A stretch of DNA of 49,988 nt. Source: an uncultured Eubacteriales bacterium (GTDB lineage Bacteria; Bacillota; Clostridia; Christensenellales; Aristaeellaceae). The notes beneath the pieces are model-generated. The model was not told the DNA's origin. It saw nothing but the letters and a program-made list of their open reading frames with translations, and did no database searches. The stretch lies in NCBI GenBank assembly GCA_902785105.1, contig CACZXF010000046.1, positions 1 through 49,988 on the forward strand, in the 5' to 3' direction. Of the stretch, positions 1-49,988 are shown one piece after another. Within the stretch, counting starts at the first letter, position 1; every line of letters begins with the position of its first letter. Made by a program: the position numbers and the translations under genes.

Positions 1-91
1 GTTAGTACAACATTTCCCCTGAATATGCCTGCTTTTCTCGTTTTTTCCACCTCTGACAATCCCTTGTTTGGATTTCTCTCTACTTTTTAGA

Positions 92-166
92 GGTTCCCTT
101 GAGGGGAAGGTGGCGCGAAGCGCCGGATGAGGTGAAACCCCGTCTCCTCGACAAATTCCAACTTAT
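92..166. repeat. B-type intergenic repeat, right half only
   Basis: It holds the palindrome TTCCCTTGAGGGGAA, the hairpin GGCGCGAAGCGCC, GGATGAGGTG, and the end motif CTCCTCGACAAATTCCAACTTA. The left half is missing or degraded. The same module recurs at least eight more times in the window. Confidence 0.8.
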
Positions 167-177
167 TGTTATACGAA

Positions 178-212
178 ACAGGCTGCCGCGCCATCACAGC
201 GCGGCAGCCTGT
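178..212 (-). terminator. Strong hairpin downstream of the ACT/MBL gene
   Basis: A perfect 14-bp stem (ACAGGCTGCCGCGC and its complement) encloses a 7-base loop. It starts 7 bases past the stop of the minus-strand gene. The downstream tract on that strand (TTTCGTAT) is only moderately U-rich, so termination efficiency is uncertain. Confidence 0.65.
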
Positions 213-218
213 CTGCGT

Positions 219-1661
219 TTACTTTTGTGCCTGGACCTCATAGTCCTTCTTCATGCCGTGGGCACCGAAGATCTGCCACTGGCCGACGCCTAAGCGCTGC
301 ATGATGGCGCGGCGCTCCTCGGCGCAGAGGGCCGGGTCGGTGTCCACGGAGGTCATGAGGACGGGGGCGTACTGGTTGTAGCTGGCCTGTTCCCGGGTCA
401 TGCCGTGGACATTGACGTAGATGTCGCCGGTGAAGGCAATGTGATGGGCGAAGTCGATGAGGACCGTTTCCCCCTTCAGGTGGCCGCCCTTGCCCTGATA
501 GACCTCGAAACACAGCTCGCCAAAGGAGAAGAAGCCCATCTGCATCAGCGGGGCCTCCTGCTCGAAGGGGACGTCCCAGAGGGCCTTGACTTTATCGGGG
601 TCCGGGGGCGCGTAGCGGGTCAGGGTCTTGCAGATGCTGATGTAGGGCTTATGTACGGGGTTCTGTTCCCGGAAACCGTTCTTGCCCGCGTGTTCCAGCG
701 CCAGACATTCTTTCGACTTTGCGCTGGCCAGCACCTCGTCGAACAGGGGGAGCAGGCCGCAGTGGTCCAGGTCAGCGTGGGTGATGAATATGCGCTTGCG
801 CATGGTCTCCCAGTCGGGGAAAAGCTTGCGGAAGATGGCCTCCATCTCATGGCGGTAGAGGGCATAGCCGCAGTCGATGAAGAGGACTTCGCCGTTGCTC
901 TCCAATATGGCGGTGTTGCTGCCGCAGGGCGGCTCGATGAGGGTGATGAGGGTGTTTTCGGTGATCCTGTGGCGGGAGATGCGGGGGGAGAAGGCGCTGC
1001 CCCGACAGACCGCCAGCAGCTCGGCGAAGCGGCTGATGCTCTCGAAGGTCTTGTAGGGGGAGAGGCCCTTTTCATCCAATAATTGCATCACCAGGTTGGA
1101 GTTGACCAGCAGGCCGTCCCGGTACTGCTCCGGGAGTTCAAGGGTCTGCATCAGCCCGGAGACGAAGGAGCGATAGAATATGCTGTTGTCGTAGACTTTC
1201 TCCGAGTGGTTGTAGTCGATGACCCGCACCGGGCACAGCGCCTCCACCCGTGAAAGGAACGCTTTCAATACCGCCTCGTCCTCCACGAACAGGCCCATCT
1301 TGAAAGCCTGGTAGTCGGTGCCGTTCTCCTGGGAGCTGATGTAGGAGATGTTCAGCCGGTATTCGCTGATGAGCCGCAGCACCTCGGCCACGCTGCCCGG
1401 CTCGTCTCTCAGGTGGAATTCCAATAATACGATGCCCTTGTCGTGCTCCGCCGTGGGGAGATAGCCGATTTGGGAGAGCTGCGCGTCCGCCGCGGACAGT
1501 TGCGACTCGCTGCCCTCGGCGTCGATGAACAGCGTGTGGGAGTCCACCGCCTTGTTGTAGCTCACCCGCGTGATGTTGATGCCCAGCGCCGCGAAGCACT
1601 CGCTGGCCTTCAGAAACGCGCCGATGTGGTTGGGCATGGTGGTGATGTAGGTCTTTTTCAT
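219..1661 (-). CDS. ACT-domain / metallo-beta-lactamase-fold hydrolase
   Basis: The 480-residue protein has two ACT-like ligand-binding domains (about residues 1-72 and 76-150), a linker, and a metallo-beta-lactamase fold from about residue 235. The metal motif reads HADLDH at 295-300, where the family usually has HxHxDH, so one His ligand is replaced by Asp. A later FTGD strand and a GAHG near the C-terminus fit the remaining ligands. ACT domains usually sense amino acids, so an amino-acid-controlled hydrolase is inferred; the substrate is unknown. The start is supported by GAAAGG about 9 bases upstream. No signal peptide is seen, so it is probably cytoplasmic. It follows the SH3 gene on the same strand with about 70 bases between. 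Confidence 0.75.
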   Translation of the reverse strand: MKKTYITTMPNHIGAFLKASECFAALGINITRVSYNKAVDSHTLFIDAEGSESQLSAADAQLSQIGYLPTAEHDKGIVLLEFHLRDEPGSVAEVLRLISEYRLNISYISSQENGTDYQAFKMGLFVEDEAVLKAFLSRVEALCPVRVIDYNHSEKVYDNSIFYRSFVSGLMQTLELPEQYRDGLLVNSNLVMQLLDEKGLSPYKTFESISRFAELLAVCRGSAFSPRISRHRITENTLITLIEPPCGSNTAILESNGEVLFIDCGYALYRHEMEAIFRKLFPDWETMRKRIFITHADLDHCGLLPLFDEVLASAKSKECLALEHAGKNGFREQNPVHKPYISICKTLTRYAPPDPDKVKALWDVPFEQEAPLMQMGFFSFGELCFEVYQGKGGHLKGETVLIDFAHHIAFTGDIYVNVHGMTREQASYNQYAPVLMTSVDTDPALCAEERRAIMQRLGVGQWQIFGAHGMKKDYEVQAQK

Positions 1662-1688
1662 GGGCTGCGCCTTTCATAGGATATTGAA

Positions 1689-1713
1689 GGGACGCCATTC
1701 CTCCTGGCGTCCC
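1689..1713. terminator. Hairpin between SH3 gene and ACT/MBL gene
   Basis: A 9-bp perfect stem (GGGACGCCA / TGGCGTCCC) with a 7-base loop lies between the two minus-strand genes. A T-run follows only on the plus strand, so its role as a minus-strand terminator or attenuator is uncertain. Confidence 0.35.
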
Positions 1714-1732
1714 TGCGATGGCTTTTTATTGA

Positions 1733-2677
1733 TCAGTTCGCGTCCGTGGCCCATTCCCCGGAATAGACGGACCAGGAGATCTCGGAGACCTTGCCGCTGG
1801 CGTCGGCGATGATGTTGATGAAGGAATCAAAGCCGTTGACGTTCACGGGGGCGTCCACATCGGCATAGTGCTGGAAGGACGCGCCGAGGATGTTGTCGGC
1901 GCGGGCCAGACCGGCGGCGGTGAGGGTGGAGATAGCGGTGTCCATGTCCAGACCCACGCTGACGCCATAGACCGCATAGCCCTCGCCGGTGATGCGGAAG
2001 TGCTTGGTGATGGTGTCGCCGCCGATGAGCAGGGTCTCATTGGAGTAGGTCTCCGGGAAATCTGTGTTCTCCTCCAGGCGGTGGTTGGTCAGAGACAGGG
2101 CGGCGGCAGTGTCGGCCAGACCCTTCAGATACCAGGTGGACAGCTCCACCGGCTGGGGCACGCCGAAGGTGGGCGGGATCACCGTCTGGGCGCTGTCGGA
2201 ATTGGCGGCGGCCTCCTGGGCCTCCTCGCCGGTGCTCTCTACCGTGGTCTCCCCGGTGTTGTCCACCGTGGTCTCGACCGGGGCGTTCTCCAGGCTCTCC
2301 TCCGGTTCGGGCGTGGGCGTGGCCTCCGGGGCCTTGGTGGTCGTGGGCTTCTTCGTAGAGCTGGACTTCTTGCTGGAGCTGCTGGATGAGCTGGAGCTGG
2401 ACGAGCTGCCCGACAGCTTGGAATAGCGGGAGGACACCCAGCCCTTCTTGCCGTTGTACTTCACATGATACCACTTCACGCCGCGATAGTCGGTGCTGGT
2501 GTCGCCAAGGTAGGTCAGCTTCGTGCCGGAGCTGATGGCCGTGATCTTGCTGTAGTCCTTGCCGGGGCCCTTGCGCAGCCATACGTCGCCCGTGGTCCGC
2601 ACCGACGCGGCCAGCGCCGAAACGGACAGGCACGCGATCACCAGCAGCGTCAGCAGCGCGCTTGCAAACTTCTTCAT
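1733..2677 (-). CDS. Secreted SH3-domain protein with Ser/Thr/Pro linker
   Basis: The 314-residue protein has a signal peptide (about 1-22, ending SALA), then a bacterial SH3 domain (about 23-82, with VWLRKGPG and GWVSSRYSKL motifs). A low-complexity linker follows (Ser run, Lys/Thr, then Pro/Glu/Thr-rich, about 83-160), and then a C-terminal domain of about 150 residues that I do not recognise. Bacterial SH3 domains commonly bind cell-wall peptide, so an envelope location is inferred. The chosen ATG follows AAAGGAG with good spacing. An upstream in-frame extension is encoded by the neighbouring B-type repeat and was rejected. Confidence 0.75.
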   Translation of the reverse strand: MKKFASALLTLLVIACLSVSALAASVRTTGDVWLRKGPGKDYSKITAISSGTKLTYLGDTSTDYRGVKWYHVKYNGKKGWVSSRYSKLSGSSSSSSSSSSSSKKSSSTKKPTTTKAPEATPTPEPEESLENAPVETTVDNTGETTVESTGEEAQEAAANSDSAQTVIPPTFGVPQPVELSTWYLKGLADTAAALSLTNHRLEENTDFPETYSNETLLIGGDTITKHFRITGEGYAVYGVSVGLDMDTAISTLTAAGLARADNILGASFQHYADVDAPVNVNGFDSFINIIADASGKVSEISWSVYSGEWATDAN

Positions 2678-2704
2678 ATGTGCTTCTCCTTTGATTTTGT
2701 AGTG

Positions 2705-2960
2705 TTTATAAAGTGGAAGTTGCCGGGGTGAGCGGGAGTCCACCTCATCCGGCGCTTCGCGCCACCTTCCCCTCAAGGGGAAGGCTTTTGGTTACCTGGC
2801 AGCCCAGACCCTTGCCTTCCCCTTGAGGAGCATCGAGCGCCCGGAAAACAGTCCAGTGAACTGTTTTCAGCGAGATGGGGCCGGCAGGCCCGTGTTTGGT
2901 GCCCGTGAGGGGGCGGATGAGGTGGTCTCGAACGACACCCCGACAAATCCTCGTTTATCG
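2705..2960. repeat. B-type intergenic repeat, full with diverged right arm
   Basis: The left end motif is TTTATAAAGTGGAAGTTGCC, followed by the CACCTCATCCGGCGCTTCGC arm and the CCTTCCCCTCAAGGGGAAGG palindrome. The right arm contains extra sequence (GGGGCCGGCAGGCCCG and AAAACAGTCCAGTGAACTG) related to the 28.3 and 30.2 kb copies. It ends near CGACAAATCCTCGTTTATCG. Confidence 0.8.
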
Positions 2961-2979
2961 ACGTTCCCACAGCTCCCCA

Positions 2980-4290
2980 TTATTCCTCATACAACAGATA
3001 CGGCTTTCTCTGCGCCTTGAACGCTTCGATGTCCGCCTGCCAGGAGGCCTTGATGGTTTCGGCGGACTCGCCGGCCTCGATCATGGCTCTGAGCCGTTCG
3101 GAGCCGCTGAGCTTGTCGATCCAATAGCGCCCGCTGTTGTCGGGCTTTCCCCAGAAGGATTCCTGAGGCGCGGCCTGGGTACAGGCGTTATAGGCGCGGA
3201 TCAGATAATCGAGGTTGATGCCGGTCGCCCAGATTTCTTCAATGGGCTTGTCCCGCAGATCCTCGCCATAGCAGGTCTCGTTCATGAAGGGCGGTTCCAG
3301 CGCGCCGCTCATGCTCTGGGGCGTAAAGGCGAAATCAAAGCCCTCCACGCATTCCAGGTCGGGACTGCCGTAGGCTTCGAAGGGGAATTCCGTACCGCGG
3401 CCCACGGACACCCGCGTGTTCTCAAAATAGCAGGTGGAGGCGTACAGGTAGACCGCCCGCATATCCTTGAGATTCGGGGAAGGATTGCGGATCAGCGAGG
3501 TCTTGGTCTGATGGGTGTAGTTTTTGCAGGGGATCACCGTCAGGTCGCAGGCATTCGCGCCCGCCTCCAGCCAGCCCTCGCCGTTGATCATGCCCGCGAG
3601 CTCGCCCCAGGTCATGCCATACACCGTCGGGATCGGGAGCTGGCCGACGTTTGAGCTGTAGCCCTCCTGTAGGATGCCTCCATCCACATAAAACCCGTTG
3701 GGATTCGGGCGGTCCAGTATCACCATGGGCTTCCCGCTGGCGGCGCAGGCGTCCATCAGATAATACAGGGAGATATAATAGGTATAGTACCGCAGCCCCA
3801 CATCCTGCATATCCGCCACGAGGATGTCGAACTTCGCCATGTCCTCCACCGCTGGCGAATGGCTGTTGTCGCTGCCGTACAGCGAGAGAATGGGCACGCC
3901 GGTCTTTTCGTCCACGGAGTTGTCGATGTTCGCGCCCGCGTCCTCGGTGCCCCGGAAGCCGTGCTCCGGGCTGAAAATCGCCGTGACGTTCACGTCCCGG
4001 GCCAGCAGCGCATCCAATATGTGCTCGCCGTAGACCAGCGGCTCCCCGGAGGCGTCCAGGCCGAAGTGGCGGTCCACATCCGGCGCGCCGGTCTCCGAGG
4101 TCTCGTCCCCGACGATGCCGGTATGATTGGTAAACAGCGCCACACGCTTGCCCTCCAGCAGGGGCAGATAGGCATCAAACTGCTCGTCCCCCAGCACCAC
4201 GCCGCCGTTGACGGCCAGACCGCTCCCGACGCCCATGCAGAGTATCAGACAGGCCAGCAGAAACGTTTTCAACATGCGCTTTATGTCCAT
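2980..4290 (-). CDS. namZ: NamZ-like exo-beta-N-acetylmuramidase (DUF1343)
   Basis: The 436-residue protein has an N-terminal signal peptide (about 1-27, no lipobox) and the typical DUF1343 body. Recognisable motifs are GKRVALFTNHTG, IFSPEHGFRG, VADMQDVGLRYYTY, LDRPNPNGFYVDGG, TVYGMTWGELA and SVGRGTEFPFEAYG. NamZ of Bacillus removes terminal N-acetylmuramic acid from peptidoglycan fragments (GH171), so cell-wall recycling outside the membrane is the likely role. Two adjacent ATGs follow AAAAAAGGAGG; the second has the better spacing and was chosen. The gene stands alone between two repeats. The family call is firm; the exact substrate is inferred. Confidence 0.85.
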   Translation of the reverse strand: MDIKRMLKTFLLACLILCMGVGSGLAVNGGVVLGDEQFDAYLPLLEGKRVALFTNHTGIVGDETSETGAPDVDRHFGLDASGEPLVYGEHILDALLARDVNVTAIFSPEHGFRGTEDAGANIDNSVDEKTGVPILSLYGSDNSHSPAVEDMAKFDILVADMQDVGLRYYTYYISLYYLMDACAASGKPMVILDRPNPNGFYVDGGILQEGYSSNVGQLPIPTVYGMTWGELAGMINGEGWLEAGANACDLTVIPCKNYTHQTKTSLIRNPSPNLKDMRAVYLYASTCYFENTRVSVGRGTEFPFEAYGSPDLECVEGFDFAFTPQSMSGALEPPFMNETCYGEDLRDKPIEEIWATGINLDYLIRAYNACTQAAPQESFWGKPDNSGRYWIDKLSGSERLRAMIEAGESAETIKASWQADIEAFKAQRKPYLLYEE

Positions 4291-4340
4291 CATTTCCTCC
4301 TTTTTTATGGAATTGAAAACTGACGATTTGGTCTGTTCCT

Positions 4341-4487
4341 GACAAATTGGAATTTGTCGAGCAGTCAAACCAACCTTGTAGGGGCGCCGTTTCGGCGCCC
4401 GCCCCTAACGAAACGCATCGTCATACCCGGCGGGCGGCGCAACGCCGCCCCTACAGGAGAGTAGGCATCTCCCCGTCAGTTTATATC
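4341..4487. repeat. A-type intergenic repeat
   Basis: The left end GACAAATTGGAATTTGTC is a perfect small hairpin. The core is a GTAGGGGCGCCGTTTCGGCG arm, a short spacer, and the inverted GGCGGCGCAACGCCGCC arm ending CCCCTACAGG. The right end is a degenerate CTCCCCGTCAGTTTAT. Confidence 0.85.
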
Positions 4488-4700
4488 CGAAATTTGAACC
4501 CGCTGTCCATATTCCATCACATTTATTATACAACATAATGCGTTCGACATTGTGACATGTTTTGGGCTGACTGGCTATAAAAATAAGGCGGCAGGCCATG
4601 TATAAACATGCAGATTTTTGCAATTGTGCCATTATTTCCCTTTGAATCAGTATATTTATACATTTAACCTGCATATTTTGTTAAATCTTCTGAATATCTA

Positions 4701-4729
4701 TTGAATTGGAGCGCATATGGTTGTATAAT
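4701..4729 (+). promoter_or_regulatory. Sigma-A type promoter for the amino acid transporter
   Basis: TTGAAT, a 17-base spacer, then TATAAT. It lies 53 bases upstream of the binding-protein start. The leader carries a small GCGGC/GCCGC hairpin before the AGGAGG ribosome site. Confidence 0.75.
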
Positions 4730-4782
4730 TTGACTGATTAAAGCGGCAGAGCGCCGCCGAGACAATCAGGAGGTAATTTACC

Positions 4783-5529
4783 ATGAAGAAGCTCATTGCT
4801 CTAATTCTCGCCCTGATGCTGGCCTTTGCGGGCGTTTCCGCCATGGCCGAGTCCCTGAAGATGTGCACCAACGCGGCTTTCCCGCCCTACGAGTTCTACG
4901 ATGAGAACAGCGAAGCCACCGGCATCGACGTCGAGATCGCCAAGGCCGTCTGCGCCAAGCTGGGCTACGATCTGGAGATCGTGGACATCGAGTTCGACCA
5001 GTGCATCCCCGGCGTCCAGTCCGGCAAGTACGACTTCGCGGCGGCGGGCATGACCGTCACCGAGGAGCGCAAGCAGATGGTGCAGTTCACCGACACCTAT
5101 GCCACCGCCCAGCAGGTGGTCATCGTTCCCGCTGACTGCGAGATGACCAGCCTGGACGACTTCGTGGCCGCCAACGGCACCGTGAAGGTGGGCGTCCAGC
5201 GTGCCACCACCGGCGACCTGTACATGACCTGGGACTACGAGGACGCGGGCAAGGGCACCGTGGACCGCTATCCCATCGGCGCGGGCGCGGTTGAGGCCCT
5301 GAAGGCCGGCAAGGTGGACTGCGTGGTCATCGACAACGAGCCCGCCAAGAACTTCGTCGCCCAGAACGAGGGCCTGAAGATCCTGGAATCCGCCTACACC
5401 ACCGAGGAGTACGCCATGGCCTTCTCCAAGGAGAGCCCCATCTACGCCGACTTCAACGCCGCGCTGAACGAGCTGATCGAGGACGGCACCGTGAAGGGCA
5501 TCATCGATTCCTTCATCCCCGCCGAATAA
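4783..5529 (+). CDS. Polar amino acid ABC transporter, solute-binding protein
   Basis: The 248-residue family-3 binding protein has a signal peptide (about 1-22, ending AMA) and then the usual start of the fold (CTNAAFPPYEF, GIDVEIAKAV). The GKYDFAAAGMTVTEER segment is characteristic. It should capture an amino acid outside the membrane and deliver it to the permease and ATPase encoded next. No lipobox Cys is present at the cleavage site, which is unusual for a monoderm binding protein. AGGAGG lies 9 bases before the ATG, and a strong promoter is present upstream. Its ligand cannot be told from sequence alone. Confidence 0.9.
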   Translation: MKKLIALILALMLAFAGVSAMAESLKMCTNAAFPPYEFYDENSEATGIDVEIAKAVCAKLGYDLEIVDIEFDQCIPGVQSGKYDFAAAGMTVTEERKQMVQFTDTYATAQQVVIVPADCEMTSLDDFVAANGTVKVGVQRATTGDLYMTWDYEDAGKGTVDRYPIGAGAVEALKAGKVDCVVIDNEPAKNFVAQNEGLKILESAYTTEEYAMAFSKESPIYADFNAALNELIEDGTVKGIIDSFIPAE

Positions 5530-5551
5530 TCCATATCATATCTGATCTGAG

Positions 5552-5576
5552 ACAGGGAGCGGACACCGCCCCCTGT
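5552..5576 (+). terminator. Attenuator-like hairpin after the binding-protein gene
   Basis: The stem ACAGGG-A-GCGG pairs with CCGC-C-CCCTGT around an ACA loop and is followed by TTTCGGTT. It lies 22 bases past the stop codon and ahead of the permease gene. Partial termination would favour the binding protein over the permease. Confidence 0.55.
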
Positions 5577-5608
5577 TTCGGTTAGAAAAGTCAGTTAGAA
5601 ATTAGAAG

Positions 5609-5700
5609 CAACCTTGTAGGGGCGGCGTTTCGCCGCCCGCCCCGCACGACGAAACGCTGCAGAGAACGCGGGCGGCGAAACGCCGCCCCTACAGGCTTGG
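5609..5700. repeat. A-type intergenic repeat core, symmetric arms
   Basis: Both arms are of one variant: TTGTAGGGGCGGCGTTTCGC at the left and its near-complement ending CGCCGCCCCTACAGG at the right. The GAYAAA end motifs are lost. It sits inside the transporter operon. Confidence 0.85.
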
Positions 5701-5742
5701 TTGTTTTCCATACTCCATTTCCAACTTGAAGGGGTGTTTTCA

Positions 5743-6471
5743 TTGCAATCCTTGTGGGAAAGCCTGAAGGCCCAGTTTGACCTGTGCTTTGTCCAGCGCA
5801 ACCGCTGGCGCTTCATCACCACGGGCCTGGGGAACACGCTGCTGATCACGCTGCTGGCACTGCTGCTGGGCACGTTCATCGGCATGATCATCGCGGGCGT
5901 GCGCTCCACCTATGACAAGACCGCCGACAACGCCCGCCCCACGCTGGGCCGGAAGATACTGGGCTTCTTCAACGGGGTGTGCAAGGTTTACATCACCGTG
6001 CTGCGCGGCACGCCCGTGGTGGTGCAGTTGATGATCATCTGCCTGGTGATCTTCTCCTGGTCGGACAACGGCGTGGCGCTGGCCTCGCTGGCCTTCGGCC
6101 TCAATTCCGGGGCCTACGTGGCGGAGATCATCCGCGGCGGCATCATGTCCATCGACAACGGCCAGTTCGAGGCGGGCCGCTCCCTGGGCTTCAACTATTT
6201 GCAGACCATGTGGTATGTGGTGCTGCCCCAGGTGGTCAAGAACGTGCTGCCCAGCCTGATGAATGAGTTCATCGCGCTGCTGAAGGAGACCTCCGTCGCC
6301 GGCTACGCGGCGGTGCGCGATCTGACCTATGGCGGCAACACCATCGCGGGCCAGACCTATTCCTATTTCATGCCCCTCATCGCCGTGGCGTTGATCTATC
6401 TGGCTATGGTCATGACGCTGACCGCCATCGTCGGCAGGGTGGAAAGGAGGCTGAGGAGCAGTGATCACTGA
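5743..6471 (+). CDS. Polar amino acid ABC transporter, permease
   Basis: The protein is about 242 residues and has several membrane segments. It carries the inner-membrane-component loop for ATPase docking ([24 protein letters not shown], seen at about residues 147-170). The upstream [10 protein letters not shown] motif is typical of the His/Glu/Gln permease family. The start chosen is TTG at 5743, preceded by GAAGGGGTG. An in-frame upstream TTG lies in the repeat and is rejected. Its 3' end overlaps the ATPase gene by 11 bases, so the two are translationally coupled. Confidence 0.88.
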
Positions 6472-7201
6472 CGCGCTCATTAAGGTTGAAAACCTCGAAA
6501 AGACCTTCGGCGGCAGGATTCACGCCTTGAACGGCGTCTCTGCCGAGATCCACAAGGGCGAGGTGGTGGTCATCATCGGGCCCTCCGGCTCGGGCAAGTC
6601 CACCTTCCTGCGCTGCCTCAACCTGCTGGAAATGCCCACCGCGGGCACCATCACCTTCGAGGGCGTGGACATCACCGACCCCAAGGTGAACATCAACAAG
6701 CACCGGCAGAAGATGGGCATGGTGTTCCAGCACTTCAACCTGTTCCCCAACATGACGGTGCTGAAAAACATGACCGTGGCCCCGGTGAAGCTCAAGCTCA
6801 AGACCAAGGAGGCCTCCGAGGTCCAGGCCAAGCAGCTTCTGACCCGCGTGGGCTTGGCGGACCGCGCCGACGCCTACCCCAACCAGCTCTCCGGCGGCCA
6901 GAAGCAGCGCATCGCCATCGTGCGCGCGCTGTGCATGGAGCCGGACGTGATGCTCTTCGACGAGCCCACCTCCGCCCTGGACCCTGAGATGGTCGGCGAG
7001 GTGCTGGACGTCATGAAGCAGCTCGCCCGGGAGGGCATGACCATGGTGGTGGTCACCCATGAGATGGGCTTCGCCCGCGAGGTCGGCGACCGCGTCATCT
7101 TCATGGACGGCGGCAAGATCATCGAACAGGGCACGCCGAATGAAATATTCGACCACCCGAAGAACCAGAGATTGCAGGAGTTCCTCGGGAAGATACTTTG
7201 A
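6461..7201 (+). CDS. glnQ: Polar amino acid ABC transporter, ATP-binding protein
   Basis: The 246-residue GlnQ/HisP-family ATPase has Walker [10 protein letters not shown] (about 40-48), Q-loop [17 protein letters not shown] signature LSGGQKQR, Walker [15 protein letters not shown] and the switch His in [10 protein letters not shown]. It powers amino acid import through the adjacent permease. The start is GTG, with GGAGG about 11 bases upstream inside the permease gene. The gene symbol reflects the family; glutamine specificity is not shown. Confidence 0.92.
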
Positions 7202-7206
7202 ATGAG

Positions 7207-7245
7207 ACATGGGACTGCGGATTGGGCGGTCCCATGTTCTATTTA
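7207..7245 (+). terminator. Terminator of the amino acid transporter operon
   Basis: The 9-bp stem ACATGGGAC / GTCCCATGT is followed by TTCTATTTATAT and starts 5 bases past the ATPase stop codon. Confidence 0.75.
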
Positions 7246-7249
7246 TATA

Positions 7250-7563
7250 CAGGCGGTAGTCCACCTCATCCGGCGCTTTGCGCCACCTTCCCCTCAAGGG
7301 GAAGGCTTTTGGCTGTCGGTAAACTAATACTCTTTGGCATCTAAAACCTATACATCTACGGGCGTCTTTTCCGCCGTCGCGTTGCTTCGCTTCGGTCAAC
7401 GTAGCGCTGCTACGCCTCCCTCCGCTCAGCTTAGCGCCGACGAAAAATCCATCCCGTATATGTACATGTTTTAGAAGCCAAATAGTATAACCCCTGCCTT
7501 CCCCTTGAGGGGAAGGTGCCCGTGAGGGCGGATGAGGTGGATTCCCGCTCACACCCCGTTTAT
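7250..7563. repeat. B-type intergenic repeat split by a second palindrome
   Basis: The left arm (CACCTCATCCGGCGCTTTGC, CCTTCCCCTCAAGGGGAAGG) and right arm (CCTTCCCCTTGAGGGGAAGG, GTGCCCGTGAGGGCGGATG) are about 185 bases apart. Other copies usually have 30-60 bases between the palindromes. The right end reaches the 3' end of spoIVA. The 365-base gap between genes here holds only the terminator and repeats. Confidence 0.8.
7327..7488. repeat. Imperfect long palindrome nested in the B-type repeat
   Basis: The left arm begins AATACTCTTTGGCATCTAAA; the complement of the right arm begins ATACTATTTGGCTTCTAAAA. Both continue through TATAC/ATATACGGG to a GC-rich centre containing GCTTCGCTTCGG. By eye the arms match at roughly three quarters of positions over about 60 bases. 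No protein is encoded. Confidence 0.65.
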
Positions 7564-7566
7564 TGG

Positions 7567-9045
7567 CTACAGCAATATGCAGATCATCCCGCCCGACCCC
7601 TCGTTGATGATCTTCTGTAATGCCTCCCGGAGCTTGGCGCGGGCGTCCTCGGGGAGGCGGGCCAGCTTACCGGAGATGCCCTCGCGGACCAGCTCGTTGA
7701 GGGTCTTGCCGAAGATTTCCGTGTCCCAGATGCCCTCGCGGTTTCCGGCGAACTCGGCCTTGAGGTTGTTCACCAGTTCCTCGGACTGCTTCTGCGCGCC
7801 GATGATGGGGTTGACCTCGGTCTGTATGTCCACGCGGATGAGGTGCAGCGACGGGGCGGTGGCCTTCATGCGGACGCCGTAGTGCGCTCCCTGCTTCACC
7901 AGCTCCGGCTCCATAAGCTCCAGCTCCTCCATGGACGGGGCCACCATGCCGTAGCCGGTCTGTCGGGCGCTGGCCAGGGCGTCGGCCACTTGGTCGTACT
8001 CCTTCTTCGCGGCTACCAGCGTTTTCATTAATTCAAACAGATGGGCCTCCCCCTGGATCTCCTGACCGCTGGCCTCGCCCAGCACTTTGTAGAACAGCCC
8101 GTCCTTCAACGTCAGCTTGTATTCCAGCGTGCCGTCGTTCAGGCTGATGCTGACCGGGGCGGCGTCCTCCACATATTCGTTCTGTTTGAGCGCCTCCCGC
8201 AGCAGCGCGTGGTCCCGGACGCGGCGCATCTCCCCGGCGGCGGCGCGGATGACCTCCATCACCGATTCGCCCAGCCAGTGGTCCCCTGCCAGCGCCGTCA
8301 GCCAGGCCGGGGCCTGTATGCGGCACTCCCTTATCGGGAACTCGAACAGCAGCGCCTCCAGCAGATTGTTCAGATCGTCGATGCCCATGTTCAGCACGTC
8401 CACCGGCTGGACGGGGACGCCGTAGCGCTCGGACAGGGCCGACGCCTGTTCGGTCGTCTCTTTTGAGGAAGGCGACGTGGAATTCAATACCACGATGAAG
8501 GGCTTGCCCAGCGCCTTCAATTCCTCGACGACACGGGCCTCGGCCTGCTGGTAGTTGGCCCGGGGCACGTCCACGATGCTGCCGTCGGAGGTCACCACCA
8601 CACCGGCGGTGGCGTGCTCCTGGATCACCCGGCGGGTGCCCAGCTCGGCGGCCTCCTCGAAGGGGATGTCGTAGTCATACCAGGGGGTCCGCACCATGCG
8701 GGCCTCGCCGCCGTCCTGCAAGCCCAGCACGCCGGGGATCAGATAGCCCACGCAGTCCACCAGCCGCACGCGGGCGGCGGCATCGTCCTTTAAGGTGATC
8801 CCCACCGCCTCGTTGGGCACGAACTTCGGCTGGGTGGTCATGATGGTGTGGCCCGCGCCGCTCTGGGGCAGCTCGTCCTGGGCCCGCTGCCGGGCGTCCA
8901 TATCGTCCATTCCGGGCAGCACAAGCAGTTCCATGAACCGCTTGATGAAGGTCGATTTCCCCGTGCGCACCGGTCCGACGACGCCCAGATAAATGTCGCC
9001 GTCGCATCGACCCGCGATATCCCGGTACAGTTTCGTTTGATCCAT
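7567..9045 (-). CDS. spoIVA: Stage IV sporulation protein A (spore coat ATPase)
   Basis: The protein is 492 residues, the length I recall for the Bacillus subtilis protein, and matches it along its length. The N-terminus has GGDIYLGVVG-like text followed by Walker A GPVRTGKST (about 23-31). Other matches are AQDELPQS, MTTQPKFVPNEA, VDCVGYL, TPWYDYDIPFEEAAE and the C-terminal INEGSGGMICILL. SpoIVA polymerises on the forespore surface with ATP hydrolysis and anchors the coat. Its presence places the organism in a spore-forming lineage. The start follows AGGAGG. A plausible sigma-E promoter lies just upstream. It is monocistronic. Confidence 0.97.
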   Translation of the reverse strand: MDQTKLYRDIAGRCDGDIYLGVVGPVRTGKSTFIKRFMELLVLPGMDDMDARQRAQDELPQSGAGHTIMTTQPKFVPNEAVGITLKDDAAARVRLVDCVGYLIPGVLGLQDGGEARMVRTPWYDYDIPFEEAAELGTRRVIQEHATAGVVVTSDGSIVDVPRANYQQAEARVVEELKALGKPFIVVLNSTSPSSKETTEQASALSERYGVPVQPVDVLNMGIDDLNNLLEALLFEFPIRECRIQAPAWLTALAGDHWLGESVMEVIRAAAGEMRRVRDHALLREALKQNEYVEDAAPVSISLNDGTLEYKLTLKDGLFYKVLGEASGQEIQGEAHLFELMKTLVAAKKEYDQVADALASARQTGYGMVAPSMEELELMEPELVKQGAHYGVRMKATAPSLHLIRVDIQTEVNPIIGAQKQSEELVNNLKAEFAGNREGIWDTEIFGKTLNELVREGISGKLARLPEDARAKLREALQKIINEGSGGMICILL

Positions 9046-9076
9046 GGAACACGCCTCCTGTGATTTGGTCTTGTCC

Positions 9077-9105
9077 AGCATATGACGCGGAAGGCCGGGA
9101 AATGA
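9077..9105 (-). promoter_or_regulatory. Candidate sigma-E promoter of spoIVA
   Basis: Read on the minus strand: TCATTTC, 14 bases, CATATGCT. This resembles the sigma-E consensus (KMATATT, 14-15, CATACAMT) and lies 32 bases before the ATG. SpoIVA is a sigma-E target in Bacillus. Confidence 0.5.
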
Positions 9106-9277
9106 CCGGGCGGCCTGCCTGACAATCGCATTCTTTCTTATCCATTCAATTTATAACGGTTTTTTCATGCCCATGGTCACACAGTTTAACAACTGCGTGT
9201 TATACTATATGTGGTGCTTATAAGGGGGCATGGGGCGGGGCCTCGTCCACCAAAGCTAAAGGGAGTGTTTGGGGAAA

Positions 9278-10282
9278 ATGTTTGAAACCGCGAACGTCTC
9301 GATTTTCGCCGGCAGCGGCGGACGCATCTTTGCGGAGCGCATGTGCAGCTATATGGGAAGGCCGCTGGGCTCCTGCGAGGTCATCACCTTCTCCGAGGGC
9401 AACACCTTCGTCCGCATCAATGAATCGGTGCGCGACAGGGACGTGATACTGGTCCAGCCCATCGGCATGCGATCCAACGATGAGTTTGTGGAAATTCTCT
9501 TCTGGATGGACGCCTTCAAGCGCGCCAACGCCAACACCGTCACGCTGGTGATGCCCTATTTCGGCTATGGCAAGGGCGACAAGAAGGACGAGCCCAGGGT
9601 CTCCATCCGCGCCCGTGTCTGCGCGGAGTGCATGGAGCTGGCCGGCGCGGACCGGTTCGCCACCATGGATCTCCACGCCCAGCAGCTCCAGGGCTTCTTC
9701 AAGCGGCCCATGGACCACCTCTACGCCATGCCCATGCTCACCGAGGTCATCAAGCGCCATGTGGGCACCGAGAACACGGTCATCGTGTCCCCCGACGCGG
9801 GCTTTGCCAAGACCGCCCGCAAGTTCGCGGACGTGCTGCACCTGCCCATCGCCATCGGCGACAAGACCCGCACGGACCACACCGAGAATGCCTCCGTGCT
9901 GGAGGTCATCGGCGAGGTGGACGGCAAGAACTGTCTCATCGTGGACGACTTCACCATCTCCGGCGGCACGCTGGTCAACCTGGCCGAGGCCCTCAAGAAG
10001 CGCGGCGCCAAGGAGATCACGGCCATGCTCAGCCACAACATCATCTCCCGCCGGGGCATCGAGAAGATCAATAACAGCCCCATCAACATGGTCTATTCCA
10101 CCGACACCGTGTACAACCCCAACATCATCGGCGAGCCCAAGTTCCGCACCGTGTCCGTGGCCCCCATGTTCGCGGAGACCATCATGCGGTACTATAATTA
10201 CGAATCCATCAACGCCATGTTCACCAAGCTCCCCGAAAAGGTTGTGGAGGCGGGCTTCCGCTTCACCGGCCTGGAGCTGTGA
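9278..10282 (+). CDS. Divergent ribose-phosphate pyrophosphokinase homologue
   Basis: The 334-residue protein aligns over its length with PRPP synthetase: IFAGSGG, FSEGNTFVRINESVR, DLHAQQLQGFF, IVSPDAGF, GDKTRT and a PRPP loop. Two signature sites differ. The ATP-binding loop reads YFGYGKGDKK (94-103) where the usual text is YxGYARQDRK. The PRPP loop reads VDDFTISGGT (222-231) rather than VDDxxDTxGT. The Lys and Arg of the catalytic loop (DKTRT) are kept. It may be a true PRPP synthetase of an unusual subclass or a paralogue with another role. ATG 9278 was chosen over TTG 9269, which is too close to GGGAG. A TATACT box lies at 9201-9206. Confidence 0.8.
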   Translation: MFETANVSIFAGSGGRIFAERMCSYMGRPLGSCEVITFSEGNTFVRINESVRDRDVILVQPIGMRSNDEFVEILFWMDAFKRANANTVTLVMPYFGYGKGDKKDEPRVSIRARVCAECMELAGADRFATMDLHAQQLQGFFKRPMDHLYAMPMLTEVIKRHVGTENTVIVSPDAGFAKTARKFADVLHLPIAIGDKTRTDHTENASVLEVIGEVDGKNCLIVDDFTISGGTLVNLAEALKKRGAKEITAMLSHNIISRRGIEKINNSPINMVYSTDTVYNPNIIGEPKFRTVSVAPMFAETIMRYYNYESINAMFTKLPEKVVEAGFRFTGLEL

Positions 10283-10298
10283 GCTTCTCCATAAACAT

Positions 10299-10328
10299 GC
10301 CGCTCTCCGTAAAGGAAGCGGCTTTTTT
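10299..10328 (+). terminator. Rho-independent terminator
   Basis: GCCGCT(C)TCC pairs with GGAAGCGGC, followed by six T. It lies 17 bases past the stop of the PRPP synthetase homologue. Confidence 0.85.
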
Positions 10329-10436
10329 GTTGAATATACTGTTAAATGTGTGCCAAAGGGCGGAAAATGTGGTAGAATAGAATCCAGTATGAATTGATGA
10401 TTGGTTCACTCGCAAGCGGATCGGAGGACAACTTTG

Positions 10437-10518
10437 CTGTAGGGGCGGCGTTTCGCCGCCCGCCGGGTACCTCGCTTTGCATCGTAGAAGGCGGGCGCCG
10501 AAACGGCGCCCCTACGGG
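10437..10518. repeat. A-type intergenic repeat core, mixed arms
   Basis: The left arm is CTGTAGGGGCGGCGTTTCGC; the right arm is the other variant, GGCGCCGAAACGGCGCCCC. End motifs are not recognisable. It lies in the leader between a possible extended -10 (TGGTAGAAT near 10370) and the next gene. Confidence 0.82.
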
Positions 10519-10587
10519 GTTTTTCGCTCAAAGAGAAAACATTCTCAATACGACTGATTACCGTTTTGAATAACGCGGAGGAAATAT

Positions 10588-11298
10588 ATGAAAGCACTGA
10601 TTCTCGCGGCGGGTTTTGGCTCGCGCCTCGCGCCGCTGACGGACGACATTCCCAAATCGCTGGTGCCGGTGAACGGCAAGCCGATATTGATCAAGCAGAT
10701 CGAGAACCTCTACGACGCGGACATCACGGACATCACGGTGGTGTCCGGCTATCGCGGCAACATGCTGGAGGCGGCGGTGCACGACCACTTCCGGGATGTG
10801 AACATCATCAAGAGTGAGGACTTCGATTCCACCAACAACATGTACTCCGCTTATCTGGCCCGCGAGGCCGTGGCCGGGGACGACTTTATCATGATGAACG
10901 CCGACGTGTTCATGGACGCATCGGTGATCCAGGCGCTGGTGGACTTCGACCATCCCAACGCCATCGTCACCGATATCGGCTTCTATCTGGCCGAATCCAT
11001 GAAGGTGGTGGAGCAGAACGGGCGGCTGACCCGCATCTCCAAGGACATCCCCGCCGACGAGGCCCTGGGCGCGTCCATCGACGTCTATCGCTTCTCCCCC
11101 GAGGCCGGGGAGGCATTTTTCAAAAAGTGCGAAGAGTACATAGAGAAAAAGGGCGAGAAAAAGCTGTGGAGCGAGGTGGCGCTTAACGACATCCTCCCTG
11201 AAATCGAGTTCCACGCCTGCCCGCTGGACGGCCGCTGGTATGAGATCGACGACCACGACGACCTCGCCGCCGCCGAGCGGATCTTTGCGGACGATTAG
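10588..11298 (+). CDS. Nucleotidyltransferase, LicC/choline-phosphate type
   Basis: The 236-residue protein opens with the nucleotide-binding signature MKALILAAGFGSRLAPLT, then the PKSLVPVNGKP motif. FDSTNNMYSAYLARE resembles the NN(F/M)YS region of choline-phosphate cytidylyltransferase LicC, and the end has GRWYEIDDHDDL. It probably activates phosphocholine, a sugar phosphate or a related headgroup with CTP or another NTP for envelope glycan decoration. GGAGG lies 7 bases before the ATG. It is separated from the next genes by a 400-base structured repeat, but all three face the same way and end at one terminator. Confidence 0.78.
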   Translation: MKALILAAGFGSRLAPLTDDIPKSLVPVNGKPILIKQIENLYDADITDITVVSGYRGNMLEAAVHDHFRDVNIIKSEDFDSTNNMYSAYLAREAVAGDDFIMMNADVFMDASVIQALVDFDHPNAIVTDIGFYLAESMKVVEQNGRLTRISKDIPADEALGASIDVYRFSPEAGEAFFKKCEEYIEKKGEKKLWSEVALNDILPEIEFHACPLDGRWYEIDDHDDLAAAERIFADD

Positions 11299-11302
11299 AA
11301 AA

Positions 11303-11684
11303 CAAACAGGGATTTGTGGGGGAGCACCACGGGCAATTGCTGCCGCGCATAGGCACCGGTCTTTGGGGGCCATAGATCCGAGCCCCCAAAGCCCTGCGTT
11401 GCGTTTCTTATATTTCCACGTTCGAGGCGACGACTTTTTGCCCCATAGATCCAAGGGCAAAAAGTCTGTGTTTTGGGGCTACAACGAAGTTTTTGAGGTC
11501 GTGCTTTTTGACCTCAAAAACGTCGCCTTCCGCCAACAAATCAATAGGAACGCAACATAGGTCCTGGGGGGCTCGGACCTATGGTCCCCCAGGACCGGTC
11601 ACCTAAACGCGGCAGCAATTGCCCGCGGGTGCAACCCGCCAAAAATTGCCCGCGGGTGCAACCCGCCAAATTCCAATTTGCCGG
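11303..11684. repeat. Large nested-hairpin repeat element
   Basis: The end motifs (ACAGGGATTTGTGGGGGAG and CCGCCAAATTCCAATTTGCC) match the other repeats. Inside is an outer 16-bp perfect inverted repeat, GGGCAATTGCTGCCGC (11331-11346 and 11609-11624). Within it are four hairpins with 10-12 bp perfect stems at 11361-11391, 11432-11466, 11489-11521 and 11560-11596. The first two share a CATAGATCC loop. A 27-base unit is tandemly duplicated at 11617-11643 and 11644-11670. No coding potential is evident in this 412-base gap. Confidence 0.85.
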
Positions 11685-11710
11685 TTCAAGCAAAAACACA
11701 GGAGGTTCCC

Positions 11711-12253
11711 ATGATCTACAATTCCGACACCTTAGAGCGCGAGGCGCTGCTGGACTGTGCCCGCAGGATGTGTGCCGCCGCCCGGACCGCGCCGAAGGCC
11801 AAGGGCATCGACAATATTGTGACGCTGGTACTGACCAGGGAGGACAAGGACCGGGTGGCCGACGCAATGGAGCGGCTGTCCGAGCCGCTGGGGTATAAGT
11901 TCTTCTTCCGCGACGCGGGGAACGTCCGGGCCGCCGGGGCGCTGGTGCTGCTGGGCGTCCGCGAGGGTCAGCGGGGACTGAACGACGGCTGTCGGCACTG
12001 TCATTTTGAAAACTGCGCCGACTGTGCCGTACACAATGGCGTCTGCGTTTACGACCCCATGGATTTGGGCATCGCCATCGGCTCCGCTGTGGCCGTGGCC
12101 GCGGACTGCCGGGTGGACAACCGGGTGCTGTTCTCCGCGGGCCGCGCTGCCATGGAGCTGAAGCTGATGGGCGATGACGTCAAAATGGTCATGGGCATCC
12201 CGCTGGCGGTGGCGGGCAAATCGCCGTTCTTTGACAGGAAGCCGAAGCAGTAA
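11711..12253 (+). CDS. DUF2148 ferredoxin-like domain protein
   Basis: The 180-residue protein matches the DUF2148 family. It has an N-terminal ALLDCARRMCAAARTAPKAKG segment, a central Cys-rich stretch (CRHCHFENCADC, with a further Cys in the following HNGVCVYD), and a C-terminal VFSAGRAAMELKLMG-like region. The Cys cluster suggests iron-sulfur or metal binding. The family's biochemical role is not known to me. AGGAGG lies 5-6 bases before the ATG. It ends 21 bases before the next nucleotidyltransferase gene, so the two are probably co-transcribed. Confidence 0.78.
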   Translation: MIYNSDTLEREALLDCARRMCAAARTAPKAKGIDNIVTLVLTREDKDRVADAMERLSEPLGYKFFFRDAGNVRAAGALVLLGVREGQRGLNDGCRHCHFENCADCAVHNGVCVYDPMDLGIAIGSAVAVAADCRVDNRVLFSAGRAAMELKLMGDDVKMVMGIPLAVAGKSPFFDRKPKQ

Positions 12254-12274
12254 TTCGGAAATGAGGATCGCATT

Positions 12275-13189
12275 ATGAATAAACCTACTCTCATCATCAT
12301 GGCGGCGGGCATGGGCAGCCGGTTTGGCGGGAACAAGCAGATTACGCCCGTGGACGACGCCGGGCACATCATCATCGACTATTCCATCTACGACGCCATC
12401 CGCGCCGGGTTCGGGAAGGTGATCTGCGTCATCAAGCCCGAGATGGAGGCGGACTTCCGCGCCGCCATCGGGGACCGCATCGCGCGGAAGGTGGAGCTTT
12501 GCTATGCTTACCAGACGCTGGACAAGCTCCCGGAGGGCTTCGCCATCCCCGAGGGGCGCGTGAAGCCCTGGGGCACGGCCCACGCGGTGCTGTGCGCACT
12601 GGACCAGGTGGAGGGTCCCTTCGCCGTCATCAACGCCGACGACTTCTATGGCCGGGGCGCGTTCCGGGCGGCGGCGGACTTCCTGACCGCAGGGGGCGAC
12701 GTCAACGAGCACGCCATGGTGGGCTATCGCATCGAGAACACGCTGACGGAGAACGGCTCCGTCTCCCGCGGTGTTTGCGCCACCGATGACAACGGCCGCC
12801 TGACCTCCATCGAGGAGCGGCTGCGCATTGAGCCTCGTGAGGGCGGCGCGGCCTTTACCTCGGACGACGGCGCGACCTGGCAGTTCATCCCCGCCGGGAC
12901 GCCGGTCTCCATGAACCTCTGGGCCTTCCGGGCGGGCATCATCCCCGCCTTCCAGAAGGGCTTTGTGGAATTCCTCCGGGACACCGTGCCTGGCAATCCC
13001 ATGAAGGCCGAGTATTACCTGCCCTACGTGCCCAAGGCGGAGATCGCCGCGGGACGGTGCAGCGTGCGGGTGCTGCCCACCGATGAGCGCTGGTACGGCA
13101 TGACCTACCGCGAGGACATCACCGCCGTCCGCACCGCCGTGGCCGGGATGAAGGCGGAGGGCGTCTATCCGGAGAAACTTTGGGCGTAA
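12275..13189 (+). CDS. NDP-sugar pyrophosphorylase-family nucleotidyltransferase
   Basis: The 304-residue protein opens with the dinucleotide-type signature MAAGMGSRFGGNKQ (about 9-22), followed by PWGTAHAV, INADDFYG (a metal-binding Asp pair) and a C-terminal region typical of long nucleotidyltransferases. It should transfer a nucleotidyl group to a sugar phosphate or similar substrate, which is not identifiable here. A GAGG site lies about 8 bases upstream. It is the last gene before a strong terminator and is not closely related in sequence to the nucleotidyltransferase at 10588. Confidence 0.78.
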   Translation: MNKPTLIIMAAGMGSRFGGNKQITPVDDAGHIIIDYSIYDAIRAGFGKVICVIKPEMEADFRAAIGDRIARKVELCYAYQTLDKLPEGFAIPEGRVKPWGTAHAVLCALDQVEGPFAVINADDFYGRGAFRAAADFLTAGGDVNEHAMVGYRIENTLTENGSVSRGVCATDDNGRLTSIEERLRIEPREGGAAFTSDDGATWQFIPAGTPVSMNLWAFRAGIIPAFQKGFVEFLRDTVPGNPMKAEYYLPYVPKAEIAAGRCSVRVLPTDERWYGMTYREDITAVRTAVAGMKAEGVYPEKLWA

Positions 13190-13203
13190 ACAAATATAGA
13201 ACA

Positions 13204-13244
13204 GGGCTGTCGCACTTTTTCGGTGCGGCAGCCCGTGCTTTTTT
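13204..13244 (+). terminator. Rho-independent terminator
   Basis: The 12-bp stem GGGCTGTCGCAC / GTGCGGCAGCCC (one G-T pair) is followed by GTGCTTTTTT. It lies 15 bases past the nucleotidyltransferase stop. Confidence 0.88.
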
Positions 13245-13260
13245 GGATGTGGTTTTATTT

Positions 13261-13419
13261 GCAAATTGGAATTTGTCGGGGAGTCAAACCAACCTTGTAG
13301 GGGCGCCGTTTCGGCACCCGCCCCCCCCCAACGAAACGCATCGTCCTACCCGGCGGGCGGCGCAACGCCGCCCCTACAGGAGCGTGTGCATCTCCCCTGA
13401 AAAAGCCCCGTTTATCGAC
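13261..13419. repeat. A-type intergenic repeat
   Basis: The left end is CAAATTGGAATTTGTCGGGG, then the GTAGGGGCGCCGTTTCGGCA arm, a run of C, the inverted GGCGGCGCAACGCCGCC arm, and the end motif CCCCGTTTATC. It abuts the 3' end of the M16 protease gene. Confidence 0.85.
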
Positions 13420-13431
13420 ACGTCTGAAGCC

Positions 13432-16400
13432 TTACGCCGCCTCGGCCATCTGGCTGTCCAGCCACTGGAAGAAATCGCAGAGGGCGACGGCGAGGTCGGC
13501 GCGGGTGAAGGGGTCGGCGTTTTTGACTTCGCCGGGGTACTCCATGCCGATGAGGGCAGAGAGGTTTGTGATGATGTCGCCGCAGTCCCGGGCGGTGAGG
13601 GTGTCCCCGGCTCGGTCATTAGGGGAGAGTATGCCGAACATGGCCAGGTTTTCAACGGCCTGCTCGGGGGTGGCGATGTCCTCGCTGATGACCTGGTTCA
13701 GCGCGCAGGCCAGGTCGCCGGTGGTGGCAGGGGCGTCGACGCCGAAGGTGTCTCCGGTCATGGCGTCCATCAGCTCCTCCTCATAGACGTAGCGTATGGC
13801 CTTGTGGTCGGGGCGGTCCTCGGTCACGTCGGTCAGCGCCTGCTGGAGGCGGTTCACCTGGCCGAAGGGGTTCAGCACGGCGTCGTACAGCTCGGCGTTG
13901 TCGTCGATGACCGACGCGCCGCCCACAGTAAAGCGCGCGCCCTTCTCGATGAGCTTGCGGTACATGTCCACATAGCCCTTCACCTTCTCCGGCGTCAGGG
14001 CTTTCAGTGCCCGCATGTCCTCCATGTCCTCGCCCTGCTCATAGCCGCCGATGGTCAAATTGAGGGTCATGATCGCGCCGGTGAGCTCGCCGGTGTCCAT
14101 CAGATAGCCCTGATAGGTGTTGATGATGTAGCGGTCCAGCGCCTGCTGGTCCAGCTCGAGGTTTTCAAGGAAGTCCGGCAGGCCCTCGTAGACCTCGAAG
14201 GCTTCCTTCACGGTGGGGTCGCGGTAGCTGCAAATTTGCAGGCCGTACTCGTCCACCGTGGCGTGGGTGACGCCGTAGGCCCCGTAGCGGGTGCGCAGCT
14301 CGGGCAGCAGGTAGAGGTCGTTGACGAGCTGGGTGACCACGCTCAGTTCCTCGGAATCCTCGATGCCCAGAGTTTCAAAATCGGCGACGATGCCGTTGTA
14401 CTGCACCGGGGTGTCCACCACCACGGCTTCACGGGCGGCGGGGGAGGGGAGGTCGTAGACGGCGGGGGTCACCTCGCGACGGTCCAGCTTCTGAAGGAAG
14501 CCGTCGGCCAGCTCTCGGTTCAGGGCGATGCTCTTTGAACTGCCGGCATAGCCGATGATGGCGTTGGAAGCGTTGTTGGCGATGTCGCGCATGGCGTTCA
14601 GCTTCGCCGTCACCGCGGCGGGGTCCGATTCGCACATCCCGGCCACGTCCCGGAGGAAATCGTAGTAGTCTATATAATCGTAATAGGCGCTGAAGCACAT
14701 GGCGGGCTCATTCATGCCCAGGGCGCGGACGGCCTCGTATTCGTAGGCCCCGTCGTTGATGGCGGCGCGCATACCGTTGAGGTAGGCGTTCACCCGCTCG
14801 GAGATGCGCTGGGTGTCCTCGAAGCGGGAATCATAGGTGATCTCCCACATCAGGTCGTAGCCCTTCGCCAGGTCGGCGTCCAGCGCCAGCCACTCCAGCG
14901 ACAGCCGGGGGCGGAGTTCGTCGTCCTCATCCAGCAGGGTCAGGGCGGTTTCGCCGTTGCAGAGGTAGCGGTCCCAGAGGGTGTCCAGCTCCTCGTGGGT
15001 GTGGCTGCCGGTGTCCACCTCGCCGATGATGTCCGCGAAGAGGTGGAACCAGTGGATGTCCTCCTGGGGCAGGTCGGCGACGTCCAGCAGAACCACGGGG
15101 ATGCCGATGCCCTCCACCGCGGCGGTGGCGTCCAGGCGGCGGGTGCCGTCCTCGCCGGTGATGTCGGTGATGGGATACACCCATTCCTCCACCGGCAGGG
15201 ACTGAACCGTGACGGCGGTCAGCGCCTCCAGCATGGCGGCGGTGTCCGGGTTGGGTTCCGCCGTGGCGTTGCTGGCCTCCACGATGGCGGCGATCTCCTC
15301 GTCACTCATGGCGGCCTTGATGGCGGCCAGCTTTTCGGCCAGTTCGGCGTCCTTCTGCTCCTTCTCGCCGGGGGCGGGACTGGTGCAGGTCAGGGCGGTC
15401 TGCTGAGAGCCCACCAGATACTTCTTCGCCAGCTCGCCGTAGACGCCCTCCCGGTTCCAGCCGTCCACCTTGCCCAGCGTCTCGTCGGAATCGAGGGTCA
15501 GCCAGGGGTCGCCGGTGTCGATGTAGCTCTGGGCGAAGGTGCCGGCGATGGCGGTGCCCATGGAGGTGGATTCGCCGATCAGGCGCTTGGCGATCTCAAG
15601 CTGCGCGGCCTGGGCGTCCAGCATGTCCTGTGGGAAGGGGTTTTCCGCCAGGTCGCTGAGGCCGCCGTCCACGATGGCCTTGAAGGTCTGCATGTCCTCC
15701 GGGTTGCAGTTGTAGCAGCCGAAGGAGAAGAAGGGTTCGGGACCGTCGGTGGAGAGGCCGCAGCCCCAGCTCGCGGCGGGAAGCTGTTCCTCCACCGCGC
15801 GGCTCATGGTAGAGCCGCTGTCGTTCAGCAGCACGGCCAGGGTCTGCATACGGAGAAATTCTTCCTTGTCGTCCATCAGGCCGGGCAGGAGAAAGCTGTA
15901 GGTGATGCTGGACATGTCTTCCGTGGGACTGCCCGCCTCCACGGGGAAGGTGAAGCTGGCCTCGGCAGGCTGGTCGATGGGGGTGTAGTTCGGGTCGTCA
16001 AAGGCGTATTCCCGGCGCTCGAAGGGGGCGAAGGCCGCGTCCAGCAGCTCAAGGAACCGGTCGTAGTGCTCCAGTCGGCCGTAGAGGAAGGCCACGCAGT
16101 TGGAGGGATGGTAGTATTTGTCGTGATAGGCTTTGATGTCCTCGAAGGTCATGTCCGGTATGAAATCCGGGTCGCCGCCGGAGACGTTGCCCACATAGGA
16201 GCCGGGCATCAGCAGGCGGGCGTTGTTGTAATAGGCCCGGCTCTCCAGCGTCAGGGAGCCCTGCATCTCGGAATACACCGTGCCCTCCAGAATCAGCGGG
16301 TCCTCCGGGGCGTTCAGGCGATAGCGCCAGGCCTCCTCGCGGAAGATGCTCTCGTCCTCCATCACCATGGGGTTCAGACAGCAGTCCGTGTAGAAATCGG

Positions 16401-16857
16401 CAAATTTCAGAAGCTGGTCCTCGGACAGGGACGCCACGGGATAGGCGGTGTGGTTGGAGGCCGTGTAGGCGTTCATGTAGGTGTTGAAGCTGCCGTTGGC
16501 CAGGTTGAACCACAGGTCCTTGGAGGGGTACTTCTTGGAACCGGCCAGCGTGGCGTGCTCGAATACGTGGGGCAGGCCGGTGTCGTCGATGGCCTCGGTG
16601 CGGAACACCAGGTCGAACACGCGGTTCAGATCGTCCGCCGCGCAGTAGAACACCTCCGCGCCGGTGCGCTGGTGCTCGAAGCGATAGAACATTGCGCCGA
16701 TCAGCGGGTAGTCGTGGGTTTCCTTCAGCTCGAAGCCGTGGATCACCCCGCCTATCTCCGGCAATGGCGTGGGGGCGTCGGTATCAGACTCGGAAAGCGC
16801 GGAGAAGGGGAGCAGGAGCAGGGACAATGTGAGCAGCAGCGATAGTATTTTTTTCAC
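13432..16857 (-). CDS. Secreted M16C (PreP-like) metalloprotease with SLH-like tail
   Basis: The 1141-residue protein has a signal peptide (about 1-22). The inverted zinc motif HxxEH is HVFEH at 97-101, with the third ligand in FREEAWRYR at about 173-181. The rest follows the M16C (presequence-protease-like) pattern of four half-domains. M16C enzymes usually run about 970 residues. The extra C-terminal 120 or so contain two S-layer-homology-like segments (AIRYVYEEELMDAMTGDTFG and a second ending FTRADLAVALCDF). Envelope anchoring of a peptide-degrading enzyme is inferred. The start is GTG after GGAGG. It is transcribed alone, with a repeat on each side. Confidence 0.85.
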   Translation of the reverse strand: MKKILSLLLTLSLLLLPFSALSESDTDAPTPLPEIGGVIHGFELKETHDYPLIGAMFYRFEHQRTGAEVFYCAADDLNRVFDLVFRTEAIDDTGLPHVFEHATLAGSKKYPSKDLWFNLANGSFNTYMNAYTASNHTAYPVASLSEDQLLKFADFYTDCCLNPMVMEDESIFREEAWRYRLNAPEDPLILEGTVYSEMQGSLTLESRAYYNNARLLMPGSYVGNVSGGDPDFIPDMTFEDIKAYHDKYYHPSNCVAFLYGRLEHYDRFLELLDAAFAPFERREYAFDDPNYTPIDQPAEASFTFPVEAGSPTEDMSSITYSFLLPGLMDDKEEFLRMQTLAVLLNDSGSTMSRAVEEQLPAASWGCGLSTDGPEPFFSFGCYNCNPEDMQTFKAIVDGGLSDLAENPFPQDMLDAQAAQLEIAKRLIGESTSMGTAIAGTFAQSYIDTGDPWLTLDSDETLGKVDGWNREGVYGELAKKYLVGSQQTALTCTSPAPGEKEQKDAELAEKLAAIKAAMSDEEIAAIVEASNATAEPNPDTAAMLEALTAVTVQSLPVEEWVYPITDITGEDGTRRLDATAAVEGIGIPVVLLDVADLPQEDIHWFHLFADIIGEVDTGSHTHEELDTLWDRYLCNGETALTLLDEDDELRPRLSLEWLALDADLAKGYDLMWEITYDSRFEDTQRISERVNAYLNGMRAAINDGAYEYEAVRALGMNEPAMCFSAYYDYIDYYDFLRDVAGMCESDPAAVTAKLNAMRDIANNASNAIIGYAGSSKSIALNRELADGFLQKLDRREVTPAVYDLPSPAAREAVVVDTPVQYNGIVADFETLGIEDSEELSVVTQLVNDLYLLPELRTRYGAYGVTHATVDEYGLQICSYRDPTVKEAFEVYEGLPDFLENLELDQQALDRYIINTYQGYLMDTGELTGAIMTLNLTIGGYEQGEDMEDMRALKALTPEKVKGYVDMYRKLIEKGARFTVGGASVIDDNAELYDAVLNPFGQVNRLQQALTDVTEDRPDHKAIRYVYEEELMDAMTGDTFGVDAPATTGDLACALNQVISEDIATPEQAVENLAMFGILSPNDRAGDTLTARDCGDIITNLSALIGMEYPGEVKNADPFTRADLAVALCDFFQWLDSQMAEAA

Positions 16858-16879
16858 TTGGGGGCCTCCGTTTGGTTTT

Positions 16880-16986
16880 GATAAACAGGAAGATGTCGAA
16901 GAGTCACGTGCTCTCCTGTAGGGGCGGGCGCCGAAACGGCGCCCCTACAGGGATAGTTTGTCTCCCCGACAACTTCCCATTTATCC
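16880..16986. repeat. A-type intergenic repeat, collapsed to one arm
   Basis: The ends are GATAAACAGGAAGATGTC and CCCCGACAACTTCCCATTTATC. Only one palindromic arm remains between them (TGTAGGGGCGGGCGCCGAAA through CGGCGCCCCTACA), as expected after deletion between the two arms. Confidence 0.82.
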
Positions 16987-17008
16987 GTTATCTATACATG
17001 TTATTCCC

Positions 17009-18193
17009 CTATTCCTCCGTCACCCCGTCGATCACATAGTTGAACGCGGGGTAGGAGGAGCGGGCGTTTTCGGCGAAGCCCTTGGAGAGGTCGCAGGTCT
17101 CGCCGGTGGCGGGATTGGTTCCGGTATAGGGACCCTTGAACACGTCCAGCTTGCCCTTGCGGAAGGCATCGACAGCCCTGTCCAGGGCGGCCTGGGTGTC
17201 GGGGGCGGCGTTTTGGGTGTTCAGCTCCAGAAGCTGCACCCAATCCCGGTCGAAGCCGGCGCTGACGTCGCTGCCGTGGACGTTGGCGTCGATGCGGCCC
17301 TCGATGTGGCGGCGGTTGATCACCGCGTCCACGGCGGCCAGCACGTAGGGCGACCAGTTCACCTTCACGCTGACCAGCGAGGACGTGGGGATGACGTCCG
17401 GGGTGTTCCGGTCCTGGCCGATGTGGTAGACCAGCGTGCCGCGCAATGCGGCCTCCTCGCAGGCCATGGCGGGGGCCAGGGTGGGGGAATGCTGGGCGAT
17501 GACCTTGCAGCCGGATTCAATGAGCGCCTCCGTGGCGGTCCGCTCCTTGCCGTAGCTGCACCGGGACTGGGTGTAGCGCACCCGGAGCTTTGCCTCGGGG
17601 GCCGCGGACCACGCGCCCAATAAGAAGGCAGAGTAGGCCGAGCGGGTCTCGGCGTCGGGATAGGCGGCTACGAAGCCCAGAATGGCCTCGTCAGCGGTGA
17701 TTTTTTTGGTGTCGATGAGCTCGCGGAGCTTCATGCCGGCGGCGATGCCGCAGACGTAGCGGCCCTGGTAGATCTCGGCGTTGAAGGTGTGGTAGTTGGC
17801 GGGGTAGGGCACGCCGTCGGTATTTTTCCGGGAGATCTGGCAGAACTGGGTCGCCGGGTAATCCGGGGCCACCTGGGCGATCTCGTCACTGTAGGTGTAG
17901 GCGAATATGATGTCGCAGCCCGCCTCGGCCAGCTCCCGGAGGGGGCCGGCGGTCTCGCGCTCGGGGACGTCGCTGCGGATCAGCAGATCCACCCGGTCGC
18001 CGTACTGGCGCTGCAGGGCGTCCTCGGCGGCGGCGAAGTTGTGGGTGTAGACGGTGGACTCGTCATTTTCGTAGATGAAGCCCACCTTCACCTGCCGGTT
18101 CAGCGGCGTGTGGGACCAGGGGGCGTAGATGTAGGCGAAGGCCAGGCAGACGGCCACGCAGACCGCGAGGGTGGTCAGGTTGACGCGCTTCAT
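17009..18193 (-). CDS. BMP/PnrA-like substrate-binding protein, membrane-anchored
   Basis: The 394-residue protein has an N-terminal hydrophobic segment (about 8-25) without a clear lipobox, then a basic-membrane-protein (BMP/PnrA-like) fold. The fold begins QVKVGFIYENDE, and CDIIFAYTYSD, YQGRYVCGIAAG and GCKVIAQHSP follow the family pattern. Family members bind nucleosides, autoinducer or other small ligands outside the membrane. No transporter genes accompany it. Instead it overlaps the preceding HD-GYP sensor gene by 4 bases (ATGA), and AAGGAGGG precedes its start. This suggests that it presents a ligand to that sensor; this is inference. Confidence 0.78.
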   Translation of the reverse strand: MKRVNLTTLAVCVAVCLAFAYIYAPWSHTPLNRQVKVGFIYENDESTVYTHNFAAAEDALQRQYGDRVDLLIRSDVPERETAGPLRELAEAGCDIIFAYTYSDEIAQVAPDYPATQFCQISRKNTDGVPYPANYHTFNAEIYQGRYVCGIAAGMKLRELIDTKKITADEAILGFVAAYPDAETRSAYSAFLLGAWSAAPEAKLRVRYTQSRCSYGKERTATEALIESGCKVIAQHSPTLAPAMACEEAALRGTLVYHIGQDRNTPDVIPTSSLVSVKVNWSPYVLAAVDAVINRRHIEGRIDANVHGSDVSAGFDRDWVQLLELNTQNAAPDTQAALDRAVDAFRKGKLDVFKGPYTGTNPATGETCDLSKGFAENARSSYPAFNYVIDGVTEE

Positions 18194-21100
18194 GCCTCTC
18201 CCTCCTTTTCAGAGGTGTCCGCCCGCTGGGGATAGAGGGCGTTCAGGTCGATGGTGCCGTCGTCGATGAGCTTTAAGAGGATGTCCACGAACTGCGGGTC
18301 GAACTGTGTGCCCCGGCCCTTGCGCATTTCATTGAGCACATAGCCGAAGTCCATCTGGCGGCGGTAGACGCGGTTGGCGGTCATGGCGTCGAAGGCGTCG
18401 GCTACGCCGATGATGCGGCCGTAGACCGGAATTTCTTCCCCCTTCAGACCGGCGGGATAGCCCCTGCCGTCGTAGCGCTCGTGGTGGTACAGGGTGCCGT
18501 CGATGACGTTCTCGATCAGCGTGAATTCCTTCAGTATCGCCGCGCCGCGGGTGACGTGGGACTTCATGATGGCGTATTCCTCGTCGGTCAGCCGGTCGGG
18601 CTTGTTAAGTATGCGGTCCGGTATGCCGATCTTGCCGATGTCGTGGAGCAGGGCGGCGCGGCGGAGGTTCTCGCATTCCTTCTCGCTGAATCCCAGCTCC
18701 CTGGCGATCTGCACCGAATAGATGGAGACGCGCTTCGAGTGCTGGCTGGTGCGGCCGTCCTTGGCGTCCACGGCTCTGGCGATGGCCATGACCGTCTCGT
18801 TGCCCATCTGGGCCTGCCTGCGGGCGATTTCGAGCTGATGCTCCTGGATCTCCATGGCGCGTTTGGTCTGCCGCCACTGTATGAACCAGGTGATCCACAT
18901 CACGGCCAGCATGGGCACGAGCATCAGGTAGATCACGAAGCCCCGGCTGTTGTAGATGGCCCGCTCCTTGCGGAGGATGAAGTCGCGCTCCTCTAAGATG
19001 TCGGTCTGGTTGTTGTCGAACACCGCCAGGCGGAGGGTGTAGTCCCCCGAGGGCAGGTTGGTATAAACGATCATGCCGAGATTGCTCTGGGACATGATGG
19101 TCCACTGGCTGTCGAAGCCCTCCAGCATGTAGCCCACGCTGGGCTCCTGGATGGAGTAGTTCAGGATTTCGGGGTACAGCTCGATGCGGCTGACGTCGTG
19201 CTCCACCTCGATGGGCCCGCCGGTCTCCACGGTGCTCAGCTCGCCGTCCAGGCGGATGGTGGGCACCCACATGCGGTAGCGGCTCACCTGGGCGGTGTAG
19301 TCCTCGGTGTCGATGATGTAGACGCCCTTGTCGCAGGGCAGGAACAGGGCGTTTGCCCCGTCGTAATAGCTGAAGGCGTTGGCGGTCAGCGCCCCGTTGA
19401 GGCCGCGCTTGGCGTCCAGCAGCTCATAGCGCATGCCCTCCGCGTCGTTCAGCACATCCTCCCGGTCCACCACGTAGATGCCGGAGCTGCTCATGACGAA
19501 CAGCTTGCCGTCCTCCCGGGCCCAGAGGGTGTAGTTGTTGTAATAGGGGAAGTTTTTCAGCGCGTGGATGCTGTAGTCCGTATCCATGACGCACAGGCCA
19601 TTGCTGGCGACGATGTAAACCTTGCCGGTGGGCTCATCCAGCACCGTGCGCAGCACCACGCCGGACTTTAAGCCGTCCTCGTCGTTCTGGACGGGCTTGA
19701 GCACACGGGTGATGGCCTGATCTTCCAGCACGGCGATGCCGCCTCCGTTGGTCCCGGCCAGCACCGCGCCATCGGCGGTCTCCATCAGGGAAAGTATGAC
19801 GGTGTTGGGCAGGCCGTCGTGCTCCGTGACGGTCCTGATGACCTGATGGTCCCGGATGAAGCACACGCCGCCGTTGCCGCCCACGGCGATGGTGCCGTCG
19901 CTCAGCTCGATGACCACGCGGGTGCGAGGGAAGCAACCCTCCTCCTCGGAATAGGTGTGGGCGGTGCCGTCCTTCTCAAATTCCAGCAGGCCGCCGCCGT
20001 AGGTGCAGACCCACATGTTCTCCCGGGAGTCCGTCAGCAGGCAGCGGATGCGGCTGCCCCTAAGGCGCTCGGTGATGGCGTTGTAGAGGGGGTAGCGGCA
20101 GGCGTTGTTGACGGCGTCCAGCCCCTTGTCCGTGCCGAAGTAGTAGGAATCCCGCCAGCGGGTGACGGCGTTCACCACCCGGCTGGACAGGCCCGCGGCG
20201 GTGTAGACGTCCTTGAAGGAGGACGGCGCCATGCGGAACAGGCCCAGGCGGGAGGAGGTGAACCAGAGATTGCCCTGATAGTCCACCAGCATGTTGTCGA
20301 TGGAGTTGTTGAAGGCGTTGGTGTTGATGAGGTGGTAGCGGTCGGCGTCGTCCACGTAGGCGATGCCGTTGTCCGCGATGATGAAGAAGTCGCCGCCCTC
20401 CATGAAGTACATGTCGTTGATGCTCTTCAGGCTCTGGGTGGTGCGGGTCTCCACCGGCTCAAAGCCGCCGTTGCCCACCTCGAAAACGTCGATGTGGTCC
20501 GCGGAGGTGCTGGCCAGCAGCCGCCCGTCGGGAGCGAAGGCGCAGGACTTGTAGATTTCGCCCTCGGTCATGCGGTTGAGGGCGCTGACGATGCGGCCTC
20601 GCTCCATCAGGAACAGGCGGCCGTCCGAGGTCACCGCGGCCACATGACCCTTGTCGTCGGCGGCGCTCTTTTCGCACTCGCTGATCTCCCAGAGGGTGTT
20701 GAACTTCTTCAGGCCGCTGTTCAGCGTCAGCACCTGCATACTGCCGGAGGTGCCGATGTAGTAGTAGCCGTCGCTGCTCTCCACGATGGAGCGCACCGAA
20801 TTGGCGGGGAGGCCGTCGGCCTCGTCCACCACGCTCACCACCTTCTCGTCGATGAGTATGGACAGGCCATTGTCGTTGGAGCCGATCCACAGGCGGCCCT
20901 CCTCGTCCACATAGAGGCAGTTGACGTTGAACACGGAGTCCAGATCCTGCCGGCGGAACTCGCGGCCGTTGTAGCGGTAGAGGCCGTTGTAGGTGCCGAT
21001 CCACAGCAGGCCGTCGCTGGTCTGGGCGATGTCGTTGGCCTCGCCGCAGGGCAGGCCGTTGTTGCTGGAATAGACGGTCTGGACGTAGTCGTTGTAGTCG

Positions 21101-21747
21101 ATGGGCTCCGCGTCGGCCTCGCCCCGGGCGGGCACGGCGGGGATGGCGATCAGCAGCAGGAACAGCACCGACAGCGCCGCCTTCTCCGCGGCCCCTCCCT
21201 TGTTGTTCCGAATGTAGCGGATCAGTTTGATCAGCAGGAACAGGGCCAGCAGCGTCAGCGTCTTGTCCAGAAAGTCGAGGTAGAATTCCCCGGCAATGGC
21301 GCATATCAGCGGGATGACGTGGCGCTCGGTGAGAAAGCCGATGACGCCGTCGCCCCACAGATTGCCGGTGGAGCCGCCGTGCAGCAGCAGGTTCAGCGGC
21401 ACGGAGATGAAGATGCTCACCAGCGCGGCGATGGCGCTGATGGACAGGGTGCCGAAGAGCGTCTTCAGCATCCCGTTTCGCGCCGCGATGCCCACCAGCA
21501 GGCCTAAGGCGATGCTGGTCAGCGCGTAGGCCCAGTGGGCGCCCAGGGTGATGGAGGCCAGCACGTTCACCGACACGCCCACGATCGCCCCGCACACCGG
21601 CCCGCCCGCGTAGGCGCACAGCACCGTGCCGAAGGAATCCATCCAGAGCGGCAGGCTCAACCGGGTGGCCAGCACCCGCCCGCCGTAATTCAGCATGACG
21701 CAGAGCAGCACGAACAGTGCGATTTGCCAGGTCTTCCACTGCTTCAA
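18190..21747 (-). CDS. Large membrane sensor: ECF-S-like, propeller, Y_Y_Y, HD-GYP
   Basis: The 1185-residue protein begins with about six membrane segments (about 5-175) reminiscent of ECF transporter S components. A further hydrophobic stretch follows (about 190-205), then a long run of two-component-regulator propeller repeats (about 215-840; TSDGLLWIGTYNGLYRYNG is one). Next are a Y_Y_Y domain (about 890-955), another TM (about 965-985) and a C-terminal HD-GYP domain. The HD-GYP motifs are intact: HDIGKIGIP at 1035 and HHERYDGRGYP at 1088, so cyclic-di-GMP hydrolysis is expected. The start is TTG after AAGGGGG. It is coupled to the BMP-like gene. The ligand is unknown. Confidence 0.85.
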   Translation of the reverse strand: MKQWKTWQIALFVLLCVMLNYGGRVLATRLSLPLWMDSFGTVLCAYAGGPVCGAIVGVSVNVLASITLGAHWAYALTSIALGLLVGIAARNGMLKTLFGTLSISAIAALVSIFISVPLNLLLHGGSTGNLWGDGVIGFLTERHVIPLICAIAGEFYLDFLDKTLTLLALFLLIKLIRYIRNNKGGAAEKAALSVLFLLLIAIPAVPARGEADAEPIDYNDYVQTVYSSNNGLPCGEANDIAQTSDGLLWIGTYNGLYRYNGREFRRQDLDSVFNVNCLYVDEEGRLWIGSNDNGLSILIDEKVVSVVDEADGLPANSVRSIVESSDGYYYIGTSGSMQVLTLNSGLKKFNTLWEISECEKSAADDKGHVAAVTSDGRLFLMERGRIVSALNRMTEGEIYKSCAFAPDGRLLASTSADHIDVFEVGNGGFEPVETRTTQSLKSINDMYFMEGGDFFIIADNGIAYVDDADRYHLINTNAFNNSIDNMLVDYQGNLWFTSSRLGLFRMAPSSFKDVYTAAGLSSRVVNAVTRWRDSYYFGTDKGLDAVNNACRYPLYNAITERLRGSRIRCLLTDSRENMWVCTYGGGLLEFEKDGTAHTYSEEEGCFPRTRVVIELSDGTIAVGGNGGVCFIRDHQVIRTVTEHDGLPNTVILSLMETADGAVLAGTNGGGIAVLEDQAITRVLKPVQNDEDGLKSGVVLRTVLDEPTGKVYIVASNGLCVMDTDYSIHALKNFPYYNNYTLWAREDGKLFVMSSSGIYVVDREDVLNDAEGMRYELLDAKRGLNGALTANAFSYYDGANALFLPCDKGVYIIDTEDYTAQVSRYRMWVPTIRLDGELSTVETGGPIEVEHDVSRIELYPEILNYSIQEPSVGYMLEGFDSQWTIMSQSNLGMIVYTNLPSGDYTLRLAVFDNNQTDILEERDFILRKERAIYNSRGFVIYLMLVPMLAVMWITWFIQWRQTKRAMEIQEHQLEIARRQAQMGNETVMAIARAVDAKDGRTSQHSKRVSIYSVQIARELGFSEKECENLRRAALLHDIGKIGIPDRILNKPDRLTDEEYAIMKSHVTRGAAILKEFTLIENVIDGTLYHHERYDGRGYPAGLKGEEIPVYGRIIGVADAFDAMTANRVYRRQMDFGYVLNEMRKGRGTQFDPQFVDILLKLIDDGTIDLNALYPQRADTSEKEGEA

Positions 21748-21809
21748 GGCTGAATACCCCCTTATTATAGTGATGGTTTTATCACAGAAGTGTCACATTT
21801 GGAGTTGAT

Positions 21810-21961
21810 GATAAATGGGGATTTATCAGGGCGTTACCCGCTCTCCTGTAGGGGCGGCGTTGCGCCGCCCGCCGGGTAGGACGATGCGTTTCGTTGAGGG
21901 CGGGCGCCGAAACGGCGCCCCTACAGGGTTGGATTGACTCCTCGATAAACTTCAATTTATC
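21810..21961. repeat. A-type intergenic repeat, reversed orientation
   Basis: The ends are GATAAATGGGGATTTATC and GATAAACTTCAATTTATC, each a perfect small hairpin. The GTAGGGGCGGCGTTGCGCCG arm comes first and the GGCGCCGAAACGGCGCC arm second. Confidence 0.87.
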
Positions 21962-21976
21962 CCGCAAACTCCATAG

Positions 21977-22897
21977 CTATTCCGCGTCGATCCGCTTCGC
22001 GTACTCCTCATACGCATCGTACCACTTCCGGTACTCGCCCTTTTCGAGGATCTCGTCGATGACGCCGTTGACGAAGTACATGAGCTGGAGCTCGCCCTTT
22101 TTGGCGGCCACGCGGTCGCCATCGAACTGGGGCTCCAGGGAGAAGTGGACGCCCTCCACCAGGGCCAAGCCCTTTTCGGGGTTGTTTTCGACGTAGCTCC
22201 GGGTGCTCTCCACGTCCACGATGGCGGCGTCGGCCAGGCCGGAGGACACGGCGTCATAGACCGACTGCATGGCGTCGGGGCGGCGGAATTCGCGGTATTC
22301 CGAGATGTTCTGGGCGGCCAGCGCCTCCTGGAGGGAGCCGCTCTGGGCCGCGATGTTCAGCCCCTTGAGGCTTTCAAGGCCGGTGATGGTCCCGGCGTCC
22401 GCGGCGCGGATGAGCAGGCCGCTGCCGACGCCGCCCTCTGAAAAGTGGTAGCCCTTGGACATCGTCACCTTCGCGGCGCGGTCCGGGATGTAGGACAGGG
22501 CGGAGATCACCAGGTCGCACTCCCCGTCGGCCACGGCATCCAGCACATGGGTGAACTCCATGGGGATGATCTCAAGCGCCACGCCCATGCGCTCCGCCAC
22601 CCGGCGGGCCAGCTCCACGTCCGAGCCGACGTACTGGGCCTGACCGCTCAGCGCGGGGTCGATGAACTCCTGGGGCGGGAAGCAGGGCTCCGTGCCCACG
22701 CGCAGTACCCCCGCCTCGCGGATGGCGGCCAGCATCCCGCCAGCGTCCTCGGGAATGCCCCCGGAGATGTCCAGGGAGCCCTCCACGAAGTTCCATTCAT
22801 TTTCAACATATACGGGCCCGCTGTCTTGCCCGGACTCCGCGTAACCTGTACAGGCCAGCAGCAGCACCAGCGCCAGCGCGATCATCCGCCGCTTCAT
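21977..22897 (-). CDS. Family-3 solute-binding protein
   Basis: The 306-residue protein has an export signal. LLLAC near residue 16 could be a weak lipobox, otherwise cleavage near GYA is likely. A short acidic linker precedes a family-3 binding fold with VLRVGTEPCFPPQEF, VGSDVELARRVAERMGV, CDLVISALSYIPDRAAKVTMS and the C-terminal ALVEGVHFSLEPQFDG. An amino acid or related ligand is likely, but no permease or ATPase is adjacent. It may feed the transporter at 4.8 kb or serve as a sensor input. ATG 22897 is preferred because GGGAGG is correctly spaced from it. Confidence 0.82.
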   Translation of the reverse strand: MKRRMIALALVLLLACTGYAESGQDSGPVYVENEWNFVEGSLDISGGIPEDAGGMLAAIREAGVLRVGTEPCFPPQEFIDPALSGQAQYVGSDVELARRVAERMGVALEIIPMEFTHVLDAVADGECDLVISALSYIPDRAAKVTMSKGYHFSEGGVGSGLLIRAADAGTITGLESLKGLNIAAQSGSLQEALAAQNISEYREFRRPDAMQSVYDAVSSGLADAAIVDVESTRSYVENNPEKGLALVEGVHFSLEPQFDGDRVAAKKGELQLMYFVNGVIDEILEKGEYRKWYDAYEEYAKRIDAE

Positions 22898-22937
22898 CGC
22901 CATCCCTCCCGATTTTTATGCTTATCTATCTATGCTA

Positions 22938-22943
22938 ATTATA
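22938..22943 (-). promoter_or_regulatory. -10 element upstream of the binding-protein gene
   Basis: A perfect TATAAT on the minus strand sits inside a TGCTATAATTAGCA palindrome, 41 bases before the start. No convincing -35 hexamer is seen, so an activator may be needed. Confidence 0.5.
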
Positions 22944-23043
22944 GCATTTGCGGCAGGAAAAAGCCATTACAATTTGTAGATGTAAATGACAGTTTCAAGG
23001 CGGAAATGAGACATGCGGGGGGACTGCATGGAGCGGTTGGAAA

Positions 23044-23191
23044 AATGAAGTTTATCAAAGAGACAAACTATCCCTGTAGGGGCGCCGTTTCGGCGCCCGC
23101 CCTCCTTTGAGACGGAACGTTCTATCGGGCGGGCGGCGCAACGCCACCCCTACAGGAGAGCGGGAAACTCCACGATAAATCCCCGTTTATT
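23044..23191. repeat. A-type intergenic repeat
   Basis: The left flank is AATGAAGTTTATCAAAGAG, then the TGTAGGGGCGCCGTTTCGGC arm, the inverted GGCGGCGCAACGCCACC arm, and the end CGATAAATCCCCGTTTAT. The rest of the 22.9-23.2 kb gap shows nothing beyond the promoter. Confidence 0.85.
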
Positions 23192-23219
23192 CCTCCCCCC
23201 TGAGAAAATCCGACCAGCC

Positions 23220-23510
23220 TCAAAGCTCCCCCTCGGCCATACGGATCAGTCCGTCGAGCTGACGGGCGAGGTCTTCCGTGCCGGATATTCTGGCATAATC
23301 AGCCCGCAGGGCGTCCAGCTCCTCCAAGGCGTCGCGGTATTCATCCTGCCAGTCCTCGTCCCTTAAATCAATTTCGGAAATCAGAAAAAGCGCGTCCTCG
23401 AACTCAGCGTTCAGCTCTTCCAGCGCCTCATCTCCGGATTTCTCCGCCAGCGCATCCAGCTCGTCCAGTACCGCGCGAAAGCGCGCGTCAAATGATTTCA
23501 TGGGGAACAT
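23220..23510 (-). CDS. Small acidic helical protein, unknown function
   Basis: The 96-residue protein is rich in Glu, Asp, Leu and Ala with heptad-like spacing (DELDALAEKSGDEALEELNA), suggesting a helical or coiled-coil protein. There is no signal peptide or recognisable motif. The start at 23510 follows AGAGGT at suitable spacing; an internal ATG three codons later is an alternative. It is bounded by repeats on both sides and reads alone on the minus strand. The coding call rests on an intact frame and ribosome site. Confidence 0.55.
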   Translation of the reverse strand: MFPMKSFDARFRAVLDELDALAEKSGDEALEELNAEFEDALFLISEIDLRDEDWQDEYRDALEELDALRADYARISGTEDLARQLDGLIRMAEGEL

Positions 23511-23532
23511 TTTGATGACCTCTTTCTGTTTG

Positions 23533-23670
23533 GTAAATTAGAATTTGTTGGACAATTCATAATTCATAATGCGTAATTCGTAATTATGAGAATGCTGACA
23601 CGATAGGTATTTCCCAATTACGCATTATGAATTATGAATTACGCATTACCCCGATAAATCCCCGTTTATC
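23533..23670. repeat. Repeat with shared ends and AT-rich palindromic core
   Basis: The ends are TAAATTAGAATTTGTTGG and CCCCGATAAATCCCCGTTTATC, as in the A and B elements. The core is a different AT-rich inverted repeat: ATTCATAATTCATAATGCGT left, and ATTACGCATTATGAATTATG right. Confidence 0.82.
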
Positions 23671-23770
23671 GTCCACTATACCCCAACCCCTTCCCTTCCG
23701 CAATCCCGCCAGAGAAAATTTTCAGTTTCATTCTGAAACGGCAGGGAAACGGGGTTTTTACAGAGAATAT

Positions 23771-23776
23771 TATAAT
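23771..23776 (+). promoter_or_regulatory. Candidate -10 box upstream of the 23.8 kb operon
   Basis: A perfect TATAAT in ATATTATAATG, 27 bases before the ATG. No clear -35 hexamer is seen. Confidence 0.4.
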
Positions 23777-23802
23777 GTTAACCCTTTCATATGGAGGCAT
23801 AC

Positions 23803-24075
23803 ATGAACAATAGGACGATTCGCACAGCGGTGAGCCTCATACTGGTGGTCATGTACTTCGCGGGGCTGGTGGCGCTGTGCCTTAAGCAGACGCTTTTGGG
23901 GGTCAACCTGTGGGTGATTTCCACGGTGGCCAGCCTGGGCTTGTTATACTGGATACACGTGCAAAAGCGGCGGGCGGAGGACGCGGAGAAGATTTCGAAG
24001 GGCATGCCCTACGGCGAACCGGACGACCCGAACGCCGAGGTCACCCCTGTGGCCCCGCCGGAGGATGAGCGATGA
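23803..24075 (+). CDS. Small two-TM membrane protein, unknown function
   Basis: The 90-residue protein has two predicted membrane helices (about 8-27 and 32-50), then a basic loop (HVQKRRAED) and an acidic, Pro-rich cytoplasmic tail. An earlier ATG at 23791 overlaps the GGAGG ribosome site, so ATG 23803 is the start. Its stop overlaps the next start by 4 bases (ATGA), so it is translationally coupled to trmB. I do not recognise the family. Confidence 0.65.
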   Translation: MNNRTIRTAVSLILVVMYFAGLVALCLKQTLLGVNLWVISTVASLGLLYWIHVQKRRAEDAEKISKGMPYGEPDDPNAEVTPVAPPEDER

Positions 24076-25817
24076 GGATGCGCCGCAAGCCCTGGACGGA
24101 GATCGAGCTGGCCCAGTGCCCGTTCTTCATCGGGCAGCCCTCCACCCACATCGGCAGGTGGGGCGGGATGTTCCCGAAAAAACAGCCGGTGCATCTGGAG
24201 ATCGGCTGCGGGAAGGGCGTTTCGACGGTAAAGATGGCCCACGAGCATCCGGAAATCAACTACATCGCCATCGACGAGGTGCGCCATGTGCTGGCGGTCA
24301 CTGTGCGCAACGCCCATGAGGAATATGGCGGGGACGGCATCGACAACCTGCTCCTGTCCGCCGTGGACGCCATGATGATCCACGATACCTTCTGCGCCGC
24401 CGACGGCATCGAGCGCATCTACATCAGCTTCCCCAACCCCTGGGACGAGCGGGCCAAGCACCACAAGCGGCGGCTGACCCACCCCCGGCAGCTCAATCAG
24501 TACCGGGCCTTTCTGGCTCCCGGCGGGGAGATATGGTTCAAGACGGATGATACAGCGTTATTTACCGCCTCGAAGCGCTATTTTGGCGAGGCGGGCTTTG
24601 AGATCACTTATCTGACCGACGACCTGCACGCCTCGGGCTTTCAGCCGAACTACGTCAGCGAGCACGAGGCACTCTACGCAGGTCAGGGCAAGGCTATACA
24701 CTTCTGCATCGCGAAAATGAAGGACGGAGGAATATCCATGAGCAATTTCTTTGAAAGCAACCGGGAGGCGCTGGAAAATTTCACGAAGGTCTCCACCAGC
24801 GTGGGTCTGAGAGCGGACTACGTCCAGGGCGGCGGCGGCAACACGTCGGCCAAGCTGGCGGGCGGCATGATGGCGATTAAAGCCTCGGGCTACTGTTTGA
24901 AGGACATCCGCCCGGACAAGGCGTATGCGGTTCTGAATTACGACGCGCTGAGAAAGTTCTATTACGGCTCCGACCCCGCCGACTTTGAGGACGTGGAAAA
25001 GGCCGGCAGCGACCAGGCCAAGGCCAACACTCAGGTGATCGAGGGGCTTCAACAGCTCCGTCCGTCCGTCGAGGCGGGCTTCCATTCCATACTGGACACC
25101 TACGTCGCCCACAGCCACAGCGTCTACGCCAATCTCTGCACTTGTTCAAAGGAGCTGGCGGACATCGCCGCCAAGGCGCTGGAGGGCGCGGACTACACCT
25201 GGGGCTGGGTGCCCTACGTCGATCCCGGCGCGCGGCTGACCTTCTCCATACGGGATGAGCTCAAGCGCGTGGAAAAGGAAACGGGTCGGCGTCCCGCCGC
25301 CATATTCATGCAGAACCACGGCCTCATCGCCCACGCCGACGACCCCGACGAGTGCGTCCGCATCCACACCGACGTGAACGACCGCATCGCCAAAGCCTTT
25401 GGGCTGGAAAATGGCTGCTTCCCGAAGGTGGAAATTGTGGATTGCGGCGACGGGCTGTGCGAGGCGGTCTGCCCCTATCTCACTGAGGCGCTGAAGTCCG
25501 GCGAGTTCACGGAGAAGTTCATGCTGGAGGCCCCGCTGTATCCCGATCAGTTGGTGTTCCTCACCGGCAGCTTCGCCTTCGGCGCCGGCAGGCCCGAGGA
25601 GGGCATGGCGCTGGCGAACCCGGAGACCGGCGCGGTGGTGTTCAACATGCCCGCCGCCAAGGCCCAGGTCATCGCGGAGACCCTCTGCTGCATCGTGTTC
25701 ATCGTCCGCAATATCGCGAAGAACGGCTATACCCTCTCCACCCTCGGCGAAAAGGCCAAGCAGTTCATCGCCAACTGGGAGAGCGAGAAATATCGCAAAT
25801 CGCTGGCAGGAAAATAA
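24072..25817 (+). CDS. TrmB tRNA methyltransferase joined in frame to class II aldolase
   Basis: This is a single 581-codon frame. Residues 1-218 or so are TrmB, the tRNA m7G46 methyltransferase: SAM motif LEIGCGKG (42-49) and SFPNPWDERAKHHKRRLTHP (119-138). Residues 223-581 are a class II aldolase/adducin-like protein: GGGGNTSAKL, metal site HSH (about 347-349) and MQNHGLIAHAD. No stop codon separates them. The junction carries GGAGG followed 7 bases later by ATG 24738, a ready-made ribosome site for the aldolase. Either a true fusion or two genes that lost the trmB stop is possible, and both products may be made. The aldolase substrate is unknown. The start at 24072 is supported by GGAGG and by coupling to the upstream gene. 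Confidence 0.8.
   Translation: MRMRRKPWTEIELAQCPFFIGQPSTHIGRWGGMFPKKQPVHLEIGCGKGVSTVKMAHEHPEINYIAIDEVRHVLAVTVRNAHEEYGGDGIDNLLLSAVDAMMIHDTFCAADGIERIYISFPNPWDERAKHHKRRLTHPRQLNQYRAFLAPGGEIWFKTDDTALFTASKRYFGEAGFEITYLTDDLHASGFQPNYVSEHEALYAGQGKAIHFCIAKMKDGGISMSNFFESNREALENFTKVSTSVGLRADYVQGGGGNTSAKLAGGMMAIKASGYCLKDIRPDKAYAVLNYDALRKFYYGSDPADFEDVEKAGSDQAKANTQVIEGLQQLRPSVEAGFHSILDTYVAHSHSVYANLCTCSKELADIAAKALEGADYTWGWVPYVDPGARLTFSIRDELKRVEKETGRRPAAIFMQNHGLIAHADDPDECVRIHTDVNDRIAKAFGLENGCFPKVEIVDCGDGLCEAVCPYLTEALKSGEFTEKFMLEAPLYPDQLVFLTGSFAFGAGRPEEGMALANPETGAVVFNMPAAKAQVIAETLCCIVFIVRNIAKNGYTLSTLGEKAKQFIANWESEKYRKSLAGK
24726..24740 (+). promoter_or_regulatory. Internal ribosome binding site and ATG within the fused frame
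   Basis: GGAGG, seven bases, ATG, in the reading frame of the TrmB-aldolase protein. The ATG at 24738 is codon 223 and begins the aldolase part at its natural N-terminus (MSNFFESNREAL). Confidence 0.7.
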
Positions 25818-25822
25818 AAATC

Positions 25823-26473
25823 ATGGGTTACAGGGTCATTGACAAAGATAAATACTACCGCCGCGGGGTGTTCCGGCATTTTTCGGAGGACTGCAAGTGC
25901 TCTACCTCCATGACGGCGCGGGTGGACGTGACGGAGCTGGTCAGGCGCTCCAGAGAGACGGGGACAAAGTTTTACCTCAACTTTCTGTACATCCTCTCGA
26001 AGGTGCTGAACAGCCGGGAAGATTACCGGATGGGCTGGCTCTGGCAGACGGAAGAGCTGATCTGCTGGGACGTGATCCATCCGACGCAGTACGTCTTTCA
26101 CGAGGACACCGAGACCTGCACCCCGGTCTACACCACCTACACCCCGGACTACGCCGCCTTCTATCGCGGCGCATTGACGGACCTCGAGCGGGCGAAGCAG
26201 ACGCGGGAATACATGCTGGACTCCGCGAGTCATCCCAACTGGTTCGACGCCTCCTATATCTCCTGGCTGTCCTACGACGCGCTGAACATCGAGCTGCCCG
26301 ACGGCTATCTGTTCTTCGCGCCCATCGTCAACTGGGGCCAGTATCGCGAGGAAAACGGCCGGCTGATGATGCCCGTCACCGTCCGTCTGAACCACGCCAT
26401 CGCCGACGGCTACCTGGTGGCGCTGGTGTTCCGGCTGCTGCAACGAGAAATCGACGCCTTTGAAGGGCGATAA
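25823..26473 (+). CDS. Chloramphenicol acetyltransferase-like protein
   Basis: The 216-residue protein has the length and layout of type A chloramphenicol acetyltransferase. It opens with ...RRGVFRHFSEDCKCS and has the catalytic His in RLNHAIADGYL (HxxxDG) near residue 190. Family members transfer acetyl from acetyl-CoA to an acceptor hydroxyl. Whether it uses chloramphenicol cannot be told: the N-terminal and substrate-lining regions look diverged and it sits in a housekeeping operon. It begins 5 bases after the aldolase stop with a weak ribosome site, consistent with coupled translation. Confidence 0.75.
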   Translation: MGYRVIDKDKYYRRGVFRHFSEDCKCSTSMTARVDVTELVRRSRETGTKFYLNFLYILSKVLNSREDYRMGWLWQTEELICWDVIHPTQYVFHEDTETCTPVYTTYTPDYAAFYRGALTDLERAKQTREYMLDSASHPNWFDASYISWLSYDALNIELPDGYLFFAPIVNWGQYREENGRLMMPVTVRLNHAIADGYLVALVFRLLQREIDAFEGR

Positions 26474-26494
26474 CAAAAGAAGGAGGCACAGCCC

Positions 26495-26965
26495 ATGCGC
26501 AGAACCTTGCTCATCTACGTCACCACCGTGGCGCTGGGGCTGTGCCTGGTGTTGGTGAGCCTGATGTTCACGGGCTTCACTCAGGGGGAGCGCATGGCAC
26601 GGACGGCGCTTCAATATCTGGGGAAGCCCTACGTGCTGGGGCAGCGGGGACCGGAAAAGTTCGATTGCAGCGGGCTGATACTCTTCTGCGCGGAGCGGGA
26701 GGACGTCACCGGCCTGCCCCACGCCGCCTGCGAGCTCTATGAGCTGGGCCGGTTCGTGCCCCGCTGGGCGCTGTTGCCCGGTGACATGGTCTGCTTTGAC
26801 ACTGTGCAGGACGACGACAACTGCGACCACGTGGGCATCTATCTGGGCGGCAATCGCTTCGTCCATGCCTCCTCCGCCAAGGACGAGGTCACCATCAGCA
26901 AGTTGACGGATTATTACGACAAAACCTACAGCGGCGCGAGGCGGCTGGTATCGCCATACATTTAG
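26495..26965 (+). CDS. Membrane-anchored NlpC/P60 cell-wall peptidase
   Basis: The 156-residue protein has an N-terminal membrane segment (about 5-27) and an NlpC/P60 domain. The catalytic Cys58 lies in KFDCSG, His112 in CDHVGIYLG, and a third polar residue (His124) in RFVHASS. These enzymes cleave peptide links in peptidoglycan stems. It is minimal, with no binding domain. AGGAGG lies 10 bases before the ATG. It is the last gene of the 23.8-27.0 kb operon. Confidence 0.88.
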   Translation: MRRTLLIYVTTVALGLCLVLVSLMFTGFTQGERMARTALQYLGKPYVLGQRGPEKFDCSGLILFCAEREDVTGLPHAACELYELGRFVPRWALLPGDMVCFDTVQDDDNCDHVGIYLGGNRFVHASSAKDEVTISKLTDYYDKTYSGARRLVSPYI

Positions 26966-26973
26966 AGACTCAC

Positions 26974-27124
26974 TAAATTGAAGTTTATCGGGGAGACAAA
27001 CCAACCCTGTAGGGGCGCCGTTTCGGCGCCTGCCCCCTGCGAAACGTAGCGTTCTGTTGGGCGGGCGGCGCAACGCCGCCCCTACAGGAGAGTGCGTGTC
27101 TCCCCTACAAATCCCTGTCTATCA
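26974..27124. repeat. A-type intergenic repeat
   Basis: The left end is TAAATTGAAGTTTATCGGGG, then the TGTAGGGGCGCCGTTTCGGC arm, the inverted GGCGGCGCAACGCCGCC arm, and the right end CCCCTACAAATCCCTGTCTATC. It fills the space between the NlpC gene and cobT. Confidence 0.85.
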
Positions 27125-27139
27125 ACGAAAGGAATCACT

Positions 27140-28219
27140 ATGTACAACATCACCATCACCCCTCCTGACGCGGGGGCCATTGAGGCGGCGCGGGCGCGGC
27201 AGGACAGTCTGGCGAAGCCGCCGCACAGTCTGGGCAAGTTAGAGGACATCAGCGTGAAGCTGGCGGGCATTACCGGGCAGCTTTACAATCCCATGGAGCG
27301 GCGGCGGGTGCTGATCTTCGCTGCGGACAACGGCATCGCCCACGAGGGCGTGGCCAGCGCGCCCCAGAGCGTGACGCTGAGCCAGACCATCAACTTCACC
27401 CGGGGCCTGACCGGCGTGGCGGTGCTGGCGAAGCACTTTCACGCGGAGCTGGATGTGATGGACGTGGGCATCGACGCCGACTTCACCCAGCCCGGCGTGC
27501 GCAACTTCAAGATCGCCCACGGCACGAAGAACTTCGCCAAGGAGCCCGCCATGAGCCGGGAGGAGTGCCTGCGGGCTATGGACATCGGCATCGAGGCGGC
27601 GAAGCGGGCGAAGGAAGAGGGGATGCAGGTCATCGGCATCGGCGAAATGGGCATCGGCAACACCTCCACATCGTCGGCGGTGCTGTCCGTGCTGCTGGGC
27701 TTGCCCGCGGAAAAGACGGTCAGCCGGGGCGCGGGCATCAACGACGAGGCCTATCTGCGCAAGGTGCGACTGATTGACGAAGCCATCGCCCGGTATGCCC
27801 CGGACCCCGCCGACCCCATCGACGTGATCTCCAAGGTGGGCGGCTTCGATATCGCGGCCATGTGCGGCGCGTTCCTGGGCGCGGCGGCTGAGAAGCTGCC
27901 GGTGGTCATCGACGGGTTCATCTCCGCGGTGGCGGCGCTGTGCGCGTATCGGCTGGACCCGCTGTCCGCGGAGTACATGTTTGCCTCCCACGCCAGCCGG
28001 GAGCGGGGCTATATGCTCGCTATGGATGCCATGGGGCTGGAACCCATGCTGAATTTGGATATGCGGCTGGGCGAGGGCAGCGGCTGTCCCATCGCCTTCG
28101 AGGTCATGGCCGCCGCCGAGAGCGTCATCGCCCACATGGGCACCTTCGAGGAGGCTGCCATCAACGACGACTACCTGGCCGAGATCCGCCCGAATAAGCG
28201 GTATCAGGGGGAAGCATAA
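27140..28219 (+). CDS. cobT: Nicotinate-nucleotide--dimethylbenzimidazole phosphoribosyltransferase
   Basis: The 359-residue protein matches CobT throughout: ARQDSLAKPPHSLGKLED, FAADNGIAHEGVASAPQSVT, MGIGNTSTSSAV, SRGAGINDEAY and the catalytic-Glu region DMRLGEGSGCP. It makes alpha-ribazole phosphate, the lower-ligand nucleotide of cobalamin, from nicotinate mononucleotide and a base such as dimethylbenzimidazole. AAAGGA lies 7 bases before the ATG; an upstream extension runs into the repeat and was rejected. No cobalamin riboswitch is visible upstream. The downstream genes complete lower-loop assembly. Confidence 0.95.
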   Translation: MYNITITPPDAGAIEAARARQDSLAKPPHSLGKLEDISVKLAGITGQLYNPMERRRVLIFAADNGIAHEGVASAPQSVTLSQTINFTRGLTGVAVLAKHFHAELDVMDVGIDADFTQPGVRNFKIAHGTKNFAKEPAMSREECLRAMDIGIEAAKRAKEEGMQVIGIGEMGIGNTSTSSAVLSVLLGLPAEKTVSRGAGINDEAYLRKVRLIDEAIARYAPDPADPIDVISKVGGFDIAAMCGAFLGAAAEKLPVVIDGFISAVAALCAYRLDPLSAEYMFASHASRERGYMLAMDAMGLEPMLNLDMRLGEGSGCPIAFEVMAAAESVIAHMGTFEEAAINDDYLAEIRPNKRYQGEA

Positions 28220-28235
28220 AGGCACGTTGTTCTTC

Positions 28236-28450
28236 GATAAACAGGGATTTGCCGGGGTGTTTGTTCGAGGCCACCTCATCCGCCCTCACGGGCACTTGAC
28301 AAGGGCCTGCCGGCCCCATCTCACTGAAAACAGAGGGGAAGGCAAGGGGCTGGGAACGACGGTGCCCAAAAGCCTTCCCCTTGAAGAGAAGGTGCCCCGA
28401 AGGGGCGGATGAGGTGAAACCTCGTCTCCCCGACAACTTCCGATTTATCG
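28236..28450. repeat. B-type intergenic repeat, variant with GGGCCTGCCGGCCCC
   Basis: The ends are GATAAACAGGGATTTGCCGG and CCCCGACAACTTCCGATTTATC. The left arm holds CACCTCATCCGCCCTCACGG and a GGGCCTGCCGGCCCC insert; the right arm has GGTGCCCCGAAGGGGCGGAT. It lies between cobT and the cobU-like gene. Confidence 0.85.
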
Positions 28451-28479
28451 CGCTGATTGTTGAATACAGGAGGGAAGCT

Positions 28480-29010
28480 ATGAGCACCTTCATCTCCGGC
28501 GGCTGCAAGAACGGGAAGTCCTTCTATGCCCAGCGGATTGCGAAGGCGGGCGGATTGCCGCTCTACTACATCGCCACGATGATCCCCCACGATTCGGAGG
28601 ATGATGCCCGAATATTGCGTCATCAAAAGGAGCGCGAGGGCTGGGGCTTTGAGACGCTGGAATGTGGGGCCGACATACTTTCCTGCCTGGAAAAGGCTGA
28701 CCCGGCGGGGTTCTTTCTGCTGGACAGCGTGACGGCGCTGCTGTCCAATGAGATGTTCACCGCCGAGAGGATGAACCCGGATGCGCCGGGGAAGATTGCC
28801 GGGGAGCTGGTGGAGTTTGTCAAACGCGCGCCCAGGACGGTGCTGGTTTCGGACTACATCTATTCCGACGCAAATCTCTACGACGAATGGACGGAGGCCT
28901 ACCGCCGGGGGCTGGCCCGCATCGACAGGGCGCTGGCCCGTGCCTGTGACGATGTTTTGGAGGTCGTCCACGGGCAGGTCATCGTCCACAAGGGGAGGGT
29001 GCCGCTGTGA
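28480..29010 (+). CDS. cobU: Adenosylcobinamide kinase/guanylyltransferase-like protein
   Basis: The 176-residue protein has an N-terminal CobU-type P-loop GGCKNGKSFYAQ and the RHQKEREGWGFETLE segment holding the His that carries GMP in this family. DSVTALLSNEMF follows the usual order. Its C-terminal third is diverged: the usual NEVGxGIVP motif reads SDYIYSDANLYDE. It should phosphorylate adenosylcobinamide and transfer GMP. AGGAGGG lies 5-6 bases before the ATG. The stop overlaps cobS by 4 bases. A second, short CobU-like gene downstream keeps the C-terminal motif lost here. Confidence 0.82.
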   Translation: MSTFISGGCKNGKSFYAQRIAKAGGLPLYYIATMIPHDSEDDARILRHQKEREGWGFETLECGADILSCLEKADPAGFFLLDSVTALLSNEMFTAERMNPDAPGKIAGELVEFVKRAPRTVLVSDYIYSDANLYDEWTEAYRRGLARIDRALARACDDVLEVVHGQVIVHKGRVPL

Positions 29011-29744
29011 AGCTCATCAAGGCGTTTTTCATGTGCCTGGGCATGTTCACGTCCATCCCGTGCCCCTGGCGGCCCTGGGACGAGGATGCCCGGGACTGGA
29101 TGCTGGTGACGCTGCCGCTGGTGGGTCTGGTGATCGGGCTGCTGTGGGCGGGGATCGGATGGGTGACCGAGGAAGTCATGCCCTATATCCTGCCGGCGAC
29201 GATCGCCGCGCTGCCCTGGCTGCTGACGGGCTTCATCCATCTGGACGGCTACATGGACACCTGCGACGCCATGCTCTCCTGGCGTCCGCTGGAAAAGCGG
29301 CTGGAGATATTGAAGGACAGCCACACCGGGGCCTTCGCCGTGGTGGGGCTGGGCCTGCTGTTTTTGTTCAGCTATGACGCGGCGGCGGGAACCCTGTGGT
29401 ATGATCACTTCGGCCCGCTGCTCTTCATCCCCGTCGTCTCCCGCTGCGGCTCGGCCTTTTCGGTGCTGACATTAAAACCCATCGGGCACAGCCAGTATGC
29501 CGAGATGAAAAGTCAGATGCCCCAGCGGCTGACCGTGGTCGCCATCTGGCTGGTGGCTGTGGTCGTCTGCGCCCTGTGGCTGGGAATGCCCGCCATCGCG
29601 CTGCTGATCGAGACGGCGGCCTATGTGCTGGCCATGACCTGGGTCTATCGGACGCTGAAGGGCGTCTCCGGCGACGTGGCGGGCTTCGCGCTGTCCGTAT
29701 CGGAGTGCGCCGCGCTGATCGCGCTGACGAAATTCGGAGGTTGA
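29007..29744 (+). CDS. cobS: Adenosylcobinamide-GDP ribazoletransferase
   Basis: The 245-residue integral membrane protein has several hydrophobic helices and the CobS hallmarks: FTSIPCP near the N-terminus, GFIHLDGYMDTCDAMLSW with its acidic residues, KDSHTGAFAVVGLG and RCGSAFS. It joins adenosylcobinamide-GDP to alpha-ribazole (phosphate) to make adenosylcobalamin (phosphate). It overlaps cobU by 4 bases (ATGA-type). The next gene starts 4 bases after its stop, so cobU, cobS and the short CobU-like gene form one tight unit. Confidence 0.95.
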   Translation: MKLIKAFFMCLGMFTSIPCPWRPWDEDARDWMLVTLPLVGLVIGLLWAGIGWVTEEVMPYILPATIAALPWLLTGFIHLDGYMDTCDAMLSWRPLEKRLEILKDSHTGAFAVVGLGLLFLFSYDAAAGTLWYDHFGPLLFIPVVSRCGSAFSVLTLKPIGHSQYAEMKSQMPQRLTVVAIWLVAVVVCALWLGMPAIALLIETAAYVLAMTWVYRTLKGVSGDVAGFALSVSECAALIALTKFGG

Positions 29745-29748
29745 GGCT

Positions 29749-30114
29749 ATGATACTGATTACCGGGGGCAGCTATCAGGGCAAACTGGATTACGCCAAGG
29801 CAAGATTTGCTTTGACGGACGATGATATTTGCATCGGAAAGATTGATTTTGATAAAAAATGCCTGGCCTATATCGACCGATACGCGCTGGAAGCCGTAAA
29901 GAGCGGTTTGGAACCCGTCGACATCTTCCGGGCGAACGTCGATGCTTTGCGCAACAAAATCATCATCACCACGGACATCTCCTCGGGCATCGTCCCCATG
30001 GACCCGGCGCTGCGGGCCTGGCGGGAGGCCTGCGGGCGGATGAACAGCTATCTGGCTTCTCAGGCCGACGAGGTCTGGCGGCTGTTTTGCGGGATACCGC
30101 AGAGGCTCAAATGA
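29749..30114 (+). CDS. Short CobU-like protein
   Basis: The 121-residue protein starts with a P-loop-like ITGGSYQGKLDYAKARF and ends with the C-terminal CobU pattern TDISSGIVPMDPALRAWREA, GRMNSYLASQADEVWRLFCG and IPQRLK. The central part with the guanylylated His is missing, so it is about two thirds of normal length. Such short forms may pair with, or act separately from, full CobU. Here it carries the C-terminal motif that the upstream CobU lacks, so functional complementation is possible but unproven. GGAGG precedes the ATG. Confidence 0.75.
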   Translation: MILITGGSYQGKLDYAKARFALTDDDICIGKIDFDKKCLAYIDRYALEAVKSGLEPVDIFRANVDALRNKIIITTDISSGIVPMDPALRAWREACGRMNSYLASQADEVWRLFCGIPQRLK

Positions 30115-30130
30115 TTGTTCTGTCCGGCTC

Positions 30131-30322
30131 TATAAACGGGGATTTGCCGGGGTGTTTGTTCGAGGCCACCTCATCCGCCCTCACGGGCACTTGACAAGGG
30201 CCTGCCGGCCCCATCTCACTGAAAACAGTCACGACGGTGCCCAAAAGCCTTCCCCTTGAGGGGAAGGTGCCCCGAAGGGGCGGATGAGGTGAACCTTCGT
30301 CTCCCCGCCAAATTCCAATTTG
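30131..30322. repeat. B-type intergenic repeat, variant with GGGCCTGCCGGCCCC
   Basis: The ends are TATAAACGGGGATTTGCCGG and CCCCGCCAAATTCCAATTTG. It is very close in sequence to the 28.2 kb copy, including the GGGCCTGCCGGCCCC insert, so the two are recently related or homogenised. It lies within the cob gene run. Confidence 0.85.
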
Positions 30323-30342
30323 AAGAACCATAGAATGAAGCT

Positions 30343-30912
30343 ATGAATACATTATATCTGATGCGCCACAGCCTCACAGAGGCCAACGAAAAACACCTCT
30401 ACGGCGGCAGCACGGACAGTCCCTTGACGGAGAAGGGCGTTGCCATCGCTGACAGCCGCCGGGGCGTCATTCCCGAATGTGATTTATATGTCACCAGCGG
30501 TATGCGGCGGGCCAATGAGACGATGCTGCATATGACGGGGAAAGTGCCCGACCTTATATTGGTGGGACTTCGTGAGATGGACTTCGGGGCATTTGAGATG
30601 CGCGCCTATGATGAATTGAAGGACATCCCCGAATACATCCGCTGGATCGGGGACGAGAGCGGGGAGGTCTTCTGCCCCGGCGGAGAGCGGCGGCTCGATT
30701 TTTGGGAGCGCGTGCTGGAGGCCGGGGAAGAGGTGCTGTCGATGAATGTGGGCCGCGCCTGCGTGGTCTGCCACGGCGGGGTGATCGTCTCGCTGATGGA
30801 GGCGTGGTTCCCCGAAATCCACCGGCATTTTTACGAGTGGCAGCCGGGGGCCTGCGGCGGTTATAAAATTGAGGTGCAGGACGGGCGGCCCGCGGGCTTT
30901 CAGGAGGTTTAG
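30343..30912 (+). CDS. cobC: Histidine phosphatase, probable alpha-ribazole phosphatase
   Basis: The 189-residue histidine-phosphatase superfamily protein has the catalytic LMRHSLTEAN at the N-terminus, LREMDFGAFEMRAYDEL in the middle and the second catalytic His in VVCHGGVIVSLM. In cobalamin operons this family removes phosphate from alpha-ribazole phosphate or adenosylcobalamin phosphate. The function is assigned mainly from context: it lies between the short CobU-like gene and cobO, ending 3 bases before cobO. The ribosome site is weak (GAAGCT). Confidence 0.85.
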   Translation: MNTLYLMRHSLTEANEKHLYGGSTDSPLTEKGVAIADSRRGVIPECDLYVTSGMRRANETMLHMTGKVPDLILVGLREMDFGAFEMRAYDELKDIPEYIRWIGDESGEVFCPGGERRLDFWERVLEAGEEVLSMNVGRACVVCHGGVIVSLMEAWFPEIHRHFYEWQPGACGGYKIEVQDGRPAGFQEV

Positions 30913-30915
30913 AGG

Positions 30916-31440
30916 ATGAAGATAGGACAGTTTCAAATCTACACCGGCAACGGCAAGGGCAAGACCACCGCGTCCCTGGGGCTGGCGCTGCGGGCCAGCG
31001 GGGCGGGGATGAAGGTTTACTTCTGCCAGTTCATCAAGGATCAGGAGTACAGCGAGATCAAGGCGCTGAAGCTGCTGCCCAATGTGACCGTCGAACAGTT
31101 CGGCACCGGCAAGGGCATACTGACCTACCGGGAAAAGGAAGAGGCCGACGAGGCGTGCGCCCGTGCGGGCTATGAGAAGGCGAAGGCCGCGCTGACCTCC
31201 GGGGAGTACGACGTGGTGATCTGCGACGAAATCAACTGCGCCCTGATGTGCAACCTGCTGACCGAGGCCGATCTGCTGGCCCTGGCCGACCTGCGGCCCG
31301 AGGGCACTGAGCTGATCTTCACCGGCCGCGGGGCCACCGAGGCGCTGTTGCAACGCGCCGACCTCGCCACGGAGATGCATCTCATCAAGCACTACTATCA
31401 GGAAAAGAAGCTGCCCGCGCGGGTGGGCATTGAGATGTGA
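30916..31440 (+). CDS. cobO: Corrinoid adenosyltransferase
   Basis: The 174-residue CobA/CobO/BtuR-family protein has the P-loop QIYTGNGKGKTTASLGLALR, FIKDQEYSEIKAL, VICDEINCALMCNLL and ELIFTGRGA. It transfers the 5'-deoxyadenosyl group from ATP to reduced cobalt. Adenosylation plus the lower-loop genes upstream fit cobinamide salvage; no corrin-ring genes are in the window. GGAGG(TTTAGAGG) precedes the ATG. A bidirectional terminator follows. Confidence 0.93.
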   Translation: MKIGQFQIYTGNGKGKTTASLGLALRASGAGMKVYFCQFIKDQEYSEIKALKLLPNVTVEQFGTGKGILTYREKEEADEACARAGYEKAKAALTSGEYDVVICDEINCALMCNLLTEADLLALADLRPEGTELIFTGRGATEALLQRADLATEMHLIKHYYQEKKLPARVGIEM

Positions 31441-31448
31441 AATGGATA

Positions 31449-31479
31449 CAAAAAAACGACGCTTGCGCGTCGTTTTTTT
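31449..31479. terminator. Bidirectional terminator between cobO and Mur ligase gene
   Basis: CGACGC / GCGTCG with a TTGC loop is flanked by A7 on the left and T7 on the right, so it works on both strands. It overlaps the stop codon of the minus-strand gene. Confidence 0.9.
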
Positions 31480-33076
31480 ATTCCTCCTCAAACTCCGGCA
31501 CGCGGCTCTCGAAGAGGACGGTGTCGCCGTGGTCGGTGATTTCTTCCAACAATTCGGAGGCGTCGTCCATGTCGTCCACGGCGTGGAGGTTGGAGCGGGA
31601 GAAGCCGGACTGTATCAGGCCCCGGCGCATGCCCCGCTGGCTGTTGCGCGCGCCGACGAGTATGACGGTGTCGGCGCAGTCGGTCATGACGGTGCCGAGG
31701 GCGTAGTTGACCTCGGTCTCCTGACTGCCCAGGCCGTTCATGCCGGGGGTCACGACGATGCGCCGGCCCGGCATCTGCGCCAGCACGCGGACGGCCTCGA
31801 AGGCGCCGTCGGGGTCCTCGTTCAGCGTGTCGTCGATGACGTTCAGGTCGTCCACGGTGAGCTGGAGGCGGTGCTCGATGGGCTCCAGCGCCTTCATGGC
31901 CTCGACGATGTCCTCCATGGGCACCTCCAGCTTTCGCGCCATGGCGGCGGCCAGCAGTATATTGCGGACGTTGTAGCTGCCCAGGAGCGGCGTGCGGCAC
32001 TGGGTCTTTTCACCGTCGCAGACGAGGGTGAAGGACGTGCCCCTGTCGGAATAGCTGATGGCCTCGGCCCGCATCCAGGCGTCGGCGCGGCGGTCCAGGC
32101 TGACGCGGCACTTGTCCTTCTTGCACATGGCGTAGAGCCGGTCGATGTAGTCGTCCCCGGTGCCGAACACCGCGAAGCCGCCCTCCTTGGGCAGGCCCTG
32201 TATCAGCTCGTATTTTGTGGAGGCGATATTTTCCAGCGAGCCGAAGGTATCCAGATGGCGGGGGCCGACGCTGGTCAGTATGCCGTATTTCGGGCGCACC
32301 AGCGTCACCAGCTCCTTGATGTCGCCCACGTGGGTCGCGCCCATCTCGGCGATGAACACCTCGTGGTCGTCGGTGAGGTCGTCATTGATGACGCGGGAGA
32401 TGCCCATGGCGGTGTTGAAGCTGGCCGGGGTGGCCAGGACGTTGTACTTCTTCGCCAGCATATCCCGCAGCATGAACTTCACGTTGGTCTTGCCGAAGCT
32501 GCCGGTGATGCCGATGGTGATGAGATTGGGGTGCTTGCGGATCTTCTGCTTCGCGGATTTGAAGAACCCCGCGTTCAGTTTCTGCTCGTAGGGGTTGATG
32601 ATCATGCCCGTCAGATGGACCAGATAGGGCATGGCGGCGAAGATGAAGTAGGGCGGTATGGTCAGCGCCCGCAGCAGCGCCGCGAAGAGCAGGCTGAGCG
32701 TCAGCAGCACCGCCGAAAACCGCCGGGCCCGCTGGGTCATCACGAAGGGCTTTTTCGCCGGGGCCGTGTAGTCCCGCCAGGCGATGAAGCCCGTCACCCC
32801 GGCGAACAGCAACAGCGCCAGCCAGCTCGCCACCGTCCGCCGAAATTCTTCCCCGTGGACGAACATCGACAGCAGTACCGGCATGTACAGGCTCATCAGC
32901 GCCGCCGCGAAGCCGATCACCACGTTTTCCCGGATGATGCGGTCCCGATTGCGGCCCAGCCAGTGGTCGTAGGTCGTCAGCTGGTAGCGGCCCATCTGCA
33001 ATACATGGATGTAGTGGACGGACGCGGCGCAGCTCATCAGCGCCACCACCACGATCTCCACAATGTTGAATAGCAT
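31478..33076 (-). CDS. Membrane-linked Mur ligase family protein (MurF-like)
   Basis: In this 532-residue protein, residues 1-165 or so hold four to five membrane segments. From about 170 on is a Mur ligase: ATP loop GITGSFGKTNVK (about 188-199), the central-domain EMGATHVGDI and HRLQ, and the C-terminal domain TPGMNGLG. The order of motifs and the missing MurF N-terminal substrate domain set it apart from housekeeping MurF. It probably adds an amino acid to a UDP-sugar-peptide or other wall precursor at the membrane. Which substrate is not evident. GGAGG precedes the ATG. It is monocistronic between a terminator and a repeat. Confidence 0.8.
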   Translation of the reverse strand: MLFNIVEIVVVALMSCAASVHYIHVLQMGRYQLTTYDHWLGRNRDRIIRENVVIGFAAALMSLYMPVLLSMFVHGEEFRRTVASWLALLLFAGVTGFIAWRDYTAPAKKPFVMTQRARRFSAVLLTLSLLFAALLRALTIPPYFIFAAMPYLVHLTGMIINPYEQKLNAGFFKSAKQKIRKHPNLITIGITGSFGKTNVKFMLRDMLAKKYNVLATPASFNTAMGISRVINDDLTDDHEVFIAEMGATHVGDIKELVTLVRPKYGILTSVGPRHLDTFGSLENIASTKYELIQGLPKEGGFAVFGTGDDYIDRLYAMCKKDKCRVSLDRRADAWMRAEAISYSDRGTSFTLVCDGEKTQCRTPLLGSYNVRNILLAAAMARKLEVPMEDIVEAMKALEPIEHRLQLTVDDLNVIDDTLNEDPDGAFEAVRVLAQMPGRRIVVTPGMNGLGSQETEVNYALGTVMTDCADTVILVGARNSQRGMRRGLIQSGFSRSNLHAVDDMDDASELLEEITDHGDTVLFESRVPEFEEE

Positions 33077-33094
33077 AGCGTCCTCCCTGGGATT

Positions 33095-33245
33095 GATAAA
33101 CGGGGATTTTTCGGGGCGTTACCCGCTCTTCTGTAGGGGCGGCGTTGCGGCGCCCGCCCGACAGAACATGCCGTCTTGCAGAGGGGCGGGCGCCGAAACG
33201 GCGCCCCTACAGGGATAGTTTGTCTCCTCGATAAGCTTCAATTAT
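33095..33245. repeat. A-type intergenic repeat, reversed orientation
   Basis: The left end is GATAAACGGGGATTTTTCGG; then the TGTAGGGGCGGCGTTGCGGC arm and the GGCGCCGAAACGGCGCC arm; the right end is GATAAGCTTCAATTAT. Confidence 0.85.
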
Positions 33246-33320
33246 ATTAAACAACCCTAACGATTATAATATATGACAGTTAGACGCGGTTTATGTGGAA
33301 AAAGTTGCCTGAAACCTTTA

Positions 33321-33809
33321 TCACTCGGTGACGAGGAAGGGATCGTTTTCCGGATGAGCCTCGGGGAGGTGTTCGAGGGCCATGATGAGGGCGTCCTCGG
33401 TGTTTTCGTAGTAGCGCTTGCGGAAGCCCACGTCGATGAAGCCGAGCTTGTGGTAGAGGCCCTGGGCGGCTTTGTTGGAGCGGCGGACCTCTAAGGTCAT
33501 CCAGTTCATGCCGCTATCGGCGGCGAGCTGTATGAGGCCGCGGGTGACCATTTCGCCGTAGCCCATGCCGCGCCGGTCGCCGCGGACGGCGATGTTGGTG
33601 ATGTGGCCCTCGTCCAGCACGAACCACACCCCAGCGTAGGCGATGGCGACGCCGTCCTCCCGCACCACCATGTAGCGGGCGCAGGCGTTTTCGGTGACCT
33701 CGTCATAGAAGGATTTCAGCGACCAGGGGGTCTTGAAGCACTCCACCTCGATGGCGTGGACGGCTTCCACGTCGTCCACGGTCATCAGTCCCATGGTAAT
33801 CTCGCTCAT
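33321..33809 (-). CDS. rimI: Ribosomal-protein-alanine N-acetyltransferase
   Basis: The 162-residue GNAT-fold protein matches RimI: IEVECFKTPWSLKSFYDEV, YAGVWFVLDEGHITNIAV, RRGMGYGEMV (acetyl-CoA loop) and LEVRRSNKAAQGLYHKLGF with GFRKRYYENTEDALIM. It acetylates the N-terminal alanine of ribosomal protein S18 in known cases. It overlaps tsaB by 4 bases (ATGA), the common tsaE-tsaB-rimI arrangement. A longer upstream reading was rejected because it is out of step with tsaB coupling. Confidence 0.92.
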   Translation of the reverse strand: MSEITMGLMTVDDVEAVHAIEVECFKTPWSLKSFYDEVTENACARYMVVREDGVAIAYAGVWFVLDEGHITNIAVRGDRRGMGYGEMVTRGLIQLAADSGMNWMTLEVRRSNKAAQGLYHKLGFIDVGFRKRYYENTEDALIMALEHLPEAHPENDPFLVTE

Positions 33810-34543
33810 TTTGCCTTTTGCTCCTCCCTCTGACGCTTCAGTGATTTGGTGTGGTCCCGCCCTGCCGCGCGCTCTCGCTCGGCCTGGGGAGCGCGGAGAT
33901 AGATGGGGGTCAATTGATGGGGCGGCATCCACTCATTTTGGCGGGCTTCCGCCAGCACGCAGGCCGCGTCGGCGCGGAGATGCATCAGGTTGACCGGGGC
34001 CAGTATGGCGCGGTTACCGAGGGTTTCTTTGACTTTTGAACCGTGGACGGGCACGCCGTCGCCGACAAAGGACAGGCGGCGGCCTGAGGGGAGCATTGCC
34101 ATAAAGTCAGTCAAGGGGCGGGCGTCGGGGGCGATGATTTCGGCGGGCAGGCCGTCTTTCATGTCATAGGCGGCGCAGTAGACCTGTCCCCGGCGGGCGT
34201 CCAGTATGGGGCAGCAGAGGCCGTCGAAGCCATAGAAATTCATGGCTAAGGTCTCCAGTGCGTTCACCCGCGCACAGGGCTTGCCCACCGCGTGGGCCAG
34301 TCCCTTGACAGCACAGACGCCCAGGCGCACGCCGGTGAAGGAGCCGGGGCCGGCCACGGAGACGAAGCAGTCCATGTCGGCGCAGGTGAGGTTCGACGCG
34401 GAGAGCGCCTCGTCCACGGCGGGCATGATGGTCTCCGAGTGGGTCAGGCCCTGATTCATCTCGATGAGGCAGGTCACCTTCCCGTCATCCATCACCGCGC
34501 AGCCCGCCACGGGGCCGGAGGTATCGATCGCCAGCAGCTTCAT
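33806..34543 (-). CDS. tsaB: tRNA t6A biosynthesis protein TsaB
   Basis: The 245-residue protein matches TsaB: MKLLAIDTSGPVAGCAV, LTHSETIMPAVDEAL, FVSVAGPGSFTGVRLGVCAVKGLA and LDARRGQVYCA. It is the non-catalytic partner of TsaD in making N6-threonylcarbamoyladenosine at tRNA position 37. GGGAGG lies 8 bases before the ATG. It overlaps tsaE upstream and rimI downstream by 4 bases each. A charged C-terminal tail (RERAAGRDHTKSLKRQREEQ) is present. TsaC/Sua5 is at 43.4 kb; TsaD is not in the window. Confidence 0.94.
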   Translation of the reverse strand: MKLLAIDTSGPVAGCAVMDDGKVTCLIEMNQGLTHSETIMPAVDEALSASNLTCADMDCFVSVAGPGSFTGVRLGVCAVKGLAHAVGKPCARVNALETLAMNFYGFDGLCCPILDARRGQVYCAAYDMKDGLPAEIIAPDARPLTDFMAMLPSGRRLSFVGDGVPVHGSKVKETLGNRAILAPVNLMHLRADAACVLAEARQNEWMPPHQLTPIYLRAPQAERERAAGRDHTKSLKRQREEQKAK

Positions 34544-35010
34544 GCGTCCGCCTCCCAATCCGACAGCGCCGCCGGGTCGAAGCCCGCGACGCCGAAATTA
34601 TCAATCTCAATCAAGCGAGTCTGGTCGTCCCCCGCCCGGTCCATGTGGATCTCCAGGGCCGGTTCCGGGGCCAGGTCCGCCATCTGCGGCCATTCCACGA
34701 TGGCCACGCCGTCGCCGCCGATGAATTCATCCAGACCGGCGGCAAAGTATTCGTCCGGGTCGGCGATGCGATAGAGGTCGAAGTGATAGACCTTCGCGCC
34801 GCCCTTTCCCTCATAGGGCAGCAGGAGCGTAAATGTGGGGCTGGGCATGGGTCCCTCCACCCCCAGCCCCCGCGCGATGCCCCGAGCCAGCACCGATTTG
34901 CCGGCCCCGAGGTCGCCGTAGAGCAGCACCGCGTCCCCCGCCCGCAGCATGGGCGCGAGACGCCGCGCAAAGTTCATGGTATCCGCTTCCGAGCGGGTCA
35001 GATAGTGCAT
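34540..35010 (-). CDS. tsaE: tRNA t6A biosynthesis ATPase TsaE
   Basis: The 156-residue P-loop protein has Walker A YGDLGAGKSVLARG, switch-like SPTFTLLLPYEG, and HFDLYRIADPDEYFAAGLDEF with the WP motif in IVEWPQMAD, all typical of TsaE. It hydrolyses ATP to cycle the TsaB-TsaD complex. AAAGGA lies 9 bases before the ATG. A 68-codon upstream extension is encoded by the B-type repeat and was rejected. It is the first gene of the tsaE-tsaB-rimI operon. Confidence 0.93.
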   Translation of the reverse strand: MHYLTRSEADTMNFARRLAPMLRAGDAVLLYGDLGAGKSVLARGIARGLGVEGPMPSPTFTLLLPYEGKGGAKVYHFDLYRIADPDEYFAAGLDEFIGGDGVAIVEWPQMADLAPEPALEIHMDRAGDDQTRLIEIDNFGVAGFDPAALSDWEADA

Positions 35011-35036
35011 AGTGTCAGTCCTTTGTTTGGTTTCAT

Positions 35037-35220
35037 CGGTAAACAGGGAATTATCGAGATGTTTGTTCGAGACCACCTCATCCGCCCTCACGGGCACCTT
35101 CCCCTCAAGGGGAAGGCAGGGGCTGGGAACGGCGGGCCTAAAAGCCTTCCCCTTGAGGGGAAGGTGGCGCGAAGCGCCGGATGAGGTGAAATCCCGTGTC
35201 CCGACAACTTCCAATTTGTC
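35037..35220. repeat. B-type intergenic repeat, full
   Basis: The left end is GTAAACAGGGAATTATCG, then the CACCTCATCCGCCCTCACGG arm and both CCTTCCCC palindromes. The second arm is the GGCGCGAAGCGCC variant, and the right end is CCCGACAACTTCCAATTTGTC. Confidence 0.87.
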
Positions 35221-35249
35221 GAAGTCGTTGAATTATCCCTCGTTTTGCA

Positions 35250-35903
35250 TCAGTCCTCCAGCCGCTGCAATGAGGCCATGGAGACGGAGGCCACGTTCAG
35301 GAAGCCCTGGTCGGAGACGCCGTTGTAGTTGAGGGACAGGAAATAGCCGTTCTCGCCCGGCGTGACGACGGACATGGTGCCGTCGTGGAAGTATATGAGG
35401 GCGTCGATGCCGTTGATCTTCGTCAGGGATGCGCCTTCATACAGCTTATCGACGACGGTCTTCAGGTCCTCCAGCGTCGCGTCCTCGCCAATGGAGGCAT
35501 ACTGCACCGTGATGGCATAGGACTCGTCGGCATCGGTGAACAGGTCGATCAGGCCGTCGTCCACCTGCTGCTGCGTCATGAGGGATTGGCTCATGGCATC
35601 GGGCACCCAGAAGCGGAAATTGTAATCGTCATAGGCGTAGAAGCCGCCCTCAATGCCCATCATGTTGACCAGCGGGGCAAAATCCGCCCATTCTATGCCA
35701 TTGCCTTGCCCGGCGCTCTCGTTCGCCTCGTCTTCTTCCTTCACGCCAAAGGCCCCCAGCTTTGAATTGCTATAGGCCAGGGCCGTCAGGCCGTTCAACA
35801 ACATCATCATCGCCAGCAGCACGAGCAACAGCTTCTTCAGTTTGGTTTTCCCCTTTTCATGGTCTGTAATGCGGAGTGTATGCGTGTTCAGTTGAGAAAT
35901 CAT
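35250..35903 (-). CDS. Secreted or membrane-anchored hypothetical protein
   Basis: The 217-residue protein has a hydrophobic export signal (KKLLLVLLAMMMLLNGLTALA) preceded by 21 residues if the ATG at 35903 is used. An alternative CTG at 35840, after AAGGGGA, would give a conventional signal peptide; I cannot decide between them. The mature part has no motif I recognise, but regular beta-rich text (ALIYFHDGTMSVVTPGENGYFLSLNYNG). It starts 7 bases after the galK stop and may be co-transcribed with it. Function is unknown. Confidence 0.65.
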   Translation of the reverse strand: MISQLNTHTLRITDHEKGKTKLKKLLLVLLAMMMLLNGLTALAYSNSKLGAFGVKEEDEANESAGQGNGIEWADFAPLVNMMGIEGGFYAYDDYNFRFWVPDAMSQSLMTQQQVDDGLIDLFTDADESYAITVQYASIGEDATLEDLKTVVDKLYEGASLTKINGIDALIYFHDGTMSVVTPGENGYFLSLNYNGVSDQGFLNVASVSMASLQRLED

Positions 35904-35910
35904 TTGTTCA

Positions 35911-37158
35911 TCAGTCGAGCTTCACCACGCCCTCCGGCCTTATGGCCAGCACGGTGGTGGCCTTTTCGCCGAAGACGCCGTCCATGGTCTGACGATAGGT
36001 CTCCAGCATGTCGAAGGGCACGAAGGCCAGTATGGTGCCGGCGAAGCCGCCGCCGTGGATGCGCCACGCGCCCTTGCCTTCGAGCATACGCCGGCTCATC
36101 TCCAGCGCCAGGGGCATTTCCTGGTTGTCGCTGGCGGGGACGTTGAGGTTTTGCAGCAGTTTCCAGCTGCTCTCGCCGGAACCGATGACGGCCTTGAAGA
36201 AGCCCTGGAGGTCGTCGGCCTTCAGCGCCTTCACGGCGTCCTCCACCCGGCGGGTCTCGTCCACATAGTGGAAGGCGCGGAGGATGGCGCGGTCCTTGAC
36301 TTTATTTTTGAGCTTCGGCAGCGCGGACATCAGCTCCTCCGGGGTGACGTCGCAGAGCAGCTCCCGGCCCATGGCCTTCGCCACGGACTTCATCTCGGCG
36401 GGGATGGCGGCGTAATCGGCGGTGAGGTTGCCGTGGTCGCCGCCGGCGGACACCACGCACACCGCGTAGCCCTTCGCGCCGAAATCATAGGGGATGGACT
36501 CCACACTGGCCGGGCTGACGGCGAAGTCCATGGTCACCAGGCCGCCCACGGCGGAGGCCGACTGGTCCAGCAGGCCGCTGGGCTTGCCGAAGAAGGCGTT
36601 CTCGGCGAACTGGGAGATGCGGGCATTTTCCTTGGCGTCCACGGTCCAGCCGTTGTAGAGGGCGTCGAAGGCCGCCACCAGCATGACCTCGAAGGCCGCG
36701 GAGGACGACAGGCCGCTGCCCTTGAACACCGTCGAAGTGGCGCAAGCGTCGAAGCCGCCCACCTTGTAGCCGAGCTGGCTGAGCTTCGCCGCCACGCCGC
36801 GGATCAGGGCGAAGGTGGATTCCTTCTCGTCCTCGTGGACGGTGAGGTCGGCAACGTCCACCTCGAAGGGCTTGTCGTAGCCCGCCGAGTAGAGCTTCAC
36901 GATGGTGTCCCCGCGGGGCGCGATGGCCGCCACCGTGTCCAGATTCACCGACGCCGCCAGCACCTTGCCGTTCTGGTGGTCGGTGTGGTTGCCCACGACC
37001 TCCGTGCGGCCCGGCGCGGAGACGAACATCTCCGGCTCCCGGCCGAACTTCTCCCGGAAGGTCTGGGCAAGGCCCTCGTAGCGCGCCGTCTGGTCCACGC
37101 CCGCGTACAGCGCGTTCATCCGCGCCGCGTTCTTCTCCAAAAGCTTCTTCACATCCAT
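35911..37158 (-). CDS. galK: Galactokinase
   Basis: The 415-residue GHMP kinase has galactokinase signature GRTEVVGNHTDHQNG (about 51-65), ATP motif GSGLSSSAAFEV (about 147-158), GLLDQSASAVGG and C-terminal GGGFAGTILAFV. It phosphorylates galactose at C1 in the Leloir pathway; galT, the next enzyme, is read divergently. GGGGAGG lies about 10 bases before the ATG, and a sigma-A promoter lies 40-70 bases upstream. A secreted hypothetical follows after 7 bases. Confidence 0.96.
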   Translation of the reverse strand: MDVKKLLEKNAARMNALYAGVDQTARYEGLAQTFREKFGREPEMFVSAPGRTEVVGNHTDHQNGKVLAASVNLDTVAAIAPRGDTIVKLYSAGYDKPFEVDVADLTVHEDEKESTFALIRGVAAKLSQLGYKVGGFDACATSTVFKGSGLSSSAAFEVMLVAAFDALYNGWTVDAKENARISQFAENAFFGKPSGLLDQSASAVGGLVTMDFAVSPASVESIPYDFGAKGYAVCVVSAGGDHGNLTADYAAIPAEMKSVAKAMGRELLCDVTPEELMSALPKLKNKVKDRAILRAFHYVDETRRVEDAVKALKADDLQGFFKAVIGSGESSWKLLQNLNVPASDNQEMPLALEMSRRMLEGKGAWRIHGGGFAGTILAFVPFDMLETYRQTMDGVFGEKATTVLAIRPEGVVKLD

Positions 37159-37196
37159 TATGGTTTACCTCCCCGCAGGTATAAATTTCTGATTCT

Positions 37197-37225
37197 ATTT
37201 TATACCATCTCCGCCGCTTTCGCAA
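37197..37225 (-). promoter_or_regulatory. Sigma-A type promoter for galK
   Basis: On the minus strand: TTGCGA, 17 bases, TAAAAT (within TATAAAAT). It lies about 40 bases before the galK ATG. Confidence 0.6.
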
Positions 37226-37250
37226 GAGATACGCAAAAAAAGTCCCGCTG

Positions 37251-37267
37251 ATGCAACATATTTGCAT
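37251..37267. promoter_or_regulatory. Candidate operator between galK and galT
   Basis: The perfect inverted repeat ATGCAA-CATAT-TTGCAT touches the -35 box of the galT promoter and lies about 25 bases upstream of the galK -35. It is a plausible site for a repressor acting on both genes. Confidence 0.45.
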
Positions 37268-37295
37268 TGACAGGGGAAGGAAAAACGGGGATAAT
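37267..37295 (+). promoter_or_regulatory. Sigma-A type promoter for galT
   Basis: A perfect TTGACA, 17 bases, GATAAT. It is about 200 bases before galT, with a B-type repeat in the leader. Confidence 0.75.
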
Positions 37296-37327
37296 TGTAA
37301 GTAACAGATTATTATGGGGGCTGTGCG

Positions 37328-37460
37328 GTAAACGGGGATTTATCGGGGTGTGCGTTCGAGTCCACCTCATCCGCCCTCACGGGCACCTTCCCCTCAAGGG
37401 GAAGGCAAGGGGTTAAGAACGGTGGCCCCAAAAGCCTTCCCCTTGAGGGGAAGGTGCCCC
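37328..37460. repeat. B-type intergenic repeat, right end missing
   Basis: The left end is GTAAACGGGGATTTATCGGG, then the CACCTCATCCGCCCTCACGG arm and both palindromes. It stops at GAAGGTGCCCC without the second CCTCATCCG arm or right end. It would be transcribed as part of the galT leader. Confidence 0.83.
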
Positions 37461-37491
37461 CGCACCGCCTCAAAAGCAAAGAGGTGTTTAC

Positions 37492-39027
37492 ATGAAACCC
37501 ACCGCCACTGAGAGCATCTATCGTCTGGCTGACTTTGCCGTGGAGAAGGGGCTGGTCGCGGCCATCGACCGGACCTATACCATCAACCGCCTTCTGGAAA
37601 TCATGGGCATGGACGCGCCGGAGGAGATCGACTACGTTTCCCAGCCCGCGCCGGAGACGGCCACGGCCATCCTTGAAAATCTGTGCGACCATGCCGTGGA
37701 ATCCGGCATCCTCCAGGACAGCGGCGAGCGGCGCGACCTGTTTTCTGGGAAGCTGATGGGCGCGGTGACGCCCCACCCGGCGATGGTCCGGGAAAAGTTC
37801 AACCTGCTCAAGAGCAGCCTGGGGCCGAAGGAGGCTGTGAAGTGGTTCTATCAGCTCTGCCGGGATGTGGACTACATCAAGGTGGACCGCATCGCGAAGA
37901 ACGCCCGGTTCTTTGCCGACTCCCCCGCGGGCAAGCTGGAGATCACCATCAATCTGTCCAAGCCTGAGAAGGACCCCCGGGACATCGCCGCCCAGCGCAG
38001 CATGAAGCAGACGGCCTATCCGAAGTGTATGCTGTGCATCGAGAATCCGGGCTACGCGGGCCGTCCCGGCTTCCCGGCGCGGCAGAACCACCGGGTCATC
38101 CCGCTGTCGCTGGCGGGCAAGCCCTGGTATTTGCAGTATTCGCCCTATCTGTATTACAACGAGCACTGCATCGTGTTCAACCATGAGCATATCCCCATGA
38201 AGATCGACCGGGGCACCTTCGAGCGGCTGTTCGACTTCGTGGAGCAGTTCCCGCACTACTTCCTGGGCTCCAACGCCGACCTGCCCATCGTAGGCGGCTC
38301 CATACTTTCCCACGACCACTTCCAGGGCGGCAACCATCGCTTCCCCATGGATGAGGCGGGGGTCCGCATCGCGCTGAAAGCCCCGGTGGCGGGTGTCAGT
38401 GCCCACGTGGCCGACTGGCCCATGACCTGCGTGGTGCTGGAGGGCGACGACCGGGCGGCGCTGGTGGAGCTGGCCGATGAGATGCTGTTAAAATGGCGCG
38501 GCTGGTCCGACCCGGCCTGCGAAATTTACGCCGAGACCGACGGCACGCCCCACAACACCATCACCCCCATCGCCCACAAGACGGAGACCGGCTACCGGCT
38601 GGCGCTGGTGCTGCGCAACAACCGCACCTCCGAGGAGAACCCGCTGGGCATCTTCCATCCCCACGCCGACCTGCACCACGTCAAGAAGGAGAACATCGGC
38701 CTGATCGAGGTCATGGGCCTGTTCATCCTCCCCGGACGCCTGCTGACCGAGCTGGACGGCCTCAAGGCATATCTCACCGGCGCGCGTTCCATCGACGACG
38801 CCCCCGCCGCGGGCGACGCGCTGGAAAAGCACTATGCGTGGGTTCAGGACATCGTCGCCCGCTGCGGCGCGTCCATGACCGCCGACGAGGCCGACGCCGT
38901 CCTCCGCGAGGAACTGGCCGTCAAGTGCGCCCGCGTCCTCTCCGATGCCGGCGTCTACAAGCAGACTCCCGAGGGCGATGCCGGGGTGGTCCGGTTCCTG
39001 GAGAGTTTGGGATACAGCGCGAAATAA
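37492..39027 (+). CDS. galT: Galactose-1-phosphate uridylyltransferase, family 2
   Basis: The 511-residue protein has the length and text of the Firmicutes GalT family 2: LMGAVTPHPAMVREKF, CMLCIENPGYAGR, YNEHCIVFNHEHIPMKI, and the nucleophile region GGSILSHDHFQGGNHRFPM. It exchanges UMP between UDP-glucose and galactose-1-phosphate. AAAGAGGTG lies about 7 bases before the ATG. It diverges from galK with its own promoter and a possible shared operator. A repeat follows directly; no simple terminator is seen. Confidence 0.95.
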   Translation: MKPTATESIYRLADFAVEKGLVAAIDRTYTINRLLEIMGMDAPEEIDYVSQPAPETATAILENLCDHAVESGILQDSGERRDLFSGKLMGAVTPHPAMVREKFNLLKSSLGPKEAVKWFYQLCRDVDYIKVDRIAKNARFFADSPAGKLEITINLSKPEKDPRDIAAQRSMKQTAYPKCMLCIENPGYAGRPGFPARQNHRVIPLSLAGKPWYLQYSPYLYYNEHCIVFNHEHIPMKIDRGTFERLFDFVEQFPHYFLGSNADLPIVGGSILSHDHFQGGNHRFPMDEAGVRIALKAPVAGVSAHVADWPMTCVVLEGDDRAALVELADEMLLKWRGWSDPACEIYAETDGTPHNTITPIAHKTETGYRLALVLRNNRTSEENPLGIFHPHADLHHVKKENIGLIEVMGLFILPGRLLTELDGLKAYLTGARSIDDAPAAGDALEKHYAWVQDIVARCGASMTADEADAVLREELAVKCARVLSDAGVYKQTPEGDAGVVRFLESLGYSAK

Positions 39028-39042
39028 GCGTTTGCTTAGAGC

Positions 39043-39260
39043 GATAAACAGGGATTTGTCGGGGAGTTTGTTCGAGACCACCTCATCCGCCCTCACGGGC
39101 ACCTTCCCCTCAAGGGGAAGGCAAGGAGTTAAGAACGGTGGCCCCAAAAGCCTTCCCCTTGAGGGGAAGGTGCCCCCAAAAGCCTTCCCCTTGAGGGGAA
39201 GGTGCCCCGAAGGGGCGGATGAGGTGGATTCCCGCTCACCTCTGCAAATTCCAATTTATC
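39043..39260. repeat. B-type intergenic repeat with internal tandem duplication
   Basis: The ends are GATAAACAGGGATTTGTCGG and GCAAATTCCAATTTATC. A 32-base unit containing the CCTTCCCCTTGAGGGGAAGG palindrome is tandemly doubled at 39142-39173 and 39174-39205. Confidence 0.87.
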
Positions 39261-39269
39261 AGCAAATCA

Positions 39270-40334
39270 TCATTCCCTTCCGGGAAACACCTCTATCTCC
39301 CGCACATCCTGGGGGCAGTGCTCCAGCAATCCGAAGATCCATTTTTTGACGACGGTTTTGGTTTCGATCTCCCGCCATTTTTGGGCGGCGGGGGCGTTCA
39401 GCAGCCGTTCACATTCGGCATTTGTCAGCTCCGACGACATGACCTTTTCAAAGGCGTCGGCGAACCATTCCACGGCCTCATCATCAGCTTCATATTTTGT
39501 CCCCGCCAGCGTGCCCCGGCCCATGCCCTCCGCAAGCGCCATCACACTGGCCATCATGTCCTGCCGAGTTGGTTCGTCATACAGGGGAATCACCTGCCAG
39601 TGAAAGTCCGAATCCTTGACCTCCAGAAGTCCCGCCCAGCCGGGATAGGCGTGGGGCTGGCCCACGGTGATCTGCTGGAGGCCGTCCAGCTTCACGGCGG
39701 CAAAGCCGTGGTCATGACCGCAGAGGTACAGGCCGACGCCGTCCAGAACCTTCGAAAGAGCCTCCGCGCCGGGGGTCCGTGTCCAGCGTTCCTCGGGGAT
39801 TATGGGGTGGTGGCCGCAGGCGACGACGGGCGTTCCCGGCGGCAGGGCGGACAGCGTTTCTTTAACCCACGCGCAGGTAGAAGGGTCTATGCCGCCCAGG
39901 GGCGCGACGTGGCCCGGCATGTCGTTGGTATCCAGCAGCAGCAGGCAGGTGCCGCCATCGGTGAGCACGGCGCAGCTCCCCGAGGCGCTGTCCCTGGCAA
40001 AGGCGCTGTTCCAGCCGTAGTCGGCATACAGGTCAATGAAATCGGAGATTTTTAGCGTAACGTCGTGGTTTCCCGGTATGATATAGCAGGGCACGTCTAT
40101 AGAGCTAAGAAATTCAAGTACCTGGGCGTGTTCCTCGTCGTGGGCGTTGTTCGTGCTGTCGCCCAGCAGGAGCAGGGCGTCCACATGCGCCGACGCCGCC
40201 CGCAATGCCTCCAGTGCCGCCTGGTGTGCTTCCCCGTCCCCGGTCAGATGCAGGTCCGAGGTGACCAGAAAGGTCTCGGCCAGGCCGGTCAGGCAGAAAA
40301 GAAGAGCCAGGGAAATACAAAGCGTTCTATACAC
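39270..40334 (-). CDS. Exported calcineurin-like metallophosphoesterase
   Basis: The 354-residue protein has an N-terminal signal segment (about 1-18) and the metallophosphoesterase motifs in order: SDLHL (DxH), GDSTNN (GDxx), GNHD, CGHHP and GHDHG. The fold hydrolyses phosphate esters with two metal ions; an extracytoplasmic location follows from the signal. The substrate is unknown. The start is GTG at 40334, preceded by AAAGGCGG; upstream in-frame sequence comes from the A-type repeat. It is monocistronic between two repeats. Confidence 0.85.
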   Translation of the reverse strand: MYRTLCISLALLFCLTGLAETFLVTSDLHLTGDGEAHQAALEALRAASAHVDALLLLGDSTNNAHDEEHAQVLEFLSSIDVPCYIIPGNHDVTLKISDFIDLYADYGWNSAFARDSASGSCAVLTDGGTCLLLLDTNDMPGHVAPLGGIDPSTCAWVKETLSALPPGTPVVACGHHPIIPEERWTRTPGAEALSKVLDGVGLYLCGHDHGFAAVKLDGLQQITVGQPHAYPGWAGLLEVKDSDFHWQVIPLYDEPTRQDMMASVMALAEGMGRGTLAGTKYEADDEAVEWFADAFEKVMSSELTNAECERLLNAPAAQKWREIETKTVVKKWIFGLLEHCPQDVREIEVFPGRE

Positions 40335-40365
40335 AGACACACCGCCTTTCGGGGATTCAGTTGTA

Positions 40366-40520
40366 TAAAAGACAGGGATTTGTCGGGGCGTTTCCTGCTT
40401 TCCTGTAGGGGCGGCGTTGCGCCGCCCGTCCGGTAAAACGTGCCGTCTCACAGGAGGGCGGGCGCCGAAACGGCGCCCCTACAGGGATAGTTTGTCTCCA
40501 TGACAACTTCCAATTTGTTA
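40366..40520. repeat. A-type intergenic repeat, reversed orientation
   Basis: The ends are AAAGACAGGGATTTGTCGGG and GACAACTTCCAATTTGT. The TGTAGGGGCGGCGTTGCGCC arm comes first, GGCGCCGAAACGGCGCC second. Confidence 0.86.
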
Positions 40521-40572
40521 TTTCCCCGCTCTACATACAGCATATTAAACCTATTGGATATATCGGATTTAT

Positions 40573-40602
40573 TTTAAAAAAAACTGCGGTCGCCCGCAGT
40601 TT
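40573..40602 (-). terminator. Terminator of the Rrf2 gene
   Basis: On the minus strand, AAACTGCGG / CCGCAGTTT with a GCGA loop is followed by a run of T. The stem overlaps the stop codon. Confidence 0.9.
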
Positions 40603-41035
40603 ATTGCTCAATATCGCGTCCGATGCCCACGCGGCCCTCGGACACGTCCTCCAATGTGACGCTGTTCAGAAAGTCCATGATGACCTTTTCCAGCTCCATC
40701 CACAGCGGCAGCGTCTTGCAGCCCTCCCGCCGGGGACATTCGTTCCTGGGCGATTCCAGGCAGCTCACCGGGGCCAGCGTGCCCTCCACCGCGCCCAGAA
40801 TCTCGGCCACGGTGTAGTTGCTCACCGGGCGCACCAGCATATAGCCGCCCTGATAGCCGCGCACGGCGCGCAGCATGCCGCACTGGCTCAGATGCAGCGC
40901 GATCTGCTCCAGATACTTCTTGGAAATCTCCTGCCGGACGGCGATGTCCTTGAGCGCGACGTAGCCATCCTTCTGATGCTCCGCGATGTCGAGCATCATT
41001 CTCAGGGCATACCGCCCCTTCGTAGAAATCTTCAT
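40601..41035 (-). CDS. Rrf2/IscR-family transcriptional regulator
   Basis: The 144-residue protein has a winged-helix N-terminus (STKGRYALRMMLDIAEHQ, ISKKYLEQIALHLSQCGMLRAVRGYQGGYML), followed by the Cys cluster C-x7-C-x5-C (in SCLESPRNECPRREGCKTL). The cluster probably binds an iron-sulfur centre, as in IscR or CymR-like relatives. Iron-sulfur genes are not adjacent, so targets are unknown. The start at 41035 follows GGGAGGGGG. It has its own promoter, with a direct repeat between the -35 and -10 that may mediate autoregulation. Confidence 0.88.
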   Translation of the reverse strand: MKISTKGRYALRMMLDIAEHQKDGYVALKDIAVRQEISKKYLEQIALHLSQCGMLRAVRGYQGGYMLVRPVSNYTVAEILGAVEGTLAPVSCLESPRNECPRREGCKTLPLWMELEKVIMDFLNSVTLEDVSEGRVGIGRDIEQ

Positions 41036-41054
41036 TTCCTCAACCCCCTCCCTT

Positions 41055-41083
41055 ATCATAACACAAATTGAACACAAATTCAA
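41055..41083 (-). promoter_or_regulatory. Promoter of the Rrf2 gene with direct-repeat spacer
   Basis: On the minus strand: TTGAAT, 17 bases, TATGAT. On the plus strand the region reads as two near-identical units, ACACAAATTGA and ACACAAATTCA, spanning the spacer and -35: a candidate operator. Confidence 0.65.
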
Positions 41084-41219
41084 GGGTGACAATTGTTTTT
41101 GGCCCTATGGTAGCAGGGTGACGCGCACAAGTCGTTTTTTATTCTGCTTTTTTCGTTCTCCATTTCCCCAATACTTTTCAAAAAATACGTTTTTCTCCGC
41201 CCTCAGCCCCTGGTTTTGC

Positions 41220-41248
41220 TTGCATAATCAACAAAAAGAAGGTATACT
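41220..41248 (+). promoter_or_regulatory. Sigma-A type promoter for asp23-fakA
   Basis: TTGCAT, 17 bases, TATACT, about 60 bases before the asp23 ATG. Confidence 0.68.
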
Positions 41249-41310
41249 GTTATATGGAAGACTTTATCTATTGCCCTTTGATTCCTTTTTGACGAAAAGG
41301 AGGTATTATA

Positions 41311-41661
41311 ATGGATTGCAAATTCAACACCGAACTGGGCGTCGTAACCGTCACTGACGACGTGATCGTGCGCGTGGCGGGCTACGCGACGCTGGATTGC
41401 TACGGCATTGTGGGCATGGCCTCCAAGCGTTCCACCGACGGCTTTGTGCAGATGATGGGCAAGGAGAACCTTGGCCGCGGCGTGAAGGTGCGCGCCTCCG
41501 GAGAAAAGGTTGATATTGATCTGTTCATTATCGTGGAATACGGCATTTCGATCAGCGCGGTAGCCGCCGCCATCATCGAAACCGTGAAGTACAAGGTCGA
41601 GCATTACACCGGCATACCGGTGGGGCGCGTGAACGTCTGCGTCGAGGACATTCGCGTCTGA
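41311..41661 (+). CDS. Asp23/Gls24 family protein
   Basis: The 116-residue protein follows the Asp23/DUF322 pattern: LGVVTVTDDVIVRVAGYATLDCYGIVGMAS, VDIDLFIIVEYGISISAVAA and VGRVNVCVEDIRV. Such proteins are small, cytoplasmic and often paired with FakA/YloV, as here (55 bases apart, same strand). The exact role is unclear; envelope or fatty-acid-linked functions have been proposed for relatives. AAAAGGAGG precedes the ATG by about 8 bases, and a good promoter is present. Confidence 0.92.
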   Translation: MDCKFNTELGVVTVTDDVIVRVAGYATLDCYGIVGMASKRSTDGFVQMMGKENLGRGVKVRASGEKVDIDLFIIVEYGISISAVAAAIIETVKYKVEHYTGIPVGRVNVCVEDIRV

Positions 41662-41716
41662 CAGCAAACCCCTGTCGCCCGTGTTGCCATCCGCGACAGG
41701 TCACATGGAGGTTGAA

Positions 41717-43372
41717 ATGGCTATTGCAAGAATTGATGGCATGCAGCTGAAGGAGATGTTCGCCTCCGGCGCGTCTCTCCTGGTGAACAACCGGGAGCAG
41801 GTGGATGCCCTGAATGTTTTCCCCGTGCCGGACGGCGACACGGGCACCAACATGTCGCAGACCATCACGTCCGCGATTAAAGAGATCAACGCCAAGCCCT
41901 ACACCAGCGCGGCGGACGTGGCCAACGCCGCCGCCCGCGGCGCGCTTCGAGGCGCCCGGGGCAACTCTGGCGTCATACTCAGCCAGATCCTGCGCGGTTT
42001 CGGCAAGGCAGCGGCGGGTCACGAGGAGATCGACTGCGAGCTGTTCGCCCAGATGCTTCGCCAGGGCGCGAACACCGCCTACAAGGCCGTCATGAAGCCC
42101 AAGGAGGGCACCATACTGACGGTCATCCGCGTCATCGCCGAGGAGGCCGAGGAAGCACGGGACAAGCGGGACGACATCGTGGACCTGTTCAAGCTGGTGC
42201 TGAACGTGGGCGACGCCATACTGAAGCGCACCCCGGAGATGCTGCCCGTGCTGAAGCAGGCTGGCGTGGTGGATTCCGGCGGCATGGGCCTGATGGTGGT
42301 CCTGCGCGGCATGTATGCCGCCCTCACCGGGGAGCCGGTGGACGCCATCGTCACCGAGTCCGCCGAGGGCAAGCCCGGCATGCCCGGCGAATTTGTGGAC
42401 GACCATGAGGCCATCGAGGAGATCAAATTCGGCTACTGCACCGAGTTCATCGTCTCCCATCCTCGTCCGGACATGAAGGAGAGCGAGGTCGCCCGCCTGC
42501 GCCGCCGCCTGGAGCGCATCGGCGATTGCGTGCTGGTCATCGCGGACATGAACGTGGTGAAGGTCCACGTCCACACCAATGAGCCGGGCAAGGCGCTGCA
42601 ATACGCGCTGGAGCTGGGCGAGCTGGACAGCATCAAGATTGACAACATGTTCGAGGAGCGCCGCGAACGCGACGCGAAGCTGGCGGAGGAAGCCGCCGCC
42701 AAGGCCGCCGAGCAGAAGGAATACGGCATCGTGGCCGTGGCCCTGGGCCAGGGACTTGTGGATATATTCAAGAACCTCAACGTGGATCAGGTGGTGGACG
42801 GCGGCCAGACCATGAACCCGTCCATACAGGACCTGGCTCAGGCTTGCGACGCCACCAACGCCCGAAACGTCATCATACTGCCCAACAACACCAACATCAT
42901 CCTCGCCGCCCAGCAGGCCACGGAGCTGACCGAGCGCAACGTCATCGTGCTGCCCACCAAGTCCGTGCCCATGGGCATCTCCGCCGCCCTGGCCTTCGAT
43001 CCCAACCTCAGCCCCGAGGAGAACGAAGCCGCCATGAAGGAGGCCGCCGAGCTGGTCCACACCGCCTCCATCACCTACGCCGTCCGCGATACCAACTACG
43101 ACGGCCAGGAGATCCACGAGCACGACATCATGGGCATGCTGGACAACAAGCTCAACGTGCTGGGACAGGACCTCGATCAGGTCTGTATGGACATCACCGA
43201 CCACATGGTGAACGAGGATTCCGGCCTCATCACCGTCTACTACGGCCAGGACATCGCCGAGCCCGACGCCCAGGCCCTCTGCGACCGCCTCGCCGAAACC
43301 TACCCCGATTGCGACGTGGAGCTCCAGAACGGCGGTCAGCCCCTCTATTATTACCTCATCGCCGTGGAATAA
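41717..43372 (+). CDS. fakA: Fatty acid kinase subunit A (DAK2 domain, YloV)
   Basis: The 551-residue protein has an N-terminal DAK2/DhaL-type nucleotide domain (FPVPDGDTGTNMSQT at about 34-48, RGARGNSGVILSQI, SGGMGLMVVLRG). A long middle and C-terminal region follows, with QVVDGGQTMNPS and LPNNTNIILAAQQ typical of YloV. FakA phosphorylates fatty acids bound to FakB proteins. The ORF opens earlier, but GGAGG lies just before ATG 41717, which gives the standard length. It probably forms an operon with asp23. A terminator shared with the convergent sua5 follows. Confidence 0.95.
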   Translation: MAIARIDGMQLKEMFASGASLLVNNREQVDALNVFPVPDGDTGTNMSQTITSAIKEINAKPYTSAADVANAAARGALRGARGNSGVILSQILRGFGKAAAGHEEIDCELFAQMLRQGANTAYKAVMKPKEGTILTVIRVIAEEAEEARDKRDDIVDLFKLVLNVGDAILKRTPEMLPVLKQAGVVDSGGMGLMVVLRGMYAALTGEPVDAIVTESAEGKPGMPGEFVDDHEAIEEIKFGYCTEFIVSHPRPDMKESEVARLRRRLERIGDCVLVIADMNVVKVHVHTNEPGKALQYALELGELDSIKIDNMFEERRERDAKLAEEAAAKAAEQKEYGIVAVALGQGLVDIFKNLNVDQVVDGGQTMNPSIQDLAQACDATNARNVIILPNNTNIILAAQQATELTERNVIVLPTKSVPMGISAALAFDPNLSPEENEAAMKEAAELVHTASITYAVRDTNYDGQEIHEHDIMGMLDNKLNVLGQDLDQVCMDITDHMVNEDSGLITVYYGQDIAEPDAQALCDRLAETYPDCDVELQNGGQPLYYYLIAVE

Positions 43373-43417
43373 AGGGAGCCGTTACCCGTTGCCAATCGAC
43401 AGCATAAACAGCAAAAG

Positions 43418-43443
43418 CCCCGGTTCCGAAAATGGAACCGGGG
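43418..43443. terminator. Bidirectional terminator between fakA and sua5
   Basis: A perfect 10-bp stem CCCCGGTTCC / GGAACCGGGG with a 6-base loop; TCTTGTT follows on plus, CTTTTGC on minus. Confidence 0.85.
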
Positions 43444-43448
43444 TCTTG

Positions 43449-44483
43449 TTATACCTCGATGATGTGAAACGCCGCCGCCCTGCCGAGCCGGTTCATCACC
43501 GCCAGCCCAACGCCGTCCGTGGGCACGGCCTCGGAGAACAGCACCTCCGCGCCGAGGGTGTCGGCATCCCGCAAAGCGTTGAACAATGCGTGGGCCATGC
43601 CCGCCGCGTCGCCGCCGAGGGACAATGCACGGCGGGAACCGTAGGCGGGAAGGTGGGGCTCCAGCGCCAGAATCAGGGGATTCTGTCCCTCGGCCACCGC
43701 CGCGTCGTACATCTCAATGATTCTTGCTTTGACTTCCGCCTGCTCGCCCTGCACGATGGTGAGCTGTCCCTTCGGCGCGTAATGGCGGTACTTCATGCCG
43801 GGGGAGCGGGGCTTTTCCCCTTCCTTTAGTGGACGCATGACGGCATCGTCCACCCGCACGCCGCCGCAGATTTCGGCGATGCGCTCCGGGGTCACGCCGC
43901 CGGGGCGGAGGATGCGGGGAAGGTCGCCGGTCATGTCGATGACCGTGGATTCCAGCCCCACCTCGCAGGGCCCGCCGTCCAGTATCAGCGGGATGCGCCC
44001 GTCCATGTCCTCCATGACGTGGGCGGCGGTGGTGGGGGAGGGCCGACCGGAACGGTTGGCGCTGGGCGCGGCGATGGGCCGCCGGGCCGCGTCGATGAGC
44101 GCCCGTGCCGCGGGGTGAGCGGGATAGCGTATGGCCACCGTGTCCAGCCCCGCCGTCACCGCCATGGGCACGGCGTCGGATTTCGGAAAGATCAGCGTCA
44201 TCGGCCCCGGCCAGCAGGCGTCCATCAGCCGCTTCGCCATATCCGACGGCTCCCCGTCGATCAGCGGCGCAAGCTGACGGATATCGCTGATGTGTACGAT
44301 CAGCGGGTTGTCACCCGGCCGTCCCTTCGCCTCGAATATCGAGCGCACCGCGCCATCGTCCAGCGCGTTGGCCCCCAGGCCGTACACCGTCTCCGTGGGG
44401 AACGCCACCAGAGCCCCCGCCCGTATCAATTCCCCCGCCCGCGCCAGCGTCTCCGGCGTGACGGGCAGCAATTCCGTCCGCAA
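43449..44483 (-). CDS. sua5: Threonylcarbamoyl-AMP synthase (Sua5/TsaC)
   Basis: The protein is about 344 residues, so it is the long Sua5 form: an N-terminal YrdC domain (GALVAFPTETVYGLGANA, FEAKGRPGDNPLIVHI, APSANRSGRPSPTTAAHV) plus a C-terminal Sua5 domain (SPGMKYRHYAPKGQL linker). It makes threonylcarbamoyl-AMP from threonine, bicarbonate and ATP for t6A, and works with TsaB, TsaD and TsaE. Two TTG codons can start it; 44483 is 9 bases from AAGGAG and is preferred over 44489. It is the last gene of the translation cluster and closely follows a GNAT gene. Confidence 0.93.
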   Translation of the reverse strand: MRTELLPVTPETLARAGELIRAGALVAFPTETVYGLGANALDDGAVRSIFEAKGRPGDNPLIVHISDIRQLAPLIDGEPSDMAKRLMDACWPGPMTLIFPKSDAVPMAVTAGLDTVAIRYPAHPAARALIDAARRPIAAPSANRSGRPSPTTAAHVMEDMDGRIPLILDGGPCEVGLESTVIDMTGDLPRILRPGGVTPERIAEICGGVRVDDAVMRPLKEGEKPRSPGMKYRHYAPKGQLTIVQGEQAEVKARIIEMYDAAVAEGQNPLILALEPHLPAYGSRRALSLGGDAAGMAHALFNALRDADTLGAEVLFSEAVPTDGVGLAVMNRLGRAAAFHIIEV

Positions 44484-44496
44484 ATGCAAGAACTCC

Positions 44497-44967
44497 TTAC
44501 AGTATTTTCTCCATGCTCACCCGGTAAGGCGTGAGCCCCATCTTCTCATAAAACCGCATCGCGCCGGGATTGCAGGTCCAGACGTTCAGGGTGACGTTGT
44601 AGCAGCCGAGCTTCTTGGCGTATTGCAGGATGTGTTCATAGAGGGCCTGGCCTACATGCTGTCCGCGTGAATTTTCGTCCACACAGATGTCGTCGATGTA
44701 GAGGGTCTCCCGCTCCGTCATCAATTGGCCGCCGTAGCGCTCCTTTACGCAGAAGCCGTGGCCCAGCACCGCGCCGCCCTCATCCACGCAGACGAATACG
44801 GGGGTGTCGTCGTTCTGCAAGATCTGTTCCAGCTCCGCCTCGGTGTACTTGGTGGTCGGTCCCTTGAACAGGTCGGGCCGGCCGTTGTGGTGCACCATGT
44901 TCACCTGCACCAGCAGATTCATGATGGCGGGAATGTCGCGCCCCTCGGCGCGTCTGACGGTGGGCAT
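44497..44967 (-). CDS. GNAT-family N-acetyltransferase
   Basis: The 156-residue GNAT-fold protein has RRAEGRDIPAIMNLL at the N-terminus, LYIDDICVDENSRGQHVGQALYEHIL holding the acetyl-CoA loop (RGQHVG), and the C-terminal NPGAMRFYEKMGL. The substrate is unknown. AAGGAG precedes its ATG, and the AAGGAG of sua5 overlaps its own stop codon, so the two are coupled. It lies between prfA and sua5, within a run of translation-related genes. Confidence 0.85.
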   Translation of the reverse strand: MPTVRRAEGRDIPAIMNLLVQVNMVHHNGRPDLFKGPTTKYTEAELEQILQNDDTPVFVCVDEGGAVLGHGFCVKERYGGQLMTERETLYIDDICVDENSRGQHVGQALYEHILQYAKKLGCYNVTLNVWTCNPGAMRFYEKMGLTPYRVSMEKIL

Positions 44968-44997
44968 AGTGTATCGCTCCTTGTCACGGGTAGGGGG

Positions 44998-45149
44998 TTA
45001 AACAGGGAATTATCGGGGAGTTACCCGTTCTCCTGTAGGGGCGGCGTTGCGCCGCCCGCCCGATAGAACGCGACGTCTCGCAAGAGGCGGGCGCCGAAAC
45101 GGCGCCCCTACAGGGTTGGTCTGACGCCCCGATAAACTTCAATTTACCG
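44998..45149. repeat. A-type intergenic repeat, reversed orientation
   Basis: The left end is TTAAACAGGGAATTATCGGG; then the TGTAGGGGCGGCGTTGCGCC arm and the GGCGCCGAAACGGCGCC arm; the right end is CCCCGATAAACTTCAATTTA. It separates prfA from the GNAT gene. Confidence 0.86.
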
Positions 45150-45162
45150 AACCAACTGAAAA

Positions 45163-46254
45163 CTATTGTTCCTTCAGCAGCGCCGTCTGTTCGGCCAGGG
45201 TGAGGGCGTCGATGATCTCGTCCAGATGGCCCTCCATGATCTCGTCGATCTTGTAGAGGGTCAGGCCGATGCGGTGGTCGGTGACGCGGCCCTGGGGGAA
45301 GTTGTAGGTGCGTATGCGCTCGGAGCGGTCGCCGGTGCCCACCTGGGTGCGGCGGCGGTCGGCGTACTCGCCCTCCTGCTGGGAGCGCTGGAGATCGTAG
45401 AGGCGGGATTTGAGCACCTGCATGGCCTTTTCCCGGTTCTGGATCTGGCTGCGCTGGTCCTGGGAGGTGACCACCAGGCCGGTGGGGATGTGGGTGATGC
45501 GCACGGCGGAGTCGGTGCGGTTGACGTGCTGGCCGCCCGCGCCGGAAGCCCGGTAGGTGTCGATGCGCAGGTCGTTCGGGTTGATGTCCACCTCCACGTC
45601 CTCCGCCTCGGGCAGCACGGCCACGGTGGCGGTGGAGGTGTGGATGCGGCCGGAGGATTCCGTCACCGGCACGCGCTGGACGCGATGGACCCCGGATTCG
45701 TATTTCAGCTTCTGGAACACGTTCTTTCCGGAGATCAGCACCACGCTCTCCTTCACGCCGCCCAGCTCGGTGGAGCCGTCCTCGATGAGCTCGGTCCTCC
45801 AGCCCTGGCTGTCGGCGTAGTGGCTGTACATGCGCAGTAGCTGGGCCGCGAACAGCCCCGCCTCGTCGCCGCCGGCCCCGGCGCGGACCTCTAAGACCGC
45901 GTTGCGGTGATCGTCCGGGTCCTTGGGCAGCAGGGCGATGCGGGCCGCCTGGGTCTGTCTTTCCAGCTCGGCCTCCAGCTCCGGCAGCTCCTCCCTCGCC
46001 AGCTCCGCCATGTCCGGGTCCTCCAGCATTTCGCGGGTGCCCTCGATGTCGTTCAACAGCTTGCGGTAGGCCACGGCGATGTCGTTCAGCTCCGACAGCT
46101 CGCTGTGCTCCCGCATCAGCTTCTGAAACAGCGCCGTGTCCGCGATGACCTCCGGCAGCGTGATCCGTATGGAAAGCTCCTCAAAGCGCCCCTCCACCGC
46201 CTCCAATTGGCGGGCTATGCGCTCCTGTTCGTTGAAAGTGGGATTGGACTGCAT
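45163..46254 (-). CDS. prfA: Peptide chain release factor 1
   Basis: The 363-residue protein is RF1. It has the conserved [24 protein letters not shown], codon-recognition loop with PVT (the RF1 PxT motif) in [17 protein letters not shown], and the catalytic GGQ in [20 protein letters not shown]1 reads UAA and UAG stops. AAGGAG lies 7 bases before the ATG. It is downstream of prmC, which methylates the GGQ glutamine; a B-type repeat lies between them. Confidence 0.97.
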
Positions 46255-46287
46255 TTGATCGCTCCTTCTTGACGGGTTATGCTGCGG

Positions 46288-46474
46288 GACAAATTGGAAG
46301 TTGTAGGGGTGAGCGGGTAAGCCACCTCATCCGCCCCTTCGGGGCACCTTCCCCTCAAGGAGAAGGCTTTTGGGCACCGTCGTTCTCACCCCTTGCCTTC
46401 CCCTTGAGGGGAAGGTGCCCGTGAGGGCGGATGAGGTGGATTCGAATGACATCTCGACAAATCCCTGTTCATCA
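46288..46474. repeat. B-type intergenic repeat, full
   Basis: The ends are GACAAATTGGAAGTTGTAGG and TCGACAAATCCCTGTTCATC. The left arm is the GCCCCTTCGGGGC variant, the right arm the GCCCGTGAGGGC variant. It separates prmC from prfA. Confidence 0.86.
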
Positions 46475-46483
46475 ACTTACCCC

Positions 46484-47326
46484 TTATTCCTTCGCCTTCG
46501 CCCAGACCACGCGCTCGATGCCGTTGAGGTCCTTGACGATGCCGGTTTCGGCGCAGTTGATGTTGATTTTGAGCAGGGCCTGCACAGCCTCGGCCTCGCC
46601 GATGCCGACCTCGAGGTACACCGCCCCGCCGGGGTTCAGGTGGCGCGGGGCCTCCTGGGCGATGCGGCGGTAGACGTCCAGGCCGTCCCGACCGCCGTCC
46701 AGCGCCAGCATGGGTTCGTGCTGGACTTCACGCTGCAAGTCGGCCAGGTCGGGATGCGGGATGTAGGGCGGGTTGGAGACGATCAGGTCGAAGCGCTGCC
46801 TTCCCACGGCACGGAACAGGTCGCCGTGGCGGATGTCCACGTCGAGGCCCAGCTTCGCGGCGTTGAGGCGGGCGACCTCCAATGCCTCCCGGCTCACGTC
46901 CGTCAGCGTCATGTTTGCCAGCGGGGCCAGGCTCTTGAGGCTCAGGCCGACGCAGCCGGAGCCGGTACAAAGGTCCAGCGCCTCCGCCTCGCCTATCCGG
47001 GACAGGGCGATCAGCGCATGCTCCACCAGCGTCTCCGTGTCCTGCCGTGGGATCAGCACCCGCTTGTCCACGTGGAACTTGAGGCCCATGAAGTCCGCCT
47101 CTTCCAGGATATATTGCACCGGTTCCCCGGCGGCGCGGCGGGCCAGCATGGCGTTCAGCCGGTCCAGTTGGACGGGCGTCACTTCGCGGTCGCCCTCGAA
47201 TTTCAGGTCGAACTGGGTCATGCCCAGCACGTCCTCCGCCATCCACCGGGCGTCGATTTCCGGGTCGGGACAGCCGGTCTCCACAAGGACCGCCTTTGCG
47301 TGCCGGAGCCAGTCAGTAATGTGCAT
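46484..47326 (-). CDS. prmC: Release-factor glutamine methyltransferase
   Basis: The 280-residue protein is PrmC/HemK: an N-terminal helical domain (WMAEDVLGMTQFDL), VLIPRQDTETLVEHAL, SAM motif ALDLCTGSGCVGLSL and the catalytic NPPY in DLIVSNPPYIPH. It methylates the GGQ glutamine of release factors. The ATG at 47326 gives the normal N-terminus; the upstream extension comes from an AT-rich repeat. Its ribosome site is weak (GTGAGTTG), unusual for this window. Confidence 0.95.
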   Translation of the reverse strand: MHITDWLRHAKAVLVETGCPDPEIDARWMAEDVLGMTQFDLKFEGDREVTPVQLDRLNAMLARRAAGEPVQYILEEADFMGLKFHVDKRVLIPRQDTETLVEHALIALSRIGEAEALDLCTGSGCVGLSLKSLAPLANMTLTDVSREALEVARLNAAKLGLDVDIRHGDLFRAVGRQRFDLIVSNPPYIPHPDLADLQREVQHEPMLALDGGRDGLDVYRRIAQEAPRHLNPGGAVYLEVGIGEAEAVQALLKININCAETGIVKDLNGIERVVWAKAKE

Positions 47327-47350
47327 GGTATAACAACTCACAATCAAAAG

Positions 47351-47498
47351 AATTGAAAATTGATAATTGAAAATTGACAATTGACAATTGTCTCGGCTTT
47401 GAAGGGTCAAAGTTCCTCTTCACATCCCAAGGACAGTGTTTTGCGGTCTGCTTTGCCGTTCCTTTAATTTTCAATTTTCAATTCTAAATTTTCAATTT
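47351..47498. repeat. AT-rich inverted repeat element
   Basis: The left part is AATTGAAAATTGATAATTGA and the right part is AATTTTCAATTTTCAATTCT, around a centre of about 80 bases that is not symmetrical. The right end provides the stop codon of the DUF1385 gene. A related AATTGAAAATTG run recurs at about 49880. Confidence 0.7.
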
Positions 47499-48417
47499 AT
47501 AAATCGTTTTCCCTCGCTGCGTTGAAGGCGCAGAGGGCGACCTCCACCATCTGGTCGTTGGGCTCCCGGACGAACAGGCGCTCCAGGCCGCGATAGGGGG
47601 CCAGCAGGGCGCTCAGCGGGTGGGTGAGCTTGAGGCGCTCCAGGGCCTGTATGGGCTCGTTGACGATGCCCGCCACGGCGAACACCGTCAGCACCCGCAC
47701 CAGCAGCTGCACCGGCAGGGTGAACGTGCGAATGCAGGCGAAGGCGATGAGGGACAGGGCCAGCACCACCATCAGGAAGGCGGTGTCGGAGCGGTGGTAG
47801 ATGGGCTCGGCGTCCACAGCCTCGTCCAGCGTGGGCTCGCGGCGGCGGTCCTCATAGGCGTTGAGCACCTTGTTGATGGCTCCGCGATACATGCACAGCC
47901 GCTTCACGATCCGCAGCCGACCGCACAGGAACAGCGCCAGCCACGTGCCGAGGATGCGAACGGCGCACATCACGCCGTTGGTCCACTGCCGGGTGAGGCT
48001 GAGTCCGGGCAGCAAAAACCGCTCCACAGCCAGGGGCAGGCCCCAGATGAGGCCCAGCAGCAGTATGGGTATGGCCAGACCGCTTATAAAGCCCACGAGG
48101 CTCTCCGGATGGAACTGGAACATGTCCGCCGTGCCCCGCTCCAGCCGGTTGCCCTTGCTGACGCGCTGGGGATAGAGCTCGGCGGATTCCGAGATGCCGT
48201 CCACCAGACCAAAGGTTGAGAGCACCAGCCGCTGCATACCCCTGACGAAGGGCGTGCGGCTCATGGCCTGCCGGAGGGGACGGCGCTCCCGGCGGATGCG
48301 CAGGGCGATGTCCTTTTCCTCCCGGCGCACCGCGAAGGCCGTGGCGCTGCCCACGGTGAACCGCGCCCCCTCCGCCACCGGCGCGCAGTGGATCGGCGTT
48401 TTGAGATGCTTGGACAT
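47497..48417 (-). CDS. DUF1385 family membrane protein, motif-degenerate
   Basis: The 306-residue protein starts with a DUF1385-like GSATAFAVRREEKDIALRIR and PFVRGMQRLV, then a hydrophobic region with five or so membrane helices, consistent with the family. The conserved family motifs are altered: the usual YHGAEHK reads YRGAINKVLNAYE, and the usual HPRCGTSF reads YHRSDTAF, so the invariant His and Cys residues are gone. The family is usually next to rpmE, prmC and prfA, as here, which supports the assignment. Function is unknown. AGGGGGAAA precedes the ATG. The stop lies in an AT-rich repeat. Confidence 0.82.
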   Translation of the reverse strand: MSKHLKTPIHCAPVAEGARFTVGSATAFAVRREEKDIALRIRRERRPLRQAMSRTPFVRGMQRLVLSTFGLVDGISESAELYPQRVSKGNRLERGTADMFQFHPESLVGFISGLAIPILLLGLIWGLPLAVERFLLPGLSLTRQWTNGVMCAVRILGTWLALFLCGRLRIVKRLCMYRGAINKVLNAYEDRRREPTLDEAVDAEPIYHRSDTAFLMVVLALSLIAFACIRTFTLPVQLLVRVLTVFAVAGIVNEPIQALERLKLTHPLSALLAPYRGLERLFVREPNDQMVEVALCAFNAARENDL

Positions 48418-48455
48418 GGGATTTCCCCCTGTTGATTGGAAATCAATATAATAAA

Positions 48456-48484
48456 ACAGCCCGGCGCGCTTAACGCGGGGCTGT
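48456..48484 (-). terminator. Second terminator after rpmE
   Basis: On the minus strand, ACAGCCC(C)GCG pairs with CGC-CGGGCTGT, then TTTTATTATATT. Strong. Confidence 0.8.
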
Positions 48485-48510
48485 GCGTGGCGCAGATGGA
48501 ATGAACGTCA

Positions 48511-48545
48511 AAAGCATCGACGAAGGCAGCCTTCGCCGATGCTTT
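48511..48545 (-). terminator. First terminator after rpmE
   Basis: A long near-perfect stem (AAAGCATCG, one mismatch, CGAAGG and complement) with a 3-base loop; minus-strand tail CTTTTGACG. It starts 7 bases past the stop. Confidence 0.78.
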
Positions 48546-48551
48546 ATCAGA

Positions 48552-48749
48552 CTACATGCCGTAGCGCTTCTTGAAGCGATCCACACGTCCGCCGGTATCA
48601 ACCAGCTTCTGCTTGCCGGTGTAGAAAGGATGGCACTTGGAGCAGATATCAACGCGCATCTCCTTCTTCACGGAACCGGTCTCGAAGGTCTCGCCGCAGA
48701 CGCAGCGCACGACCGCCTTGCCGTACTTCGGATGGATGTTTTCCTTCAT
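48552..48749 (-). CDS. rpmE: 50S ribosomal protein L31, zinc-binding type
   Basis: The 65-residue protein is L31 of the zinc (C+) form: [20 protein letters not shown], with Cys at CVC and [13 protein letters not shown], then [14 protein letters not shown]. It binds the central protuberance of the 50S subunit. GAGGTG lies 7 bases before ATG 48749; a GTG three codons earlier overlaps the ribosome site and is rejected. It has its own sigma-A promoter and two terminators, so it is an independent unit. Confidence 0.97.
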
Positions 48750-48820
48750 GGTTTTCACCTCGCAAAATTGGACTGTCGAATCTCAGGCGTACCCGGCATC
48801 CAACGAATCAGACAGCTACG

Positions 48821-48849
48821 ATTATACCATATGCCGCGGCCGGCGGCAA
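48821..48849 (-). promoter_or_regulatory. Sigma-A type promoter of rpmE
   Basis: On the minus strand: TTGCCG, 17 bases, TATAAT, about 72 bases before the ATG. Confidence 0.72.
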
Positions 48850-48891
48850 TGGGTTGGCTGAATTTTTACAATTATCACTTTGGGAGTTCAC

Positions 48892-48982
48892 GGTAAATTG
48901 GAATTTGTCGGGGAGACGAAACAACCCTGTAGGGGCGCCGTTTCGGCGCCCGTCACCCTGCGAAACTGCATGTTCTATCGGA
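48892..48982. repeat. A-type intergenic repeat, left half only
   Basis: The left end is GTAAATTGGAATTTGTCGGG, then the TGTAGGGGCGCCGTTTCGGC arm. The inverted second arm and right end are absent; the sequence becomes unique after about 48982. Confidence 0.8.
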
Positions 48983-49007
48983 TACTGGAATCCCCGAAAT
49001 GTCCGCC

Positions 49008-49040
49008 TGTCTGGACAGACACAGTGTTTTGTGTTATCAT
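49008..49040 (+). promoter_or_regulatory. Promoter-like site overlapping a palindrome
   Basis: TGGACA, 17 bases, TATCAT (one mismatch from consensus at each). The -35 lies within the palindrome TGTCTG-GA-CAGACA (49008-49021). The next gene begins about 250 bases downstream. Confidence 0.5.
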
Positions 49041-49160
49041 CTTTGCGAGAAAGGGGCACAATCGTTCGACAAAATGTGACCACTTTTATACGGAAATATG
49101 CTGAAAATACTCTCAGTTGCATAAAATGTGATGTATGCGCATGTATATTCGCTGTATATA

Positions 49161-49235
49161 TTCATTTGTTTTCACAAATGAACGCAGGAAAAACGCGAAA
49201 ATTGTCGTATAATTATTTACATATTCAGTGAATAT
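49161..49235. promoter_or_regulatory. Palindromes and -10 box upstream of the last gene
   Basis: TTCATTTGT-TTTC-ACAAATGAA is a perfect 9-bp hairpin (49161-49182). TATAAT lies at 49208-49213, and ATATTCA-G-TGAATAT is a perfect 15-base palindrome (49221-49235). The binding protein is unknown. Confidence 0.5.
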
Positions 49236-49294
49236 ACAATGGTGGGAACGCATATCATAGTATCACAGGAAAAACGTCCGGGAGGAATGGTAAC

Positions 49295-49810
49295 ATGGAG
49301 AAAATCAAGGCGAAACTGCCTGAACTGACGGCGCTGAATCAGCGCGAGAGGGCGCTGTTATGCGTGATAGCGGGACTGGTGGTGGCGCTGATCGTCGTGA
49401 CCTGTATATCCATCAATATACGGTTGAATATGCAGCAGGAATATACGGAGGTGCGCGACAAGCTGGGCGAGTCCCTCTATTCAAACCTGTATATGCTGAC
49501 CCAGACCTTTGACATGACCGCCGTGCCCAACGCGGATGTGAAGAATTCCATCATCCCCCAGATGAAGAATTACTTCATCGCCGCCACCACCCTCAACGAG
49601 CAGCTTTCGAACAGCTTCGGCACCCGCTACCAGGTGCTCACCGACGCCGACATCAGCACGATACGCACCACCTTCAATGCCTACGATTCCGCCTTCCGCT
49701 CCGACGCGCCCACGGACCTGGCCCAAGCTGACATGCAGGCCTGCATACAGCGCGTCCGCGAGCTGCTGAATTCCCGCTACAGCGAGGGTATATTGAAAGC
49801 TGGTCGATGA
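49295..49810 (+). CDS. Single-TM membrane protein, unknown function
   Basis: The 171-residue protein has a short basic N-terminus, one membrane helix (about 20-42; LLCVIAGLVVALIVVTCISI), and an external-facing helical domain of about 125 residues. The topology resembles sensor-input or envelope-associated proteins, but I recognise no family. GGGAGG lies about 11 bases before the ATG. It is the only gene in this part and is followed by a clear terminator, so it appears monocistronic. Its leader is unusually rich in palindromes. Confidence 0.7.
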   Translation: MEKIKAKLPELTALNQRERALLCVIAGLVVALIVVTCISINIRLNMQQEYTEVRDKLGESLYSNLYMLTQTFDMTAVPNADVKNSIIPQMKNYFIAATTLNEQLSNSFGTRYQVLTDADISTIRTTFNAYDSAFRSDAPTDLAQADMQACIQRVRELLNSRYSEGILKAGR

Positions 49811-49815
49811 AAAAA

Positions 49816-49836
49816 GCCGCCGAGGGCGGCTTTTTT
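49816..49836 (+). terminator. Rho-independent terminator
   Basis: GCCGCC-GAG-GGCGGC followed by six T and preceded by A-rich sequence, 5 bases past the stop. Confidence 0.92.
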
Positions 49837-49855
49837 CATGTGTTCCGGCAGCTCG

Positions 49856-49988
49856 ATAAACAGGGATTTATCGAGGTAAATTGAAAATTGAAAATTGAAA
49901 ATTGAGTTACCAGCTTGCAAACCCACCAACCAGTGTTGTTGTAGGGGCGGCGTTGCGCCGCCCGCCGGGTAATACGATACAATTCGCT
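49856..49988. repeat. Composite repeat running off the window end
   Basis: The left end GATAAACAGGGATTTATC is a perfect hairpin. It is followed by a triple AATTGAAA run, about 45 further bases, and the TGTAGGGGCGGCGTTGCGCC arm of an A-type core. The second arm is beyond the window. Confidence 0.8.

What the first reader, a model, noticed from the sequence alone, without database searches (positions are those of the whole stretch)
1..49988. About 25 mosaic intergenic repeats share ends but carry different cores
Elements at 4.3, 13.3, 21.8, 23.0, 27.0, 33.1, 40.4 and 45.0 kb (A core), 2.7, 28.2, 30.1, 35.0, 39.0 and 46.3 kb (B core), 23.5 kb (AT-rich core) and 11.3 kb (nested hairpins) all begin and end with the same small motif pointing inward. 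Yet the cores are unrelated. This implies either a common mobilisation signal at the ends, or targeting of new elements into old ones. Density is one per about 2 kb, all outside coding sequence. The design (paired inverted hairpin arms) recalls REP/BIME elements. I do not know a described family with these ends.
Basis: partly seen in the sequence, partly recalled or inferred. Interest (0 to 1): 0.75.

Follow-up and report, generated by a model that had tools for sequence, protein, structure and literature searches.

The report
Modular hairpin-ended mobile intergenic repeats
The gaps between genes of this uncultured gut bacterium hold many small non-coding mobile elements that share one pair of hairpin ends but carry interchangeable centres, which makes them a useful natural case for asking how bacterial repeats swap parts.

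Summary
The window has 16 two-ended elements, 5 one-ended ones and at least 3 cores without clear ends. The "same motif" is two versions of an 18-nt hairpin, LE and RE: 98 of 105 inward pairs in 849 kb of this genome are one LE plus one RE. LE (579 copies at up to 3 mismatches) is nearly confined to this species and one sister species. Core A is genus-wide and sits in other frames elsewhere. About a third of elements also carry an IS66-family terminal repeat outside the hairpins, with 8-bp target duplications: perfect in 19 of 34 pairs in the sister species, 5 of 23 here. I read them as IS66-type miniature transposons with exchangeable cores. Interiors look reassorted by short-tract recombination and do not track the IS66 repeats. 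Two gene junctions gained ends and core together; 10 of 105 frames are nearly coreless. How the interior becomes uncoupled from the outer repeats is unresolved. REP/RAYT membership is not supported.

The parts
2707..2959 (-). LE-B core-RE element with an extra hairpin module in the core
11301..11682 (+). LE-E core-RE element, nested hairpins
13260..13416 (-). LE-A core-RE element; IS66-like repeat on the LE side
16880..16985 (+). short A element with one A hairpin; both ends scored RE, the left one degenerate and LE-like by eye
21810..21961 (+). LE-A core-RE element, the query of the genus search
23039..23191 (-). LE-A core-RE element
23532..23670 (-). LE-F core-RE element; the core is AT-rich heptamer-like repeats
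26972..27123 (-). LE-A core-RE element
28236..28449 (+). LE-B core-RE element
30131..30324 (+). LE-B core-RE element
33095..33247 (+). LE-A core-RE element
35038..35220 (+). LE-B core-RE element
39043..39260 (+). LE-B core-RE element
40367..40519 (+). LE-A core-RE element
44997..45148 (+). LE-A core-RE element between RF1 and a GNAT gene, where 4 of 15 relatives have a 7-8 bp gap
46288..46473 (-). LE-B core-RE element between prmC and RF1, where 15 of 17 relatives have a gap of -1 to 7 bp
94..167 (+). half B core with an RE end
4341..4480 (-). A core with an RE end; the other end is degenerate
37327..37480 (+). LE end with the first part of a B core
48892..48985 (-). RE end with half an A core
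49855..49988 (+). LE end, heptamer (AATTGAA) layer, then an A core; runs off the window
5616..5692 (.). A core without recognisable ends
10439..10515 (.). A core without recognisable ends
7261..7560 (.). B core split by another small inverted-repeat element (7329-7486); ends degenerate or absent

Best explanation
These are non-autonomous miniature transposons of IS66 type, built from exchangeable parts. From outside in, a complete one has a 19-20-nt IS66-family terminal repeat (X), an 18-nt hairpin (LE on one side, RE on the other) followed by GGGG, a mostly palindromic core (A, B, C, heptamer repeats and others), and the mirror order on the other side. An IS66-type transposase acting in trans recognises X and inserts the element with an 8-bp target duplication (duplications are shown in the sister species and in a minority of copies here; the transposase step is inferred). 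After insertion X and the duplication decay, while the hairpin-to-hairpin interior is kept alike and reassorted by short-tract recombination between copies (supported by linkage decay and by X being uncoupled from the interior; gene conversion as the mechanism is inferred). Cores are modules that also occur in other frames. They enter by nested insertion or recombination and can be deleted from a frame (inferred).
For: X matches the end of IS66 loci L141, L145 and L150. Sister species G001: 34 inward X pairs in 359 kb, 8-bp duplication perfect in 19 and 7/8 in 5, with several core types including hairpin frames with A-, B- and C-like cores. Own genome: of 23 X pairs enclosing an LE or RE end, 5 have 8/8 and 3 have 7/8; of 27 X pairs without, one has 8/8 and the rest at most 4/8. 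At offsets 18-21 outside the hairpins X is on one side of 20 and both sides of 15 of 105 elements; at five control sets of offsets it is on one side of 4-6 and never on both. Whole elements were gained at two tight gene junctions. Interior reassortment: 674 of 1128 informative site pairs show all four combinations at least twice, neighbours are less incompatible than in shuffled order (p 0.0006-0.0024), and r2 falls from 0.154 to 0.036. X distance 0.53-0.54 against interior distance 0.18-0.19, almost uncorrelated. Ten frames under 100 bp.
Against: 70 of 105 elements have no recognisable X on either side. X hits over 849 kb barely exceed shuffles (501 against 422), and 50 X pairs face inward against 38 outward, so X alone is a weak signal. 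Among A elements, those with low X scores are only slightly more diverged inside (rho -0.29, p 0.06). X-less elements show no duplication at the hairpin edges and only a weak one farther out (3 against 1.1 expected, p 0.06). The interior homology edge falls at the hairpin. Only a 73-aa IS66 fragment was found in this genome and none in G001. The IS66 loci that carry X show no LE hairpin motif, and L150 is below the Pfam cut-off.
Confidence: 0.55

Rival explanations
1. LE-core-RE is a mobile unit of its own. Its hairpins are its true ends, it inserts without target duplication, and it sometimes lands between, or is captured by, IS66-type repeats of several types.
For: Column identity among A elements rises from about 0.26 outside to about 0.8 within three to five nt of the hairpin edge. 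Two copies 98.7% identical inside have different X on both sides. In X-bearing elements the two X of one element match each other better than those of other elements (5 of 19 at 11/14 or more, 1.6 expected). Most elements lack X.
Against: No duplication, target motif or palindromic target at the hairpin edges. No empty X-X site was seen among 50 inward X pairs. No gene-bearing LE-RE pair in 849 kb. X sits at a fixed 19-20 nt, which fits one ancestral composite. In G001 the hairpins sit next to X in many of 42 hits, judged by eye.
Confidence: 0.27
2. REPIN-like elements: paired inverted palindromes moved by a RAYT (Y1) transposase.
For: Inverted hairpin pairs outside genes in very high copy; the A core begins with GTAG followed by a palindrome, as described for GTAG REPs (PMC3733652, passages). 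Y1 genes occur in 16 of 28 genomes of the genus.
Against: No Y1 gene in the own genome, nor in G001 or G011. In the 8 Y1 loci fetched none of the motifs A, B, C, LE or X was found; the other Y1 matches were not examined. By inspection, A-core counts do not follow Y1 counts.
Confidence: 0.06
3. The hairpins are kept by selection for a host function (terminator, mRNA 3' end or protein site), and mobility is only historical.
For: Hairpin loops and stems are conserved; elements sit in gene gaps; the small B-arm hairpins occur mainly as three fully paired types.
Against: By my own reading of gene directions (two of them uncertain), of 11 two-ended elements between co-directional genes in the window LE comes first along transcription in 6 and RE in 5. 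LE is absent from nearly all relatives searched. Many relatives have 0-8 bp at the same junctions.
Confidence: 0.08
4. Assembly or binning artefact of a metagenome-assembled genome.
For: The genome is a 131-contig draft.
Against: Elements lie inside contigs between conserved neighbours with synteny to named relatives. Related frames with perfect duplications occur in another assembly.
Confidence: 0.02

Closest known systems
BOX elements of Streptococcus (PMC3049150, passages read)
   Same: Composite repeats with defined ends and exchangeable inner modules. In S. suis two kinds of ends (boxA/C and boxE/F) surround the same boxB modules. BOX has terminal repeats and target duplications, and the repeats insert into one another.
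   Different: BOX inner parts are arrays of a few box modules; here several unrelated core types share one LE/RE pair. Ends, host and inferred transposase (IS66) differ; BOX sequence models were not searched.
Neisserial intergenic mosaic elements (dRS3-RS) (PMC3898611, passages read)
   Same: One short palindromic sequence, almost 700 copies, goes with families of 30-160-bp cores in intergenic DNA.
   Different: dRS3 is ATTCCC-N8-GGGAAT, is a filamentous phage integration target, and forms long arrays. LE and RE here are two asymmetric versions, normally one of each per element.
Correia elements and other IS-mobilised MITEs
   Same: Elements of 100-155 bp without a transposase, with terminal inverted repeats (PMC3898611, passages).
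   Different: Correia elements have 26-bp repeats and a TA duplication (same passages); here the outer repeat is of IS66 type with an 8-bp duplication, and most copies lack it.
REPINs / BIMEs (PMC3116915 and PMC3733652, passages read)
   Same: Inverted pairs of palindromes outside genes with conserved ends and variable spacers; the A core is GTAG-tagged.
   Different: No RAYT found in this genome, larger unrelated cores, and target duplications in X-bearing copies.
IS66 insertion sequences
   Same: Terminal repeat GTAACTGTTCAGTCC (or a close variant) in three IS66 loci of the genus; 8-bp duplication (that 8 bp is typical of IS66 is recalled, not looked up).
   Different: These elements carry no gene, and the IS66 loci with X lack the LE motif.

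Membership tests
IS66-type MITE | terminal repeats shared with an IS66 element | tested here: inconclusive
   On at least one side in 35 of 105 elements at 10/14 or better (4-6 of 105 at control offsets). X is the end of 3 of 13 IS66 loci examined. Not detectable in the rest.
IS66-type MITE | 8-bp target duplication | tested here: inconclusive
   Perfect in 19 of 34 X pairs in G001 and in 5 of 23 X pairs enclosing LE or RE here; not shown for X-less copies.
IS66-type MITE | no transposase gene inside | tested here: met
   Paired elements are 53-382 bp (pairs were defined as under 600 bp). Only two inward pairs of 600-6000 bp exist in 849 kb, neither LE with RE; their contents were not examined.
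IS66-type MITE | an active IS66 transposase in the same genome | tested here: not met
   Only one 73-aa fragment in G000 and none in G001. Both are drafts, and the two X-bearing IS66 copies in G006 break at contig ends.
REPIN / BIME | RAYT (Y1) transposase in the genome or beside the repeat | tested here: not met
   0 of 1 own genome; the 8 congener Y1 loci fetched lack the motifs.
NIME (dRS3-RS) | dRS3 palindrome ATTCCC-N8-GGGAAT at the ends | tested here: not met
   The end here is GATAAAY-N4-RTTTRTC; dRS3 pattern.
BOX | boxA / boxC end sequences | not tested
   No BOX model was searched; the likeness is architectural only.
Rfam RNA families | match above the gathering score | tested here: not met
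   0 matches in the window.

The most novel reading that the evidence does not exclude
A two-level cassette system: a hairpin-bounded interior (LE-core-RE) is exchanged as a unit between different IS66-type frames, and cores are exchanged between hairpin pairs, so one genome-wide population of about 150-250-bp mosaics keeps mixing ends, frames and cores by hairpin-stimulated recombination or by a still unknown hairpin-specific enzyme.
Probability: 0.25. Interest if true: 0.75.

Novelty: new variant of a known kind. Interest (0 to 1): 0.5.

Why it matters
Mosaic repeats such as BOX and NIMEs are known, but how different cores come to share ends is, to my knowledge, open. Here one genus offers the same core in different frames, the same frame with different cores, fresh copies with target duplications, and clean empty sites between tightly packed genes. 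That makes the question testable by comparing strains. It also gives an example of dispersed repeats only about 150 bp long that appear to recombine with each other inside one bacterial genome.

Tried and rejected
RAYT/REP origin: no Y1 gene in the own genome and no motif at the 8 congener Y1 loci fetched. Target duplication directly at the hairpins: none. Palindromic target for X-less elements: none (mean 7.28 against 7.25 matches in shuffles). Autonomous LE-gene-RE copy: none in 849 kb. Known RNA family: none. Plasmid or phage relatives of one A element: no match at E 1e-5. X-less elements simply being older: interior divergence differs little. The EM fit of X is not a clean estimate: one control offset re-found X itself and the other still fitted 24%, so counts rest, and the EM groups are used only to split elements. 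In the PHI-like test compensatory or multi-base changes in hairpins could mimic part of the neighbour effect. Literature, open-licence papers only: the listings showed nothing on these sequences or on modular IS66 MITEs; 54 listed 20 of 363 papers. The one MITE paper that names IS66 (PMC3189936, passages) lists IS66 fragments and two unrelated MITEs. led to the BOX paper and to the REPIN papers.
Full report
WHAT WAS CHECKED. The window is contig C46 of an unnamed 3.44-Mb draft genome (131 contigs). The close named relatives are rumen and gut Clostridia assemblies. The end hairpin GRTAAAYNNNNRTTTRTC is far above chance in the window at 0-2 mismatches. With weight matrices trained on ends from the window and 400 kb of the same genome, 849,136 bases hold 275 ends at 10 bits or more; a shuffled copy holds none at that threshold (4 at 8 bits, 1 at 12 bits).

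ANATOMY. There are two versions of the end. LE is GATAAACAGGGATTTGTC+GGGG; RE is GATAAATTGGAATTTGTC+GGGGAG. Of 105 inward pairs under 600 bp, 98 are LE with RE and 7 are scored RE with RE; 3 neighbouring pairs face outward and 2 are in tandem. 65 ends are unpaired, 16 of them near the edge of a fetched stretch. The window has 16 pairs and 5 unpaired ends. Pair lengths are 53-382 bp. Core counts by motif over 105 elements: A 48, B 28, C 3, E 2, A+B 2, A+D 1, D 1, F 1, unclassified 19. By eye, linkers between end and core go with the core type, so the shared part is the hairpin plus GGGG. Ten of 105 frames are under 100 bp and hold little or no core, one with only about 7 nt between the ends. 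None of the 37 window ends overlaps a Pfam domain match.

DISTRIBUTION. The LE pattern occurs 579 times in the genome at up to 3 mismatches, none for the reversed control. At up to 2 mismatches it occurs 393 times here, 35 in G001, 2 in G011 and 0 in the other 25 of 28 genomes of the genus. Of 297 genomes sampled from the order, five besides this one have a single hit each; the reversed control has two. Core A behaves differently. A query with ends and core matches 23 of 24 congeners, but nearly all listed congener matches (a capped list) cover about positions 48-126, that is the core; 19 of the 20 listed matches in the own genome run from hairpin to hairpin. In congeners the A core sits in other surroundings, for example GGGGCTGTCTC...GAGACAGCCCC-like frames in G007, G010 and G022, or inside heptamer repeats, hairpins and X in G001. 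In 849 kb of the own genome a loose search finds 77 A-like cores: 42 with both ends, 11 with one, 24 with none; at least one of the 24, at 19999 of the window, looks like a chance match in coding sequence.

ORTHOLOGOUS SITES. Between prmC and RF1, 15 of 17 relatives have a gap of -1 to 7 bp. One has 265 bp of other sequence and one, G001 (L068), has 385 bp that contain an X-hairpin-C element of its own inside another palindrome. This genome has 229 bp with a complete LE-B-RE element. Another set of loci adds two congeners with other gap sequence, 97 bp in L098 and 210 bp in L102. Between RF1 and the GNAT gene, 4 of 15 relatives have 7-8 bp, the other 11 have 27-254 bp of other sequence, and this genome has 195 bp with an LE-A-RE element. 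Ends and core therefore appear gained together at these two sites. By eye, short imperfect duplications lie about 14-20 nt outside the hairpins at both junctions (for example AAGGAACA/AAGGAGCG at RF1-GNAT); this is suggestive only.

THE OUTER LAYER. At 19-20 nt outside the hairpins a motif X (GTAACTGTTCAGTCC) is enriched: 14 and 13 elements on the left and 11 and 8 on the right score 10/14 or better at offsets 19 and 20, against 0-4 at other offsets from 14 to 49. Counting offsets 18-21, 15 of 105 elements have it on both sides, 20 on one and 70 on none; five control sets of offsets give none on both sides and 4-6 on one. X is the end of three IS66-family loci in G006 and G018, out of 13 IS66 loci in the genus; one of the three, L150, is below the Pfam cut-off. 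In G001, 34 inward X pairs were found in 359 kb (a few of odd length are chance); 19 have a perfect 8-bp duplication and 5 have 7/8, across several cores, with and without LE/RE-like hairpins. Here X alone is weak (501 hits against 422 in shuffles; 50 inward and 38 outward pairs). Of the 23 inward pairs that enclose an LE or RE end, 5 have 8/8 and 3 have 7/8; two of the 23 overlap another pair. Of the 27 that enclose none, one has 8/8 and the rest at most 4/8. Within 13-23 nt outside the hairpins, X-bearing elements reach 7/8 or better in 7 of 19 (0.8 expected); one-X elements in 4 of 43 (1.5 expected, p 0.055); X-less ones in 3 of 43 (1.1 expected, p 0.06).

UNCOUPLED LAYERS. Among A elements with X (20 on the left, 16 on the right), X sequences differ by 0.53-0.54 on average while interiors differ by 0.18-0.19, and the two are almost uncorrelated (rho 0.14 and 0.08). 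The most similar pair, 98.7% identical inside, has different X on both sides. Among 41 aligned A elements, 674 of 1128 pairs of informative sites show all four combinations at least twice, neighbouring sites are more compatible than in shuffled order (p 0.0006-0.0024), and r2 falls from 0.154 within 5 bp to 0.036 beyond 80 bp. The simplest reading is short-tract recombination between dispersed copies, which would keep interiors alike while X decays. The alternative is that LE-core-RE moves on its own. The data do not settle this.

WHO MOVES THEM. No Y1/RAYT gene was found in the own genome, and only a 73-aa IS66 fragment. No LE-gene-RE pair was found in a quarter of the genome; two inward pairs of 1.3 and 3.7 kb join like ends and were not examined further. 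No relative of one A element was found among plasmids or phages.

COMPARISON. In design this is closest to BOX elements, where different ends surround the same inner module and repeats insert into one another (PMC3049150, passages), and to NIMEs, where one palindrome goes with many cores (PMC3898611, passages). REPINs share the inverted-hairpin design (PMC3116915, passages), but their associated transposase was tested for and not found. I file the elements as a new variant of IS-mobilised mosaic MITEs, with the IS66 assignment well supported in the sister species and partial here.

Noticed in passing
7329-7486: A further small element with near-matching inverted ends (ACTCTTTGGCATCTAAAAC / GTTTTAGAAGCCAAATAGT) sits in the middle of the B core at 7.3-7.5 kb, a visible case of nesting.
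   Followed up: partly
L118-L137 (G001): The sister species layers its elements like an onion: X, hairpin, heptamer repeats (AATTAGG), a GCTGCCGCGC arm, then an A-like core.
   Followed up: partly
L044 1501-1550 and L124, L129, L132 (G001): A recurrent compact palindrome, GATTTGTCGGGC-ttt-GCCCGACAAATC, often next to X, may be an ancestral form of the hairpin end.
   Followed up: no
L169 6535-6699: An X-type MITE without LE/RE in the own genome (GTTACAGCTCAGCGTCC ends) has a perfect 8-bp duplication, pointing to a second X subtype.
   Followed up: partly
L067 12409-14119 (a named relative): A 1.7-kb insert with an apparent ORF and a C-like hairpin stretch lies between the GNAT and Sua5 genes.
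   Followed up: no
29749-30111: A short ORF matching only the C-terminal part of CobU follows CobS, while a full-length CobU match lies at 28381-29007.
   Followed up: no
window and fetched B cores: The small inner hairpin of B arms comes mainly in three fully paired types (CCCTCACGGG, GCGCTTCGCGC, CCCCTTCGGGG; 25, 16 and 13 of 58 in 849 kb), as if hairpins were swapped whole.
   Followed up: partly
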